A stretch of 64,000 bases of DNA, from positions 20,201,034 to 20,265,033 of the forward strand of contig OZ024895.1 in NCBI GenBank assembly GCA_964017195.1, written 5' to 3'. Shown here in pieces: positions 1 through 64,000 of the stretch. The notes under the pieces were generated by a model. That model saw only the letters and a list, made by a program, of their open reading frames with translations, searched no databases and had not been told where the DNA came from. Position 1 is the stretch's first letter. Each line of letters starts with the position of its first letter. The position numbers and the translations under genes were made by a program. The DNA is from Siderastrea radians (Eukaryota; Cnidaria; Anthozoa; Scleractinia; Rhizangiidae).

Positions 1-1175
1 ACAATATTGTCATCATAACTTTCTCTTGAAATTTGAATTTGTAGTTACTAAATAAGGATGGCAACTTCCACGCCCATAAAAAAAGTTCAATAATAGCCCA
101 GTAAGCAAACCTTTCCGTCAGATTCTCCATGATATTTGAACTTCAACGGCAGGAATTATTTTTGGTATTGTTTTTCATTCGTTTTGAAACATACTGTTCA
201 ATACAATGAGTCTATTTTTCTTTTTAGAAAAACATAAATATTAAAAAAGCTTCAAGCATTGTAAGTTTGTCAATCATAAAGTTGACGCGTTGCCCTCAAC
301 TAAGCGACTTACCTCGAACATATTTGAAGCCCATAAGCAATAATTATTTACCGGTAAGAAAATGTTTCATTCAATATACCACAACATTTACAATATTATC
401 ATGAAAATGTAAAAGAATTATCTTGTTTTATTTTAACTTTATACATGTAATAACATAGTAGATTTATCATCTAAATTTTTAATTAGAGGGATGCTAGACT
501 TGCATAGTCTTCCTTAGGAGTCAGATAGTAGTTAGAGCAGGGCTGCGAATTGGTGAGAGGCCTTGCCAAGAAGGTTGCTTTCTACTTGAGCACTTGATTG
601 ACGTTTCCCGGTATCTGTCAAAAATTTCCTTTAGTCGATCTTTTCCGGGGACAAGTACAACTTTCACAAATTTATCCGCGAGTTCTTCGTCGAATGTGTT
701 GCACTCTAATGTTCTTACTAAGGTCACGACTGATATTTGACCACTGATATCTACTGTCGATCTTCCTGAGTCTTGGGTTATCCGAGAAGGTTCCATCCCA
801 TTCGACAACATTTCTATCACCATCGCTTCTCGTTGGCGTTATCCGGCCATTTTATCGTTAGGTAGGATTCGCTGTCTAATCATAATCGCGAACATGGTAC
901 ATCTTGCTTGCTCAATGCCGCAGATTGCGCAAGAAGGTTATAAGGCAAAGTCATCTACACACGCAAGTTGCCGTCATCTTCAACAATCCAATCACCTGGT
1001 TAAAACAAACTAATTTAAAACGCGCGACTGACAACAGGGTTTAAGTCATTCTACCTTTATCGCCCTAACCCATCTAGTTTTTTTGTAATCAATCATGAGG
1101 AGCCATTCGTGAGTAGTTTTTATTGTCATCATTGGACTTATAACTGATGCGATTCACTACCAGACTACTGAAGCT
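1..1175. other. AT-rich host DNA without a recognisable gene
   Basis: I see no supported gene here. A 100-codon open frame on the minus strand (521-823) has no recognisable domain and no copy elsewhere in the window. The stretch lies upstream of a decayed channel exon and is probably intergenic. Confidence 0.4.
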
Positions 1176-1450
1176 AGCGAGAATTCTTCCGGTGCCGACG
1201 GCCAATAAAACCACTGTTCGTCGCCTTGATCCTGAACTCCTTATATGCAATACCCATGGGAATGGATTTTCATAGAGCTAGGTACATGGAATGTTCGATT
1301 CCGAGACTCATTATCGAGACACATAATGGCAGTGTGCGATTGGTACGCAAGCCCGAGTGTACGTAACTTGAACGTTGACAGCGAGTTTACAATGACGGAG
1401 CTCCTGTGGCAAAACATAAGACCACATTGCTGTTCTTAAGTGCCTTGTAA
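1176..1450 (+). pseudogene. Decayed copy of the first exon of the glutamate-receptor-like channel
   Basis: This stretch aligns by eye with exon 1 of the intact gene at 2896-3445. It keeps the AATTCTTCCG start region, the ...CACTG..CTTCGCC block, and a stretch coding VDSEFTMTELLWQN, against [14 protein letters not shown] in gene A. Frames are disrupted and it stops at 1437, before the membrane segment. It is best read as a relic of a third tandem paralogue. No pore or S2 exon relics were seen between it and gene A. Confidence 0.6.
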
Positions 1451-1514
1451 TGTTACGAAACACTTTTAGGAAAGCAGAAAACAGCTGTTTCCTTGCGTAG
1501 TACCAACAACTAAA

Positions 1515-1932
1515 AAGGTTTTAAGACGATTTCCGCTCAACGTTCGAGCAGTAAGTGCAAAAAGTAAGTTACCAAAAAAATACTTGCAGCACTGTCACAT
1601 TTTGAGAACAGATAAGAAGAACTTATCGTTACTTTTGCTCCCAAGCTGACCCCGCGAGAGAAAATTGGATTTGAAGTTATCCATATTTCAGTTAAAAAGA
1701 CGCTTCATGTCAGTTCAAAACAAAATGGCGCCCGTTTTTAGCATACTTTTACGAGATTTGAAATTAATTTTCTTGAGATTGCCTGAGAATTTCATCGCGG
1801 GGTCACTTGGGCAAGTGAACTAGAGTGAGAAGTTTCAAATAGCATTTAAAATGTTACCGTGCTATGAGCAGTTTTTTGGTAAATATTTTTTGCACTTATT
1901 GCTCGAACGTTGAGCGGAATCCGTCTTAACCT
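1515..1932. repeat. MITE-like element with about 75-bp inverted ends
   Basis: The left end (AAGGTTTTAAGACGATTTCC, continuing CGCTCAACGTTCGAGCAGTAAG) is repeated inverted at 1858-1932 with a few mismatches. The roughly 260 bp between has no coding potential. This is the layout of a short non-autonomous DNA transposon. The superfamily is not assigned, since I could not define a target duplication. Confidence 0.6.
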
Positions 1933-2341
1933 TCTTCAGGAGAGCACACAATCATTTTTATTAGCTTATTACTAAAAGTACTGAGTCAGTATTGGGGTTG
2001 AAATCTAGTGCCACAAGATAATATTGTTCATCCTAAGCTGTTTCTTTCCAGTGAGCTCGACGAGTGGAGTTTATATTAAAAAGAAGCCTTGAGATTGCAT
2101 TTTTTCGAGTGTCTGTTTAAATACAGAAACCTCGAGATTCCCGATTTCCAAGAACAAATGCGTTCAATCTTGTAATAGACCGGCCTTAAATTTTTACTCA
2201 TATTTTCGTTTTTGCTTCAAAACTATCAAGCCCTCTAAACGCTCGTCTTCAAATAACTTGCAGCTTTTATTATAATGAGGTTGTACGGTACACAATCGGG
2301 TGCTTTACGCTGTAAGATAAAGAGCGAGCGTACTATTTAAA

Positions 2342-2701
2342 ATACAAAATTTTGGATTTATCAACTGAGTTGATAAGGTAAATTGGCCACCGTAAAGAGA
2401 TTGAAAGCTGACGTTTCGACCGTTAGCCCTTCGTCAGAGCAAATCAAGGAATCAAGGAATATTGAATAGATTAGTTGAATGAAAAGCGTCATTCAACTAA
2501 TTTATTCTTGTTTTTCACGTTGCCATGTTCCTGCCAATAGCGTAGCTTCACCACTTTCTATATAAACCAAGTGCAACCCACAATTCCTTGATTTGCTCTG
2601 ACGAAGGGCTAACGGTCGAAACGTCAGCTTTCGATCTCTTTACGGTGGCCAATTTACCTTATCAACTCAGTTGATAAATCCAAAATTTTGTGTTTCACGT
2701 C

Positions 2702-2737
<36 letters not shown>

Positions 2738-2760
2738 ACCCCCTTACTATTTAAAATAGA
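2342..2760. repeat. Inverted pair of Penelope-like pLTR fragments
   Basis: A block of about 115 bp (2342-2456, minus) is repeated inverted at 2577-2690. It contains a GACGAAGGGCTAACGGTCG core followed by a TTATCAACTCAGTTGATAAA palindrome. The plus copy runs on into a CCCACCGACGCAGCACCACAG stretch. The same block recurs at 25707-25850. The family resembles the 3' region of cnidarian Penelope-like elements; that attribution is from memory and not proven here. Confidence 0.5.
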
Positions 2761-2895
2761 CGATCGGGGGCCTTGTATTAACTCTTTCAATTTATTGGTA
2801 ATAATCGTGTCCCGGCACAGTCACTGAGTGCTGGCCTGATATATATAAAAAAAATATCAAGAGGCCTAATCTATAATTACGTCTTGTTGTTTTAG

Positions 2896-3445
2896 ATCTA
2901 CAATGAGAAGGTATTGGAAAGTGTTTTTAACTGTCATCAACCCGTTTTTAAACTGTGCCATACACCATCGGCCTGCCGCAGCAGCAGAAGGTAATTCTTC
3001 CGAACACGACGAAGAACTGCAACCACTGATCTTCGCCTGGATTGAGAAGCCTCCATACGCAACACCGCCATCTAATGGATCTTTAGAAAGACCCGGAATT
3101 ATCGAAGAAACTTTATTGAGACACGCGTTGCTACAGTGCGGTTTGTACTTAAGAATCCGTTATGAAGTGAGTGCGTTAAAAGTCGACAGCGAGTTTGGAA
3201 TGATCGAACTCTTGCGACAAAACAAAGCCCACGTTGCTCTTCCAATATTTGAGCATCCAACAAATCGACGGTACAGTGAATTTCCTTTCGTCAAACTAGA
3301 TGATTATCCCGGATCAGAGTACATCACTACCGAAGATGACACCGGTACGCTCCGTGTCGTCCTAGACGCAGTTTTTAAGTCTTGGCCATTGTTTGCTGTT
3401 ACTATAGTCCTCACAGCCATCGCTGGTATAATCATGTGGGCCTTG
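2896..3445 (+). CDS. Gene A exon 1: signal region, S1, membrane helix 1
   Basis: The exon follows a TTTTAG acceptor, opens at ATG 2903 and ends at CCTTG before a GTGGGT donor, in phase 0. It codes the S1 half of the ligand-binding domain and the first membrane helix ([21 protein letters not shown]). It is the best match in the window to exon 1 of gene B at 42762-43288. Confidence 0.8.
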
Positions 3446-6400
3446 GTGGGTATTTGGTTGTGTGCCATTTTCTATCGGTTTGATAGGCTATCTTCTCAGT
3501 TTTTTCACCAAATGCGTTTCAAAAAAAGGTTGTCTTACTTGAATATTCAACAAGTAAGGAAAATTGTTCTTGAACACCAACAAATATAAAGTGAAAGTTG
3601 TTCAGAGCTTTCAGGATCTATCCAGATCCTTTTCTCAATGATGAAACAGTGACAGGCAGCCTCGTTTTGGTGACAAGGCTGCAAGATTGCTCCGTAGATC
3701 GAGGGTAGGTTGTAGCAATGGTTGCGGTTCATGGCCGGCTGCTGCTGATGAATGAAGATGGCCTCCTGGATTTTGCGAGACAGAAAGTGCTTCTCCTAGC
3801 CAAAGATCTTTTACTGGCTCAGTCAATGGCACGACCTGTACTCTTCAAAATCGGCGACTTAAAATCCGATGCTTGTACCGACCGGTGTTCGTTAGGCCTT
3901 GTGTCTAGTCTCCTTGCGGTTTCCACAATGTATTCTGCATCACAATCTTGACATTTGATGTTGTAGATGACCCCATATATACTTATCCTCATCTGTAATT
4001 TGGTTTTTTGGCCTCACAAGGTGTTGAAAAAGGGTGCGATGTGGGTTAAAACACGCCTGTACCTCATGTTTGCTGAAAATTCTTTGGAGCTCATCATTGA
4101 AAAAGGGATCTGGATATATCCCGAAAGCTCTGAAGAACTTTCATTTTATATTTGTTTGTGTTCAAGAATAATTTTCCTCATGTTTTCCCAACAAAGGAAT
4201 CTCCACGCTGTCATTCAAAAAGTAGTTTGACTTAATCATCAATAGAGAAATGTAAGACTTATAGTCCCACTAATCATATCAGACAAAATTGTCTTGCTCT
4301 GATTATATATGAGTATGAGATAATTTAAAATGTTCGACGATTCTGTCAACTATTCTGTGGCTTTAGATGTTGGTCAAGTTTGGATCAGGCTCACTAGCTA
4401 AAGCCGCCATTGCTGGCACCCTAGAAGAAAAGATCATCGACGACAGTGCAACCCGTGGAACAACAAATTATTCCAATACTAATACCCTGGACGCTTGTTT
4501 TTGATAGGACACGTACTGGAACAGTGAAGAGTTTCCTCGCTCGTTCTTCAAAGGATCTTGGGATGGATTCTGGTGGTCTTTTATTTCAATGACCACAGTA
4601 GGGTAGGAGGGTCATAAAGAGGTAGTACTACACGGCAAACTGTTATTACACATGTTTATTCACTCAGAAAATGTCAGTGACATTATTTAATTTCACAAAG
4701 TTATTCCAAAACTAAGTTCCTGAATTTGCACGGCAGTTACAAAAATTACATAGAAAAACAGGCTGCAGAAATGTAAAACTTTTAGCGTCTTGGGAGGGTT
4801 GTTTTCTCCCTTTGGCACACGTTGGATTGTTTATTGTGTTACATTGTAAGAATTAACAAAAAATAAGAAATCATTTAATTAGAGGCAACCTATGTAAATG
4901 GCAATTTATTTTGTACTCAAAGGTACGGTGATAAGACGCCAAAGTCAATTGTCGCTCGTATTTTCTCCATCTTCTGGATCGTGTTAGGCCTCATCACCAT
5001 GGCAATATTCACAGCTAACGTCACTTCATCCTTAACAGCTGTCTCCCTTGAACTCACACCAAGTAGCCTGAAAGGAGTAAAGGTTGGCCTGATTAGCTCA
5101 TTGTTGCTTTAGTCTTAGCCCGGTTAGCTTTGTGCCTCAAAGCAAAGCTAACCAGGTATATTAAAATATTACTTTATTTTATTTTAGTGTTTCCACTAAG
5201 GCGACCCAAGCGAGTTTTTGACCTACTAACTGCCACGTACAAATTTGGCCTCAGCAATCGCGTTCCCCCTCCAATGAAATTTCAAAAAACTGTAGAAGTA
5301 GATATAGTAGGATAGTGAACGACGCCTTTTTACGTAAGGCAAGTTTGCCCCGCTTCTTTTTTTTTAGTTTTGTTTCCTGGTTAAAAGTTAAAAAATGCCA
5401 AACATAGTGCAATTCTTGAATAGAGACTTTCTTGCATTTGATATATTTCTTTTTTGCAGCGAAGGCCTGGATTCACGTCCCACTTTTCAATTTCAAGTTT
5501 TCGTCAAGTATGCTCAATCTTTTCACTCTTCTCTTTGACAAATGTTATTTATTTAGGTTGGGGTGTTAAGCAATGGAACTGAATACGCGCATGCATTGCA
5601 AGCAGATGCACAACCACAAGGTATTGTCTTAGCCTGCCTAACATTAACGTATACCACTTCCGCGAAACAATACGTTAAACGGAATTAAAAGCCAAAAGTG
5701 AACTACCAGTAACAAACATTTCCTAGTATATATGCTAAAATTTATGCAGCTTTTGTAGGAGTGCAGTTGAAGAATGATAACCTTCGACCAGAACTTTGGT
5801 AATTTGCATACATGATCGCAATCTCGCTGTGAAACAGACAAGGTATATCCCACCACATTTTGCTTCTTCGCACCCAATGGCATAAACAAGTGCCACTCTC
5901 ACAAACAGAGCTCAAGAGAATCTTCCGGAAATTGCAGACAACATTTGCATAAAATCTTTACCTTAATTTGTGGTTGTTTTCGGCGACCAGTAGTATAGGA
6001 GAGACACTTTGGACCTTGTTGTGGATTCCCCTTGGATTTCCTGGATTTCCGCATATGGAAGGAGTGAAAAGAGCTGAAGGAGAAGGAAAGAGGACTAAAA
6101 TTGTGGAAGAGAACGAGGGGGAGGAGGTTACAAAATAGTACAGGAGGAGGAGGAGTAGTTGAATAAAATTTTGGAGATGGAGGGAATTTATTGTGGAGAA
6201 GGAGGCATGTATGTAAACAATAGAATTTAAAAGCCTATATAAATGTGAACGATTTGACGTTTTGTCAGTTTGAGTTAAGCTTTCATTTCATTGGCATGAA
6301 TTGTTCTGTCTTGTTTGTGAAAAATAATTTTCCAAGGAAAGATAACATGCAAAGGCACATAAGTGATAGACAATTTGGTAACCCCAATTTCACCAAGATG

Positions 6401-9400
6401 GCGGATGCATAACACACATGTAAAATGAGGGTTCTGGCGCAGAAACTTTATTAAGCGGTTTTTTCCCCGAAACTCGGCTCCCATGCTCGCCTCGTTTCGG
6501 GTAAAAACCGCTTAATAAAGTTTCTGCGCCAGAACACCTCATTTTACATGTGTGCGAGTGTGAAATAAAGCAAACAGAATAAAAAACGAAGCGCGTGACT
6601 GCGCGGGTCCAGTGAAGAGGATGTGTCACAGAAAATATTTTCTATTTAAGAAATGTCTGCACTGATTATGTACAAAAGTGCGCCAGAAATATTTCCTATT
6701 GAACAAGTATCACACAAGTATATTAACCAAAATGGCAGCCGCAAGATATTCGTCCGATGTTCTGCAATCAAACAACTGTCAGGTTACCGAAGCCATACAA
6801 AGCCTACCGCCTGAGCTACGTGAGATAATTCACAAACATTACCTCGCTATAAAACTGAGAGAGCGAGTGGCTTTTGGTTTGAAAGAGGTACACAATGAGT
6901 TATTAAAACAACCTTTCTGTAATAACAGGCAGCAACTTGCTCGTATAATAATATGTTTAGAGTATAATAACTGTCGCTGGGAAGGGCTTTGTTATCCCTG
7001 TTTTGAGCAAGGAATCAAACATAAACTGTTGTACACTTCTCCGATTGAGAATATACCTTTATTAAAGATTTGCTCTGATACTTACGACTGGCACAGCGCA
7101 TATAACGACTTTAAGGAATTGGTTGACCTCGGTGTGCTTTTGTGAAGGGTACCAACCACCAATTTAAAAAAAAAAAGAACGAAACATAACCGAACACACA
7201 CACAAAAAATATAATCGATTAAATATTTGTGAGTCAAAGATGGCTGCCGGGTTCAACACCTGTCAGGTTATTGAAGCAATACAAAACCTACCACCAGAAT
7301 TACGTGAGATAATTTACAAACATTACCTCGCTATAAAACTGAAAGAGCGAGAGGCTTTGGGTTGGAACTTGGTTCACAATGAGCTTTTAATTCAACCTTT
7401 CTGTTCTGAAATGGAGCGGCTTGTACATATTTTGGTGTGTGTAGCCTATATGCACTGTTGTTGTGGAGGATGTTGTTACCCTTGTTATAAACAAGAAGAA
7501 ATCTTGCATGAAATAACCATCTCTGTTCCGATCTTGGATATAACTCTAATTAAGTTTTGCACTGATATATGGGAAGAGGACCACAGCCATTAAGTTGTGT
7601 TTACGGTGCGTGACTTCGTGGTTCGGTGAAACTCACAGACAATGACGTAATTTATATTCTCGTTCAAACATTGAAGGGAAACCCCCTAACAACTCAAGCT
7701 TGAAAAAACAAATCAATATTCACAGACAGGTTACATTAATTCATAATCAAAATATTCATTACCGTCAGCAGAAGTCTTGAGACCTATTTTGTAGACAAAT
7801 TGATAATAATCATCTTCCATCAGGTCTTCTGTAAGTCGTTTAGGGGCCCACACACAAAACTCATCTCCATTTTTTGTTTCCAAAGTTAAAATAGCTGAAT
7901 CCCCATTTTTACCTGTTCTATATTTAACTTTTTTAATTTTGTAAATAGTGTCTGAAATATCCCGCCATTTTAAAATTTCTTTTCTTTCAAAACTTTCTTC
8001 TGTTGGCCAGCCTTGTGAGATCGCATGTTGATCTGTGCAGACAGCCATAGTAAGAGATGTGTTGAAGATACATTTGTTTAATAGCGTGTACTTTTCTACT
8101 CGAGGTAAAATTTTGTGAAGCGCATGCGTAAAAACATCCAATTATTATGACATTAAGGTGAAGGACAGAAAAAGGGTACCATAAGGAATAGAAGAAGAAA
8201 AATGTGTTTTATGTATATTGAAAGTGATCAATATTAAAATTAGTTCACTCATTGGTAAAGCTTTAGGGGGGTGATGGTTGGCCACCATCTGAACCCTGTT
8301 TGAGGGCTTGCATGCGGTGAATTACGAGGTATAGGGGAACTCCTTCCAGTGGGAGAGTACCCTACGGGTGAGCCTGCCTCGGCCCTACTGGTGACAGGGG
8401 GGTGCTCAGAGATCCCTCGGGATTTCAACCTCGCTCCCAGAGGTAAAATGTGGAATGACAACCGCCTTGTCAGCGGTTAAATCCTCACTTCGGTGAGGTG
8501 AAAGTCCTAGCCGAGGCTAGGCAAGAACAGCCACGAGCACCCCCCGACGAGGGTTTTTGCCCTTTTATGTGACCTGTCACGCAATTTCACGCGTGACTGT
8601 CACGTTTGCTGTCACACAATGTCACGACTCTTGTCACAGAAGGTCACGCGTGACTATCACACATTTTTCGTTGTTTAAAAGAGTTTTATTAGGAAAAATC
8701 GATTATGGAACCACATCATAGCCTAAAATTGGGTAACCATCTTCATCACGAGTTGGTAACATTATTTTTGAAACACACTCACGAGTAATGTATCGTATTT
8801 GTCTTACATCAGGAGGAGTGAGAAGCTCAAAAAACCAATGACAAATAGTTGCAAAAAGTGCAATCATTTTGTAAGCGTATATAATTACTTTGAAAATCTA
8901 CAATTGAGTGAATTTTTTGTTATACTTTCTTTGAACAGAAAGCGGAATCTCCATACAATGATCAGTGAGGAAATTTTCTTTCATTTTTAATTTATCAAGA
9001 AAGGCCTTCTCGTCGAAAACTTCACCTCTGAGGTAAAAGCGAATCTCATCAAGTATTTTTTGGTATTCGATACGAGCAAAATGTGCTTGTTCTGTTTTCT
9101 TATCGTATTTCTTAAGGCTTGCCACTGCTTTCAAAATAAGACCAACACCAGTTAAAGTTGCCATGACAGCAGGGTTCAACGTAATTCCTCCGGCTACTGC
9201 GGCACTGATTATTAACTTGCCAGCTGAAAGATTACAAACAAAATTTTTTCTTCGAAAACCGTGATGCAACTTTTCATAGCCATAATGTTTCTTATGGTAA
9301 TAACCATACAAATCTTTCAGAATTTTAACTTTCTCTGCAGAAAGTGTTTGGTCGATATGGTTGAATTCGAAAATGTCCCGCATTGTGCTATATAATATAT

Positions 9401-12400
9401 GTAAAAATGTTTGGGTTTATATTTATATTCAACCAATAATAATAAATTTTCATTTACATGTGATAGTTGTGTTTCATCCGTAAAAAACATTGATATTACA
9501 TAATAAATTCCTATATCATGATTAATATCGAAGTTTTCTTATATCAGTCGAATTGAACCTATGTACAGAAGATTTTGTCGAATCATTAGGATCTTCTTTT
9601 TTCAAAAAAAGACTAATAGAATTATATTTACTTTGGTTTGTTTCATATATTATTTTTGCCTTTAATAACACATTACTTTTATTCATTACTATTTTTTTTA
9701 AACCATTTAATGAAAAATCACCATTACCATCTTTTTTATCATGAAAACCATTTATGCAATGAACGGAACCACTCAAATTATGTCCGTTTAAAGACAAATC
9801 TGTTTGCATAACCATTTTTCCGTTTTCAATTACAAAAGCGGTGTCATAGACACTTGGGTCAACATTTGAAATTGTTTCTTTAACACCATAGACAATTAAA
9901 TGGCCAATTGTTAAAAATGATGGATTACTAACTGTACCGTGCAGATCAAGGTAAAGAAATTGTGGGGGTGAGCTACCCCATCTGTGAAAATTGATAACTG
10001 GTTTGGTGTACTTCTCGAATGTCTTGGTTACATAATTAGAAATTGAAATTGTCGTTGCTTGGGGTGTTACACTCAACTCATTCATTTCCGGCGGAAACCA
10101 TTCAACGACCATTGTGTAATAACCGACCGGAAGTTTGTATAAGTTAAAACCGAGGCGTGACCGGTACTGGTAGGGTGAGCCTTTTTCAAACAAGAGTTTA
10201 AATTGGTAAGCTTTTTTATTTATTTGATGTGGAGACTCGGGAAAATCACTGATACCCAAAACCTCGATATTGTTTTCACTCGAAGATTCATCAGTGTCTT
10301 CCATCAAGTATCTGAAGGCGTCTCTTTTTTGCCCCGAGTTAATGATCTGAGATTCATGAATTTTTTGAGTGACAAGATCTCTCATAGTTGTTATTTCATT
10401 TTGCATAAAATCAACATTAACTGCGGATTGCGAGTCTTTGTAATCGGTTTGTAAGTTAACAATTTTATTATTGTTTAAATTCAAGTCTCCAGACATACTT
10501 TTTGAGCCATCAAGTTTAAGATGTTCTTTTTGTGTTTCACTAATTCTTTTGTTAACAAACTCGACACTTGTGGCGTCTTTTTGGTTTGATGGAAATTTGA
10601 GATTTACAATCGAATTGTTTTTCATATCAATATTTGCTCCTTTATCCAGTTTTTTCGCAAGCTGATTATCAACATATTTTTTGTTTGTTGCTTGATCTGC
10701 CTGTACTGGGTCTTTTACGTTGTAGATTGTATTATTGTTCATATCAATGCTTGCTTCCATTTTTCCGCCTTCCTTTTTTGAAAGAAAGATATTTCTCGTG
10801 TCCTGATAGTTTATTACCTTTGTCAGATCACCGTGAACAGGATAAGGGTTGCTTTTTAATCGCAAAATATCGTACTTATTTTGCATGTCAATATTAGCAG
10901 AACCGCTGACACTACCCTGAGATCCAGGATCACCTTTTTCACCTTTATCGCCCTTGTCGCCCTTGTCCCCCTTGTCGCCCTTGTCGCCTTTTAAACCCCG
11001 TGGTCCTTGTGCTCCCTCCTGACCTTGTGGTCCAGCGGGCCCTTTTTCACCCCTCGGTCCAGAAGGACCTTGTGCTCCCGCTGGGCCTTTATCACCCTTC
11101 GGCCCAGGAGGGCCTTCAGGGCCAGGAGGACCCCCTGGGCCAGGAGGACCAACTTTTTTTTCACCTTCACTCATCGTTGTGTGGCTGGTTCCACCTATTT
11201 GACTGTTAATATACCCCATTATATATCTTCATCAAAATTTTTTTCATTAATTTCTGGGGTTTGTCATAGTAAAAGAAAGAATATTTTTCATCGGTGGCGC
11301 GATCTAAAACCTCATGATCTACACCTATTTCGTTTGCAATTCGTTTGTTTTCTTTTGGATCTAATCTGAAAATACAAAGATGGCTGCAGTTAACACGGAT
11401 GTCTGTTGGCACCTTGTAAAAGGTTTGAGAGAGGTAAATAACGCAGCAGTTTTTGTGCCGCCCGTTGATAAAATAATTAATGATATCGTTTTGGTTTTTT
11501 TCACAAACAAGATCGTCAAAAACAACTATTTTTTGGGTGTCCACCGGAAGCTCTTCGAGTGGAATGATTTCATCACCATGGGCCTCGATAACCTCATAAC
11601 CAACCTTGGGGTGGGGGTTGACTTCTTCAGCGAAGTACTGCAAAAGATCCTGGTATTTGTTCTGGTGTAGGTTCTTTGAGAAGAGGTAAATTTTATCATA
11701 CTCTAACAACTCATAAAGCATATGCAGTAATGTGTTTGTTTTACCAGAATTACTGGGTCCACAAATTAACATCCGAAAAACATCTGATGGCATGCAAGGG
11801 TGGACTTGTTTGTAGTTACTCTTAGAAGAACCTGGGTCATAATTTGGAATCTTCCTTTTTTTTTCGCTTCTATATATAAACGCTGGAAATATGTCAATGA
11901 AAAAATGGCGTCAGCGGGCTGGAGAAAAGTTGAAGCTTGATGAACAAACAGAAGAAATTCACCAAAAATTCAAAATGGATAAAATAAACAAAGAGTTTGG
12001 TCAGCTTTCAGGAGAAGAGTTTTTAAACCAATCACAAAAAGGCTTGATAGAAGTGCCACTGTAGAAGAGGAAGAGGAGGAAGAAGAGGAGCAGGAAGTTC
12101 CTGATTACACAATGGATGAATTTGACGAAACTTACCCTTTTGGTGATGAATTCCGACCGGATGCACCAACACCGGCATCATCACCAACACCACCACCATC
12201 ACCACCACCACCATCATATCAAGAAGTTGTTGATGATGATGATGATTTTCTACCACCACCACCCCAATCGCTGATGGAAGAAAAAAATCTACACGTAAAG
12301 AGTGGGGGGAACCGAAACCGGTTAAAAAAGAATTTTCCCATGAATCAACCCTATTGCAAACAGTCAATCAACTGATCACGAAATACGGAAATGACCCCAA

Positions 12401-15400
12401 TTACAAAGTAAAAAGTAAAAATTCTCCATTATATAATTATTCAATTGAGGACCTCAAAAAAGTAAGAGATGGAATTTATGCAAAAAGAGGGGTTCCAAAA
12501 ACAGTTTTTGAGAAACAGTTACAGGCGGGGAAGTATAGACTGAAGTCCACTCCCCCACAAGAGAAAAGAGAAACTGCTCAAACTCCTCTTGAAAAAGCTG
12601 TCATGAGCGGAAGACCTGCTTTTGAACTTTCTGACAATGAAGATGACTCTTATGAACAGGATTGGGAAACCGAAGGAAGTGGCTTCTATGATGATGAAGC
12701 TGAAAAATTGATCAACCAACTTAATTTGAGTTTTGGCTCAATAAAAGCAGGAAACAACTCGATAAAACTTAAAATACAGGTATTTTATCTGCTTGATTCA
12801 CTTGTTGAACTCGGTAGAATAAATGAAAAGCAAAAGAAAAAAATTTTTCTTATATATAAAACAATAATGGGCTTTGACATACTGCTTGACTCGAGCCTTG
12901 CAAAATTAGAAAGAGGTGGAGAACGGAATGTTTCACACGATTTTACAGTGAAGTTTTATCCACCGATCGAATTGGGTAAAGGAAACTATAAAGCTGCGTT
13001 AAACAGACTTATCACAATGAGTTACTCATGGAACAACATTGATTCTCGTTATGATAATAACAAAATTCGCTGGAACAAAAAAACAGAACAAGTGTGGAAG
13101 ACCTTAACTTTTCCGAATGGAATGTATGATTACAAAAGAATAAACACATTTATTCAGCAACACACCGGTAAAGTAGACCCAACAAACAAAGACAGTGATT
13201 ACATTTTCACAATGTATTTCGATATGTCAATTTATAGAGTTGTGACTTTGATACATAAAGATTATGAGCTTGACTTGTCACAAGGAAATTTTGGCGAATT
13301 GATTGGTTATGGAAAAAGTACCTTGAGGGGGGATGCTGTCGGAAGGAAAGTTCCAAATATTACAAGAGGTGTTGATTGGGTTTATTTGCACTGCGATCTT
13401 ATCTCACCCCGAACAAACAATGTTCCAAGCGATGTGTTATACAGTTTCTCAACATCAGATCTTCAGGTAAGCTATCAGTTTCGAAAAGAGCCACGTCGAC
13501 TTGAGTGGCAGCCTGTTAATAAAAGTAATATAAATGCAATAAGAGTTTGGGTGACAGACGGAAGAAACAATATTCTGGATCTCAATGGGACAGACATTGC
13601 AATAAGCTTAATGATTGAAAAAGATTAAAGTTTTTGTCGGTATAATACACAATCATGTATCATCCAAGCGAGTGGGCAAGATACTTTGATGAAAAAACCT
13701 GGAGTTATCGATATAAACACAAAGGGTCGGGTGTGATCCGTGACACCTTCATGACAATTGGTAAAGTACTCAAAAACAATGTAAAGAATGTTGCAAAAAA
13801 AACTGCTGAAAAAGCCACAAAAACAATCGCTGAAAAGGCGGGTCAGAAAGTTGGTGAATTTACTGTTGAAAAAGGTTCGAAACAAATACGAAAACTACTG
13901 CAAGAGCGGAAAAAACAAAAACCATTGTCACAAGATGCAAAAAAGAAACTTGCAAATATTTTGCAAAACCCAACACCAAATAAATCAGACGCTCTTGTGA
14001 AATTAAATCAAATTTTGGCAAATGAAATTTAATTAAAAAAATTTTTTCTATAAATATAATAAGCACTTGCAACATGTTCAGAAGTAAACCATACCTCGAA
14101 AAGACAAGATACGTTCGAATTAGTTTAAACACTCCGATTGAACTTCCTGTGAACAATCAATTTCAAAGAAAAAATGATTACAAATTCGATGTGACAGACC
14201 GAGACAATTTTTATGACTGGTACAACGCTTATTTTCGAGTTGATTTCAAGTTTGAAGCAAAAGCAAACGGAGGTAACGTTGTTGCTGACACTGAATCAGC
14301 TCCTATTAACGGTTCTTTCTCATTGATCAAAAGTTTGAAAGTAATGTCATCAGGGAAATGAAATGTTGTTCGTAAATTTGAGCTGTGGGCCCCACAATTG
14401 CATTTTACTGGTAAAGGACAGACTCTGGTAAATGAAAATTTTTTGAAACCAACCCAATGGAAATACCTGAATGAAACTTTGCATCACAGCAGCGCCCGAA
14501 GGGATGCGAATGGTACGTGGTTAATTACACCGGGGGTAAAAAACCCCAAGCATGTTTTTGTCTTCATTCAACAAAGTCGGAAACAAAATGATTACAGGTA
14601 CAACCCTTACATCTTTGACACATTTGATATCGATGGTGATGACTAAGCAAGATTGGACACTTGCCGCCTTCAGTACGGCACAAAATTTTACCTTGAGCTT
14701 GATTACGACCATGATTTTAAAATAAGAATTTTGAATGATTTGATCAATTTCCGATACAGAAAGAACGACTACAATACCGGAGTTCAGCTGCAGCTTGCAA
14801 ATTTTGAGAAGTTATACCCAATTATCTATTTTGATCTACGAAACATTGAAGAATTTTAGTGTGACAGGCGACCCGAAAAAGCTTGAATTACATTACAGAC
14901 TGAATGAAGCCGCAAACGCTCAAGATTATATGATCTTCGCTTTGGTTTTGAATGAAGAAGAATTCGTGCTAAAACAAATTGGCAGTGAGCTTGTTGTTGT
15001 CTAGGAAAAAAAATTGAAAAAAAATTTTGAATACAATGTACACACAAGATGAGCACAACTTATAATCCTTTCAAAATAGCACTGACTGATGGCCAGAAAA
15101 AAAACTTCAAAAAGCTTATGTAAAAAAGATGCCTGTTGGTCTGAAAGTCAAACCAGACCAAATTGGGCGTGGTGACGAACTTCTTCTCACTGAAACTCAA
15201 ATCAAGCGATTGAAAAAAAGATCGGCGGCAGGTAAAGGAATGGTAATAAAATTAAGCCAGACACAGATTCAGAACACTGCGCAGCGTGGTGGAAATTTGT
15301 TTTCTGCTATGTTAGGTTTGGCACGGCCTTTGATAAAGCCAGCCCTTGGAGCATTAGCGAGTGCAGGTTTGAGTTTTGGCGCTGAAAAGGTGCTGAAAAA

Positions 15401-18400
15401 GATATTTGGAAATGGCTTTGGACCAAGGGAAATTGAGCTTTATAAACTTGTCCAGCAAATGACTCCTTCTCAAAAAAAGGTGGCAGAACAATATCTTGTT
15501 GGCCAAGGTTTGGTGAGAGGAAGCGGTGCACAATATGGTGGCTTCGTTGGTATGTTGGCGTCTACGGAGTGCCTTTAGCCATTGATTTAGTTCGAAAATA
15601 ATTGGAAAAGGTATGCAAACTCAACCGCCGCCACCACCACCACGAACAAGACGATCACCAGGAATACCAAAAGGTAAAGGGATGCAAATTCAACCTCCAC
15701 CTTTTTATGGAACTTGGGATGATTATTATCGTTTAAAAAAAACTGAAATTTGAGGATAAACCTTTATCCAACATTGACCTTAGAAAATGGTGCAAATGGT
15801 CTTTACGAGTATTTTGATTCATTTGGCTTTCCGCCACCTTTAGAATGGGAACAAGAGATGTCAATGCCTGGGATGAAACATTTTTTAAGAAATGACAACC
15901 AAATTCAATGGGAACAAAGTCTGAGATGTGGTTATTACTGCCTTCTCTTTTTAAACGAAAGAAATAAAGGAACAAGTTTTGCCAATATTTTGAAAATGTT
16001 CTCCAACGATTTACTTCAAAACGAGGAAATAGTGAAAAATTATTTTTCTTAAAATATATATATATGCAATGGAAATGTACTGTGTGAAAGAAAAGCGGCA
16101 CACACCCAATGTAAAGGGGACCGAAAAAGTTATTATCACAAAGAACAATCGAAAACTCTTGAAAGTAAAGTGCGCAAGTTGTGGAAAAATGAAATCAAGT
16201 TTTTTGCCGGGAAACTAGGTGAGCCCTCCCTTGCGGAGGGCAGTGGAATATTCGGCGATGTTGCTATGGCAGTTGGTGATCTTGCTATTACAAAAGGAAT
16301 CCCCTATCTTGCGAAAAAAAGTGTTGAAGGTGTACGATATTACACTTCTGAAGCAATGAGAAACCCGAAATTGCAAAAGAAAGTAATAAATTACACTCTT
16401 GACAAAGCCCGCCCAGGCATTCAAAAAGTTGGAAGTGAAATGTTTGATCAACTTTCAACTAAAGTTCGACCAAACCAACGTTATAAAACTGACAGACCTG
16501 ATTTGGATGGAGCTGGGTTTGATATACATGCAGCAATTGGGAAATTTCCGAAACCAAAAAAAGGTTGGACATTGCCTGGGCATAATTACACAGGGCCATA
16601 CAATCCTCTTGAAAAACAGGTGAAATACGACCCAGAAACGGGCAAAATTCTGGAAGTATATCAACAGCCAACAGGCGCAACAGATGCGATTGCAATGCAA
16701 CATGATGTTGATTATGATGTTTGTCCCAACCGTGAAAAAAAGTATGGTGAAAATCTTAAAAAATGCAAAAACAAAGGAGATAAAAAAATGGTAAGATTTC
16801 TTGACGAAGTTCCTTACAAACAAAGGCAGTGGGGTCATGCGGCTGCAAGAAATGTGATCAATGCTAAACAAAAGTTAGGTTTGGGTTTGAAAAAACAAAA
16901 AGGGACTGGTGTTTTGGACAAACCGTTGGAAGCAGTTAATTTTGCTGAAACTTTGACAAAAATAATTATTCCTTCCACAAAACCTGTATTCGATCGGTAT
17001 TGGTCAGGTGATATTGCGAAAAATGCTTTCACAGGTCCAACTGGTGTCACAAGCAAGAAATTTTGGACTCATCCAAAAAAGGGTACTGTCATGCGTTTGG
17101 TGAAAAATCCGAAAACAGGCAAATATGAACATGTTTATGAAGAACCTTGATTGGTTTTCAACCACCATTTATAAAACTCCTGTTTTGCGTGCCGCCAACT
17201 TTCTAAGCTTTTTGGAAGGTGATTAGAAATAGATTCCATAATTTCTTTTTTCTTAGGCCAGCATTCAGAAGGTACTATTTCAAAATAATTGTACAGAAAA
17301 TAGGGGTAGTTCACTGACTTGCCGGACATCTTCTGAAATTGAGCAATAACGTTACCAAGAAAATCTACGTCGCTGGAAGAAAACATTTCTTTAATGTTCC
17401 ATTTTCGCAAAACACTTTTTAAATAATCATTATTCGTTTTAAGAGCAGTGGAACTTCTTCTCCAATTTTCTTCTTGAAACTTTTCATCATCATCAAATTC
17501 AAACTCTCTACCACATTTTGGACATGCACGACAGAACTCATTCACCACATAAATTAATTGCTCCTCGCATGAAGGACAACGATCAATCTTTTTTGATAAC
17601 TTAAATAAGTTGTCAAAAATTTATTACAGCCCGCAAGGGTATTGGAAAGGGTTTGCAGCAATTAAGAAATTAGCCCAGGCAGCGAAAGTTTCGGAAGATG
17701 TGGCTCAAAACTGGTTGATGAAGCAAGCTCTTTGGCAGGTTTATTTACCAGCCCCACGGTACATTCCAAGACCGAAATTTGATGTTCCTGTTCCAAACAA
17801 AGTTCACCAAGCCGATCTTCTGTATCTCCCACACGATCGCCCACCACGCTCCTGTAAAACTTTTAAATATGCTCTCACGGTGGTAGATGTGGCCTCTCGA
17901 TACAAAGAGGCCGAACCGTTGACCACAAAAGAGGCTAAAGAAGTTGCAGCTGCTCTGGAACGAATTTATAGTCGTGGTCCTTTGAAGTGGCCGAAACTGC
18001 TTCAAGTCGATCCTGGTCGTGAGTTTATGGGTGCTGTGAATCAACTGCTTTCGAAACATAATGTTGAGGTTAGACGTGGTCGTGTGGATATTCACCGTGA
18101 TCAAGCTATCGTTGAAAGATTCAACCGCACCCTGGCTGAACGACTGTTTGGACACCGGTATGGGGTTGAAATGAGCCTCCCTGAGGGTCAGCGGTCTACT
18201 GCGTGGGTGAAAAGGCTTCCTCAAGTTGTTGCCGCTCTGAACAACGAGGTAACAAGCCTTACCGGCAAGAAACCCGCCGTTGCCATTAAAGAAAAATATG
18301 TTTCTGCAAGGCCATCGACACCTTATTCAAGGCCTGTTGGGCAAAGGGAAAAAAAGCTCCCCTCTCTCGTTAATGTGCGCTATCTCTACCAACCTGGCGA

Positions 18401-21400
18401 GCTTGAAGGCGGTGTAAAAAGAGCTACAGATCCAATCTGGTCTTTGAAAGTTTACAACATTGAAAGATCTTTTACCAAACCAAATCAACCCGTTCTCTAC
18501 TATTTGTACGACGGTCCCAAGCGCGGCTTCGTGCGTGAAGAACTGCTGGTTGTCCCTCCAAACACACAATTACCCCCCGAGCAACTTTAAAACTTCGGCA
18601 TCTAACTCTATAAGTTCATCATATGTTAATGTTGGCATTTCGTTGTACCCATAAGCTTTTGTATGAATACCATCGTCACATATCCATCGCTTTGAATCAA
18701 ATGGTGAAAGCGAAATTTTGTTAAGATGCATTCCGTATATCTCATGCCCCTCGCTTCGAATAATGTTCATTCCATGCCTTTTCTGCTCCTTACCAAAAAG
18801 AGTTTCCTTGTAATGTTCATGCATAATTTTTTTATTCACAACACTCTTTTTTACACCCTTTGCCTTTTTTATATTTTTTTTCGTCAGCTTTCAAGATAGA
18901 ATACATTTTTGGTCTAAGACAAACACTCTCTACAATTGGTGTTCCATTGCATTCATCTTTCATTTTGCCCAAGACCTTTTTGTTTATATTTGAGTAAAGT
19001 TTATGTTCTTTCTGGTAGTCACTCGTATCATAAAGATCTTTGTTTTTTTCGATGTCTTTGTATACGTCATCAGTTTCAATTTCAACAAGAAGGCTGTCGG
19101 TATCTGTGTATAAAAGCTCGCACTTTGGCCCGTATTGTTTTTTTAGTTCGTTGTAGAAAAAGTCGTACATCAATATCTTGCTGTTGTCAAGGATAGTCAT
19201 CTCCGTGTAAACAGGTTTGTCAAGCAGCAGCTTGCTTTTGTGCATGTCAATTCCGACAAGGTCATTTGAAAAAATTACATGCCTTGAGTACAAAGGGCTG
19301 GCAACATATTTTCTCATTTTGTCTATCTCTTCGCTTCTCACTATTTTTATGTCAACACGGTTACGCAAGTTTTCCATGGTTTTGCCGAAAACTGAGTTAT
19401 TCATTAGCTTGTAAAAGTTCTTTTCAAAGTCGCTCTTTGATTTTTTCCTGAATTCTGTATTCATCCGGATGTACGGCTCCATCCAGCATTCTTGTTCGAA
19501 CTCCAACACCCTGTACACGCGCTTCAGTTTCATGCCCTGCTTCAGATAAAACTGCAAGTTTCTGTAATGCACTACATAGTTGCTTTTGTCCTCAAGTGTC
19601 AGCAGCAGCTTCTTGCTGTCCGGCGGTTTCAGATCCAGGTCTTTCATCAACCTCTTTTGGTAGTCCGACATACATTCTTTTTTCACGACCTTTTTTTCAG
19701 GCGCAAGTGGATAGCTGTTGTGTTGCTCATGCAGTTCTGCTGGATATTCAAGATCCACCTCAAGAATCCATCCATTCTTTGCGTTTTCTTTTTTCTTAAT
19801 GATTTCTTCCTCAGTGGGCATAACACGTTTCCATTTAAAATCTCTTTTCGGGAGTGGCTTGCTCATTGCCCATCCGTAAAGGTTGTTAGCGTCAAGATAC
19901 ATGATGTATTTGATCGGTTTGATGGGTTCATAGTCAGGTACTAGCGGGTTGTTTGCCTTAGCGTATCTTTTGCTTACCATGGAAATTCCACCCCGCATTC
20001 CCCTTTCCACGAAGAGATGCATTTCAAGGTCTGTGAATAACTCAAGCTCGACCCCCGTCTTTTTCAAGAGCGCGTCCCAGGAAAGTCCTGGAGACGTGTA
20101 ATAATGAGCCGGATCTAACCCGTACTGCTCTTGGCATATGTTTCGGAAGTTCTCATAAACATCCGCCAGCAGTGCGACATCCGTTTTCACGTAAAGATCG
20201 TGATAATCGCCCAGCGTTTTGCATTCAAAAACAACCCAAACAGTCTTCGCGTGCGCATACTCTTCGTCTGTTATGTGCTCGTCGTTCAGCTTGCTGTAAA
20301 ACTTCTCTTTGTCCGGAAGCCTTGTCTCGCTAAATCTCGCACATGAGTCCATGTACTCGTAAGGGTAGATCCCTTTTTTGTAAAGCAGGTCGCTTCCTTT
20401 TGAAATGGTTGATGTTATTTTCAATAACTTCTTTGGTGTTGCGCTTACAAGTGAATCAAGGCTCGCTTGCAAAAAGTTGAAGCTGTCGATGAAACGCAGA
20501 CCTCCGACTGAAAATGTGATATATTTCTCCATGTTGTTGGCGACACATTTCACCTCTTTTTTCAGCTGTGACATCGCTTGCATTAAATGGTGTGCGTCGT
20601 AACCCCTCAGGTTATGAAATACAACTGGTATTTGGTAAGTCTGGGGATTTATACGCAGTTTCAGATTGTATTCGTTATGCGCCGCTCCACGGTACCTTCC
20701 AGTAATATGGTAATGGTCTTTCACTGTGTCTCTGAAGTTTTTCTGAAGTAAAGAATTTCCACAGTACCTACAATTTTTCTGAAATTTTGCTTCCAACTTG
20801 TCTTTTTTGTCTGTTAATCTTTTTAGCCAAAGAATACCCCATTGTTGTTCTTTCTGTGCTCTGTAAAAACATTTTTTGTGCCATTGACCCCTATAACTGC
20901 ATTTTTCACTGCCTTCACCGCCTTCTATGCTCCAAACCGGTAAAGAGTCTAAGAATTCATCTTTTATCAAACTTTTGTTACAAATATGACAATCAGTTGC
21001 ATTTTTGAATTTTACCCAGTCTTCGGGCTCCATCACAATCGGCTTTTTTTCTGCCAAACTGTCTCTTATTTTTACCTCTTCCTGCAGAATGTCATTTAAA
21101 AACGTTCCAACAGCGTTTTCGCCCCTGTAAACCTTTGACCCTGAAACTTTACCGTCGATTCTCACAACCATGTAAGAATACCCGCATGCCTCATGCCATT
21201 CGGTCTTCTCTGTGTAGCTTTTTTTCTTGCTCTCTGGCCCAATCTCACAGACTGGAATCTTTCTAACCAAAGCCTCAAAGTCAGCATATATCACGTATGG
21301 CACCTTCATCTGTTTGTGATGATTTTGGAAAGAAAGGGTGTTTTCCCCCTCTTCCGGCATCTCGATTCTTGTCGGCCTGCCATTCACACCATTGCAATAT

Positions 21401-24400
21401 ATTTTGTGGTTCTCGCGCAAGTCTGCTCTTGAAAAACCTGTTAAGCACATCATGCAGTAGTGTTTTGTGTTGTAGCCTGCGAGCAGGCTCTCTATTCGGG
21501 GGGGCAACGTGGATTATTTTCTTTGAGAGCGCCGAAGGCGCGAGTTTCGGCGAACGAAGTGACGGCGAGCGAAGCGAGCCCGCGGTGAAAAACGAGAGCC
21601 TGCACGTGAGTCATTGAATTTCAATTCCGGCCCCTCGAAATGTGACAACTTGTTGACAACTCGCCACGCTTCCGGTGTCAAATAACTAGCCAATAGGGAA
21701 CGAGAAAAATATAAACAAACATGACAGAAAGATGCACGTGGAAGTTTTCCTGGGATTTCGTCTAGATCTTTGTGGCTCTTCATGGAAGGATCGGAAGAAC
21801 GCGTTTTAACTCCGAAAAAAGTTGTCAACAAAGCAAGTGGACATTGTCGTATCTGCAGTTGTAGTTTTTTGGTGAAATATGGAACTGGAAAATCGGGTCG
21901 AATGTCCACGGAAAATCTATTTGAAGTTTCAAATCGCGATGGAAGTCGCGGACAAGTATTGGCGACGATGTGCGAAAACATTGGTATTTATTTCGTAAAA
22001 TTGTCTTCTTTGTCGAGCCGTGTGTGTAATTCTTGCGCCCGAAAAATTAGGAACTTATCCATATTAATTGAGCCATATGCATATTAATTACTCATATTAA
22101 TTGAGCCTGTCATTTTTGACCAATCAGAGTGCTGCGTTCGTGGACGAACGCGCCGGATTCAAAATTCAATGGGATACGTGCAGGCTCTCAATTTTCACCG
22201 CGGGCTCGCTTCGCTCGCCGAAACTCGCGCCTTCGGCGCTCTCGAAGAAAATAATTCACGTTGCGTTGCCCCCCGAATAGAGAGCCTGCTCGCAGGCTAT
22301 TTGTGTTGCTGTTTTTTGTCTGATCGAAGAGCAAAGCGCTCACCCGTTTTACATAACAATAGTGTTGTATAATCCCCGACTCAATTAACATCAGGTTTAT
22401 CCGCGGCACGCTTTTTTCTTTTTTACTTATCCTATGCGGAATCATACAATTATTTTCCCAGCCAAACACGTTTATTGCGAGGTTTTTGTTTTGAGCTTCA
22501 AGCTTGTCTATCTGTTTTACCGGTGTTGGGAAATCGATTCCTTCATAGTTTATACCATCGTTAACAGGATATTTGTAAGGTCTTTGCGGGTCTTTTCCAT
22601 CTTTTGGAGGAAATAAAGCAGCTCTGAGCGACCACTTCAAACATTCGTTGTCTCTGTTTTTCACGTTAATTATTGCCTTCTTTTTTGCAAGATTGGCTGG
22701 AAGAGGTAAATAGGTTCCTCCGCGCAGTGGCTGATAGGGTGCAACATTCACGTAGGCAATATTTATTTTTTCAACAACCCATCCTGAGCCTCTTTCTAAC
22801 CAAGACTCTATTTCACCCTTTATTCTTTCAACCAATCTGTCGAATTCTGTTTTTATCTGGTCCTCGTCATTTCTGTTGAAAACGTGCGGTTCATTTTCTC
22901 GAAAATAATGTTCCATGTACTGTGTTCCACCGTCTCTCACTATTGAAAACTCTACTTGTAAACCACAACTTACTTTTACGCTTTTTAATTTTTGGATTTC
23001 GTTTTCAACCAAATCAGTAAACTTTTCTTTCGTTTCCCTTGCAAACACAAAAAGATCTTTATTGTTTGGATTTTCTTCAGAAACATCCATTCTCCAAACA
23101 CGAAGTCAGTCCTGGAAATTATTTTGGGATATTAAAAACCTGTCATATGGAACAACATAATTTGGTTTTAACGTTTTAGGCAAGTTTATGTTTTTTCCGG
23201 TATTGGACCGTAAAACATTTGCAGAACATCGGACGAATATCTTGCGGCTGCCATTTTGGTTAATATACTTGTGTGATACTTGTTCAATAGGAAATATTTC
23301 TGGCACACTTTTGTATATAATCAGTGCAGACATTTCTTAAATAGAAAATATTTTCTGTGACACATCCTCTTCACTGGACCCGCGCAGTCACGCGCTTCGT
23401 TTTTTATTCTGTTTGCTTTATTTACACTCGCACACATGTAAAATGAGGTGTTCTGGCGCAGAAACTTTATTAAGCGGTTTTTACCCGAAACGAGGCGAGC
23501 ATGGGAGCCGAGTTTCGGGGAAAAAACCGCTTCCTTCACAGCGGTCAAACGCAATAAACAACGTCACTTCCGGATTTTCAGGGCCTTGAAGTTTGAATCA
23601 CTTCAGACTTTAACGGGTGCGGAGTTCGTATGAAAACGATACATAAAATGTCCCGATAAACAAAATTTCCCACTGATAAAACTTGTGGATGCCAGTTACT
23701 TCATTCTGAACATATGCTCGAAGTAAAAAGCTTAAGAGGCAATGTCCACTAAGACCGAGCGAAATCAAAAATATGTGGCACATGATGAAAAATCAAAATT
23801 CTCCATTTTTCGCCCAGAGATACTTATGGTAGCTCGTGGGGGGGCATTTTTTGTTGAGAAACTATTTTTAAACCTCAAAAAAATTAAAAAACCGTCACCG
23901 CACTACGTGTCTCTACAAACACCCCGAATGAGCGCGAATCATACCTTCTCGTAAACTTCGCTCTGTTTAATTCGCGTCATGGAACAATCCTGTTTTGAGC
24001 TTAAAAATTTGCTGTTGAAGAGTTTACAAGTAATTTGAGTCAAATTATTCTTTTGTGGATTAATTTTCAAGGTCATGGCAGGCTGCTGAAAACCAATAAA
24101 ATTCGCTTGCTTTGAATTCTCAATTTGGCACAGTTTTTCAAGAGAAAGTTTCCCTCCCCGGTAAAACACCGAATCACTTGAAATTCAGAATTCTTGAAAG
24201 AGGAAATGCCGTTCTTAAACCAGGTTTAAATATTAGTTTCGGGCTTTTTATCAGCGCCGAGTACAAACGCTCTCAAAATCCCGATAATTACACGTCAACA
24301 ATTGGCACATACCTCCGACCAAATAACCGAAAATGTGGACATTTCTTCTATTTTGGTTGGTATTCGGTTGTAATCCACAGCAGAAAGGTGATGTCTAGCT

Positions 24401-27400
24401 CATCTGAATATGGTATTGTCTAAATATCAGGTTCTGTGCGTACTCTTTCATAATAACCATCTTGGCGTCCGGGGTCAACAACATCACTGAAGCATCGCGT
24501 ATTGGCAATCAACCCAAATGACTTATTTCCATCCCGCCTCCTTCAGGAATAAAATGATTTTGCCTTATTTGAACTTCAAAAGAGTTTTCTCCTATAAGAC
24601 GTCTTTTCTTGATCTGTATTCGTTGTAAAATTTCGAAACGATAATTTCTTGCCGAAAGCTTACAAGCCTGTTTAGTTTGAGTCACGCAACAAAATGTCAC
24701 GCACTTGATTTTACCTTGACTTGGAGGGGGAAATGCACAGGAAACAAAAAAAAAACAACAACAACAAGCAAGCAAAAAGCAAACAAACAAAAACAAAGCA
24801 ATGAGAACTTTGAAAATCTGTGGACCCAAGGACCAATTACCGTCAACTGCCGCTTATAAGCCCTGGGCTTATACAACTTTGTAAGGGGTTTTGGGTGGGC
24901 TTGTAAACGAAAGGGCTTATATCCGGGGGGGGCTTATAAGTTTCGAAATGAGCCACAGCAGTGTTGATCGAAATACGTTTTTAATTTACCAGTTTTTAAT
25001 TAACCTTTGAAAAGTCACAATAAATCGAATTCATTTCAATTTTAATTTAACAACAAAATCAAAAACAACGCGAACGTAACCGGAACGTAACAAAACAGAA
25101 GCTCAGAGTTCATCTTCGCAGTGTTCTGTGAGAGTGCTTAATGTTAAGGAAACAGGGAAAACTAGAGGGCGACTTATATCCGGTGGAGCTTATACCGGAT
25201 GTATTTTTTTGTTTACAGGTAGATGGGCCTATAACCGAGGGGGGGGGGGGGGGCTTGTAAGCGGTTGGGTTTATAAGTGGCAGTTAACGGTATTTATGTA
25301 TTTATCAGTATCATTAGAGGCAGTGAAGCCTTGCCAAAACCTTGCCTGTTACTAGGGCTTTGAAAAAGAAATTATTATTAGGTCTCTATGTATTGGTCTT
25401 CAAAAGTTGGTCAAGACAGGAGTGAGAATGTAAAAGAGTATGTTGAGTTTACTCAAGTCCAAACCAGGGATGTGGCTAGGGGTGCCGGAACCGTCCTTTT
25501 CGTTCTTTATAAGCTTGTGAAACCATTTTATTGCAAACCTAGCGGATTACAATTTTATACATGAAACTCGAAATTAAGTTGAGTTTGAAACTCAACTCAT
25601 GTTGAAACTCATCATGACAAGGAGTCCTAGTGGTCAGGGCTCTTTGTCGCTTTCCACCTGATCTTCTGAGCAGTGCAGGCGACGAAGGTGGAGAACCATC
25701 CTTGTGACGAATGGCTAACGCTCGAAACGTCAGCTTTCAATCTCTTCAAGGTGGCTCAATTTACCTTATCAACTCAGTTGATAAATACAAAGTTTTGTGT
25801 TTCGCTTCCCCACCGATGCAGCACCACAGTTTCTCTAGAAACTAACCCCCTTGTTTGTCAAGAGAAAGTTGGTTGTGTGATTTTTCTCCGTCTTCTCACG
25901 GTTGAGGAGAACGAGCTCGGTTTCGCTTAGAGCACTGCTATGGACGGTAGACCATCACATGACAGGGCCTTAGTTTTCAGCGCAGATATTGGTCTTATAG
26001 GTCCCACGCCATATGCTCTTCATACACGGACGGATTCCTTCTTTAGAAAACTGTATATTCACACCATCGATCTTCCAAGTGGCAACTAAACGGCTTGCAA
26101 TGGACGCGCACCGGATGACACTTAAGGATGGTTCTCCACCGAGATCTTGATTTCGTGTCCGGATTTTAGGAGGACAAATGTATCCGACTTAGTCTCCGCC
26201 GGCCTTGCGGTCGCAGGCTCCCTTCCCTCCATGGGAAGGGAAGGGAGCCAAGAGTTTGAACACCACGCCCAGCTCTGCTCCTAGTACTAACGCGCAAACT
26301 ATGGTGGCCCTGCAGGCCCTGCAGTGGTAACCGGAAGCTGACTGTCTTCACGGCTGGTATGGTAGTGAATCTGCTTAATGACGTCTGCCATCACAGCGAG
26401 GAATGTACGAAACTGGGTATGAGAGAAAAGTGTACTTACCAGAGCCCAATGGAGGGAAGACACCGATGTGTTGCAAAATGGCCTTGGACTCCGACTTGTC
26501 ATTTCCACGGTCTGCTTTTCTCACTTTCCCGTTCGAGGCATACTTAGACAGCCCTGGTAGAACTCAACACGACCAACGTCAATTAGTTCCCTCTGCGCTA
26601 TTCCCAGACAAGAGCGATGGGATGGGCAAATGGTCCATGTTAAGAATACTAATTAAAAATACTTTTGCGCGTGCTAAAAGAAAATCAACGAAGCTCAACT
26701 TCTGAGTGGGTATCGCTGATTCCAATACTGCAAGTGTGACCCGAAAAGTCTTTTTTTGCAACTGGAATAGCAACTGCTTGTTCATATCGCTTGTAAGAGG
26801 TGCAAACGCCTGCAACTAGTTTCTGAAAAGAATAACTGACCTCTATTCGCAGCCAAGGGAGATAATGGTCTCATTGGCTATTGTACTCGGTGACAGGGGT
26901 CCTGACTGCGAGAACTCCAAAGAACCTATTCTTTTACAATGGCACGATAAAGAGGAAGCGCTCTACAACTGCTGCGTGTTAAATCTGGCGTTTTCCTTTT
27001 TTTTCTTTTTTTTTCACGAAAATTATCAGTTTTTGAACATTTACTCAAAGCCGATCCGTACTTAAGACGTTTTGTCTAGTTTCCAATAATGCCGCACCTG
27101 AAATTTTCACACGCCTGATTCCCAACAAGAAAATCATTTCCGCAAATCGCAGCTTCTCGAGGCGCCTTCTTCGACGCAACACTGGTGGCTTGCAAATATT
27201 ATTGAAATCCTTCACCGTGAAATTAATTAGACTTGAAAAGTCGAACTCTTGAAAAGTCGAACTCTGCATAAGATATAAAAAAATATATCGATGTTTGCTA
27301 TTTTAGACTATCGGAAGCTAATACTTTCTGCTTCTAGTGAACACGTGATAATTTTTTCCTCTCACCAGAGCGTCACAAAATGTCCATCTATGTAATCTGC

Positions 27401-30400
27401 AACTTGTTTTGCACAGGTCAGAATTGTGTGGTGAATAGCCCCGTCATATGTAGTATCACTCTATTTTACTAGTCGAAAGATATTTCAGGCATAACTTCGG
27501 CGGTGTAACATGACACCAAACAGGAGGACGGAATGTGAGTTAACCTGCGATCAGGCTCTATTTTCGTTTCGCTCGGTGAAACATTCAGGCGGGACGGGCG
27601 AAACGAGATTTCGGAACGGAACGTCTGCCGCCCACTTTTTTTGATTGATTGACATTCAACAAAACAGCCAATCAAAATTTTTTCTGCTTGTACGATCCTC
27701 GGTATGCAAATTTCCCATAACGGCAATTCGCAGAAAGTCACGTAAATGTCAGCAAAATAAGAAAATCATAGGCTACAATATATCTTCTAGGCACAAGTAC
27801 TCAAATTTACACGATTGCTAACTTGAAGGTTCCGGTACTGTACATGGTTGCTCTGTCTGAGCTGAAACTGAATGAAAATTCAAAACACGACGAGGTTGTC
27901 ATGTACCAAAATATGCTGCATGCTTGAATCATTTCCCATTTCAGGTGGTATCCGGAAATATTCTCTTCTCATTTGTCACCGATTTTCTGCGTAAAAAACC
28001 TTGGGCAATTAAGAGAAATACCTTCAGTTCCATTCTTTAGAATAAAGATATAAATAAAACCGTTTATAAACAAAGGAGTATTTTGTAATTTAATTAGAGA
28101 AGTGATAAATATTTGAAATTAGCAGCGAATTTTATCTCTAAGCAGCAGCGAATTTTAAAACGAAGAACATTTATTATAAAACTAGTCAGATCCTTTGATG
28201 TCAATGTCAGAGATCAATAAAACGACATAAGTATTAAACAATGAATGAATAAACTGAAAATCGTTATTGCGACTTGATTGCGGTTCTCGCCAAACATTAC
28301 CCTGCGAGCAGAGGCCCTTCGATCTGCTCGCAGGGTAGGCAAACATCAGTTTACCGTTCAGTTTACCGAATTATCGGTTGACTTGTTGATCATTCTTGGC
28401 GAAAGATACTTGCTCGTCTGCTGTTCGTTTTGTTTCGTAAAACGCGGAAACAGCCACTACTCTGTTCATGTTATCAATACTAGTTGAAAGCCGTCAAATG
28501 AAAATTCCGCGACACGATGCGATAAAACGGAATACATACTTCACTGTTGCTGTACTTCTCTGCTCCAGGTGAGAGACAGCTTGCGTCAAACCGAACGCCA
28601 TTCTCAGGAGAGAAAGAAATGGTGACAATTCTCCTAGAACGACGAGAATTTTTTAGAGCAACACATTTTACTTCGGCAGACTTGTTCCTTGGTTGTCCCT
28701 TGGCGATGGCGGTCGGATCGAAAGTCTCGTAGACAATTTACTTCCGTTGACAGCTCTATTGTTAAAGGGCCAATCAGATTGCGAGATTCCCGCGGCCAAA
28801 ATTTGGCCGCCGACACGAACTCTTGTGAGAGATTGTATCAGGCCCTATTTTAGCGAGCGACCAACATAAGAGAATATGAGAGCGATGCTAAGATTCGGCC
28901 TGATCGCAGGGTAAATGTGAGTAAGACAAACACAGTTGTAGCCAAGTGCTACGCATTGAAAACTTACGATTATAGAGAAAAGTGAACTTAAAATTTTCAG
29001 GAAACTTGTAAAAAACAAATGGATGCCTTCTTTGTTAGCCTTCGATATGCTTTAGTTTAAATCGTGGGAAAAAAATCAGCTATCTCTGCGGTTTGTTTTT
29101 ACATTGGGTAGTCCGGCGACGGGAAACGGTCATTCCCGTCGAGTTGCTGAAACAAACGCCATCGCTATTTACATCGCCTTCTATATTGTATAATGTCTTT
29201 CATAGCTTAAGTTATTTCAGACGTCCTAGTCTTTCCATTTTTTTCCCCATTTTTGCAATGCCATCACCAAAACCTATCTTGTGACTTGACCACAACCCGC
29301 TGCGTGACAGACAAATTTAGTTAAATCAGACCATAATAACAGTGCGGTTTCTGAGATGAATGTGGAGATCACGCTGCAAAGTTATTTAGTTTCTTCAGGG
29401 AATTAACACTGGGAGATTTTAAAAATTCATTTGCCATTCGTTAAGGGATGTGAATGTGTTGGGGGAGTCGTTACTCATTACTTGAAAGTCAATCTGGAGA
29501 TACCAGGAGATAACGGTCGATTCCACGCGACAAGATCGCCCTTGAACAGTACACCTAAAACTTGACAAAACCTGGCATTTAGACAAAATCGTATTCAAGG
29601 TAAGCTAGATATGACCTTCATCCTATACTTTTCATCCAAATACCAAAGGAAACAAGGAAAAATTCCAAGTTTTCGGCTATTCGGTCGGAGGCACGAGCCT
29701 ATTGTTTGTACTGGTTGACAAGTTAATGCTATAATTATCGGGATTTTGAGAGCGTTTGTACTCGGTGCTGATAAAAAGCCCGAAACTAATTTTTAAACCT
29801 GATGTTAGAATGGTATTTCGTCTTTTAAGAATTCTGAATTTCAAGTGATTTGGTGTTTTACCGGGGAGGAAAACTTTCTCTTGAAAAACTGTGCCAAATT
29901 GAGAATTCAAAGCAAGCGAATTTTAGTGATTTTCAGCAGCTCGCCATGACCTTGAAAATCAATTCACAGATCTAAAACAGGACTCAATTACTTCCTACAC
30001 ACTTTAAAAGCAAACTTCCACGCTTAAAATGGGGGTTTTCTGTGGTGCAAATCAAACAGAGCGAAGTTTACGAGAAGGTATGATGCACGTTTATTTCGCG
30101 TGTTTACAGGACACGTGTGGCGTAAACATGTTCAATTTTTTTTCGGGTTTAAAAAAATGTTTCAAGAAAAAAATGCCACCACGTTTCTTAGATTGCCATA
30201 GGGTATCCATGGAAAATTTATGAGGGAATTTTATTTTTCATCATGTGCCGCCACTCGCTCGATGTTAGTGGACATCCCCTCTTAAGTTTTCAGAACTGGC
30301 GTTAAGAAGTGAAACGTTCGACGTTTGCCTGTGCTTTCTTTTGTAAAATTATGGCGGGAACAGCGCAAGCGTCGTACGTTTGACCGCTGTGAAGCTACAT

Positions 30401-33400
30401 CCCCCCTTTTTTTTTAAAAAAAAAAGGTATTCAACAAAAGAACAGTAAGGATACGAAACTCAAAGACCACGTTGCAACTGGAGCAATGATCTCTTAACTT
30501 GGAGGCCCGCACTGTCTTTAAATCTCTACAGTCCTCTGATTATCCTATCAGATCGAGTGGCAGTAGTCATAGACATTTCAGCTGGCTGTATTCCAGGATG
30601 CTTGGGGGCTGCTTCAACAAAAGTTGGCTCAACTTCGGTTTCTGTTAGGTCATCATCGGTTGGGACTTCCGGCGCAGCTGTGACTTTCGGTGTCTGAGAC
30701 TTTCCAGTTCTTAACAAATGTCATTAGTTTCTTCGGTACTCCCCACGCTCTCTCCGCCTTGTAGGACTCAGGCGAAGGAAGTTAACTTAGGTCTGGCCAC
30801 TTGGAGTAATAATCAGTAATAATGAGGTAGTTCCGACCATTCTTGTGTAGAATGTCGGTGCCAACCTTAGCCCAGTGCAATGGTGGAATCTTGTGCGACT
30901 TCAGTGGTTCAGGCTGTTGACAGTCGGTCGATTTTCTAGACATACAGGGCAGCTCTTGATTTTCTCTGTTAACTCCACCTTCATCTCGGGCCAGAATAAT
31001 ACTGCACGTGATCTTGCAAGTGTCTTGTTAAGCCCAGGTGTCCCTCGTGCAATTTCTCAAGCATTTCTTCTCTTAGGCTAACGGCTACAACAATCTTTTG
31101 TCTCTTTAAGATCAGTCCATGGGTCACCGTTTGCTCATCTCTGTAATTCCAAACCTCCTGTGCCTCGAGAGAGACTTGGCCTCCAGACTCTGGTCAAACA
31201 GACAAAATTACATGCTACAGTTCAGTCAGAGCCTCATCTTCTTTAGTTGCTTCAGGGAACCTGGCCAACTGTTGGTCTGAGATAACGTGCTCTACTAAGT
31301 TTATGTCTAATTGCTCAGCATTCGTCAACTGTTCTTCCAGATGGGCTCGAGACAGAGCATCTGCTAAATGAAGGCTTTCGCCACGATTGTATACGACGAG
31401 CGACTCCTTGGTTGCTTTGAAACTAGTTTTCTGCTGCTCTTCCCAGTGCCACTCAACATTCTAGTGTAGTAACTATGTCAATAGTGCGGTGAGGTCTGAC
31501 ATGTTTGGAATGAACTTACTGACATAGTTTGCCATCCCCAACAGCCTTTGTACACCAGAATTGTCTGTCGGCCTAGACATCTCAACTATTTCTCTGACCT
31601 TTTCTGGATCTGTTTTCAAACCAATTCCTTTGTGAAAACTTAGCGATGGAACTTCACTTCTCTCTGCTGGATATGGTACTTTGACTTCTTCACTCGGACA
31701 TTGTTGCCTTGCGAACGCTGCAAAACAGCTCTCAACCGTGTATGTATGATTATGTCATCCAGGATGACTTTCACACCTGGCAGTCCTTCAAAGACTTGTT
31801 CCATTCTTTGTTGGTAGACTTCTGGGGCAGACGTAATCCCCACTGGCATACTCAGGTATCAATACCTCCCAAAGGGGATATTAAATGTCAAGGGTGGTGT
31901 TCTCGTTTGATAGCAGCATTATAATCCCTACGATCCAAGCACACTCGAATACACCCCTCCGGTTTGTCAACACAAACGATGTTGCTTACCCAATCGTTCC
32001 AAACGGAACTTTCTGTATGATGCCAACACTCCCCATTTAATGGTCTAGCTCCTTTTTCAATGGGTATCGCTTAGAGTGAGGGACTTGCCTGGATGGGTGG
32101 ACCACAGAAAGAACAAAGGGTCGATGCTTAAGTGTTATTTCCCTGGTAGGCACCCAAGTCTCTGAAATACTTCAGGGAACTCACCTGGGATGATGTCACT
32201 TTTAATGGTATTTATGCGCTGGATTCGACCTATCTTTTCGCATGATGCGGGGCACGTGTTTTCCATCCACCACTTGAGGACAAACTTGCATTTGAGCAAC
32301 TTTCTAATGTTGCTGAGAAGGGTTGCAAAGGTCCCGTTGTAATCTTGTTATATGCAGCTTTAGGCGAGACATTGTACTGGGCCCCAGTATCTAATTTATA
32401 CACCTCTTGGACGCTCCCGAAATTGACAGCTTCATCCCAGTCGTTGTCTTCTGCACTCAGACCGCCCCAATGAACATAACTTCAGAGTCATAGTCATATT
32501 CATCGACAATATTTATCTGTTTCTTTTGTTCATCTGAGGTACGACACATCCTTGAAAAATGGTTCATTCCCTTACACTTATAGCAGCGTTGCCTAGCAGC
32601 AGGACATGAATCTGGTGCGTGTCGAAATCCACAGCTTCTACAAGTCGGCCCCTTAGAGGCTTGTTTCCTTTGCCCTCTTCTAGATTCACTTTCTCAATTC
32701 TGCTACTCGCTTCCTTTAAGCTCTTCATGTGCTGTTTGCTTATTTCAGCGAGGCGAGCTGCTTGTAATGTTTTCTCCAAACTTTGTTCTCTCTCCATCAG
32801 CCTTTCCTTTGAAAACGGATCCTTGAGACCCAGAACTAACATGGACGTAATCCAAGATTCTTCTTTATCACAGAGATGGCAACTGTTAGCTAGTGTTTTC
32901 AATGGACTGCAAAATTCATCGTTTGTCTCACCTTCTTGCTGTTTCCGTTTGATAAACAGATAGCGATTGAAGTGCCTCGATATCAACGGCACACAATAAG
33001 TTTTGAACTACTCCTCTACGGCCTGAATTTTATCTCGTTCTCCATCGGCATCCCGCACAAAATTTGACAAACTTCCACACATTCTTTGCCAAGTACATGG
33101 AGCAGCTTGGCTACTTAAATCTATTCATCCTTTTGATCGAGTCCGCTCACAACCTCAAATCCTAGGACATTTTCTTGCGCCGCCTTGTTTCGGCTTTACT
33201 CGTCGTCGCACTCAGTGTTAGAGCTTCAGGCGGTTTTTGGTGCTCCATCCTACTTCTTAAAAACCATGAAAAGTTCCTCCAAAACGCACCACACACTCAA
33301 GGCGACGGATGTATGGAACACGCTTTATTGCACTACGCATGCTCCAGGTATAACCTCTGAAGTGGACGTACAACATGCCACACAACCGTAGCGTCATTTT

Positions 33401-36400
33401 ATATCGTGCAGCACGTATTCCATCAAGCGAAAGACAGTCGTCCAAACATCAGTCTTAACATTCAACACGTGGTTCTTTCAAAAATCCGCGTGATAAACTG
33501 CTAATTCTGACCCTCGTTCTGACCCCCAAGCGATAAGATTTGGCCGTGCGCTCATTCTTTGGGTATCTACTTTAAACTGATCAAAACACAACTGGTCAAG
33601 ATAACTGTAGGTTACGAACAAACGTCCTACGCGGGGAGGAGCGATTTGATAACGTGGGGGTACCAGACAATATTTCGCAGGAACTACTGCTGACCTTGGA
33701 GATTATGAAAGAACAAGGCAGTAAATGCAGCTGCAAAACAAGTATTTGACGTTTAAAAAAAGAAGCACAGAAACACAGAATCAAGTCTACCGTAGCGCGA
33801 AGAACAAGGAGGAATTTCTAGTAATCTTCTAACAGATAATGTACCCGCGCCCATTCTAGACCCCGTGGCACAGTGAACCCAGTTCAAGAGCCAGTGACTG
33901 TACAAGTGGCCGCTGTTCAAGAAACAGTACAAGCGGCCAATGTTCAAACACCAGTGACTGTACAAGCGTCTCCCGCGAAAGACTTGCCTCCCTCGTCCAT
34001 CTTTACATTCCCTCCTACAGTGGAAGCATCTTCACTAAAGACAAAACGAAAACGTCCTCGAATCCAGTTTTTAGTGAAGGTCACGGCTTGTTTGCAAATG
34101 TCATCCTTACAAGTACTCTCAAGAAGTGGACAATTAATTCTGTATTAATGACTTTGCTTTGTACTTGTTGAGTGATTGAGGTAAAAGTAGATTTGTCAGT
34201 GACTGTGTGTTTCATGTCTAATTATTTTTAATGGTCTACACGTTTCTGTTTCCCTGTGATGTTACATTTAGGTTCACTCGAGCGCGTAAGCGACCACCCT
34301 TTTGTGTGAAAACAATCACTGTCGAGTGGGAATCAAGAGCCATTGTTCATTAACCGCATTAAAACTTTACTAAAATAATTTGCTTTGGTAGGTTTGGATA
34401 AATTTGCAATTTGCTGAGCTGCGTCAGGAGTTTGTCGAATTTTAGCTCAAAAACATATAACGCACGGCAAAGTATACGTTTTTGGCACCAGAGAAAGAAG
34501 AAGTACTATTACATTCTTATCCTATCAGCAGCACTGTTGACAGCGAGCGGGCAGGTTTGGGCAGGCCGACTGTTCCTGTTGTTCCTATTGTGTTAGAGTG
34601 ACGCTCACTTCATATGAAAGAAATCCAAATAATGACGTCAGCCTTGGTCGCTCATTTCATTTGCGGAACAAGGCCCAAATTGTCTCTTCTATACTAATGC
34701 ACATATCTTGTAACAGGTGGACTTTGGCATAACTTTCTTACCCCTCCCCCAATTCGACATTTCTTGTTTTTCTATTTCGCCTCGCCACTATGACTTGACA
34801 TTGTAACGCAGGGCTGAGAAAATTGAAGTTTGGTATTGGGGTCTCTGTACCCCGGTCATATTTTGGAAACTACGGTCTCTGTTCTTCAAGACTGCAACAC
34901 TACATATTCCTTACGCCAGGAATATGAACTTAGCACACATCGTTCTGGAGTGTGTCATGATGCCATCCAAAAGGTAATCTAATTTTTGGTTATTTTAAGA
35001 GTACAAAACAATTGAGGACATCATTCAAGCATTGAATTCAAATGAAGTAGCAGGAATGTTATTAGACCACTACAGTGCTTCCTACTATCAGGCCAGGGGC
35101 AAACTCAAATCACTAACCACCGGCGAGAATTTTGAATTCCATCGGGACATTGGAGTACTCTTTTCCGAAGACAGAAGCAATCTTGCAGCCTGCTTAACAT
35201 TTCATCGCTCAGACATTTTGAAGGCAATGCAAGCCTTTACCTCTGCATACAAGATTAGTTTTATTAATACAGACGTCTTACTGCACTGACTAGCTTTATT
35301 TCTAGAAAAGAGTGCAATCACGGTCTGCTCTTCTAACGCCAGGCCTACCACCTACGACTCGTACAGCGCAGACTCCGACAGTCACACCCATTGGGGCGGC
35401 TTTACACCTTTTTCTAGAACAACTGCCTACCATACAATATGGTTCTACAAAAAAGTAAGGCGATTTTATTAGGATAGCTTTATTTCCACGTTGAGTCAAG
35501 CAGGGTGTCAGAAAGTGTTTTTTTCCTCGAGAACAGTATTTATCGTTCGTGGCGTCCTTTTCTCTGGTGGAAATCTTAGAAAGATCTCTAAAGATCTTTG
35601 AAGATCTGTATGAGGATCTTGAGGGGAAACTTTAAGGATCCCCACCAATAATCCACAAGGATCTTGCTTAATCTTGCAAAGATCCTTAAGGTCCCTGCAA
35701 CTTACGATCCTCAAGGACCCTGCAACGATCCTCAAAGACCCTCCAACGAGCTTCTTCGAGAATCCTGCAAAAATCCTTATTTTCCTTGCAAAGATAATCA
35801 AGGATCCTTGAGCAGGATCTTGTGCAGGATCCTGGAAGATTTTACAGGATCCTTAGGAGGATACCTGACTATGAAATATGAGGATCCTGTGTGATCCTAC
35901 AGGATCCTGTAGAATGTTACAGGATAGTAGAAAGTCCTGTGGCATACTTATAGGATTTTCACCAGGGTTAATCACCAGGCCCCAGTTCCTAGAAAGCCGA
36001 TTAAATTATCCCCCGATTAGCAGTTAATCCACGATTAAATTCCTTATCTCTAGATTAACTAATCCAGGGATAAAAAGGCGTTCCTGAAAGCAGAGTTATT
36101 CCTCATTTAACTATCCCTCGGTTAAACTCATATCAAACCGGTTAAACAAGTTACCAGCATATAAAAGCGCGGGAAAACGACAGAGCGGGAGAATAAAGTC
36201 GACTCCGATACTCGTTTTACCGATCGATACCGTAGTCTATTGTCGATGTTTGACCGCGGTACGATTTGCCCTTTTTCTGGTTGTGAAAACACAAAACTTC
36301 AAACCTTTCCTCAAAGAAAAACCAAGTGGAAATCAAGGTTCAGTGCAAAGTGTCGCTGACTCGAGGTGAAATGTGGGCTATATCTGAAAATCGGTGAGTT

Positions 36401-39101
36401 CGCCACCTCTTGATAATCTTTCAATCATCGAAACTATTTTGAGCTTAAACAAAGCAAGACATGCCTCTCTGAAAAATGTTAACAATAAAGTACTGATTTG
36501 TGCCGAATAATTGTCTTTGATATTTGTAGCCTATCTGTTTGTTACGTTCGCCTGTTACAGAAATTTGACATTTTGTTTTTGTTTTAAATCAGTGAAAAAC
36601 CTCTGTGTCAGTGTCTGCATTGTTTGAGAACGACAAAGACTTCGCTTTAATTAATCGTCAACATTTTCGTCTTCTATTCACGTTATTTCAATAAAACATC
36701 TCCTTCTGCTTTTGCAAAAAGATTTATTTCATTCAATAATTCTTCTGTAGAATCCCAAAACCGGCAAATTGTTTCGTGAAAAGTTGATTATTCGCGCTGA
36801 CGCTTGCGATGAAAGATGGCTTCGAAATTCATGGCTTTCAGTTTCGTTTTATCATAAGCTTACTCGTAGTCCTGAAGATCGATTCCTAAATTCTGCTTTG
36901 TGAAGATCCTATTTACTGTAGCCACATTTCCAGAGTTACCGTTTAATAGAATGTTATAGAGCTATTGATGGAATTGTTTAATAGTGTTTTAAAATATATA
37001 GTAAAATCGAAAACTCGACTACTCGATTTGCGTGTTTGTAGTCCTTTTTGCTCCATCACATTTCGCTGCAGGTTTTTGCGCCAAAAACTCTGTCGATTAC
37101 TGCTCGAATTTGTGCAGACAACAAAATTATTTGTTACTTAAGTTGCTAAGAGTAATTTATCTAGCATAAATTGCCTCCTTTCTTTTTCCTTACTCAACTA
37201 AACTGACAATATCGCAAAATTTAAGTCCGCCATTTTGTTCGTTTTGATCAAGTTTTTCCCCCCGATTAGTGAGTTAATCGACCTCGCTAGGTGGATTAAA
37301 TTTAACCCTTCGTTTATCACTTTAAACTTTAATCCTGGATTAGCGAGATTTAACCCTCGATTAGCGCTAATCGGCTTTCCAGGAACCGGGGCCAGGCTTG
37401 TTTTCACCTGGGTTAAAAATACATACTCCTCCAACAATGCCTTCGTCAACTCAGCTGAAGATCTGTGCATATATATAGATATAACCCAATTTGGGGAAAT
37501 AAAAAACCGGCCAGCCGGTGAGAGTAAATTTTAATGGAACTTGGCATCTCATTGAGTATCCTCCATTTTAGATTGTACATTATTCAATGTGTACTGCAAA
37601 GACATTCCACATATGAAGCTCAGTGTTTCTGGACTTAAAGATAAGGTAACTTTTTTGTTTTGTTTTTTGTTTTTTTCACTTAAGCTAACACCACAGGAGC
37701 CTACAAAAGACTACAGCCTATTTAATGATTCCTCGTCCTTTGTGAAAGGGTTCCTGTACTTATTGCTTGGAGTGCTGGGAGGTTTACTTCTTATTGGCAC
37801 AGCGTGGGAGATTTTCATCAGAAAAAAGGGTAAAGCCAAACAAAATGTTGAATTAGGTAAGCGTCGGGGACAAGCACGCAATTCATAGAATACTTAAAGA
37901 GAAGGGTTCACGGTTTAGCGCATGCTCATGAATCTAAGTGCTGTTTTTTCGCTCGTGCACGCTGCAGCGAGCACACAAGCAATATTGTTTCATAACATTG
38001 TTGAAGAACCAATCAGAAGCGAGTTGATTGTTCGTGTGGGACATTTTCCTTCCAAAGTTTCGCGTTTAGTGATTTCTCAGCTATATGCACGCGCCTCTGG
38101 TAGCCATTTGACCAAAGCGCGTGCAAATAGCAGGAAATTCATCAACCATGGAATAAAACCTTCGGGTCAACAATAAATTCAACGTTGGCAGTGTTGGTTT
38201 ATTCCACTGATATTTCCTGCGAATTTAGTCCTCCGCCGTTCTACTTGGGCTTACTATAGTATGCGATCGCTGAGTGGGATTATTAACCGATAGAATTACT
38301 AATAAATCGGAAAAAGGTAATTTGATTAGTGCACATGCGCCGAGCCGTGAACCTGTCCCTTTAACTGCAGTGTACTACACGGGAAACCTCTACGCAGGCA
38401 ATTAAATTTAGTTATCGGTTTGGTACAAGGCGATCTTTGCTGACGGATTCATTTACAATGTACATCTTGCATCAAAAAAATTCACCGCACATAAGTAATA
38501 ACAATGATAGCATAAATCATAAGACAAAGCCGCTCAGTCAGTAATTGATATGTTCAGTAATTTTTACTGTGCTTGTGAGCAGAATGTTCCATTTTGTTCC
38601 ATTTTCTAAAATTTTCATTTCCAGTCCCACTTCACTGAGAAGGAATCGAAATTTCATTCGAAACGTTAATGGAACGCTTCAGTTCGGTTGGAAATTTTGT
38701 TTCTATCGAACATTGCCGTTCCCTTTTCCCTTGGTTATTAGTTCCATTGGTCTCTGATCGGTCGGTCAGGCATTGTGGAAAGCACCCGTCAGTTAATGTC
38801 ACCTCCAACAGTCCTTCTCAGGACTACACTCACCCGAACGATCGTAATTAATCGACTTATGATATGACTCCTGGGTTCAAACCCTTAACTTTTTTTTTTT
38901 TTTTTTTTGCCAGTAGGGGTGGTAAATGACAAGATGCTATCAGAGAGAGATGCCATTCGTAATGAGCAGGAAGGAGCAAGAAACCTTCTTCAACAAATGC
39001 AAGAACAAATTAACAAACTGGAAGCCATCTCTGAAGATTTCAAGAACATCACTAAACAATGGCCATTTAGCACCCAATCTGGTGAAACAACAAAAGTGTA
39101 G
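2896..39101 (+). CDS. Glutamate-receptor-like ion channel with TVGYGD filter (gene A), eight exons
   Basis: Exons: 2896-3445 (ATG 2903), 4508-4602, 4923-5082, 5557-5620, 35000-35257, 37572-37645, 37697-37856, 38914-39101. All junctions fit GT/AG and keep phase, giving 513 residues. Order: signal-like N-terminus, half ligand-binding domain S1 ([13 protein letters not shown]), membrane helix 1, pore loop ([11 protein letters not shown] then YGDKTPKS), helix 3, S2 ([35 protein letters not shown]), helix 4 ([21 protein letters not shown]), and a short coiled-coil-like tail. There is no amino-terminal domain. The filter matches potassium channels, prokaryotic GluR0 and rotifer AvGluR1, so potassium selectivity is inferred. 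Intron 4 is 29 kb and full of mobile DNA. An acceptor at 2895 suggests a further upstream exon. Confidence 0.8.
3555..4185 (-). mobile_element. Penelope-like retroelement fragment with GIY-YIG endonuclease remains
   Basis: Read on the minus strand from about 4060, the translation includes [20 protein letters not shown] then [10 protein letters not shown], the pattern of the GIY-YIG domain of Penelope-like retroelements (YIGET reads YIVET here). After a frameshift it continues through [20 protein letters not shown]. About 90 bp at 3555-3645 is repeated inverted at 4091-4185, flanking the fragment. It sits in intron 1 of gene A and is clearly dead. The reverse transcriptase part is missing. Confidence 0.6.
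4508..4602 (+). CDS. Gene A exon 2: pore loop
   Basis: Flanked by GATAG and GTAGGA, 95 bp, it codes [20 protein letters not shown] then [12 protein letters not shown] and stops in the middle of the selectivity filter. The last glycine codon is split (GG|G) with exon 3. Exon 2 of gene B has exactly the same length and phase. Confidence 0.85.
4923..5082 (+). CDS. Gene A exon 3: end of filter and pore-lining helix
   Basis: This 160-bp exon starts with the last base of the filter glycine, then YGDKTPKS, then a hydrophobic helix ([20 protein letters not shown]) and a [11 protein letters not shown] stretch, the equivalent of the iGluR M3 region. The donor is AAG|GTTGGC. Gene B exon 3 is also 160 bp. 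Confidence 0.85.
5557..5620 (+). CDS. Gene A exon 4: start of S2
   Basis: A 64-bp exon between ATTTAG and GTATTG codes [20 protein letters not shown] and one more residue. It ends in phase 1 and joins in phase to the exon at 35000. It matches the 64-bp exon 4 of gene B (VAVLKNATEYDWATEEGAIP). Confidence 0.8.
5621..6412. other. Start of gene A intron 4, including a purine-rich tract
   Basis: There is no gene. A GA-rich run (about 6056-6205, repeated GGAGGA and GAAGGA units) precedes the Polinton. I found no clear similarity to the corresponding intron sequence of gene B (44997-45657). Confidence 0.6.
6413..6554. repeat. Palindrome at the left end of Polinton 1
   Basis: Arms of about 61 nt (6413-6473 and 6494-6554) surround a 20-nt centre. 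The arms include GCAGAAACTTTATTAAGCGG and its complement with few mismatches. At the right end only the inner arm and about 30 nt of the outer arm survive (to 23532). Polinton 2 has an unrelated palindrome in the same place at both ends. Confidence 0.85.
6453..6767 (+). repeat. Left terminal inverted repeat of Polinton 1
   Basis: 315 bp match the complement of 23219-23532 at high identity. The inner boundary falls at GTTCTGCAA. The repeat contains a copy of the first 38 codons of polB (from 6652), which at this end runs out of frame after the repeat ends. Confidence 0.9.
6732..7145 (+). CDS. Cysteine-rich protein, paralogue 1 (function unknown)
   Basis: I do not recognise a named family. From ATG 6732 the 137-residue protein has a [16 protein letters not shown] helix, loosely like an F-box start, then [11 protein letters not shown] and a cysteine-rich segment ([10 protein letters not shown]). 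It is paralogous to the next gene and to two genes in Polinton 2. The start codon lies inside the TIR, so the first dozen residues are encoded by repeat DNA. It may be an accessory protein acting on the host; that is a guess. Confidence 0.65.
   Translation: MAAARYSSDVLQSNNCQVTEAIQSLPPELREIIHKHYLAIKLRERVAFGLKEVHNELLKQPFCNNRQQLARIIICLEYNNCRWEGLCYPCFEQGIKHKLLYTSPIENIPLLKICSDTYDWHSAYNDFKELVDLGVLL
7240..7593 (+). CDS. Cysteine-rich protein, paralogue 2 (function unknown)
   Basis: 117 residues with the same layout as the upstream paralogue: [20 protein letters not shown], then [11 protein letters not shown], then a dense cysteine patch ([10 protein letters not shown]) that could bind metal. It is about 85 percent identical by eye to 46404-46763 in Polinton 2. 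Conservation in both elements and the intact frame argue it is real. The pair arose by tandem duplication before the two elements separated. Confidence 0.7.
   Translation: MAAGFNTCQVIEAIQNLPPELREIIYKHYLAIKLKEREALGWNLVHNELLIQPFCSEMERLVHILVCVAYMHCCCGGCCYPCYKQEEILHEITISVPILDITLIKFCTDIWEEDHSH
7731..8048 (-). CDS. Small putative OB-fold nucleic-acid-binding protein
   Basis: 105 residues from the ATG at 8048. An upstream in-frame start would add about 30 residues, but the Polinton 2 copy supports the shorter form (identical 318-nt length). The core reads [20 protein letters not shown], then [17 protein letters not shown]: alternating strands of the kind seen in small OB-fold single-strand DNA-binding proteins. 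The fold is inferred from pattern only. It points away from the fibre/ATPase cluster, towards the left TIR. Confidence 0.6.
   Translation of the reverse strand: MAVCTDQHAISQGWPTEESFERKEILKWRDISDTIYKIKKVKYRTGKNGDSAILTLETKNGDEFCVWAPKRLTEDLMEDDYYQFVYKIGLKTSADGNEYFDYELM
8397..8545 (+). ncRNA. Candidate structured RNA (multibranch fold)
   Basis: GGGGGGTGCTC at 8397-8407 can pair perfectly with GAGCACCCCCC at 8535-8545. Inside are hairpins ATCCC/GGGAT, AACCGC/GCGGTT, CCTCAC-TTCG-GTGAGG and CCTAGCC-GA-GGCTAGG. I do not recognise a known ribozyme or riboswitch core. The strand is undetermined in principle; plus is given because the tight TTCG loop forms on that strand. It could instead be part of a short interspersed repeat. 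Confidence 0.4.
8567..8663. promoter_or_regulatory. Iteron-like GTCAC/GTGAC repeat cluster
   Basis: About ten copies of TGTCAC, GTCACG or their complements occur in 97 bp, including two GTCACGCGTGAC-type palindromes. A shorter cluster is in the same place in Polinton 2 (48410-48447). It lies upstream of the OB-fold-like gene and downstream of the membrane-protein genes, so it could be an operator or part of an origin. Confidence 0.45.
8703..8867 (-). CDS. 54-residue putative membrane protein
   Basis: A short gene opens at the ATG ending at 8867 and stops at 8703. It codes a hydrophobic start ([16 protein letters not shown]), then [19 protein letters not shown] and a tail ending in GYDVVP. 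Polinton 2 has an ORF of identical length (48483-48647) with the same second half and a diverged but still hydrophobic start. A TATA-like ATTATATAC lies about 13 nt upstream of the ATG. Function unknown; a signal-anchored virion or viroporin-like protein is possible. Confidence 0.65.
   Translation of the reverse strand: MIALFATICHWFFELLTPPDVRQIRYITRECVSKIMLPTRDEDGYPILGYDVVP
8898..9383 (-). CDS. 161-residue putative membrane protein (function unknown)
   Basis: An intact ORF with a basic front part ([20 protein letters not shown]), a hydrophobic stretch around residues 52-88 ([20 protein letters not shown], then [14 protein letters not shown]) that may form one or two helices, and a charged tail ending [15 protein letters not shown]. 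It is about 85 percent identical to 48678-49163. An ATATTATATA box is just upstream of its ATG. I do not recognise the family. It lies between the 54-residue gene and the fibre gene on the same strand, so it may be expressed with the structural genes. Confidence 0.65.
   Translation of the reverse strand: MRDIFEFNHIDQTLSAEKVKILKDLYGYYHKKHYGYEKLHHGFRRKNFVCNLSAGKLIISAAVAGGITLNPAVMATLTGVGLILKAVASLKKYDKKTEQAHFARIEYQKILDEIRFYLRGEVFDEKAFLDKLKMKENFLTDHCMEIPLSVQRKYNKKFTQL
9522..11219 (-). CDS. Collagen-like, tail-fibre-like structural protein
   Basis: 565 residues. Residues about 24-101 are uninterrupted Gly-X-Y repeats, rich in GPPGP and then KGDKGD. Next come about four copies of a repeat seen in phage tail fibres, for example [23 protein letters not shown] and [15 protein letters not shown] globular C-terminal part follows. 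Collagen helices and this repeat both trimerise, so a trimeric virion spike or receptor-binding fibre is a reasonable inference. The start overlaps the ATPase end by 14 nt. The last 75 or so residues are unrelated to those of the Polinton 2 copy, while the rest is about 85 percent identical. Confidence 0.8.
11206..11793 (-). CDS. Genome-packaging ATPase (FtsK/HerA, A32-like)
   Basis: The P-loop NTPase that pumps DNA into the capsid in Polintons and NCLDVs. Walker A is GPSNSGKT and Walker B is IVVFDDL, followed by a sensor-like [14 protein letters not shown] stretch. At about 195 residues it is near the usual size. The homologue in Polinton 2 starts 20 residues earlier at an ATG. Here that codon reads AGG (about 11860), so initiation would have to be at the internal ATG at 11793, or the gene has lost its start. 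The C-terminus is frameshifted relative to Polinton 2 by one base in an A-run. Confidence 0.85.
11891..12867 (+). pseudogene. Proline-rich acidic protein with PPSY motif, frame-disrupted
   Basis: From ATG 11891 the first frame ends at a stop near 12062. The following acidic/proline segment (12112-12375) and the C-terminal part (from 12354) lie in other frames. Recognisable parts: a KKW..Q...[12 protein letters not shown] start, a poly-Glu run, [35 protein letters not shown], and a basic C-terminal domain ([20 protein letters not shown]). PPSY is a PPxY late-domain type motif, also present in adenovirus protein VI. The last frame runs without a stop into the penton-like gene, unlike in Polinton 2. 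A structural or capsid-associated role is inferred. Confidence 0.6.
12868..13628 (+). CDS. Penton-like minor capsid protein
   Basis: The ATG at 12868 is placed by the separate ORF in Polinton 2 (52608-53369). The frame is open further upstream only because the previous stop is lost. About 253 residues, all-beta in character ([60 protein letters not shown] end). The size and position fit the single-jelly-roll penton of Polintons, but I see no motif that proves it. A TATATATAAAAC box lies 10-20 nt before the ATG. It is about 88 percent identical to the Polinton 2 copy. Confidence 0.65.
13655..14032 (+). CDS. Basic core-like or minor capsid protein
   Basis: 125 residues, very rich in lysine, with an amphipathic repeat-like middle ([20 protein letters not shown]). 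The N-terminus [14 protein letters not shown] is shared with Polinton 2. The composition suits DNA binding or membrane-active capsid protein. No family assignment is possible from sequence alone. The copy at 53398-53768 is frameshifted near its start and has internal length changes. A GGTATAATACAC box precedes the ATG. Confidence 0.6.
   Translation: MYHPSEWARYFDEKTWSYRYKHKGSGVIRDTFMTIGKVLKNNVKNVAKKTAEKATKTIAEKAGQKVGEFTVEKGSKQIRKLLQERKKQKPLSQDAKKKLANILQNPTPNKSDALVKLNQILANEI
14074..15004 (+). pseudogene. Major capsid protein (double jelly-roll), broken
   Basis: Polinton hexon-type capsid protein. The N-terminal jelly-roll is recognisable by [20 protein letters not shown] and [14 protein letters not shown], the C-terminal one by [20 protein letters not shown] and [15 protein letters not shown] stretches. 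Lesions: a stop and large internal deletion near 14359 that removes about 130 residues between the two halves (present in Polinton 2), an in-frame TAA at 14644-14646, and a frameshift around 14850. A TATAAATATAATAAGC box lies just upstream. It no longer encodes a capsid protein. Confidence 0.8.
15049..15753 (+). pseudogene. Adenovirus pX-like minor capsid protein, broken
   Basis: Starts with [18 protein letters not shown] and breaks after 24 codons by a frameshift. It resumes at about 15129 with a basic block ([20 protein letters not shown]), then a hydrophobic stretch ([20 protein letters not shown]), and a second frameshift near 15555 leads into a proline/glycine tail ([30 protein letters not shown]). 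The basic-hydrophobic plan matches the pX-like late protein described for adintoviruses. The Polinton 2 copy has lost the hydrophobic centre. Confidence 0.6.
15754..16052 (+). pseudogene. Adenain-like maturation protease, N-terminal half deleted
   Basis: The remaining frame codes [15 protein letters not shown]...[18 protein letters not shown], the C-terminal half of an adenovirus-type cysteine protease, with the catalytic cysteine in the CGYYC block. Compared with Polinton 2, about 130 bp are missing between TGGTGCAA and GGTCTTTACGAG. That stretch holds the THW block with the likely catalytic histidine. The protease would cleave capsid precursors; this copy cannot be active. Confidence 0.75.
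16069..16218 (+). CDS. Small Zn-ribbon protein (DUF5679-like)
   Basis: 49 residues: [11 protein letters not shown], then [20 protein letters not shown]. The spaced Cys...CASCG and the T.NNRK pattern resemble the short DUF5679-type zinc ribbon. It is not longer than 49 codons in either Polinton and ends just after FLPGN (TAG here, TGA in the other copy). Its 3' part overlaps the PLA2 ORF in the -1 frame, with a T TTT TTG heptamer at 16200-16206. It may therefore be the N-terminal part of a frameshift product. Confidence 0.65.
   Translation: MEMYCVKEKRHTPNVKGTEKVIITKNNRKLLKVKCASCGKMKSSFLPGN
16170..17150 (+). CDS. Phospholipase A2 minor capsid protein (parvovirus VP1-like domain)
   Basis: 326 residues in one frame. 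Central PLA2 signature: [11 protein letters not shown] (calcium loop type) followed about 40 residues later by [14 protein letters not shown] (catalytic His-Asp), as in parvovirus VP1u. Upstream is a helical, membrane-active-looking part ([20 protein letters not shown]). The C-terminal part includes [20 protein letters not shown]. The ORF has no convincing own start: it opens inside the Zn-ribbon frame, so frameshifting or a lost fusion is likely. PLA2 would help endosome escape during entry. It overlaps the next minus gene tail-to-tail by 16 nt, as in Polinton 2. Confidence 0.8.
   Translation: MRKLWKNEIKFFAGKLGEPSLAEGSGIFGDVAMAVGDLAITKGIPYLAKKSVEGVRYYTSEAMRNPKLQKKVINYTLDKARPGIQKVGSEMFDQLSTKVRPNQRYKTDRPDLDGAGFDIHAAIGKFPKPKKGWTLPGHNYTGPYNPLEKQVKYDPETGKILEVYQQPTGATDAIAMQHDVDYDVCPNREKKYGENLKKCKNKGDKKMVRFLDEVPYKQRQWGHAAARNVINAKQKLGLGLKKQKGTGVLDKPLEAVNFAETLTKIIIPSTKPVFDRYWSGDIAKNAFTGPTGVTSKKFWTHPKKGTVMRLVKNPKTGKYEHVYEEP
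17135..17590 (-). CDS. Zn-ribbon protein, possible late transcription factor; 5' end deleted
   Basis: Two CxxC-type pairs (CPSC and CRACPKCG) form a likely zinc ribbon. An acidic patch and a helical C-terminal domain ([20 protein letters not shown]) follow. The reading frame continues upstream of 17548 to about 17590, where it meets a deletion: the start and first 30 or so codons, present in Polinton 2 up to 57297, are gone. The zinc ribbon plus helical part recalls VLTF3-like factors of Polintons and poxviruses, but I cannot confirm this from motifs. Confidence 0.5.
   Translation of the reverse strand, partial: KIDRCPSCEEQLIYVVNEFCRACPKCGREFEFDDDEKFQEENWRRSSTALKTNNDYLKSVLRKWNIKEMFSSSDVDFLGNVIAQFQKMSGKSVNYPYFLYNYFEIVPSECWPKKKEIMESISNHLPKSLESWRHAKQEFYKWWLKTNQGSS
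17610..18590 (+). CDS. int: Retrovirus-type (DDE) integrase, start codon deleted
   Basis: Integrates the element into host DNA. The RNase H-like core shows the catalytic acids in [20 protein letters not shown] and [11 protein letters not shown] (D, D, E). The C-terminal domain includes [13 protein letters not shown] and RATDPIWSL, an SH3/chromo-like region. About 326 residues. The ATG used in Polinton 2 (57320), with its promoter, was removed by a deletion at about 17600. Only a TTG (17610) opens the frame. Up to 18210 the DNA is nearly identical to Polinton 2; after that the C-terminal domain is clearly diverged. Confidence 0.9.
   Translation: MSKIYYSPQGYWKGFAAIKKLAQAAKVSEDVAQNWLMKQALWQVYLPAPRYIPRPKFDVPVPNKVHQADLLYLPHDRPPRSCKTFKYALTVVDVASRYKEAEPLTTKEAKEVAAALERIYSRGPLKWPKLLQVDPGREFMGAVNQLLSKHNVEVRRGRVDIHRDQAIVERFNRTLAERLFGHRYGVEMSLPEGQRSTAWVKRLPQVVAALNNEVTSLTGKKPAVAIKEKYVSARPSTPYSRPVGQREKKLPSLVNVRYLYQPGELEGGVKRATDPIWSLKVYNIERSFTKPNQPVLYYLYDGPKRGFVREELLVVPPNTQLPPEQL
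18570..23333 (-). pseudogene. polB: Family B DNA polymerase of Polinton 1 (with HNH/EndoVII-like insertion), broken
   Basis: Replicative protein-primed-type polymerase. It starts at 23333 inside the right TIR ([20 protein letters not shown]). Motifs: ExoI YADFEA, a C..C zinc/HNH region (CRYCGNSL...[15 protein letters not shown]), Exo[12 protein letters not shown], Exo[16 protein letters not shown], motif [14 protein letters not shown], motif [15 protein letters not shown], motif C YTDTDS. Lesions: TGA at 23106-23108; the MITE at 21473-22299 with 9-bp duplication; a frameshift in an A-rich run near 18850. The C-terminal piece (18570-18839) overlaps the integrase tail by 21 nt. Confidence 0.9.
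21473..22299. mobile_element. 827-bp foldback MITE inside polB, 9-bp target duplication
   Basis: Inverted ends of about 135 bp begin TAGCCTGCGAGCAGGCTCTC and end with its complement. Both carry the GCGCCGAAGGCGCGAG block. The 9-bp TTTGTGTTG flanks it at 21464-21472 and 22300-22308. The interior is AT-moderate and holds a frame with paired cysteines ([12 protein letters not shown]...CENIG...CNSCARK), apparently a captured zinc-finger exon rather than a transposase. It splits polB codons in Polinton 1 and is absent from Polinton 2. Confidence 0.85.
23219..23532 (-). repeat. Right terminal inverted repeat of Polinton 1 (outer part missing)
   Basis: Complement of 6453-6767. It carries the polB start at 23333. 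After AAAAAACCGCTT (23532) the sequence no longer follows the left palindrome arm. It continues instead with CTTCACAGCGGTCAAACG, the end of the repeat element described next. Confidence 0.85.
24838..25292. repeat. MITE with CCGTCAACTGCC ends and TA borders
   Basis: The left end TACCGTCAACTGCCGCTTAT is repeated inverted at about 25255-25292 (ATAAGTGGCAGTTAACGGTA). TA dinucleotides at both borders fit a TA target duplication. The interior has G-rich runs (25240-25252) and no coding frame. Confidence 0.65.
25293..27535. other. Repeat-rich intronic filler, including a Penelope pLTR copy
   Basis: 25707-25850 repeats the pLTR-type block of 2577-2750. A GGTGGAGAACCATCC stretch at 25687 recurs inverted near 26128. 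A GGGAAGGGAAGGGAG hairpin lies near 26225-26255. No gene is supported. Confidence 0.4.
27536..28925. repeat. Probable DNA-transposon remnant with CTGCGATCAGGC ends
   Basis: ACCTGCGATCAGGCTC at about 27543 appears inverted as GGCCTGATCGCAGGGT near 28896. A 45-bp palindrome (TACCCTGCGAGCAGAGGCCC and its return arm) at about 28298-28340 may mark a second, nested end. The sequence between is non-coding. The ends resemble those of the MITE in polB (TGCGAGCAGGCTC), so both could belong to one superfamily. Confidence 0.35.
30396..30779. other. Intronic sequence with A/T homopolymer junction
   Basis: A T-run followed by an A-run (30408-30428) abuts the end of the long-inverted-repeat unit. The rest, up to the gypsy integrase remnant, shows only a short minus open frame (30526-30717) that might be integrase tail. 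Confidence 0.35.
30780..33000 (-). mobile_element. Degenerate Ty3/gypsy retrotransposon
   Basis: On the minus strand the order is gag to integrase. Gag (32564-32992) includes [13 protein letters not shown], then a [14 protein letters not shown] zinc knuckle. A protease DTGA site is near 32375. Reverse transcriptase pieces: [20 protein letters not shown] near 31950, and [20 protein letters not shown] with an LDDI catalytic box at 31640-31849. The RNase H end is [15 protein letters not shown] near 31370. Integrase shows [15 protein letters not shown] and [11 protein letters not shown] (31080-30790). Multiple frameshifts and stops; no LTRs identified. Confidence 0.8.
33001..34999. other. End of gene A intron 4, no gene recognised
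   Basis: An open frame at 33873-34148 contains a short internal repeat (CAGTGACTGTACAAG units) and looks like low-complexity sequence. Another at 34800-34980 has no similarity to the channel. It is not needed, because exons 4 and 5 join directly in phase. Confidence 0.4.
35000..35257 (+). CDS. Gene A exon 5: main part of S2
   Basis: Follows TTTTAAG and completes the split codon from exon 4. It codes [20 protein letters not shown], then [18 protein letters not shown], and later [20 protein letters not shown]. This is the S2 lobe with the acidic LLD position used for ligand binding in the family. The donor AAGATTA|GTTTTA is weak, but only this site keeps phase with exon 6. Confidence 0.75.
35570..35960. 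repeat. Degenerate AAGGATC / AGGATCCT repeat array
   Basis: About 25 copies of GGATC-type motifs with irregular spacing, in both orientations and often as AAGGATCCT, fill this stretch. It has no coding frame and looks like an expanded, mutated short satellite in intron 5. Confidence 0.6.
35979..37392. mobile_element. 1.4-kb non-autonomous DNA transposon (possibly Harbinger-like)
   Basis: The ends GCCCCAGTTCCTAGAAAGCC and GGCTTTCCAGGAACCGGGGC are inverted copies with few mismatches. Inside each end are repeated GATTAA / TTAATC motifs. CAG flanks both ends, a possible 3-bp duplication. No transposase frame was seen. It lies in intron 5 of gene A. Confidence 0.6.
37572..37645 (+). CDS. Gene A exon 6: C-terminal part of S2
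   Basis: Between TTTTAG and GTAACT, 74 bp, coding [20 protein letters not shown] and the end LKDK, phase 0 at the donor. It is weaker than the other exons by content but fits both neighbours in phase. Confidence 0.65.
37697..37856 (+). CDS. Gene A exon 7: last membrane helix
   Basis: 160 bp between CCACAG and GTAAGC, coding [20 protein letters not shown], the hydrophobic [18 protein letters not shown] helix and a basic IRKKGKAK stop-transfer. This is the M4 helix of an iGluR-type channel. Confidence 0.8.
38914..39101 (+). CDS. Gene A exon 8: cytoplasmic tail and stop
   Basis: Follows a long T-run and CAG. It codes [20 protein letters not shown], then a heptad-like [20 protein letters not shown] stretch, and stops at TAG 39099-39101. 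The helical tail may oligomerise. Confidence 0.75.
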
Positions 39102-42100
39102 TTTTGCGTGAGAGCGAAGAAACAAAGGCCTAAAAACTTTTCTTTTGCTAGATAATCTAAAACAAGTATTGAAGTGCACAATACTTAGCTTGTCTTAATG
39201 AACAGTAATACAGTCTTTTAGCGTTTTATTAAAAAGTTAATTAGATGCAAGCTTTTACTTAGATGAAATAACACTATATCATTTCTTTCTTTTCTTTCTC
39301 CCAGTGCAAAATTAATAAACTTGTATATTCAAACTACAGATGCACTAGATAGACGGATCCTTGCTGAGGTCATTGTTTACATCTTGGAAATTGAAATTCA
39401 TCCGATAAACAAACAACGTTTATAACTAGAAAGAGCATGTAACATTTAGTTAACATGCGAAGTTTGAAAGAAAAAGGATGGAAACCGGTTTCAAATGATG
39501 CCAGAGTGAGCAAACGTAAAAAAAAGGATTGTACTACGACTGTGCACAATCTTTTGGTTTACGTTCGCACACTATGGCTGAGTAACTTAACGGTGACATT
39601 TTTTATTTGTTAGCTGCTCATGCAAAATTCAAAACCTATTGTTTTTTGTGCACCGTCAAGGCTAAGGGCGGTAACAAAAACATAACACAAAAGACTTCGC
39701 TGAGCTTCATAACCAGATTCTTTTATTAACCATTCCCCCCCATTCTGCACGAGACGCACGTCCGAACAAAGTGTTACCAAAAATGGGACACATTTTAAAT
39801 CTTTCGAACTGATCCTCTGGTTCTAAAACACCCTTGACACTTTGACAGTGTTGATTTGTTTAATTAACCGCTTAAGCACCAATAGTGAGCAGCATCAAAT
39901 TTCTCTTCATCATATCAGTACATTATGACACATAATGGTCATGAGAATTGGGGAAATGATAACCAAAAATGAATTATCTTGACGTCTTAACAAGTTCTCT
40001 GAAATGTATGGAGATCAGTAAGAAGAATTTAAATAAGACGCTAGGGCTGAAAGGGTTAACTGGATAATTCGTAGTTGTGAGTTAAGGCCCACTGCTTCTT
40101 AAAGGACCACGGTAACTTTGACTAGTTCCAATTAATTTTTTTTGCTTTTTTGTTTTTGTTGTTCTCAATATGATCACAAACGTAGCACATGTAAGAATTC
40201 AGATAAAAGAACTCACTACTCTTTAATTAATCGCCTAACCGTACTTTTCAATTTCTAGCCAATGTAATCGATTAAAATAAATGTTGTTTAGAGAATCAAG
40301 AAAAGGCTTAACTACCATTTGTAAACAGGTTAATATTAGCCACCACTGCAGCCACGGGAACTAAAGAACTGTAAACTGCTTTGCACGTAAGCTTTTCAGT
40401 TGCAGGTGGTGTATTTGTCGTAGCGTGAGGTTGATTCGTTTGCTTTAAGAGAATTCTCCAGTTTTGCGGTATTGCTGATAGAAGACCGTAATATTGTAGA
40501 AATTTGCATTCGATTTATATTCTTGCAGAAACGCTTTAAACGAAATGAAACTGTTTCTCACTTAATTAACCAAGCAGGACGGCTTTTCAATGCCAGCCTT
40601 TTTTTTTGTTTTTTGTTTTTTGTTTTTTTAATCCGAATAAACCGGTTGTTCCAGATTATTTGGTTTATGATTTCATCTTTGACTTTAGGGGTAGTATTAT
40701 TTATCTCTTGTTAGTAGGAAATTATATCTTGGTAGAACTTTGACAAGTGCTGATTTAGGGGTAAATTTTTGATGTTGTAGTTGCAGTGGAAAGGATGTTT
40801 ACCACCACCCAGTTTGGAAAGTAAGGATAGTGGAAACAGTTTCCATAGCCTGCTGTCATCGGAGCGCAGGCGTTCATTAACAGCTTTCATTTGAACGTCG
40901 CACTTCAGAATTTTATCCACAGCCTCAAACGTTAGAAGAGCCACGTGCAGCATATCTAACAGTACCAAAGAAAAATGCTGCTCAGTAGTTTTCCTGACTT
41001 AAATCCATACATAGCCTTAGAAGTTGATATACCACATTATTCGATGCTAGGTCTAATTCGGGGAATAAAAGGACTGAAAAGTTTACGCCTCGGAGCATCC
41101 AAATTTAAAATAAAAAAAATGTTAATTAAATTTCAATCTGAAAAACATAATATAAGCGACAACAACAACAACAAAAAAGACAACAAAAATAATAAGCAGA
41201 AATCTTAAATAAAGAGCACCATATTTCGTAGAAAGAACTCCTCAACAACTTTCTTATGAAAGATTAAAATTTCGCTGCTAGGGACAGGACTGTTGCATCA
41301 CCTTAAAAGAACACACCAAAAGGTGAAAAGCAAGGAGAAGACATAGTTTGTGAATGAACCTGTAAGTTTAAGAACTGTGAACATTCGAATGAAAGCTTCA
41401 GATCCGTACTTTCCTTTGATCCTGTTTGTTTTCAATACTAATTTTAATATGTTCGGCTGTGATGATTAAGTCTTCCCTGTATTTGCAGAGTTCCTGTTGT
41501 TTCAAACAAATGAGAAAGAGAAAATTGTTCAAGAGGGCGGGAGTTAAAAAGCAGCCGCAATCCACCTTACAAAAAATCCAAGGAAAAACAGGTTTCTCTT
41601 CGGTATAGCGTAAAAGGTTTGGGTACACGCAGATTGCAGGGTTTCAAATAGTGTATTGGGCCTCGATAAAACGAGTTTAACATCATCCAGGATCGTTGGA
41701 TACAGATTTGTTGTACGAATGTTTGTTGCCAATCAAATGTTGTTGCCAGGGCGCCCAAAAGCGTTTAATTTGGTTAATTCAACAGTGTTGAATCGAGTTG
41801 AATTGAAGTTTTAAATTAGTTTGGTTGGGGCCCCACTGGATACTAGCATCTGTAGGGATCAGTCATTACGATTGATCAAAATCACCGAATGCTACTAGCA
41901 TAGGTGCAGTATGAGTTTTACTCGTACACTCAGAAATCGTGTTCATTAAAAGATAATGTTTCATTTTACACCTGCCATTTCATTATCTAGTTTGCAATAA
42001 ATGGACTATCTACAGGCAACCGTAGGAGACCACGGTAAGAAGCTGTTCCTGCCCGAAACCCGAAATAACTAATTATTTCTTTTGGCAGAACTTTAATACT

Positions 42101-42761
42101 TGTAGTCAGATCTTTTTATAAAAGACCATCAAACATCAGCGAACGATTTTAAAGCAATAAAATTTTGAAAGTTTGCGTGTGGAGATTCCCAAATTTGCAA
42201 CAAAAATTAATTTGTTAGTTTAAAATTGAATTAAAGAACAATACTCTTCCTCTTGCATCTTATTAATATTTAAGACGTTTCAAATGCTTTAAGGGCATAA
42301 ATTATATATTTTATCTACTTTAAAATGACTTCTCGACGATGCTTATCAAAGTAAGGAAACAAGCAAAGGTTTTCGCGGTAAAGAATACGTATACAAGGTA
42401 ACACGAATGAAATATGATAATTAATAACATTATTTATACGGGCAGTTTTCATAAAAATCTACAATTAAGTAAATTCATTTCTTTTGCTTCAGAACTCAAC
42501 TGAGGATTAAGAAACGTATAAATGTTATCTCCCGGTCACGCATAAATCTAGGGCCTTTTTTAAAAAATATATATATTATTTTTTTATCGGGCTCAATGGA
42601 CTCAAAGTTAAGTGATATGGTAAAAGGTAATAACAACTGGATGTCCATAATTCATCATGTAGTTCAAGACAGATTGAAAAGGACTGAATATACTTGATGT
42701 AGTCATTATCTTTTTTAGATCTTTTAATTTCATTCTAGCCTCCCATTTTTTTCGTTTTCAG
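39102..42761. other. Intergenic region between the two channel genes, with LINE debris
   Basis: No host gene was found. A minus-strand fragment (about 40420-40968) reads NYNIKNLPLNQHLSKFYQDI and, after frame changes, IINQIIWNNRFIRI: the connection region of a non-LTR retrotransposon ORF2. The remainder is AT-rich without structure I can name. The gene B promoter must be here or in an unseen upstream exon. Confidence 0.5.
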
Positions 42762-44996
42762 ATACGTATGGCACTATGCATCTCGAAATTCTAATATCAC
42801 TGATGAAATTCTTCTATATTCTCCATGCTCAGCGAAACAATACTGGACAGAATAAAATCAGGAAAAATGTGAAAATCGCATGGATGGAAAAGCCTCCATA
42901 TATTATGAGAATAAACCAGTCTTGGTCTGGTAAACCAGAAGGTTTGCTAAGAAAGACAGTGTGGCATTTTATTGAATTAGGATGTGATCGCTATGCCATA
43001 CACACCGAAGCTGTTGAAGTAGACAGCATGGACGCTCTCGTAAGTCTTGTCCAAGAAGGTAAAGCACAGGTCGGCTTACCAATTTTCATGGAAAATTTTG
43101 GCGAGTTCGAAAAATACGAGGGCTTCTTATTGCTGAAGGTGTTGGATCATCCGGGACTTGAGTTTATCACCACTGGTCAAAAACCAAATGGTCTCCTTAT
43201 CACCGTGAAAGCTGTCCTCCATTCCTGGCCTTTGCTCCTTGTTACCACGCTCTTAACGGCCATTGCTGGTGTGATAGTGTGGGCTTTGGTAAGATGATTT
43301 TTTCTTTCTGTGTTGCTTATGGGTTCAGGAAAATGAGTGTAGAATAAGAGATAATTATAGTTATGGCGTAAAAGTGGAGTGACACTGACAGTTGTGGGCA
43401 GCGAGTTCATTCATCACTGCGTCAACCCTGCTCTTCTGAAAAAACTAATGTGTGATTTACAAAAAAGTTTCAGGAGCTTAATTCAGATCTACCGGCAGTA
43501 TAAAATTGTCTTTCTCATGAAACTGTTCTCAGATTTAACGAACAGCCTACGCTGCAATGCGTTATAAGGGATCTTATGCAAACACGACGGCGATGGCTAA
43601 CGAGAACGTCAATACTACGCCGTTCTGTGCACAACTACAACGTGAAATGATCCTGAAATTCAAAGTCTTGTGGAAAACGTGAACACACGACGGTGAATTT
43701 TCGTTTTTCTCCCTGAACTGTAACGCCGTCCTTACAAATTCAGCTACTGAATACATGCGTAGTTCGGCTGCGTTCCACAGTATCATCGAGTAGGAATAAT
43801 CGCGAGGGAGTTTAAAACATTGTGAGGTCATTTGAAGGTGACCATTATTTCTTTGCGTTGCCGTCTTGTTTGCTTAAGCTCCCTAGTATCCGCTATCCAT
43901 TCTGCACATTGAGTGAAAGTGGACTTTCGCTAGCTCTAACAATAAAGGGTAACAAAACAATGTTAATCTAATGAGGTGGATACTGCATACAGGAAAATCA
44001 AAAACAGATTATTGCTATACATGCAATAAGCTGTTACTATACGGTTCATTGACTATCTGTTTTCTTATAGGATTCTCGCTGGAATAGTGAGGAGTTTCCC
44101 AAATCGTTTTTGCAAGGATCGTGGGAAGGCTTTTGGTGGTCTTTTGTTTCCATGACAACAGTAGGGTATGTCATTCCGTGTGAGGTTGTGTGTGGTGATG
44201 AGATCAACGAGCTATGTACGTGATCAGTTTAAGCAAACACGAGATACAAAGGAGATGTATACTTTGGCTGTGGCGTAAGTTAGCTCTGTGCAGCATGCGG
44301 AACGTGCTCTAAAGCAACATCAAAGCAGCAGTTTAAAACGCTGACTAACGTAAAACAAATGGGTTCACGGTCAAAACAGACCAAACGGGATTTGAACGCC
44401 GGTCAGAACTAGACCTCACTATCTAGTTTCCGTCAAAAAAATATGGTAATAAAGACTCCACTTTTCAGACTATATCCTCAAAATTCTTCTTATCGACTTT
44501 GACTTTGCCAAACTTTCATTCCTAGTAGCGGGTTTTTTCCCAGCCCCTATGGCCAGTTGCTTCAAATGGGTCCGGATCGAGCGATAGTCTAGCTCTTCGT
44601 GACTGAACTATTTCCAGGCTATTGAGTTTCATAATGTTTTCACGTAGATACGGCGATAAAACTCCCAAGTCAAACATTGCTCGTGCAGTTTCTATTGTGT
44701 GGATACTGACTGGGATAATTTGCATGGCCATCTTTGTCGCTCACATCACTTCCGTGTTGACGTCCTTCACACTGGACCATGATGAAGCAACCGTTGTAGG
44801 CAAAAAGGTAAGATAGTTGAATGGAGTTTGCAGCTGCATAAGCACACACTGGCTCTTCTGCATCAAACAATGGTTCCAGATCTTTATTGAATTTGGAAAC
44901 TTTTGAAGAGTATTTTTGTTTTGTTGTGACAGGTGGCTGTGTTGAAAAATGCAACCGAATATGACTGGGCAACAGAAGAGGGCGCTATCCCTATAG
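42762..44996 (+). CDS. Glutamate-receptor-like ion channel with TVGYGD filter (gene B), exons 1-4 only
   Basis: Exons 42762-43288 (ATG 42776), 44071-44165, 44648-44807 and 44933-44996; exons 2-4 have exactly the lengths of gene A (95, 160, 64). S1 opens with IAWMEKPPYIMRINQSWSG. Helix 1 is LLLVTTLLTAIAGVIVWAL. The pore loop is WWSFVSMTTVG plus YGDKTPKS across the exon 2/3 junction. M3 is IVWILTGIICMAIFVAHITS. Exon 4 is VAVLKNATEYDWATEEGAIP. The S2 remainder and M4 are not in the 1.5 kb to the right of Polinton 2, so the gene either continues past 64000 or is cut by the insertion. Confidence 0.8.
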
Positions 44997-45662
44997 GTAA
45001 AGTTCCTTTGTTCTACATGAAGGGGTATCCAGAAGGGTTTATTTTTGCCATCGTGAGTTGCCGAGGTCTGTAATTATCTAAATACTTTATTAACTTCAAC
45101 ACTGGTAATCGATCGAAACAAACTTTTTTTTTTTATGAACGATCTTGTCACTGACAAAACGTTCACCAGTTACAAGAAAGTAATGTTAGGGTCTACCCTC
45201 AACTGTGAAACGGCATGATTTAGCCGCCGACCGTCAAACTAGGGTAATTTTTTACCGACAACGTTAACGGTCAGTCACACAGAAAATCGACTATAGTACA
45301 TGTACAATAACTGAAAAGTGAAATTCATTAATATGATTTATGGTTTATGTATTTATAGTGTAAACAGTTTTCAAATCAAAGTCAATCGCAACATAGCTTA
45401 CAAGTGACTATTGTTCCAATATTGTTAATAAAACATGTTGAACTAGGTGTCTCCCTAAAGTCGTCTCTGAGTCTAGACCATATTTCCAGAATAACTGTAG
45501 TATTTGCAGTCTGGACTATAAAATGCTTCCAAAATTCTTTTATGTAAAACTTTATTTCAGTAATCTCAACGATGTTGCTATTGAGCGACTTTCAGTAAAC
45601 ATCGAGCATTCGGCGGCATAAGTAGAAAAATCGATTTCTCTCATATTTTGCACATAAATGTG
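44997..45662. other. Gene B intron 4 up to the Polinton 2 insertion site
   Basis: No coding signal. It ends with ATGTG (45658-45662), the left copy of the target duplication. Confidence 0.6.
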
Positions 45663-46028
45663 AGTAGTAAATGGTGAGTCAACCAAATACCACCTGATTG
45701 TCAGAGGTTTATTTAAGAATTTTAAAGCTTCTTTTATAATATTCAAACTCCTTTTGTCGCTTGAATATTATAAAAGAAGCTTTAAAATTCTTAAATAAAC
45801 CTCTGACAATCAGGAAGTATTTGGTTGACTCACCATTTACACTTAGCAAAAACAAACCCGCCCAACAAAAATTTTTTTAAATTGAAGATTTACAAATCAA
45901 TGTTATACCCAAGTTGAAATGACTGCACAAAACATAAACATCGAAGAGCTATTGAAAGAACTTAGTCGAGAAACGTTACAAGCCTTAGAGCAATTATTTG
46001 CAGAGGACGCTCCTGCTGTTCGAAAAAC
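45663..46028 (+). repeat. Left 366-bp TIR of Polinton 2 with terminal palindrome
   Basis: The outer 178 bp form a palindrome: arms 45667-45744 and 45763-45840, 18-nt centre AAACTCCTTTTGTCGCTT, arms differing at a TG/AA pair. The inner part contains the first 36 or so codons of polB in the wrong place (from 45919). The inner boundary is at GTTCGAAAAAC. Confidence 0.95.
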
Positions 46029-46308
46029 AGCTGAATGGAAAGAGGTACACAATGAGTTATTAAAACAACCTTTCTGCCATAAAAAACAGCAACTTGTGCG
46101 TATAATAATGTGCTTAGATTATGATGATTACTGCCGCTGGGAAGGGTTTTGTTATCCCTGTCTTAAGCAAGGAATCAATCATGAACTTTTTTGCACTCCT
46201 CCGATTGAAAATATACCTTTAGTAAAGATTTGCTCTGATACTTACGACTGGCACAGCGCATATAACGATTTTATGGAAACTTTTAGCCGCGGTGTGTTTA
46301 TTCCATAA
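45919..46308 (+). CDS. Chimeric ORF: TIR-borne polB start fused to cysteine-rich protein
   Basis: 129 residues. Residues 1-37 (MTAQNINIEELLKELSRETL and on) are the polB N-terminus carried by the TIR; the same sequence starts polB at 62204. From [11 protein letters not shown] onward it matches the C-terminal two thirds of the cysteine-rich protein at 6732-7145, including CRWEGFCYPC. The junction is in frame and lies within 10 bp of the TIR inner edge (46028-46038). Whether it is expressed is unknown. Confidence 0.7.
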   Translation: MTAQNINIEELLKELSRETLQALEQLFAEDAPAVRKTAEWKEVHNELLKQPFCHKKQQLVRIIMCLDYDDYCRWEGFCYPCLKQGINHELFCTPPIENIPLVKICSDTYDWHSAYNDFMETFSRGVFIP

Positions 46309-46403
46309 AGAGTACCAACCACCAATTAAAAAAAAAACGAAACATAAACGAATACGAATGAATTTCTTTTTCTAATCTGATAGATATTTGTGAGTCAAAT
46401 TTG

Positions 46404-46763
46404 ATGGCAACCGGATTCAACACCTGTCAGATAACGGAAGCAATTCAAAACCTACCACCAGAGTTACGTAAGATAATTTATAAACATTACCTCGCCATAA
46501 AACTGAAAGAGCGAGAGGTTTTGGGTTGGAACTTGGTTCACAACGAGCTTTTAATACAACCTTTTTGTCCTGAAATGGGGCGGCTTGTGCATATTATAGT
46601 GTGTATAGCTTATATGCACTGTTGTCAGGGAGGGTGTTGTTACCCTTGTTATAAACAAGAAGAAATTTTACATGAAATAACCATTTCTGTCCCCGATATA
46701 ATTGATTTAATCTTAATTAAGTTTTGTACTGATATATGGGAAGAAGATTATCATAATCATTAA
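46404..46763 (+). CDS. Cysteine-rich protein, paralogue 2 (Polinton 2 copy)
   Basis: 119 residues from ATG 46404: [41 protein letters not shown]. It is the intact orthologue of 7240-7593, with nearly all cysteines kept. Unlike its upstream neighbour it was not cut by the TIR replacement. Confidence 0.7.
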   Translation: MATGFNTCQITEAIQNLPPELRKIIYKHYLAIKLKEREVLGWNLVHNELLIQPFCPEMGRLVHIIVCIAYMHCCQGGCCYPCYKQEEILHEITISVPDIIDLILIKFCTDIWEEDYHNH

Positions 46764-46871
46764 GTTGTGTTTCGGCGCGTGATTTCGCGGTCTGGTGAAA
46801 ACTCACAGACAATGACGTTCAAACATTGAAGGGAAACCCCCTAACAACTCAAGCTTGAAAAAACAGACAGG

Positions 46872-47189
46872 TTACATTAATTCATAATCAAAATATTCAT
46901 TACCGTCAGCAGAAGTTTTGAGACCTATTTTGTAGACAAATTGATAAGAATCATCTTCCATCAGGTCTTCTGTAAGTCGTTTAGGGGCCCACACACAAAA
47001 CTCATCACCATTTTTTGTTTCTAAAGTTAAAATAGCTGAATCCCCATATTTACCTTTTCTATATTTAACTTTTTGAATTTTGTAAATAGCGTCTGAAATA
47101 TCCCGCCATTTAAAAATTTCCTTTCTTTCAAAACTTTCCTCTGTTGGCCAGTCTTGTGAGATCGCATGTTGATCTGTGCTGCTAGCCAT
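46872..47189 (-). CDS. Small putative OB-fold protein (Polinton 2 copy)
   Basis: 105 residues starting [20 protein letters not shown] and ending [11 protein letters not shown], the same length as the copy at 7731-8048 and over 85 percent identical. The conserved [20 protein letters not shown] core supports a real, constrained protein. Confidence 0.65.
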   Translation of the reverse strand: MASSTDQHAISQDWPTEESFERKEIFKWRDISDAIYKIQKVKYRKGKYGDSAILTLETKNGDEFCVWAPKRLTEDLMEDDSYQFVYKIGLKTSADGNEYFDYELM

Positions 47190-48482
47190 TGTAGGGGATG
47201 TATTGAAGATACATTTGTTTAATAGCATGTACTTTTCTGCTCGAGGTAAAATTTTGTGAAGCGGAATCGTTGCGTGTCATTTTTTTCAGAAGAGACAGGT
47301 TCAATATATTTAACACATTGCCTCAAACAAGCGATGACGTTATGAGGGCAAGTTCAGGCAAGCTTTCTACTGAATGGTTCTGGAACGTTCTTGAGATTCT
47401 TTGAAAATGAGTCATCAAATAAACGAGGGAAATAACCTGCGTTTCTATGGAAATTAGCACAATATTAATACAACACACTTAAAAATCTATTCAGTTGCTA
47501 CATTTCGAGGGAATAGACAGTTCTTATCGTTTGGTAAGAACAAAAAACGGACAAGACGCGGTTTTTATCCTTTCGAACTGATCTTGGGAAGCTGAGAGAT
47601 GCGCTTGTGAATGCTTCAAACGGGAGTGAAGAGGCTACATCGCTATTCGAAGAGTTGGAAAGATTTACCCGGAGTTACACCTCACTGAAGAGCTGTTGCC
47701 TGATTTGGTTTTAAAGCCAAAAGAAAGAACATCAACATCCAGCAATGCTGCGAGTGTAAAACAAAAACTGAAAGACAGTATTCAAAGTTCAAAGCGATTT
47801 AAGGATTACTCATTTTACACAATGGAGAGGCATGTTTAAGCACATTACGTGAACTTGACTCAGCTGAGAGAGACTTTAATGTCGTTATTCTGCTGAACAA
47901 TGTGATTCAATGTAGTCAATTAATTTATGGGCAACAGCGTTTCCCACTTTTTTATATGACGTCATTAATTTTATATCAAGTCAATTAATTTATGGGCAAC
48001 AGCGTTTCCCACTTTTTATATGACGTCATTAATTTTATATCAAGTCAATTAATTTATGGGCAACAGCGTTTCCCACTTTTTTAGATGACGTCATTAATTT
48101 TATATTAAATGAAGTCTTCTGGTTTTAATTTGAAATAATGTAAAACATTAGTGAAAATTAAGTGTAATAATTAAGGCTTAATTTGAAGAGTTCTAAATAA
48201 AATTCCCACACCGTGGGACACAAAAAATATTCTCTTTATTCTTTTTGATTTGCATAAGCCCCACACCGTGGAACACAAACACTTGGAGCCATTTTAGGCT
48301 CAAAAAGAGTTACCCAGACTATCATAAAAGGGAAAATAGGATCGCGGATCGGATCAAAGGATTGGGGATCGAGGGACGAAGCACCCCGACAAGGGGTTTG
48401 TCCTTTTTCATGACCCGTCACACAACGTCACGCAACGTCACGTGTGTCCGTCTTTTTTTTCGATTTTTTGTGACAAGTTTTA
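47190..48482. other. Polinton 2-specific insert: gene fragment, 65-bp triplication, GTCAC repeats
   Basis: 47589-47839 reads, with one frameshift, as a non-viral-looking protein fragment (NGSEEATSLFEELERFTRSY, then LLPDLVLKPKERTSTSSNAA). At 47915-48105 a 65-bp unit occurs three times. CCACACCGTGG-type boxes follow at 48206 and 48260. GTCACG repeats at 48410-48447 match the iteron-like block of Polinton 1. Confidence 0.55.
47915..48105. repeat. Three tandem copies of a 65-bp unit
   Basis: Each unit contains GTCAATTAATTTATGGGCAA, CAGCGTTTCCCAC, a T-run and TGACGTCATTAATTTTATAT. The copies differ by one or two bases. TGACGTCA is the CRE/ATF palindrome. Absent from Polinton 1. Confidence 0.85.
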
Positions 48483-48647
48483 TTATGGAACCACATCATA
48501 GCCTGAAATTGGGTAGCCATCTTCATCACGAGTTGGTAACATTATTTTTGAAACACACTCACGAGTAATGTATCGTATTTGTCTAATACTAGGAGGAGTG
48601 AGAAGCTCAACAAGGTAATAGCAAATAGCTTGCAAAATTGCAATCAT
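48483..48647 (-). CDS. 54-residue putative membrane protein (Polinton 2 copy)
   Basis: Same 165-nt length as 8703-8867. The hydrophobic start differs (MIAILQAICYYLVELL), but the [20 protein letters not shown] and ...GYDVVP parts are kept. Retained length and second half in two diverged copies indicate a real gene. Confidence 0.65.
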   Translation of the reverse strand: MIAILQAICYYLVELLTPPSIRQIRYITRECVSKIMLPTRDEDGYPISGYDVVP

Positions 48648-48677
48648 TTTGTAAGCGTATATAATTACTTTAAAAAT

Positions 48678-49163
48678 CTACAATTGAGCGAATTTTTTAT
48701 TGTACTTTCTTTGAACAGAAAGCGGAATCTCCATACAATGATCAGTGATGAAATTATCTTTCATTTTCAAGCTATCAAGAAAGACCTCTCTCTCGAAATT
48801 TTCGCCTCGGAGGTAAAAGCGAATATCGTCAAGGATTTTCTGGTATTCGATACGGGCTAAATTTGCTCGTTCCATTTTTTTATCGAATTTTTTAAGGCTT
48901 GCGACTGCTTTCAAAAGAAGTCCAACACCTGTTAAAGTTGCTATGACAGCAGGGTTCAGTGTTATTCCTCCAGCTATTGCGGCACTAATTATTAACTTGC
49001 CAGCTGAAAGATTACAAACAAAATTTTTTCTTCGAAAACCGCGGTGCAACTTTTCATATCCATAATGCTTCTTATGGTAAAAAGCGTATAAATCTTTCAG
49101 AAATTTAACCTTCTCTTCAGAAAGTGTTTGGTCGATATGGTTGAATTCGAAAATGTCCCGCAT
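48678..49163 (-). CDS. 161-residue putative membrane protein (Polinton 2 copy)
   Basis: Identical length to 8898-9383 and about 85 percent identical, keeping the [20 protein letters not shown] hydrophobic core and the [15 protein letters not shown] end. Its ATG is preceded by a TATTATATAG box. Function not recognised. Confidence 0.65.
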   Translation of the reverse strand: MRDIFEFNHIDQTLSEEKVKFLKDLYAFYHKKHYGYEKLHRGFRRKNFVCNLSAGKLIISAAIAGGITLNPAVIATLTGVGLLLKAVASLKKFDKKMERANLARIEYQKILDDIRFYLRGENFEREVFLDSLKMKDNFITDHCMEIPLSVQRKYNKKFAQL

Positions 49164-49215
49164 TGTGCTATATAATAAATGTAAAAATTTTATGGTGTTC
49201 TATATTCAATCAAAA

Positions 49216-50970
49216 TTAAGAATTCTTCATTTTTAAATTTTGGGATAACAAAAAAACCTGAAAAATACCACTTGGTAATTTGAAATTAATATCTATTTTT
49301 TGTTTTTGAATTGCTTTTTTTGAAGCGAAACTTAATGGAGGAAAACCACCAGTAACTACTCTTAAAGTAATAGCTGGAAATGGACCCATAATGTTTTTAA
49401 ATAATACTGTTGCATTTAATAAATTACTGTTTGCTGGAATGAGTATCTCTGAATTACCATTTAATTCAAAAAGTGTTCTATCATTTTTCGTTGATAAATA
49501 CCCATGTATATAATGAACGGAGCCACTCAAATTATGCCCGTTGAAAGATAAATCTGTTTCCATCACCATTTTTCCATTCTCAATTACAAAAGCGGTGTCA
49601 TAAACACTTGGGTCAACGTTTGAAATTGTTTCTTTTACACCATAAACAATAAGATGTCCAATTGTTAAAAGTGATGGAAAAGTAACTGTACCGTGTAGAT
49701 CGAGATAAATAAATTGTGGAGGTGAGCTAACCCATCGGTGAAAATTGATGACTGTTTTGGTGTAGTTTTCGAATGTTTTTGTTGCATAATTAGAAATTGA
49801 AATCGTAGTGCCTTGCACTGCCACACTCAACTCACTCATTTCCGGCGGAAACCATTCAACGACCAAAGTATAGTATCCAACAGGAAGTTTATAAAGGTTG
49901 AAACCGAGGCGTGACTGGTACTGGTTGGGTGAGCTTTTTTCAAACAAGAGTTGGAGAGAGTAAGCTTTTTTATTAATTTGATGTGGAGACCCGGAAAAAT
50001 CACTGATACCCAAAACCTTGATATTGTTTTCACTCGAAGATTCATCAGTGTCTTCCATTAAGTATCTGAAGGCGTCTCTTTTTTGTCCTGAATTAATAAT
50101 TTGAGATTCATGAATTTTTTGAGTGACAAGATTTCTCAAATCTGTTATTTTTTCTCGCACAAAATCAACATTAACTGCGGATTTCGAATTTCTGTAATCG
50201 GTTTGCAAGTTAATAATTTTATTGTTATTTAAAATCAAGTTTCCAGACATACTTGTTGTGCCATCAAGTTTGAGATAATTTTTTTGTGTTTCACTAAGTC
50301 TGTAGTTAACAAACTCGACACATGTTGCGTCTCTTTTGTTTGTTGGAAGATTAAGATTGATAATTGATTTATTTTTCATATCAATTTTAGCTCCTTTATC
50401 CAATTTTTTCACAAGTTGGTTATCGACATATTTTTTATTTGTTGCATGATCTGCCTGTGTGGGGTCTTTCACATTGAAAATTGTATTATTATTCATATCA
50501 ATATTTGCTTCCATCTGTCCGCCTTCCTTTTTCGAAAGAAAGATATTTCTCGTGTCCTGACAGTTTATTACCTTTGACAGATCACCGTGAACAGGATAAG
50601 GGTTGCTTCTTAATCGCAAAATCTCGAACTTATTTTGCATGTCAATATCAGCAGAACCGCTGACACTACCTTGAGACCCAGGATCACCTTTATCACCTTT
50701 ATCACCCTTATCACCCTTGTCGCCCTTATCGCCCTTGTCACCTTTTAAACCACGTGGTCCTTGTGCTCCCTCCTGACCTTGTGGTCCAGTGGGCCCTTTT
50801 TCTCCTCTTGGTCCGTTAGGACCCTGTTGTCCTCCAGGGCCTTTATCACCCTTCGGTCCAGGAGGACCCTCGGGGCCAGGAGGACCCCCTGGGCCAGGAG
50901 GACCAACTTTTCCACTTTCACTCGTCGTTGTTTGGCTAGTTCCACCTATTTGACTGTTAATATACCCCAT
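49216..50970 (-). CDS. Collagen-like, tail-fibre-like structural protein (Polinton 2 copy)
   Basis: 584 residues: Gly-X-Y block (about 22-100), tail-fibre-type repeats ([26 protein letters not shown] and relatives), then a beta-rich domain. It matches the Polinton 1 fibre closely up to about NLSGSVHYI. The final 105 or so residues are unrelated and longer. The ATG immediately abuts the end of the ATPase gene. Confidence 0.8.
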
Positions 50971-51602
50971 TATATATCTTCATCAAAATTTTTCTTAATT
51001 ATTTTTTGGGGTTTGTCATAGTAAAGGAAAGAATATTTTTCATCGGTAGCGCGATCTAAAACCTCATGATCCACACCTATTTTGTTTGCAATTCGTTTGT
51101 TTTCTTTTGGATCTAATCTGAAAATACAAAGATGGCTGCAGTTAACACGGATGTCTTTCGGCACCTTGTAAAAGGTTTGAGAGAGGTAAATAACGCAGCA
51201 GTTTTTGTGCCGCCCGTTGATAAAATAATTAATGATATCGTTTTGGTTTTTTTCGCAAACAAGGTCATCAAAAACAACTATTTTTTGGTTGTCCGCCCGA
51301 AGTTCTTCGAGTGGAATGATTTCATCACCATGAGCCTCGATAACCTCATAACCAACCTTGGGGTTGATTTTTTCAGCAAACTCCTGCAAAAGATCCTGGT
51401 ATTTGTTCTGGTGCAGGTTCTTTGAAAAAAGGTAAATTTTATCATACTCTAACAGCTCATAAAGCATATGCAGTAATGTGTTTGTTTTACCAGAATTACT
51501 GGGCCCACAAATTAACATCCGAAAAACATCTGCTGGCATACAAGGGTGACCTTTCCTGTAGTCACTCTCGGAAGAACCTGGGTCATAATTTGGAATCTTC
51601 AT
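50970..51602 (-). CDS. Genome-packaging ATPase (Polinton 2 copy)
   Basis: 210 residues from the ATG at 51602 ([20 protein letters not shown]). Walker A GPSNSGKT, Walker B IVVFDDL and [14 protein letters not shown] are all present. This is the reference for the start lost in Polinton 1. Only about 35 nt separate its start from the divergent PPSY gene, in a shared TATATAT-containing promoter region. Confidence 0.88.
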
Positions 51603-51636
51603 TTTTTTTTCGCTTCTATATATTTACGCTGGAAAT

Positions 51637-52558
51637 ATGTCAGTGAAAAAATGGCGTCAGTTGGCTGACGAAAAAACGGTGTTGGATCAGCAAACAGAAG
51701 AAATTCACCAAAAATTCAAAATGGATAAAATTAACAAAGAGTTTGGTCAGCTTTCAGGAGAAGAGCTTTTTAAACCAATCACAAAAAGGCTTGATGAAAA
51801 GAGCAGCACCGCTGTGGAAGAAGAGGAAGAAGAGGAGCAGGAAGTTCCTGATTACACAATGGATGAATTTGACGAAACTTACCCATTTGGTGATGAATTC
51901 AGACCGGATGCATCAACACCATCATCATCATCACCAACATCACCACCATCACCAACACCACCATCATATCAAGAAGTTGTTGATGATGATGATGATTTTC
52001 CACCACCACCCCCGCTGATGGAAGAAAAAAAATCTACACGTAAAGAGTGGGGGGGGGGGACCGAAACCGGTTAAAAAAGAATTTCCCCATGAATCATCCC
52101 TTTTGCAAACAGTCAATCAACTGATCACGAAATACGGAAATGACCCCAATTACAAAGTAAAAAGTAAAAAATCCCCATTATTTGGTTTATCAATAGAGCA
52201 ACTCAAAGAAGTAAGAGATGAAATTTATGGGAAAAGAGGGGTACCTAAAAGAGTTTTTGAGAAACAGTTACAGGTGGGGAAGTATAGACTGAAGTCCACT
52301 CCCCCACAAGAAAAAAGAGAAACTGCTCGAACTCCTCTTGAAAAAGCTGTCATGAGCCGAAGACCTGCTTTTGAACTTTCTGACAATGAAGATGACTCTT
52401 ATGAACAAGATTGGGAAATCGAAGAAAGCGGTTTCGATGATGAAGCTGAAAAATTGATCAACCAACTTGATTTAAGTTTAGGATCAATAAACGCAGGAAA
52501 CAACTCGATAAAACTTAAAAAACGGGTATTAGATCTGCTTGATTCACTAGTTGAATGA
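51637..52558 (+). pseudogene. Proline-rich acidic protein with PPSY motif (Polinton 2 copy), one frameshift
   Basis: The first frame (51637-52074) runs from MSVKKWRQLADEK through the Glu-rich run, [19 protein letters not shown] and [20 protein letters not shown], and goes out of frame at a run of 10 G near 52051 (6 G in Polinton 1). The rest (to 52558) lies in another frame: a Lys-rich domain and a short acidic end ([20 protein letters not shown]). A separate stop before the penton gene is intact here. Confidence 0.65.
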
Positions 52559-52607
52559 CATAATTGATAAAAAATAAAAAAATTTTTTCTGATAATATAC
52601 GCCAATA

Positions 52608-53369
52608 ATGAGCTTTAACTTACTGCTTGACTCGAGCCGCGCAAAACTTGAAAGAGGAGGAGAACCGAATGTTTCACATGATTTCACAGTAAATTTTTAT
52701 CCACCACTCGAATTGGGTAAAGGAAACTATAAAGCAGCGTTGAACAGACTTATTACAATGAGTTACTCATGGAATAATATCGATTCTCGTTATGATAACA
52801 ATAAAATTAGATGGAAGAAAAAAACAGAACAAGTGTGGAAAACTTTAACTTTTCCGAATGGAATGTATGATTACAAAAGAATCAACACTTTTGTTCAACA
52901 ACACACCGGTAGAGTAGATCCAGCAAACAAAGACAGTGATTACATTTTCACAATATACTTCGATATGTCAATTTATAGGGTTGTGACTTTGATACATAAC
53001 GATTATGAGCTTGACTTGTCTCAAGGAAATTTTGGTGAATTGCTTGGTTATGGAAAAAGTACCTTGAGAGGGGATGTTGTCGGAAGGAAAGTTCCAAATA
53101 TCACAAGAGGTGTTGATTGGGTGTATTTGCACTGTGATCTTATCACACGCCGAACAGACAATGTTCCAAGCGATTTGTTATACTGTTTATCAACTGCAGA
53201 TCTTAACGTTAGTTATCCATTTCGAGAACTGCCGCTTCGACCTGAGTGGCAACCTGTGAATAAAAGTTATATTGAACAAATAAGGGTTTGGGTGACAGAT
53301 GGAAGAAACAATATCCTGGATCTCAATGGGACAGATATTGCAATTAGTTTAATGATTGAAAAAGAGTAA
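52608..53369 (+). CDS. Penton-like minor capsid protein (Polinton 2 copy)
   Basis: 253 residues, intact, about 88 percent identical to 12868-13628. It has its own ATG, preceded by a TTTTTTCTGATAATATACGC box, and defines the boundary of the gene in both elements. The beta-rich content and position before the hexon-type gene support, but do not prove, a penton role. Confidence 0.7.
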   Translation: MSFNLLLDSSRAKLERGGEPNVSHDFTVNFYPPLELGKGNYKAALNRLITMSYSWNNIDSRYDNNKIRWKKKTEQVWKTLTFPNGMYDYKRINTFVQQHTGRVDPANKDSDYIFTIYFDMSIYRVVTLIHNDYELDLSQGNFGELLGYGKSTLRGDVVGRKVPNITRGVDWVYLHCDLITRRTDNVPSDLLYCLSTADLNVSYPFRELPLRPEWQPVNKSYIEQIRVWVTDGRNNILDLNGTDIAISLMIEKE

Positions 53370-53397
53370 AATTTTTTGTTGGTATAAATATACAACC

Positions 53398-53768
53398 ATG
53401 AATCATCCGAGCGAGTGGGCAAGATTCTTTGACAAAAAACGGGACGTTATCGATATAAACACAAAGGGTCGGGTGTGATCCGTGACACCTTCATGAACAT
53501 TGGTAACGTATTCAAAAACAATGAAAATAACGTGGCAAAGAAAACAGCCGAAAAAGCCACAAAAACAATCGCTGAAAAGGCGGGTCAGAGATTTGAAAAA
53601 GGTTCGAAACAAATACGAAAAATACTGCAAGAGCTAAAAAAATCAGATACTGTTGAAAAAGGTTCGAAACAAATGCGAAAAAAAAGAAAACCGTTGTCTG
53701 AAGATTCGAAAAAGAAACTTGCAAATGTTTTAACCAAACACCAAAAAATATTAGATGCTCTCTTGTGA
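53398..53768 (+). pseudogene. Basic core-like protein (Polinton 2 copy), frameshifted
   Basis: It opens with MNHPSEWARFFDKK and shifts frame within 20 codons. The main part lies in the frame of 53475-53768 ([20 protein letters not shown], then [17 protein letters not shown]). A short internal repeat VEKGSKQ.RK occurs twice, an expansion not seen in Polinton 1. Confidence 0.6.
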
Positions 53769-53837
53769 TTAAATCGAATTTTGACAAAATATTAATCAAA
53801 GAAAAAAATTTTTTTTCCTTTTTATATAACTGGCAAC

Positions 53838-55075
53838 ATGTTCAGAACTCCACAATTCCTCAAAAGATCAGAAGACATTCTTATTGAATGTCAAAAACAG
53901 TTAGTAGACCCTGGGAATGACCAAACACAAGAAAAAAGTGGTTATAATTTCGTAATGGAAGACAAAAACCATTTTTATGACTGGTACAGAGCTTATTTCT
54001 TAGTTCATTTCAAGTTTGAAGCAAAAGTAAATGGAGGCAACATTGTAGCTGACACTGAATCTGCTCCGATAAATGGTTCTTTTTCATTAATCAAAAACAT
54101 GAGAGTTTCATCATCGCGACAACACTTTCTGAGTCTAACAATATCCACAAAGGCATTTTCATTAAAAATCTGCTTGACTATTCAAACGATTATTCGGGAA
54201 CTGTGGCAAAAGATCAATTTTGGCATCTTGACGTTGACAAAACCACAATACTGGAATGCGTGAAAGAGCTCTTCTTTCAAATGGTGGAAAGATAATTGAG
54301 ACAAAAATTCCTTTAAACAGATACGCATTTTTCGAAAATCTTTCCGTAACTCTTTTACCACCAATGAAAATTGAGTTTGAAATTACTCTGCAAGACGATA
54401 AAGAACTTATTTTCCAAAACGATGGAACAGCACGAAGAATTGTTGTAAAAAAAATTTGAGTTATGGGTTCCACAACTATCTTTCCACGGTGAAGGACAAA
54501 AATTTGTGAATGAAAATTTTTTAAAACCAAAGAAAAAAAAATTCTTGAAAGAACGAATTATGGATAGCTCCCCAAGAACTGATACTGGTGGTACGTGTTC
54601 GTTTACATCTGCAATTAAAAATGTAAAACATGTCTTCGTGTTTTTTCAACAATATCGTAAAAAAAAATCTTACACTCAAAACCCCTACTTTTTTGACACA
54701 TTTGATCTCGATGGTGATAAATCAGCAAAATTAAAGAGATGTCGACTAAATTATGGTGAAAATTTTTACCCTTTGGTTCCTTTATCAGACAAAAACAAAT
54801 TGAGAATTTACGAACATTTGCTAAATTATAGTTACAGAAATTATGATTACAACAGCGGTGTTCAGCTACAGATTGCAAACTTCGAGAGTTTATACCCGAT
54901 CATTCACTTCGGTCTAAGAAATAATGAAAAATTTATGACAAATGATCCCCTTAATCTTACTTTAGAATACGAATTAAACAAAACAGCAAACCTTCAATAC
55001 ATTATATACGCATATGTTATAAATGAAGAAGAATTTGTTTTAGAAACACTTGGTAATGAGCTTGTTGTTGTCTAG
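53838..55075 (+). pseudogene. Major capsid protein (Polinton 2 copy), frameshifted
   Basis: Full length is present, including the middle part missing from Polinton 1, but it is spread over three frames with shifts near 54115, 54290 and 54455. Recognisable: [83 protein letters not shown]. It is only about half identical to the Polinton 1 copy at its N-terminus, much less than neighbouring genes. Confidence 0.8.
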
Positions 55076-55114
55076 AAAAAATTTAAAAAATTCTGAATAT
55101 AATATATACGCACA

Positions 55115-55501
55115 ATGAGCACAACTTATCATCCATTCAAAATCGCACTGACTGATGGTCAGAAAAAGAAACTTCAAAAAGCTTATGTTAAGAAGGCAGC
55201 TGTTAATCTGAAAGTTAAACCAGACCAAATTGGGCGTGGTGACGAACTTCTTCTCACTGAAACTTAAATCGCGCGATTGAAAAAAAAATCAGCGGCAGGG
55301 AAAGGAATGGTAATAAAATTAAGCCAGACACAGATTCAAAGTACTTCTCAGAGTGGAAAAGGTATGCAAACGCAACCACCACCACCGCCACCACCACGAA
55401 CAAGACGATCACCAGGAATACCAAAAGGTAAAGGGATGCAAATTCAACCTCCACCTTTTTATGGAACTTGGGAGGATTATTATCGTTTAAAAAAAAGGTG
55501 A
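55115..55501 (+). pseudogene. Adenovirus pX-like protein (Polinton 2 copy), truncated
   Basis: The N-terminal part ([20 protein letters not shown] and on) is in frame here but meets a TAA at 55264-55266 where Polinton 1 has CAA. About 270 bp coding the hydrophobic centre are deleted after QIQSTSQSGKGMQ. The [20 protein letters not shown] tail remains, ending at TGA 55499-55501. Confidence 0.6.
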
Positions 55502-55940
55502 AATTGTTGATAAACCTCTTTCCAACATTGAACTGAGAAAATGGTGCAACTTTTTACGAATACCCATCAAAGGCATTTTTAGCAGAAACGAAAAAAAACC
55601 CTTTTTTCATTCCCCATGCATTATCAACTTGGATGATTTCGGAAGTTTGGGAACTCACTGGGTATGTTGTTGGCCAAAAGGAAAAGGTCTTTATGAGTAT
55701 TTCGATTCATTTGGCTTTCCACCACCTTTGGAATGGGTACAAGAGATGTCAATGCACGGGATGACACATTTTTTCAGAAATGACAACCACATTCAATGGG
55801 AACAAAGTGTGAGATGTGGTTACTACTGCCTTCTCTTTTTAAACGAAAGAAATAAAGGCACAAGTTTTGCCGATATTTTGGAAATGTTCTCCAACGATTT
55901 ACTTCAAAATGAGGAAATTGTGAAAAATTATTTTTCTTAA
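55497..55940 (+). CDS. Adenain-like maturation protease (Polinton 2 copy)
   Basis: The frame is open from 55491 to the stop at 55938-55940. It holds the likely catalytic histidine (DDFGSLGTHWVCCW), the [13 protein letters not shown] block and the cysteine block [19 protein letters not shown], as in adenovirus-type proteases. I see no ATG at its 5' end. An eight-A run at 55489-55496 separates it from the pX tail frame, so either a frameshift or a lost start has occurred. Confidence 0.7.
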   Translation, partial: GEIVDKPLSNIELRKWCNFLRIPIKGIFSRNEKKPFFHSPCIINLDDFGSLGTHWVCCWPKGKGLYEYFDSFGFPPPLEWVQEMSMHGMTHFFRNDNHIQWEQSVRCGYYCLLFLNERNKGTSFADILEMFSNDLLQNEEIVKNYFS

Positions 55941-55950
55941 AATATATACA

Positions 55951-56100
55951 ATGGAAGTGTACTGTGTGAAAGAAAAGCGGAACACACCCAATGTGAAGGG
56001 GACCGAAAAGGTTGTTATCACAAAGAACAATCGAAAACTCTTGAAAGTAAAGTGCGCAAGTTGTGGAAAAATGAAATCAAGTTTTTTGCCGGGAAACTGA
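55951..56100 (+). CDS. Small Zn-ribbon protein (Polinton 2 copy)
   Basis: 49 residues, the same length as 16069-16218: CVKEKRNTPNV and [17 protein letters not shown], then TGA. A TTAAAATATATACA box is directly upstream. It overlaps the PLA2 frame in -1, with the T TTT TTG heptamer and the downstream GCCCTCC/GGAGGGC hairpin preserved. Confidence 0.65.
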   Translation: MEVYCVKEKRNTPNVKGTEKVVITKNNRKLLKVKCASCGKMKSSFLPGN

Positions 56101-56762
56101 GTGAGCCCTCCCGCGCGGAGGGCAGTGGTATTGATATACATGCAGCAATTGGTAAATTTCCGAAACCAAAAAAAGGTTGGACATTGCCGGGACATAATTT
56201 CACAGGGCCATACAATCCTCTTGAAAAGCAGGTTAAATTCAATCCAGAAACGGGTGAAATTCTTGAAATATATCAACAACCCACAGGTGCTACAGATGCG
56301 ATTGCAATGCAACACGATGTTGATTATGATGTTTGTTCCAACCGTGAAAAAAAGTATGGTGAAAATCTCAAAAAATGCAAAAACAAAGCAGATAAAAAAA
56401 TGGTGAAGTCTCTTGACGCAGTTCCTTACGAACAAAGGCAGTGGGGTCATACGGTTGCAAGAAATGCAATCAATGCTAAACAAAAGTTAGGGTTGGGTTT
56501 AAAAAACCAAAAAGGAACTGGTGCTTTGGATAAACCATTGGAAGTAGTGAAATTTGCTGAAACTTTGACAAAAAAAATGATTCCTTCCACAAAACATGTA
56601 TTCGATCGGTATTGGTCAGGTGATATTGCGAAAAATGCTTTCACAGGACCAACTGGTGTCACAAGCAAGAAATTTTGGACTCATCCGAAAAAAGGTACTG
56701 TCATGCGTTTGGTGAAAAACCCGAAAACAGGAAAATATGAAAATGTTTATGAAGAGCCTTGA
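56052..56762 (+). CDS. Phospholipase A2 minor capsid protein (Polinton 2 copy), internal deletion
   Basis: 236 residues. The PLA2 part is intact ([25 protein letters not shown]). Relative to Polinton 1, about 270 bp coding the N-terminal helical domain are deleted in frame, joining GSGI to [10 protein letters not shown] at a short shared sequence. The C-terminal part is about 92 percent identical. Overlaps the following minus gene by 16 nt. Confidence 0.8.
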   Translation: MRKLWKNEIKFFAGKLSEPSRAEGSGIDIHAAIGKFPKPKKGWTLPGHNFTGPYNPLEKQVKFNPETGEILEIYQQPTGATDAIAMQHDVDYDVCSNREKKYGENLKKCKNKADKKMVKSLDAVPYEQRQWGHTVARNAINAKQKLGLGLKNQKGTGALDKPLEVVKFAETLTKKMIPSTKHVFDRYWSGDIAKNAFTGPTGVTSKKFWTHPKKGTVMRLVKNPKTGKYENVYEEP

Positions 56763-57297
56763 TTGGCTTTTAACCACCATTTATCAAACTCCTGTTTTGG
56801 CAGCCACCAGCTTACAAAGCTTTTTGGAAGGTGTTGAGAAATAGATTTCATAATTTCTTTTTTGTTGGGCCAGCATTCAGAAGGTACTTTTTCAAAATAA
56901 TTATACAGAAAACAGGGGTAGTTCACTGACTTGCCGGACATCTTCTGAAATTGTGCAATAACGTTTCCAAGAAAATCTACCTCGCTGAAAGAAAACATTT
57001 TGTAAATGTTCCATTTCCGCAAAGCACTTTTTAAATGAAAATTAGTTGCAGTGAAAATTCTTTCCCGATTTTCTTCTTGAAACTGTTCATCATCATCATC
57101 AAATTCAGACGCTCTTCCACATTTTGGACATGCACGACAGAACTCATTCACCACATAAATTAATTGCTCCTCGCATGAAGGACAACGATAAAAATTTTTT
57201 TTGATAATGGGTATGAATTTAATTTTTTTTGCAACATTTCTTTAATCATTTTCGACGAAATTTTCTCACCTTGCAAACAACCAAACGGGTCGTCCAT
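56747..57297 (-). pseudogene. Zn-ribbon protein, possible late transcription factor (Polinton 2 copy), frameshifted
   Basis: The start is at 57297 (MDDPFGCLQGEKISSKMIKE). An A-rich run near 57185-57195 shifts the frame before the CPSC...CRACPKCG ribbon. The rest (56747-57154) is open and about 75 percent identical to Polinton 1. Its ATG is only 22 nt from the divergent integrase ATG. Confidence 0.55.
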
Positions 57298-57319
57298 TTT
57301 TTATTCTGTATATTATACA
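57298..57319. promoter_or_regulatory. Divergent promoter of integrase and Zn-ribbon genes
   Basis: The 22 nt between the two start codons contain TGTATATTATACA, a near-palindromic TATA-type box able to serve both strands. In Polinton 1 this whole stretch and both starts are deleted. Confidence 0.5.
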
Positions 57320-58321
57320 ATGAGCTCACGTATTTTCAATAAATTGTCAAAAATTTATTACAGCCCGCAAGGGTATTGGAAAGGTTTTGCAGCAATTAAG
57401 AAATTAGCCCAGGCAGCGAAAGTTTCGGAAGATGTGGCTCAAAACTGGTTGATGAAGCAAGCTCTTTGGCAGGTTTATTTACCAACCCCACGGTACATTC
57501 CAAGACCGAAATTTGACGTTCCTGTTCCAAACAAAGTTCACCAAGCCGATCTTCTGTATCTCCCACACGATCGCCCACCACGCTTCCGTAAAACTTTTAA
57601 ATATGCTCTCACAGTTGTTGATGTGGCCTCTCGATACAAAGAGGCCGAACCGTTGACCACAAAAGAGGCAAAAGAAGTTGCAGCTGCTCTGGAACGGATT
57701 TATAATCGTGGTCCTTTGAAGTGGCCGAAACTGCTTCAGGTCGATCCTGGTCGTGAGTTTATGGGTGCTGTGAATCAACTGCTTTCAAAACATAATGTCG
57801 AGGTTAGACGTGGTCGTGTGGATATTCACCGTGATCAAGCAATTGTTGAAAGATTCAACCGCACCCTTGCTGAACGGCTGTTTGGACACCAGTATGGGGT
57901 TGAAATAAGACTCCCTGAGGGTCAGCGGTTCACTGCGTGGGTGACCCGACTGCCTGCTGTTATTTCAGCTTTAAATAAAGAAGTCACTCGACTGACTGGT
58001 CAAAAACCTGTTGATGCTATTAAAAAGAAAACTGTTCCATCCAAACCCTCAACACCTTATTTGAGACCCGTTGGTGTGAACGAAAAAAAGCTCCCCTCCG
58101 GTTTAAGTGTTCGCTATCTCTATCAACCCGGTGAACTTGAAGGTGGTCGGCGAAGAGCAACCGACCCAATCTGGTCTTTGAATGTTTACGAGATTGAAAA
58201 AATTATGATAAAACCAAACGCTCCGGTTATCTATTATTTATTTGACGGACCAAAACGTTGGTTTGTCCGCGAAGAGCTTTTGGTTGTTCCTCCAGATACA
58301 CAACTACCACCAGCAAGCTAA
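57320..58321 (+). CDS. int: Retrovirus-type (DDE) integrase (Polinton 2 copy), intact
   Basis: 333 residues from ATG 57320 ([20 protein letters not shown]). Catalytic acids as in Polinton 1: [31 protein letters not shown]. Residues to about 208 are nearly identical to the Polinton 1 protein. The C-terminal third (from TRLPAVISALNKEVTRLTGQ) is only about 65 percent identical. The stop overlaps the polB stop by 2 nt on the other strand. Confidence 0.92.
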   Translation: MSSRIFNKLSKIYYSPQGYWKGFAAIKKLAQAAKVSEDVAQNWLMKQALWQVYLPTPRYIPRPKFDVPVPNKVHQADLLYLPHDRPPRFRKTFKYALTVVDVASRYKEAEPLTTKEAKEVAAALERIYNRGPLKWPKLLQVDPGREFMGAVNQLLSKHNVEVRRGRVDIHRDQAIVERFNRTLAERLFGHQYGVEIRLPEGQRFTAWVTRLPAVISALNKEVTRLTGQKPVDAIKKKTVPSKPSTPYLRPVGVNEKKLPSGLSVRYLYQPGELEGGRRRATDPIWSLNVYEIEKIMIKPNAPVIYYLFDGPKRWFVREELLVVPPDTQLPPAS

Positions 58322-61300
58322 CAATGAAACTCGATCGGTTCTGTGTGAATCCCGTCTTCCAATACCCAGCGTTTATCGTAATAAGCACTCAACCCCAGCT
58401 TCTGCTGTTCGTAAGTAACAATCTGCCCGTCCCGCATCCTAAAACCTCTATTAGTTGCTATGTCCTTGCTGCCTTCCAAAGCTTCTTTAAAACGCTGACC
58501 CGTTAAATCGTTTTGTATCTTCGATACCCCTGTTGTGCTTATTTCTTTTTTTTACAATCATGCGCTTCACCGAAATAACATTTCGAAGAAAGAGCAATCA
58601 TGCTTCTTCCTTGAAATTCAAGTTTAAAAAGTCCTGGTGTTCTTAACTGCTCCATTTATCCCAAGCTAACCATTTTTTCTTTTTTACTTCAAATTCTTCT
58701 TTTAAATCTGGTTTAACTATATCTTCCAACTTTTGTGCGCTTATTGCCATATAATTGCTGTCTGTGTCCATCTGAATCAATTCGAAATCTTTTCTGTCAA
58801 AGTATCTGTCAAGAAAATCATAATAGAATTCAAGCATTCGAAGTTTTGCCAATTGATATACAGCAATTCCAACCTGAAATGGTCTTCTGATTGTGATCCG
58901 AGGCTTTCGGCTTTCCAGCTCATACGCCTGCCCGATCTCATCAAGATCACTGAAAAATGCGCTTCGCAAGGCTTTGTCAACTTTCTTTTCTTCTTTGGTG
59001 TAAATTGTGTTTTTTTGCCTCTCCAATGCTTCGATGAGCTTTCCATACCCACTATTTCCTAACAGTTTGAATACCTCAGCCAGCAGCGCCTTACTTTTTT
59101 CTTTATCTCCAGTTCTACGAGCTTCAGTCACTTGCTCCACAAACCAAGTGAATATTTTTGATGGTTGGTAATCAATAGTTCGATAAACATTTGTGATCAC
59201 TGCTCCATGTTCAAGATACCATCTAAGAAGAGGTGCGTATAATAATATCTTCTTTGCAGACAATGCCCCCACTAACTTCTTTCCGTCTCCGCGGTTCCTT
59301 TTTGTGCGTTTAAGATAGTCAAGCATATGTTGCGGCACAGCTTCAACGGGGACCTCTTTGTTGTAGAAGAACGGACACATTTCTTCAAACTTTGGGTATA
59401 AGTGCTTTGGGATCTCTATATCAACTTCCGCAAATCCAAACCATTTTTCTTCTTTGAGCCTTTGTGTCAGTATGGGAGCGGCGAATTCGTTATTGTAATG
59501 CACAACCCTTCCTTTTCCGCAAGGCATGTCTCTTAACATAGTTGACAAATACAAAGCGTTGGCGTCGTAACCCACTATATTTTTACAAAAACGAGGTTCC
59601 GCTATTCGATGAGACCTAATTTTCGTTACTCCAACTTCATGTTCTCTTGTGAAAACAAGGCTCGGCCCTCCAACAACAGCTGCTTTCAACATCTCATACG
59701 CTTCTTTGCACGGGCTATAAAGATCTGCGCCCCTCTCAACACATCCACGGAGCAAGTAATGTAAACTAACACCTGAGATACTTACAGCATCTTTTAAAAT
59801 ATCGATTCCTTTATCGCTGTAGAATGCACGCATCGAGTCCAGGCACTACATCGTGATTATTGTAGTAACGCAGCCAATCTTCGAAAGTTTTCATCCCTTT
59901 TTCTTCAAACAACTTTTTACAACCCTCCAATTCTGTTTTTGTGAGAAGATAACACCCTTTCAACTTTGAATACCAATGTTCGTAGTCAGGAAGCCCTTTG
60001 AAATCAAGCTTTTCAATACTGTCAAACCTTTCGTATGGAAACCAAGATTTTTCACTTTCACATTCGTAGGCTTTCACCCATTTTTCATAACTTGTGCCCT
60101 GTCCTAAATAGTTTATGATATCGAGAAAACGAGAGTATTTTGTCAAAATGTACATAATTTTGTTTCCATTTTTTGCAACTTTTACTTTATCTGCTGTATC
60201 AGCTATAAGTTCTGCAAAATGTTTTCTGATAAGATTCAAATCATATTTCCCAGAGTTAAACCCAAGAACTGGCACCTGATTATACCATTCTTCTATTTTT
60301 AAACGCTGCGCTTTTATAAGCATATTTATATCTTCAGGTTTGAAGGCTGCTCTTACTTGTTCCCTTATGTTTTCCTCACGCCTTTCAAGTTCTTTCATAA
60401 ACTTTTTAACCAAAACTGCAGGGTCTCTTTCACAAATATGAGTTGGTTCTCTTTCTAAAGTGTCGACAAGGCTAACAGAGGCTGGTTCATGTTTATTTTC
60501 TATAATTAAAGTTTCTGTTGGTTCTTTTCTTTGATTTTTATCTAAGTATGCTTCGGAGTCATACAATATTGTGTGTGGATAACTTTGTGTTTGAGGTTTT
60601 GGTAACTTAATATTTATTTTTCCAACTTCACAAGACCATGCTTCGATTACATGGTAGCCAGCAGCTCGAAGCTTTTGTGTACGTGCAACAGTTGCTTTAA
60701 ATCTATCTTCTCGTGTTTGGTTCTTAGTTATTATTCTATTTCGATCATAAGGGTAACATTTTCGACATCCATGCCAATGACATCCATGATATTGAAAAAC
60801 AGTCTTTGTTTCATGGTTATAACCGTCTACAGACGCGTGCTCAACCCATCTTTCACCTCCATGTCCGCAAGCAGCGTGGTGGATGTGAATTTTACGAAGT
60901 GCTGCTTCTTTTTCAAGCCAGCGAAGAGATTCTGGAGAAGATGAATGTTTTGGATAAAAAGCTTTCTCAAAAGCTGTTTGAGGTAATTCAACTTTTTCAG
61001 CCGGACATTCAATCACCGTCTTTCCTTCAGCACATTTTTTGACATGCCGTTGAAGATTACAAACTTTAGTAGATCTTGAATGGCAATGAACACATTCATA
61101 AACTTTTGCAATCTTCGAAATATCTTTTATATAGAAAGCATGCCCTTCGTAAATTCCAATTGTCAAAATATTTGTAAATTTGGCTGGTGGTGTCCTGCTT
61201 AGATGCCATACAACTTCACCATCCTTCAATCGTTCAGTTTCATATACACGAATACCCAACCAATCTTTGAAAATTTGTTTTTTATTTAGATTTTTTTCAA

Positions 61301-62204
61301 CCTCATCAAGTTCATTTAAAGATGTTTTACGGCAATCTTGTGGAGCAGCTTTGAGGTTGAAGAAACCCTTTGCAAGTTCCCTTGCTGCCGTTGTACTTCG
61401 ATCTGGTCGGAACCTCGGTGCACCGCAATACAACGCCAAAGACATAAATTGTCTTTGTAAGTGTCTAAAGCTATCATATTATTACTATGTGAAAGGTTAC
61501 GTAACCAATCTGGTAATGGTCCTGTACCTAAAAGTGGTTGTCAGTCAATAATAACCTTTGCATCAACATTAAAGTAAGCTTCAAACACCCATTTTGTGTT
61601 CGGTCTTTCAATGTTGTCAGAGTCCAGACGTACCTTCTCCCGCTCACTCAACCATTTTTCCGCATCAGAAAAATTATTAAACCATGGTGAACCTTTGTTA
61701 ATGTAATAAACAATAACCGTTCCATCTTCAATGTTGCGTTGCTGATTTGAAAAAATATGTCCCGTAAAAAGATGTGTTTACTTTCTCTCTTATTTTTTTC
61801 ATACAAACGGGTGTAAGATCTTTTTCAAGATCTCGAATAAAACGCCATCTAATGAAACGGCGCCCTCTTTCTTCTTCTCCCTCATATTCAGCAATATCAT
61901 GTAAATCAAGAATTTCATTTTGATAGTTTGTAACATTTCGAATTTTTTCTCGAGGAATTGGATCAAACTTCTTTAAAATTTCTTGTGTTTTTCTCCCCCT
62001 TCTACGAGGTGGAGCAGTTGGTTGATATGTTTTTGGAATTAATGGTTTCTTTTCAACTTTCTCAGAAATTGGTTCATCCAAAATGTTTTTAATAGTTTTT
62101 CGAACAGCAGGAGCGTCCTCTGCAAATAATTGCTCTAAAGCTTGTAACGTTTCTGGACTAAGTTCTTTCAATAGCTCTTCGATGTTTATGTTTTGTGCAG
62201 TCAT
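58318..62204 (-). pseudogene. polB: Family B DNA polymerase of Polinton 2 (with VSR-like nuclease domain), frameshifted
   Basis: Starts in the right TIR at 62204 and ends against the integrase stop. Order: N-terminal region, C2H2 finger (CVHCHSRSTKVCNLQRHVKKC-type), VSR-like nuclease (KTVFQYHGCHWHGCRKCYP ... GYHVIEAWSCE), ExoI LYDSEAY, ExoII PVLGFNSGKYDLNLI, ExoIII YYNNHDVVPGLDA, motif A YDANALYLST, motif B KLLGNSGYGKL, motif C QMDTDSNYM. Breaks: frameshifts near 61730 and 61430, a TGA near 61550, an overlap shift near 59820, and several stops or shifts between 58640 and 58318. It is a different PolB family from that of Polinton 1. Confidence 0.88.
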
Positions 62205-62460
62205 TTCAACTTGGGTATAACATTGATTTGTAAATCTTTAATTTAAAAAAATTTTTGTTGGGCGGTTTGTTTTTGCTAAGTAGTAAATGGTGAGTCAACC
62301 AAATACTTCCTGATTGTCAGAGGTTTATTTAAGAATTTTAAAGCTTCTTTTATAATATTCAAGCGACAAAAGGAGTTTGAATATTATAAAAGAAGCTTTA
62401 AAATTCTTAAATAAACCTCTGACAATCAGGTGGTATTTGGTTGACTCACCATTTACTACT
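62095..62460 (-). repeat. Right 366-bp TIR of Polinton 2 with flush 182-bp palindrome
   Basis: 62279-62460 is a palindrome with 82-nt arms and an 18-nt centre. AGTAGTAAATGG and its complement stand at both its ends, so the integration-end sequence is present twice, inverted. The inner part carries the polB start. The copy is flanked outside by ATGTG (62461-62465). Confidence 0.95.
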
Positions 62461-62465
62461 ATGTG

Positions 62466-64000
62466 TATTGGTAAAACTAGTAACTTGATGTGGTTCGTTG
62501 CCCAGAAGCGCTTTATTTTCGAAAAAAAAACGAGGAAATCGATTCTCGGTTTCGGGAGGTCAAAAATATAGGAAATGAATCTTGAAAATCAGTGCTATAA
62601 ACTTGCATTGCGCTGGTAAACTAAAGCACGGAGAAAAAGATAGACACTTCTTATTAACAGAACAAGTCTTTTTCATTAAAGTGCCTATGAGCTAAATATG
62701 ATAGTTTACGACTCCCTCAGTCTAAATATGTAAGTTTTGCTGTTTAGAACCCTTTGCATGGGATATTTTTCCAGCCGCAAAGTTCGAATTTGGCACCCGA
62801 AAAGTGTCTCCATTTTGCGCTCGGCCAAAACGATCGCATTACAAGGCTGTGACGTCACAAATCGCGCAGAAGACAAGGGTGTTATGGCTGACAAGAGAGT
62901 TTCCAGAAGAGAAATTACTTTGGAGTGACTCGTGGGCCCAGGATTGTAAGCTAATGTGTGTCGCATGTGTGTGTCGTTTCTCAAGTGGAAACGAATTAAG
63001 GAGAGAAGCGGACTCATTTGAACCGTGTTCGACTCGGTAAGAATTCGACTCCAACCGCATTACAGAGCTGCTTCTCGGAAAAGCCGCAGCATTTAAATGT
63101 CGCGTTAATATATGTAACTTCTGCCACTGTTGGATTAGTTCTACTAGTAGCAATTATCGCAATTCGCGATTAAAGATCGAGATAACGAAGGTTTTCAACA
63201 TTTGGTCCACATAACTATTGCTATATGCATCTGTCCACTATTACCTAAAAGCATCCAAGATCTACAACGCATAACTGTGCTACAAAGTTTTGTTTACATT
63301 TCCGTTTTTTGGAAACCACATACAATACGTTTCTCAAACTGGATGTTCACCATAGAGTTTGAAGGGATAACAATGAACGGAACTGTCTTGACCGACGACG
63401 AGACAAGACGGTTTAGTTAATCAGAGATGGCTATAGGAATATTTATAAATCCTTCGTGTACATGTTTCGTCAAATAAAAGGAAGCAGTTCAGCTCAGCAT
63501 TGATAATTTTTATTGCAAGTCAATCTGCTTCCACTGCATTTGATTTATATGGTCCTCTTTAAACACCACACATTTCAAGCAGATCTGTGCCTCTCTTCTT
63601 GTTGACCCTCCTCCTGTTATCGCAAGAAGACCATATAATATGAAATTTCACATACGACACGTAACACCGTCTAATTGACCCTTCTGCAGCACAGTCTTGG
63701 TGATGTAGGTGTAATTTGAATTTATGGCATAAGTTATTTAATCATTTTTATTACTGAAGGGCAATGAAAATATGTGACCTTCATTTCCCATTATTTAATT
63801 TTGTGCCAGGCTTTGTGTTGGAAATTCCTCACACACTGAATTGTCTCAGTCTCTTCTTGACTCCCAAGAAAGAAAAGCTACCACACAAGCCACCTAATTC
63901 GCTATCAGAAAATCCATAATGAGATTTCAAAATGGGCCTTTTCGATCTCGTCCTCCACCTTTAATTTGTTGCCCCAATAATAATAATAATAATAATAATA
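62466..64000. other. Host DNA right of Polinton 2
   Basis: No exon of gene B and no other gene could be supported. Short open frames at 62706-63153 and 63202-63420 lack recognisable domains. The window ends in an (AAT)n microsatellite (from about 63977). Confidence 0.5.

What the first reader, a model, noticed from the sequence alone, without database searches (positions are those of the whole stretch)
6881..57944. Two Polintons share a capsid module but have swapped replication module, TIRs and integrase tail
Seen: 6881-18210 and 46038-57944 are collinear and mostly about 85-95 percent identical. Outside those points nothing matches: TIRs are unrelated and PolBs belong to different families. 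The right switch falls inside the integrase gene, right after GCGTGGGTGA, so the catalytic core is shared while the C-terminal domain changes. In retroviral integrases the C-terminal domain contacts DNA, so this domain may travel with its cognate TIR. The left switch is within 10 bp of the TIR inner edge. Inference: recombination between two Polinton lineages exchanged the whole terminus-plus-replication cassette.
Basis: partly seen in the sequence, partly recalled or inferred. Interest (0 to 1): 0.9.

Follow-up and report, generated by a model that had tools for sequence, protein, structure and literature searches.

The report
Hybrid Polinton with a borrowed end
Two virus-like Polinton elements lying close together in one genome share most of their genes, but one carries an integrase tail, a polymerase and genome ends of another kind, and in both elements the left end looks like a copy of the polymerase end.

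Summary
Elements A (6412-23532) and B (45663-62460) are collinear from 6881/46038 into the integrase gene. Identity drops abruptly at 18207-18211 (LLR 67.7; best of 500 permutations 8.4), to 70% rather than to nothing.

Trees settle the direction. A's integrase core groups with the B lineage and its last ~125 residues with a third lineage (C). The opposite groupings are rejected (AU p 5e-7 and 0.003). Diagnostic residues switch between codons 185 and 207. Similar hybrids lie on other contigs.

The left end was misread. In both elements the TIR encodes the native first codons of that element's own PolB (12 in A, 37 in B). The left copy is fused in frame to gene 1 at the TIR edge. The likeliest history is one crossover in the integrase gene plus copying of the new right end onto the left. 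That the tail travels with a cognate TIR is possible but not shown; contig links are mixed.

The shared block is itself mosaic, and both TIR types carry long terminal palindromes. Polinton module exchange is known; end copying with fusion I did not find in the passages read.

The parts
6412..23532 (.). Element A, hybrid Polinton (~17.1 kb), degraded
   Evidence: TIR pair; left end motif ACACACA at 6412-6418; right end lacks ~41 bp of the left terminus
6412..6767 (+). Left TIR of A: near-terminal palindrome, then PolB-A start codon (6732) and first 12 codons ([12 protein letters not shown])
6732..7145 (+). Gene 1 of A: TIR-encoded PolB-A N-terminal peptide fused in frame to the gene-1 body at 6767/6768
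7240..7593 (+). Gene 2 of A, tandem paralogue of gene 1, keeps the 5' part that B's gene 1 lost
6881..18206 (.). Block collinear with B (46038-57940), itself mosaic
13978..15048 (+). Second diverged segment (69.6%) covering one gene, broken in both elements; MCP-like by recall only
   Evidence: no family assignment
9522..11219 (-). Collagen-stalk fibre-like protein; C-terminal tip not alignable with B's
   Evidence: Pfam Collagen E 9e-14; BLASTP 79% over residues 1-537 of 565 only
11206..11793 (-). Packaging ATPase
   Evidence: Pfam Pox_A32 E 4.7e-15
17610..18206 (+). Integrase of A, N-terminal and catalytic part, B lineage; its 5' end incl. start codon lies in a stretch present only in B
18207..18590 (+). 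Integrase of A, C-terminal part, groups with lineage C
18832..23254 (-). PolB-A gene region (EndoVII-bearing PolB), interrupted by a MITE-like insert and a frameshift near its start
23219..23532 (-). Right TIR of A with PolB-A start; outer end truncated
45663..62460 (.). Element B, Polinton (~16.8 kb), ends (AGT)2//(ACT)2, 5-bp flanking repeat ATGTG
45663..46028 (+). Left TIR of B: terminal palindrome (~80-bp arms, 14-nt loop), then PolB-B start codon (45919) and about 37 codons
45919..46308 (+). Gene 1 of B: PolB-B N-terminal peptide fused in frame to a shortened gene-1 body at 46028-46038
57320..58321 (+). Integrase of B, typical of its lineage over its whole length
58643..62204 (-). PolB-B gene region in three ORFs (58643-59833, 59811-61445, 61728-62204)
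   Evidence: Pfam DNA_pol_B_2 E 3.3e-12 on the first; relatives such as P0247 and P0250 match both upstream ORFs in one protein
62095..62460 (-). Right TIR of B; its coding part is the native PolB-B N-terminus

Best explanation
Element A descends from a B-lineage Polinton that recombined with a lineage-C Polinton inside the 3' part of the integrase gene, between codons 185 and 207. It thereby acquired the integrase tail, the convergent PolB-A gene and a new right terminus (shown for the integrase tail; inferred for PolB and terminus from adjacency). The two ends no longer matched, so the left end was replaced by a copy of the new right end during linear, protein-primed replication. The copied tract reached past the PolB start codon and stopped inside gene 1, making gene 1 start with the PolB N-terminal peptide. 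B shows the same end structure with an unrelated TIR, so I infer that right-to-left end copying is a usual way for these elements to keep matching TIRs after a terminus change. Steps shown: the hybrid integrase, the PolB origin of the TIR coding sequence, and the in-frame fusions. Steps inferred: a single donor, the copying mechanism, and that matched ends are required.
For: Core tree (51 of 122 rows): A, P0013 and the 19 B-type rows form one clade (99/97), and A+C is rejected (AU p 4.9e-7). C-terminal tree: A and P0013 lie with four C-type rows (98/93), and A+B is rejected (p 0.003). Of 46 diagnostic sites, the first 31 (to residue 185) are all B-like; of the remaining 15, 12 are C-like, 1 B-like and 2 neither (the 13 C references were picked for tails at least 85% like A's, so the tail half leans that way by choice, the position of the switch does not). 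dS rises from 0.116 (core) to 2.45, near saturation (C-term). The hybrid is not private to this copy: P0013 (178 member sequences) and the truncated P0043 and P0096 match A in both parts. TIR peptides are native to PolB: many PolB-A relatives begin MAAARFSS(D/N)VLQ.FY, and PolB-B relatives such as P0247 begin ..NINIEELLKEL...AVRKTIQNILDEP. The right ends of A and B read on into exactly these. Left gene 1 has the same peptide in frame in both elements. No flank as diverged as at the right (70%) lies next to the left switch in 200-bp bins. End motifs of A (left end) and B belong to two known Maverick classes, (AC)3A and (AGT)2.
Against: No donor element with C-type integrase, PolB-A and TIR-A was seen as one locus. 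Links rest on equal contig lengths in three top-120 lists: C-type integrases 6 of 36 share a contig with PolB-A and 2 of 36 with PolB-B (P0110 counts in both). Hybrids: 1 of 3. B-type: 2 of 25 with PolB-A, 0 of 25 with PolB-B. Others: 0 of 56. The ten linked contigs are 0.45 to 38 Mb long, so a match does not prove one element. All C-type rows with A together are a branch of only 88/86 support in the tail tree, and the core tree cannot tell whether A lies inside or beside the B-type rows (p 0.50). A weaker step at 7625 (LLR 17; 0 of 500 permutations reach it) leaves room for a second crossover near the left end, and one 60-bp window at 7181 is as low as 72%. dS varies from 0.12 to 0.55 across nine shared gene pieces, so the history is more complex than one event.
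Confidence: 0.62

Rival explanations
1. Double crossover: A took both ends from one donor by homologous recombination, at the left in or just after genes 1-2 (6881 to ~7625) and at the right in the integrase.
For: Step in identity near 7625, from ~86% to ~95% (LLR 17; 0 of 500 permutations), and gene-2 dS 0.55 against 0.116 in the integrase core.
Against: The stretch from the other lineage at the right is 69.6% identical to B, whereas 6881-7600 is 85-88% in 200-bp bins. The A/B switch at 6881 coincides with B's own TIR edge, which a crossover would have to hit by chance. B, which is not the integrase recombinant, has the same kind of end fusion.
Confidence: 0.22
2. Cognate-tail model: the integrase C-terminal domain binds the element's own TIR, so selection keeps tail, TIR and PolB together and fixed the break at this place.
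For: Tail, PolB and TIR all differ between A and B. C-type and hybrid integrases share contigs with PolB-A more often (7 of 39) than the remaining listed rows (2 of 81). Foldseek matches the model to retroviral intasome chains over most of its length, at low TM-scores.
Against: 0 of 25 B-type integrases share a listed contig with PolB-B and 2 of 25 do with PolB-A. The break lies near the start of the last core helix of a model with mean pLDDT 64, not at the C-terminal domain border. The conserved stretch at the break is enough to guide a crossover (inference).
Confidence: 0.2
3. Not recombination but unequal rates: the integrase C-terminus and PolB simply evolved faster in A.
For: None beyond the drop in identity itself.
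Against: Synonymous divergence jumps about 20-fold at the break (0.116 to 2.45). 13 of 36 C-type rows have tails at least 85% identical to A's, while the cores of such rows are only 73-76% identical to A's.
Confidence: 0.02
4. Assembly chimera.
For: Two similar repeats within 40 kb can mislead assemblers (general knowledge).
Against: The same hybrid integrase occurs in other clusters on other contigs (P0013, 178 member sequences; P0043; P0096), and the TIRs of each element match each other.
Confidence: 0.02

Closest known systems
Mavericks/Polintons with (AGT)2, (AG)3 or (AC)3A ends (Barreat and Katzourakis 2021, PMC8097293; section 7 and passages read)
   Same: Integrase of rve type, PolB, packaging ATPase, size ~17 kb, long TIRs, terminal di- or trinucleotide repeats suited to jumping-back initiation.
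   Different: Here two end classes sit on closely similar gene blocks in one locus; TIRs carry PolB start codons and long terminal palindromes. The words palindrom* and hairpin do not occur in that paper's main text.
Adintovirus AB/BA pairings of Hexon and PolB clades (PMC11071296; passages read)
   Same: Virion and polymerase modules of different clades combined in one genome.
   Different: Here the join is resolved to ~20 codons inside the integrase gene in closely related elements, with the lineage of the tail identified by trees.
Adenovirus and poxvirus terminal-repeat repair and end transposition (recalled, no paper read on it)
   Same: Linear genomes restore or replace one terminal repeat by copying the other end.
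   Different: Seen here only as a sequence footprint, with in-frame fusion of the PolB N-terminus to the gene at the far end.
Named database hits: stony coral Oculina patagonica; one bacterial MAG
   Same: Integrase P0082 71%, PolB-A P0135 76%, PolB-B P0283 62% (Oculina); integrase P0113 75% (Candidatus Thiodiazotropha MAG, perhaps host DNA).
   Different: Most hits are unnamed and much closer ones exist among them; the host of the window was not identified.

Membership tests
Polinton/Maverick (Polintoviricetes) | rve-type integrase | tested here: met
   Pfam rve E 4e-10 and 5.3e-10
Polinton/Maverick (Polintoviricetes) | Family B DNA polymerase | tested here: met
   B: DNA_pol_B_2 E 3.3e-12. 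A: only Endonuclease_7 (E 0.0018, below the curated cut-off) hits the window ORF, but 7 of 120 listed relatives carry PF03175 and it aligns distantly with PolB-B
Polinton/Maverick (Polintoviricetes) | Packaging ATPase | tested here: met
   Pox_A32 E 4.7e-15
Polinton/Maverick (Polintoviricetes) | Major and minor capsid proteins, Ulp1/adenain-type protease | tested here: inconclusive
   No meaningful hit in Pfam, NCBIfam or PHROGs for the candidate ORFs scanned; assigned by recalled motifs and gene order only
Polinton/Maverick (Polintoviricetes) | Long TIRs with terminal repeat motif | tested here: met
   B (AGT)2//(ACT)2 at both ends; A (AC)3A at left only, right end truncated
Polinton/Maverick (Polintoviricetes) | 6-bp target site duplication | tested here: inconclusive
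   B has 5 bp (ATGTG) directly flanking both ends; A cannot be tested because its right end is truncated
Adintovirus | Integrase with C-terminal chromodomain (as defined in PMC11071296) | tested here: not met
   No chromodomain in the Pfam scan of either integrase at E 0.05; a very diverged one could be missed
Adintovirus | PolB with N-terminal OTU-like domain | tested here: inconclusive
   No OTU hit in the scanned ORFs; the PolB genes are broken and were scanned only in pieces
Intragenic recombinant integrase | Trees of the two parts conflict and the opposite groupings are rejected | tested here: met
   AU p 4.9e-7 and 0.003; groups were named after the identity table was seen

The most novel reading that the evidence does not exclude
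The polymerase end of these Polintons acts as a self-propagating unit: origin, promoter, start codon and first PolB codons, closed by a long terminal palindrome. It is copied onto the opposite end whenever ends mismatch, overwriting the 5' part of whatever gene lies there and tagging that gene in frame with the polymerase's own N-terminal peptide. PolB, TIR class and the left gene's N-terminus therefore co-evolve as one module while virion genes recombine freely. Palindromic ends would let the displaced strand fold back or anneal to drive the copying.
Probability: 0.3. Interest if true: 0.75.

Novelty: new variant of a known kind. Interest (0 to 1): 0.55.

Why it matters
Module exchange among Polintons and related viruses is known from whole-gene pairings. 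This pair fixes one exchange to a stretch of about 20 codons, with the recipient lineage and the lineage of the integrase tail named by trees. It also suggests a concrete, testable route by which a linear virus-like element regains matching ends after taking a foreign polymerase, which must happen each time replication modules are exchanged. The PolB peptide on the far-end gene is a footprint that can be counted in any genome with full-length elements.

Tried and rejected
Unequal evolutionary rates: rejected by conflicting trees and the dS jump. Assembly chimera: unlikely, given other hybrid clusters. Unrelated integrase tail: rejected, 73% amino-acid identity. Palindromes as inserted foldback elements: unlikely, because the arms begin within a few bases of the element's end motif in both A (left) and B. 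Domain-border break: the first structure model (mean pLDDT 52.9, alignment A1 of 25 rows) and the second (64.3, alignment A2 of 99 of 122 rows) are too weak to place the C-terminal domain; a sequence profile search of solved structures gave 0 hits at E 0.01. Context for relatives: viral contigs gave none in two scans; the one genome-contig scan gave one locus, L001, an integrase with a convergent A-type PolB in a bacterial MAG record.

Papers: search listings only; passages of PMC11071296, PMC8097293 (section 7), PMC11071308 and PMC9863843. Kapitonov and Jurka 2006 was not looked up (recalled only); a look-up by the DOI that I recalled for the adintovirus paper of Starrett 2021 found nothing held.
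Full report
What is there. The window holds two Polinton-type elements in the same orientation. A spans 6412-23532 and B 45663-62460. B has TIRs of ~366 bp (98.6% identical), ends 5'-AGTAGT...ACTACT-3' and is flanked on both sides by ATGTG. A has TIRs of ~315 bp (99.0%); its left end continues outward to an ACACACA motif at 6412, and its right end lacks the outer ~41 bp. Both end motifs belong to classes described for vertebrate Mavericks, where (AGT)2 is the commonest and (AC)3A was found in the Asian swamp eel (PMC8097293 section 7). Both elements are degraded. A's PolB is interrupted by a MITE-like insert (inverted arms 21558-21631/22152-22225), and its integrase lacks a 127-bp stretch that in B includes the start codon. 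B's PolB lies in three ORFs. The gene at ~14.1-15.0 kb is broken in both.

The block. The two elements are collinear from 6881/46038 into the integrase gene. Segmentation of 10,101 aligned columns gives four levels: 89.5% (6881-13977), 69.6% (13978-15048), 92.7% (15049-18206) and 69.6% (18207-18590). The middle drop covers one gene and about 100 bp before it, including the 3' end of the preceding ORF; the gene is MCP-like by recalled motifs only, since no family library assigned it. The collagen-stalk protein is 79% identical over residues 1-537 and then unalignable at its tip. Synonymous divergence across nine shared gene pieces ranges from 0.12 to 0.55 (not all shared genes were measured). 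So the 'capsid module' is a mosaic, and the integrase switch is one of at least two strong steps.

The right switch. Identity falls from ~96% to ~70% at 18207-18211 (LLR 67.7; 500 permutations reach at most 8.4). The tail remains a homologue, 73% identical over 124 residues against 96% over 200 in the core. Of 120 listed relatives (4451 passed the cut-off) plus A and B, nine truncated rows were dropped, leaving 113 rows: 19 B-type (one of them B itself), 36 C-type, 2 A-hybrid (A itself and P0013) and 56 others, grouped by identity thresholds. The careful tree used 51 of these (2 hybrid, 19 B, 18 of 36 C, 12 of 56 others). In the core tree A and P0013 form one clade with the B-type rows (99/97), and A with C-type is rejected (AU p 4.9e-7); whether they lie inside or beside the B-type rows is open (p 0.50). 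In the C-terminal tree B-type stands alone (98/98), A and P0013 lie with four C-type rows (98/93), and A with B-type is rejected (p 0.003). At 46 sites where B- and C-type differ, A is B-like at the first 31 (to residue 185); at the last 15 it is C-like at 12, B-like at 1 and neither at 2. The 13 C references there were chosen for tails at least 85% like A's. A is therefore the recombinant and B the ordinary member. Similar hybrids exist in other clusters: P0013 (178 members), and P0043 and P0096 (truncated).

Other core/tail conflicts. In 6,328 pairs of integrases, 38 have cores at least 90% and tails at most 80% identical, 21 of them hybrid versus B-type; 8 show tails at least 90% and cores at most 80%, 3 of them hybrid versus C-type. 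Some of the remainder may be further exchanges or plain rate differences; I did not test them.

Does the tail follow PolB and TIR? Only weakly testable here. Equal representative-contig lengths in the three top-120 lists link C-type integrases to A-type PolB in 6 of 36, hybrids in 1 of 3, B-type in 2 of 25 and others in 0 of 56; to B-type PolB in 2 of 36, 0 of 3, 0 of 25 and 0 of 56 (classes, the nine truncated rows counted as 7 B-type and 2 hybrid). P0110 links to both. Linked contigs run from 448 kb to 38 Mb, so a link is not proof of one element. L001, a 5.1-kb record, does show an integrase beside a convergent A-type PolB; its integrase is 70% identical to A and 69% to B. The Pfam rve match ends at residue 158, and the break near residue 200 lies near the start of the last helix of the core in a model of mean pLDDT 64. 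Foldseek matches that model to retroviral intasome chains (best E 3.8e-10), but TM-scores by query are low (0.23-0.27 in the 50 rows shown). I therefore treat the cognate-tail idea as open.

The left end. Each TIR contains a start codon and coding sequence. At the right end of A it reads [12 protein letters not shown] and continues MFYGPIPEK; at the right end of B it reads MTAQNINIEELLKELS...AVRKT and continues IKNILDEPISEKVEKK. These are native PolB N-termini: by a loose pattern, 50 of the 120 listed A-type PolBs begin with the MAAA class (69 other or truncated, 1 of the B class), and 36 of 120 listed B-type PolBs have the LDEP class (84 other or truncated). At the left end the same peptide is fused in frame to gene 1. 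In A the join is at 6767/6768, near gene 1's expected start by comparison with its paralogue gene 2. In B it is at 46028-46038, about 110 bp deeper, so that B's gene 1 lost its first part. I therefore favour replacement of the left end by a copy of the right end. A second crossover near 7625 remains possible (LLR 17, 0 of 500 permutations).

Terminus exchange elsewhere. P0233 (67 members) and L001 combine an A-type PolB body (57% identical to A's over 867 residues for P0233) with a B-type N-terminal segment (42% identical to B's over 90 and 66 residues). This fits exchange of the terminus plus the adjoining PolB codons in other lineages as well, but it could also be old inheritance.

Palindromes. 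The outer parts of both TIR types are near-perfect palindromes. As single-stranded DNA, 45661-45860 folds at -84.2 kcal/mol (z -26.2) and 6405-6580 at -71.3 kcal/mol (z -19.5); 0 of 200 shuffles fold as well in either case. Their sequences are unrelated, so the shape is shared while the letters are not. I found no mention in the passages read: palindrom* and hairpin do not occur in PMC8097293, nor palindrom* in PMC11071308. A paper search for Polinton/Maverick terms with palindrom* (12 of 62 listed, none of the palindrom* papers opened) put casposon papers first.

Verdict. Recombinant Polinton confirmed, with direction and right breakpoint resolved. The whole-cassette exchange at both ends is replaced by crossover plus end copying as the best reading. 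The domain-cognate hypothesis is unproven.

Noticed in passing
45663-45840, 62279-62460, 6412-6560: Long near-perfect palindromes at the outer ends of both TIR types, with unrelated sequences but the same shape (z -26 and -19).
   Followed up: partly
13978-15048 / ~53745-55115: One capsid-region gene is only 69.6% identical between elements that are otherwise ~90% identical, with edges near the gene's ends: probably another exchange.
   Followed up: partly
9456-9747 / 49233-49501: The tip of the collagen-stalk fibre-like protein is unalignable between A and B while residues 1-537 are 79% identical.
   Followed up: partly
L001 3299-4654, and P0233: A-type PolB bodies carrying a B-type N-terminal segment of about 65-100 residues.
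   Followed up: partly
21473-22299: MITE-like insert with inverted arms inside A's PolB gene, holding a weak zf-AD match (E 0.02, below Pfam's cut-off).
   Followed up: no
47914-48108: About three tandem copies of a 65-bp unit, inside the region of B that does not align with A.
   Followed up: no
6732-7593 / 45919-46763: Genes 1 and 2 are tandem paralogues (73% over 313 bp in A); gene-1 body dN/dS 0.88 against 0.12 for gene 2.
   Followed up: partly
2340-2695 and 23727-24437 / 29565-30290: Other inverted repeats in the flanking DNA: 113-bp arms 130 bp apart, and a 76% identical inverted pair of ~0.7 kb.
   Followed up: no
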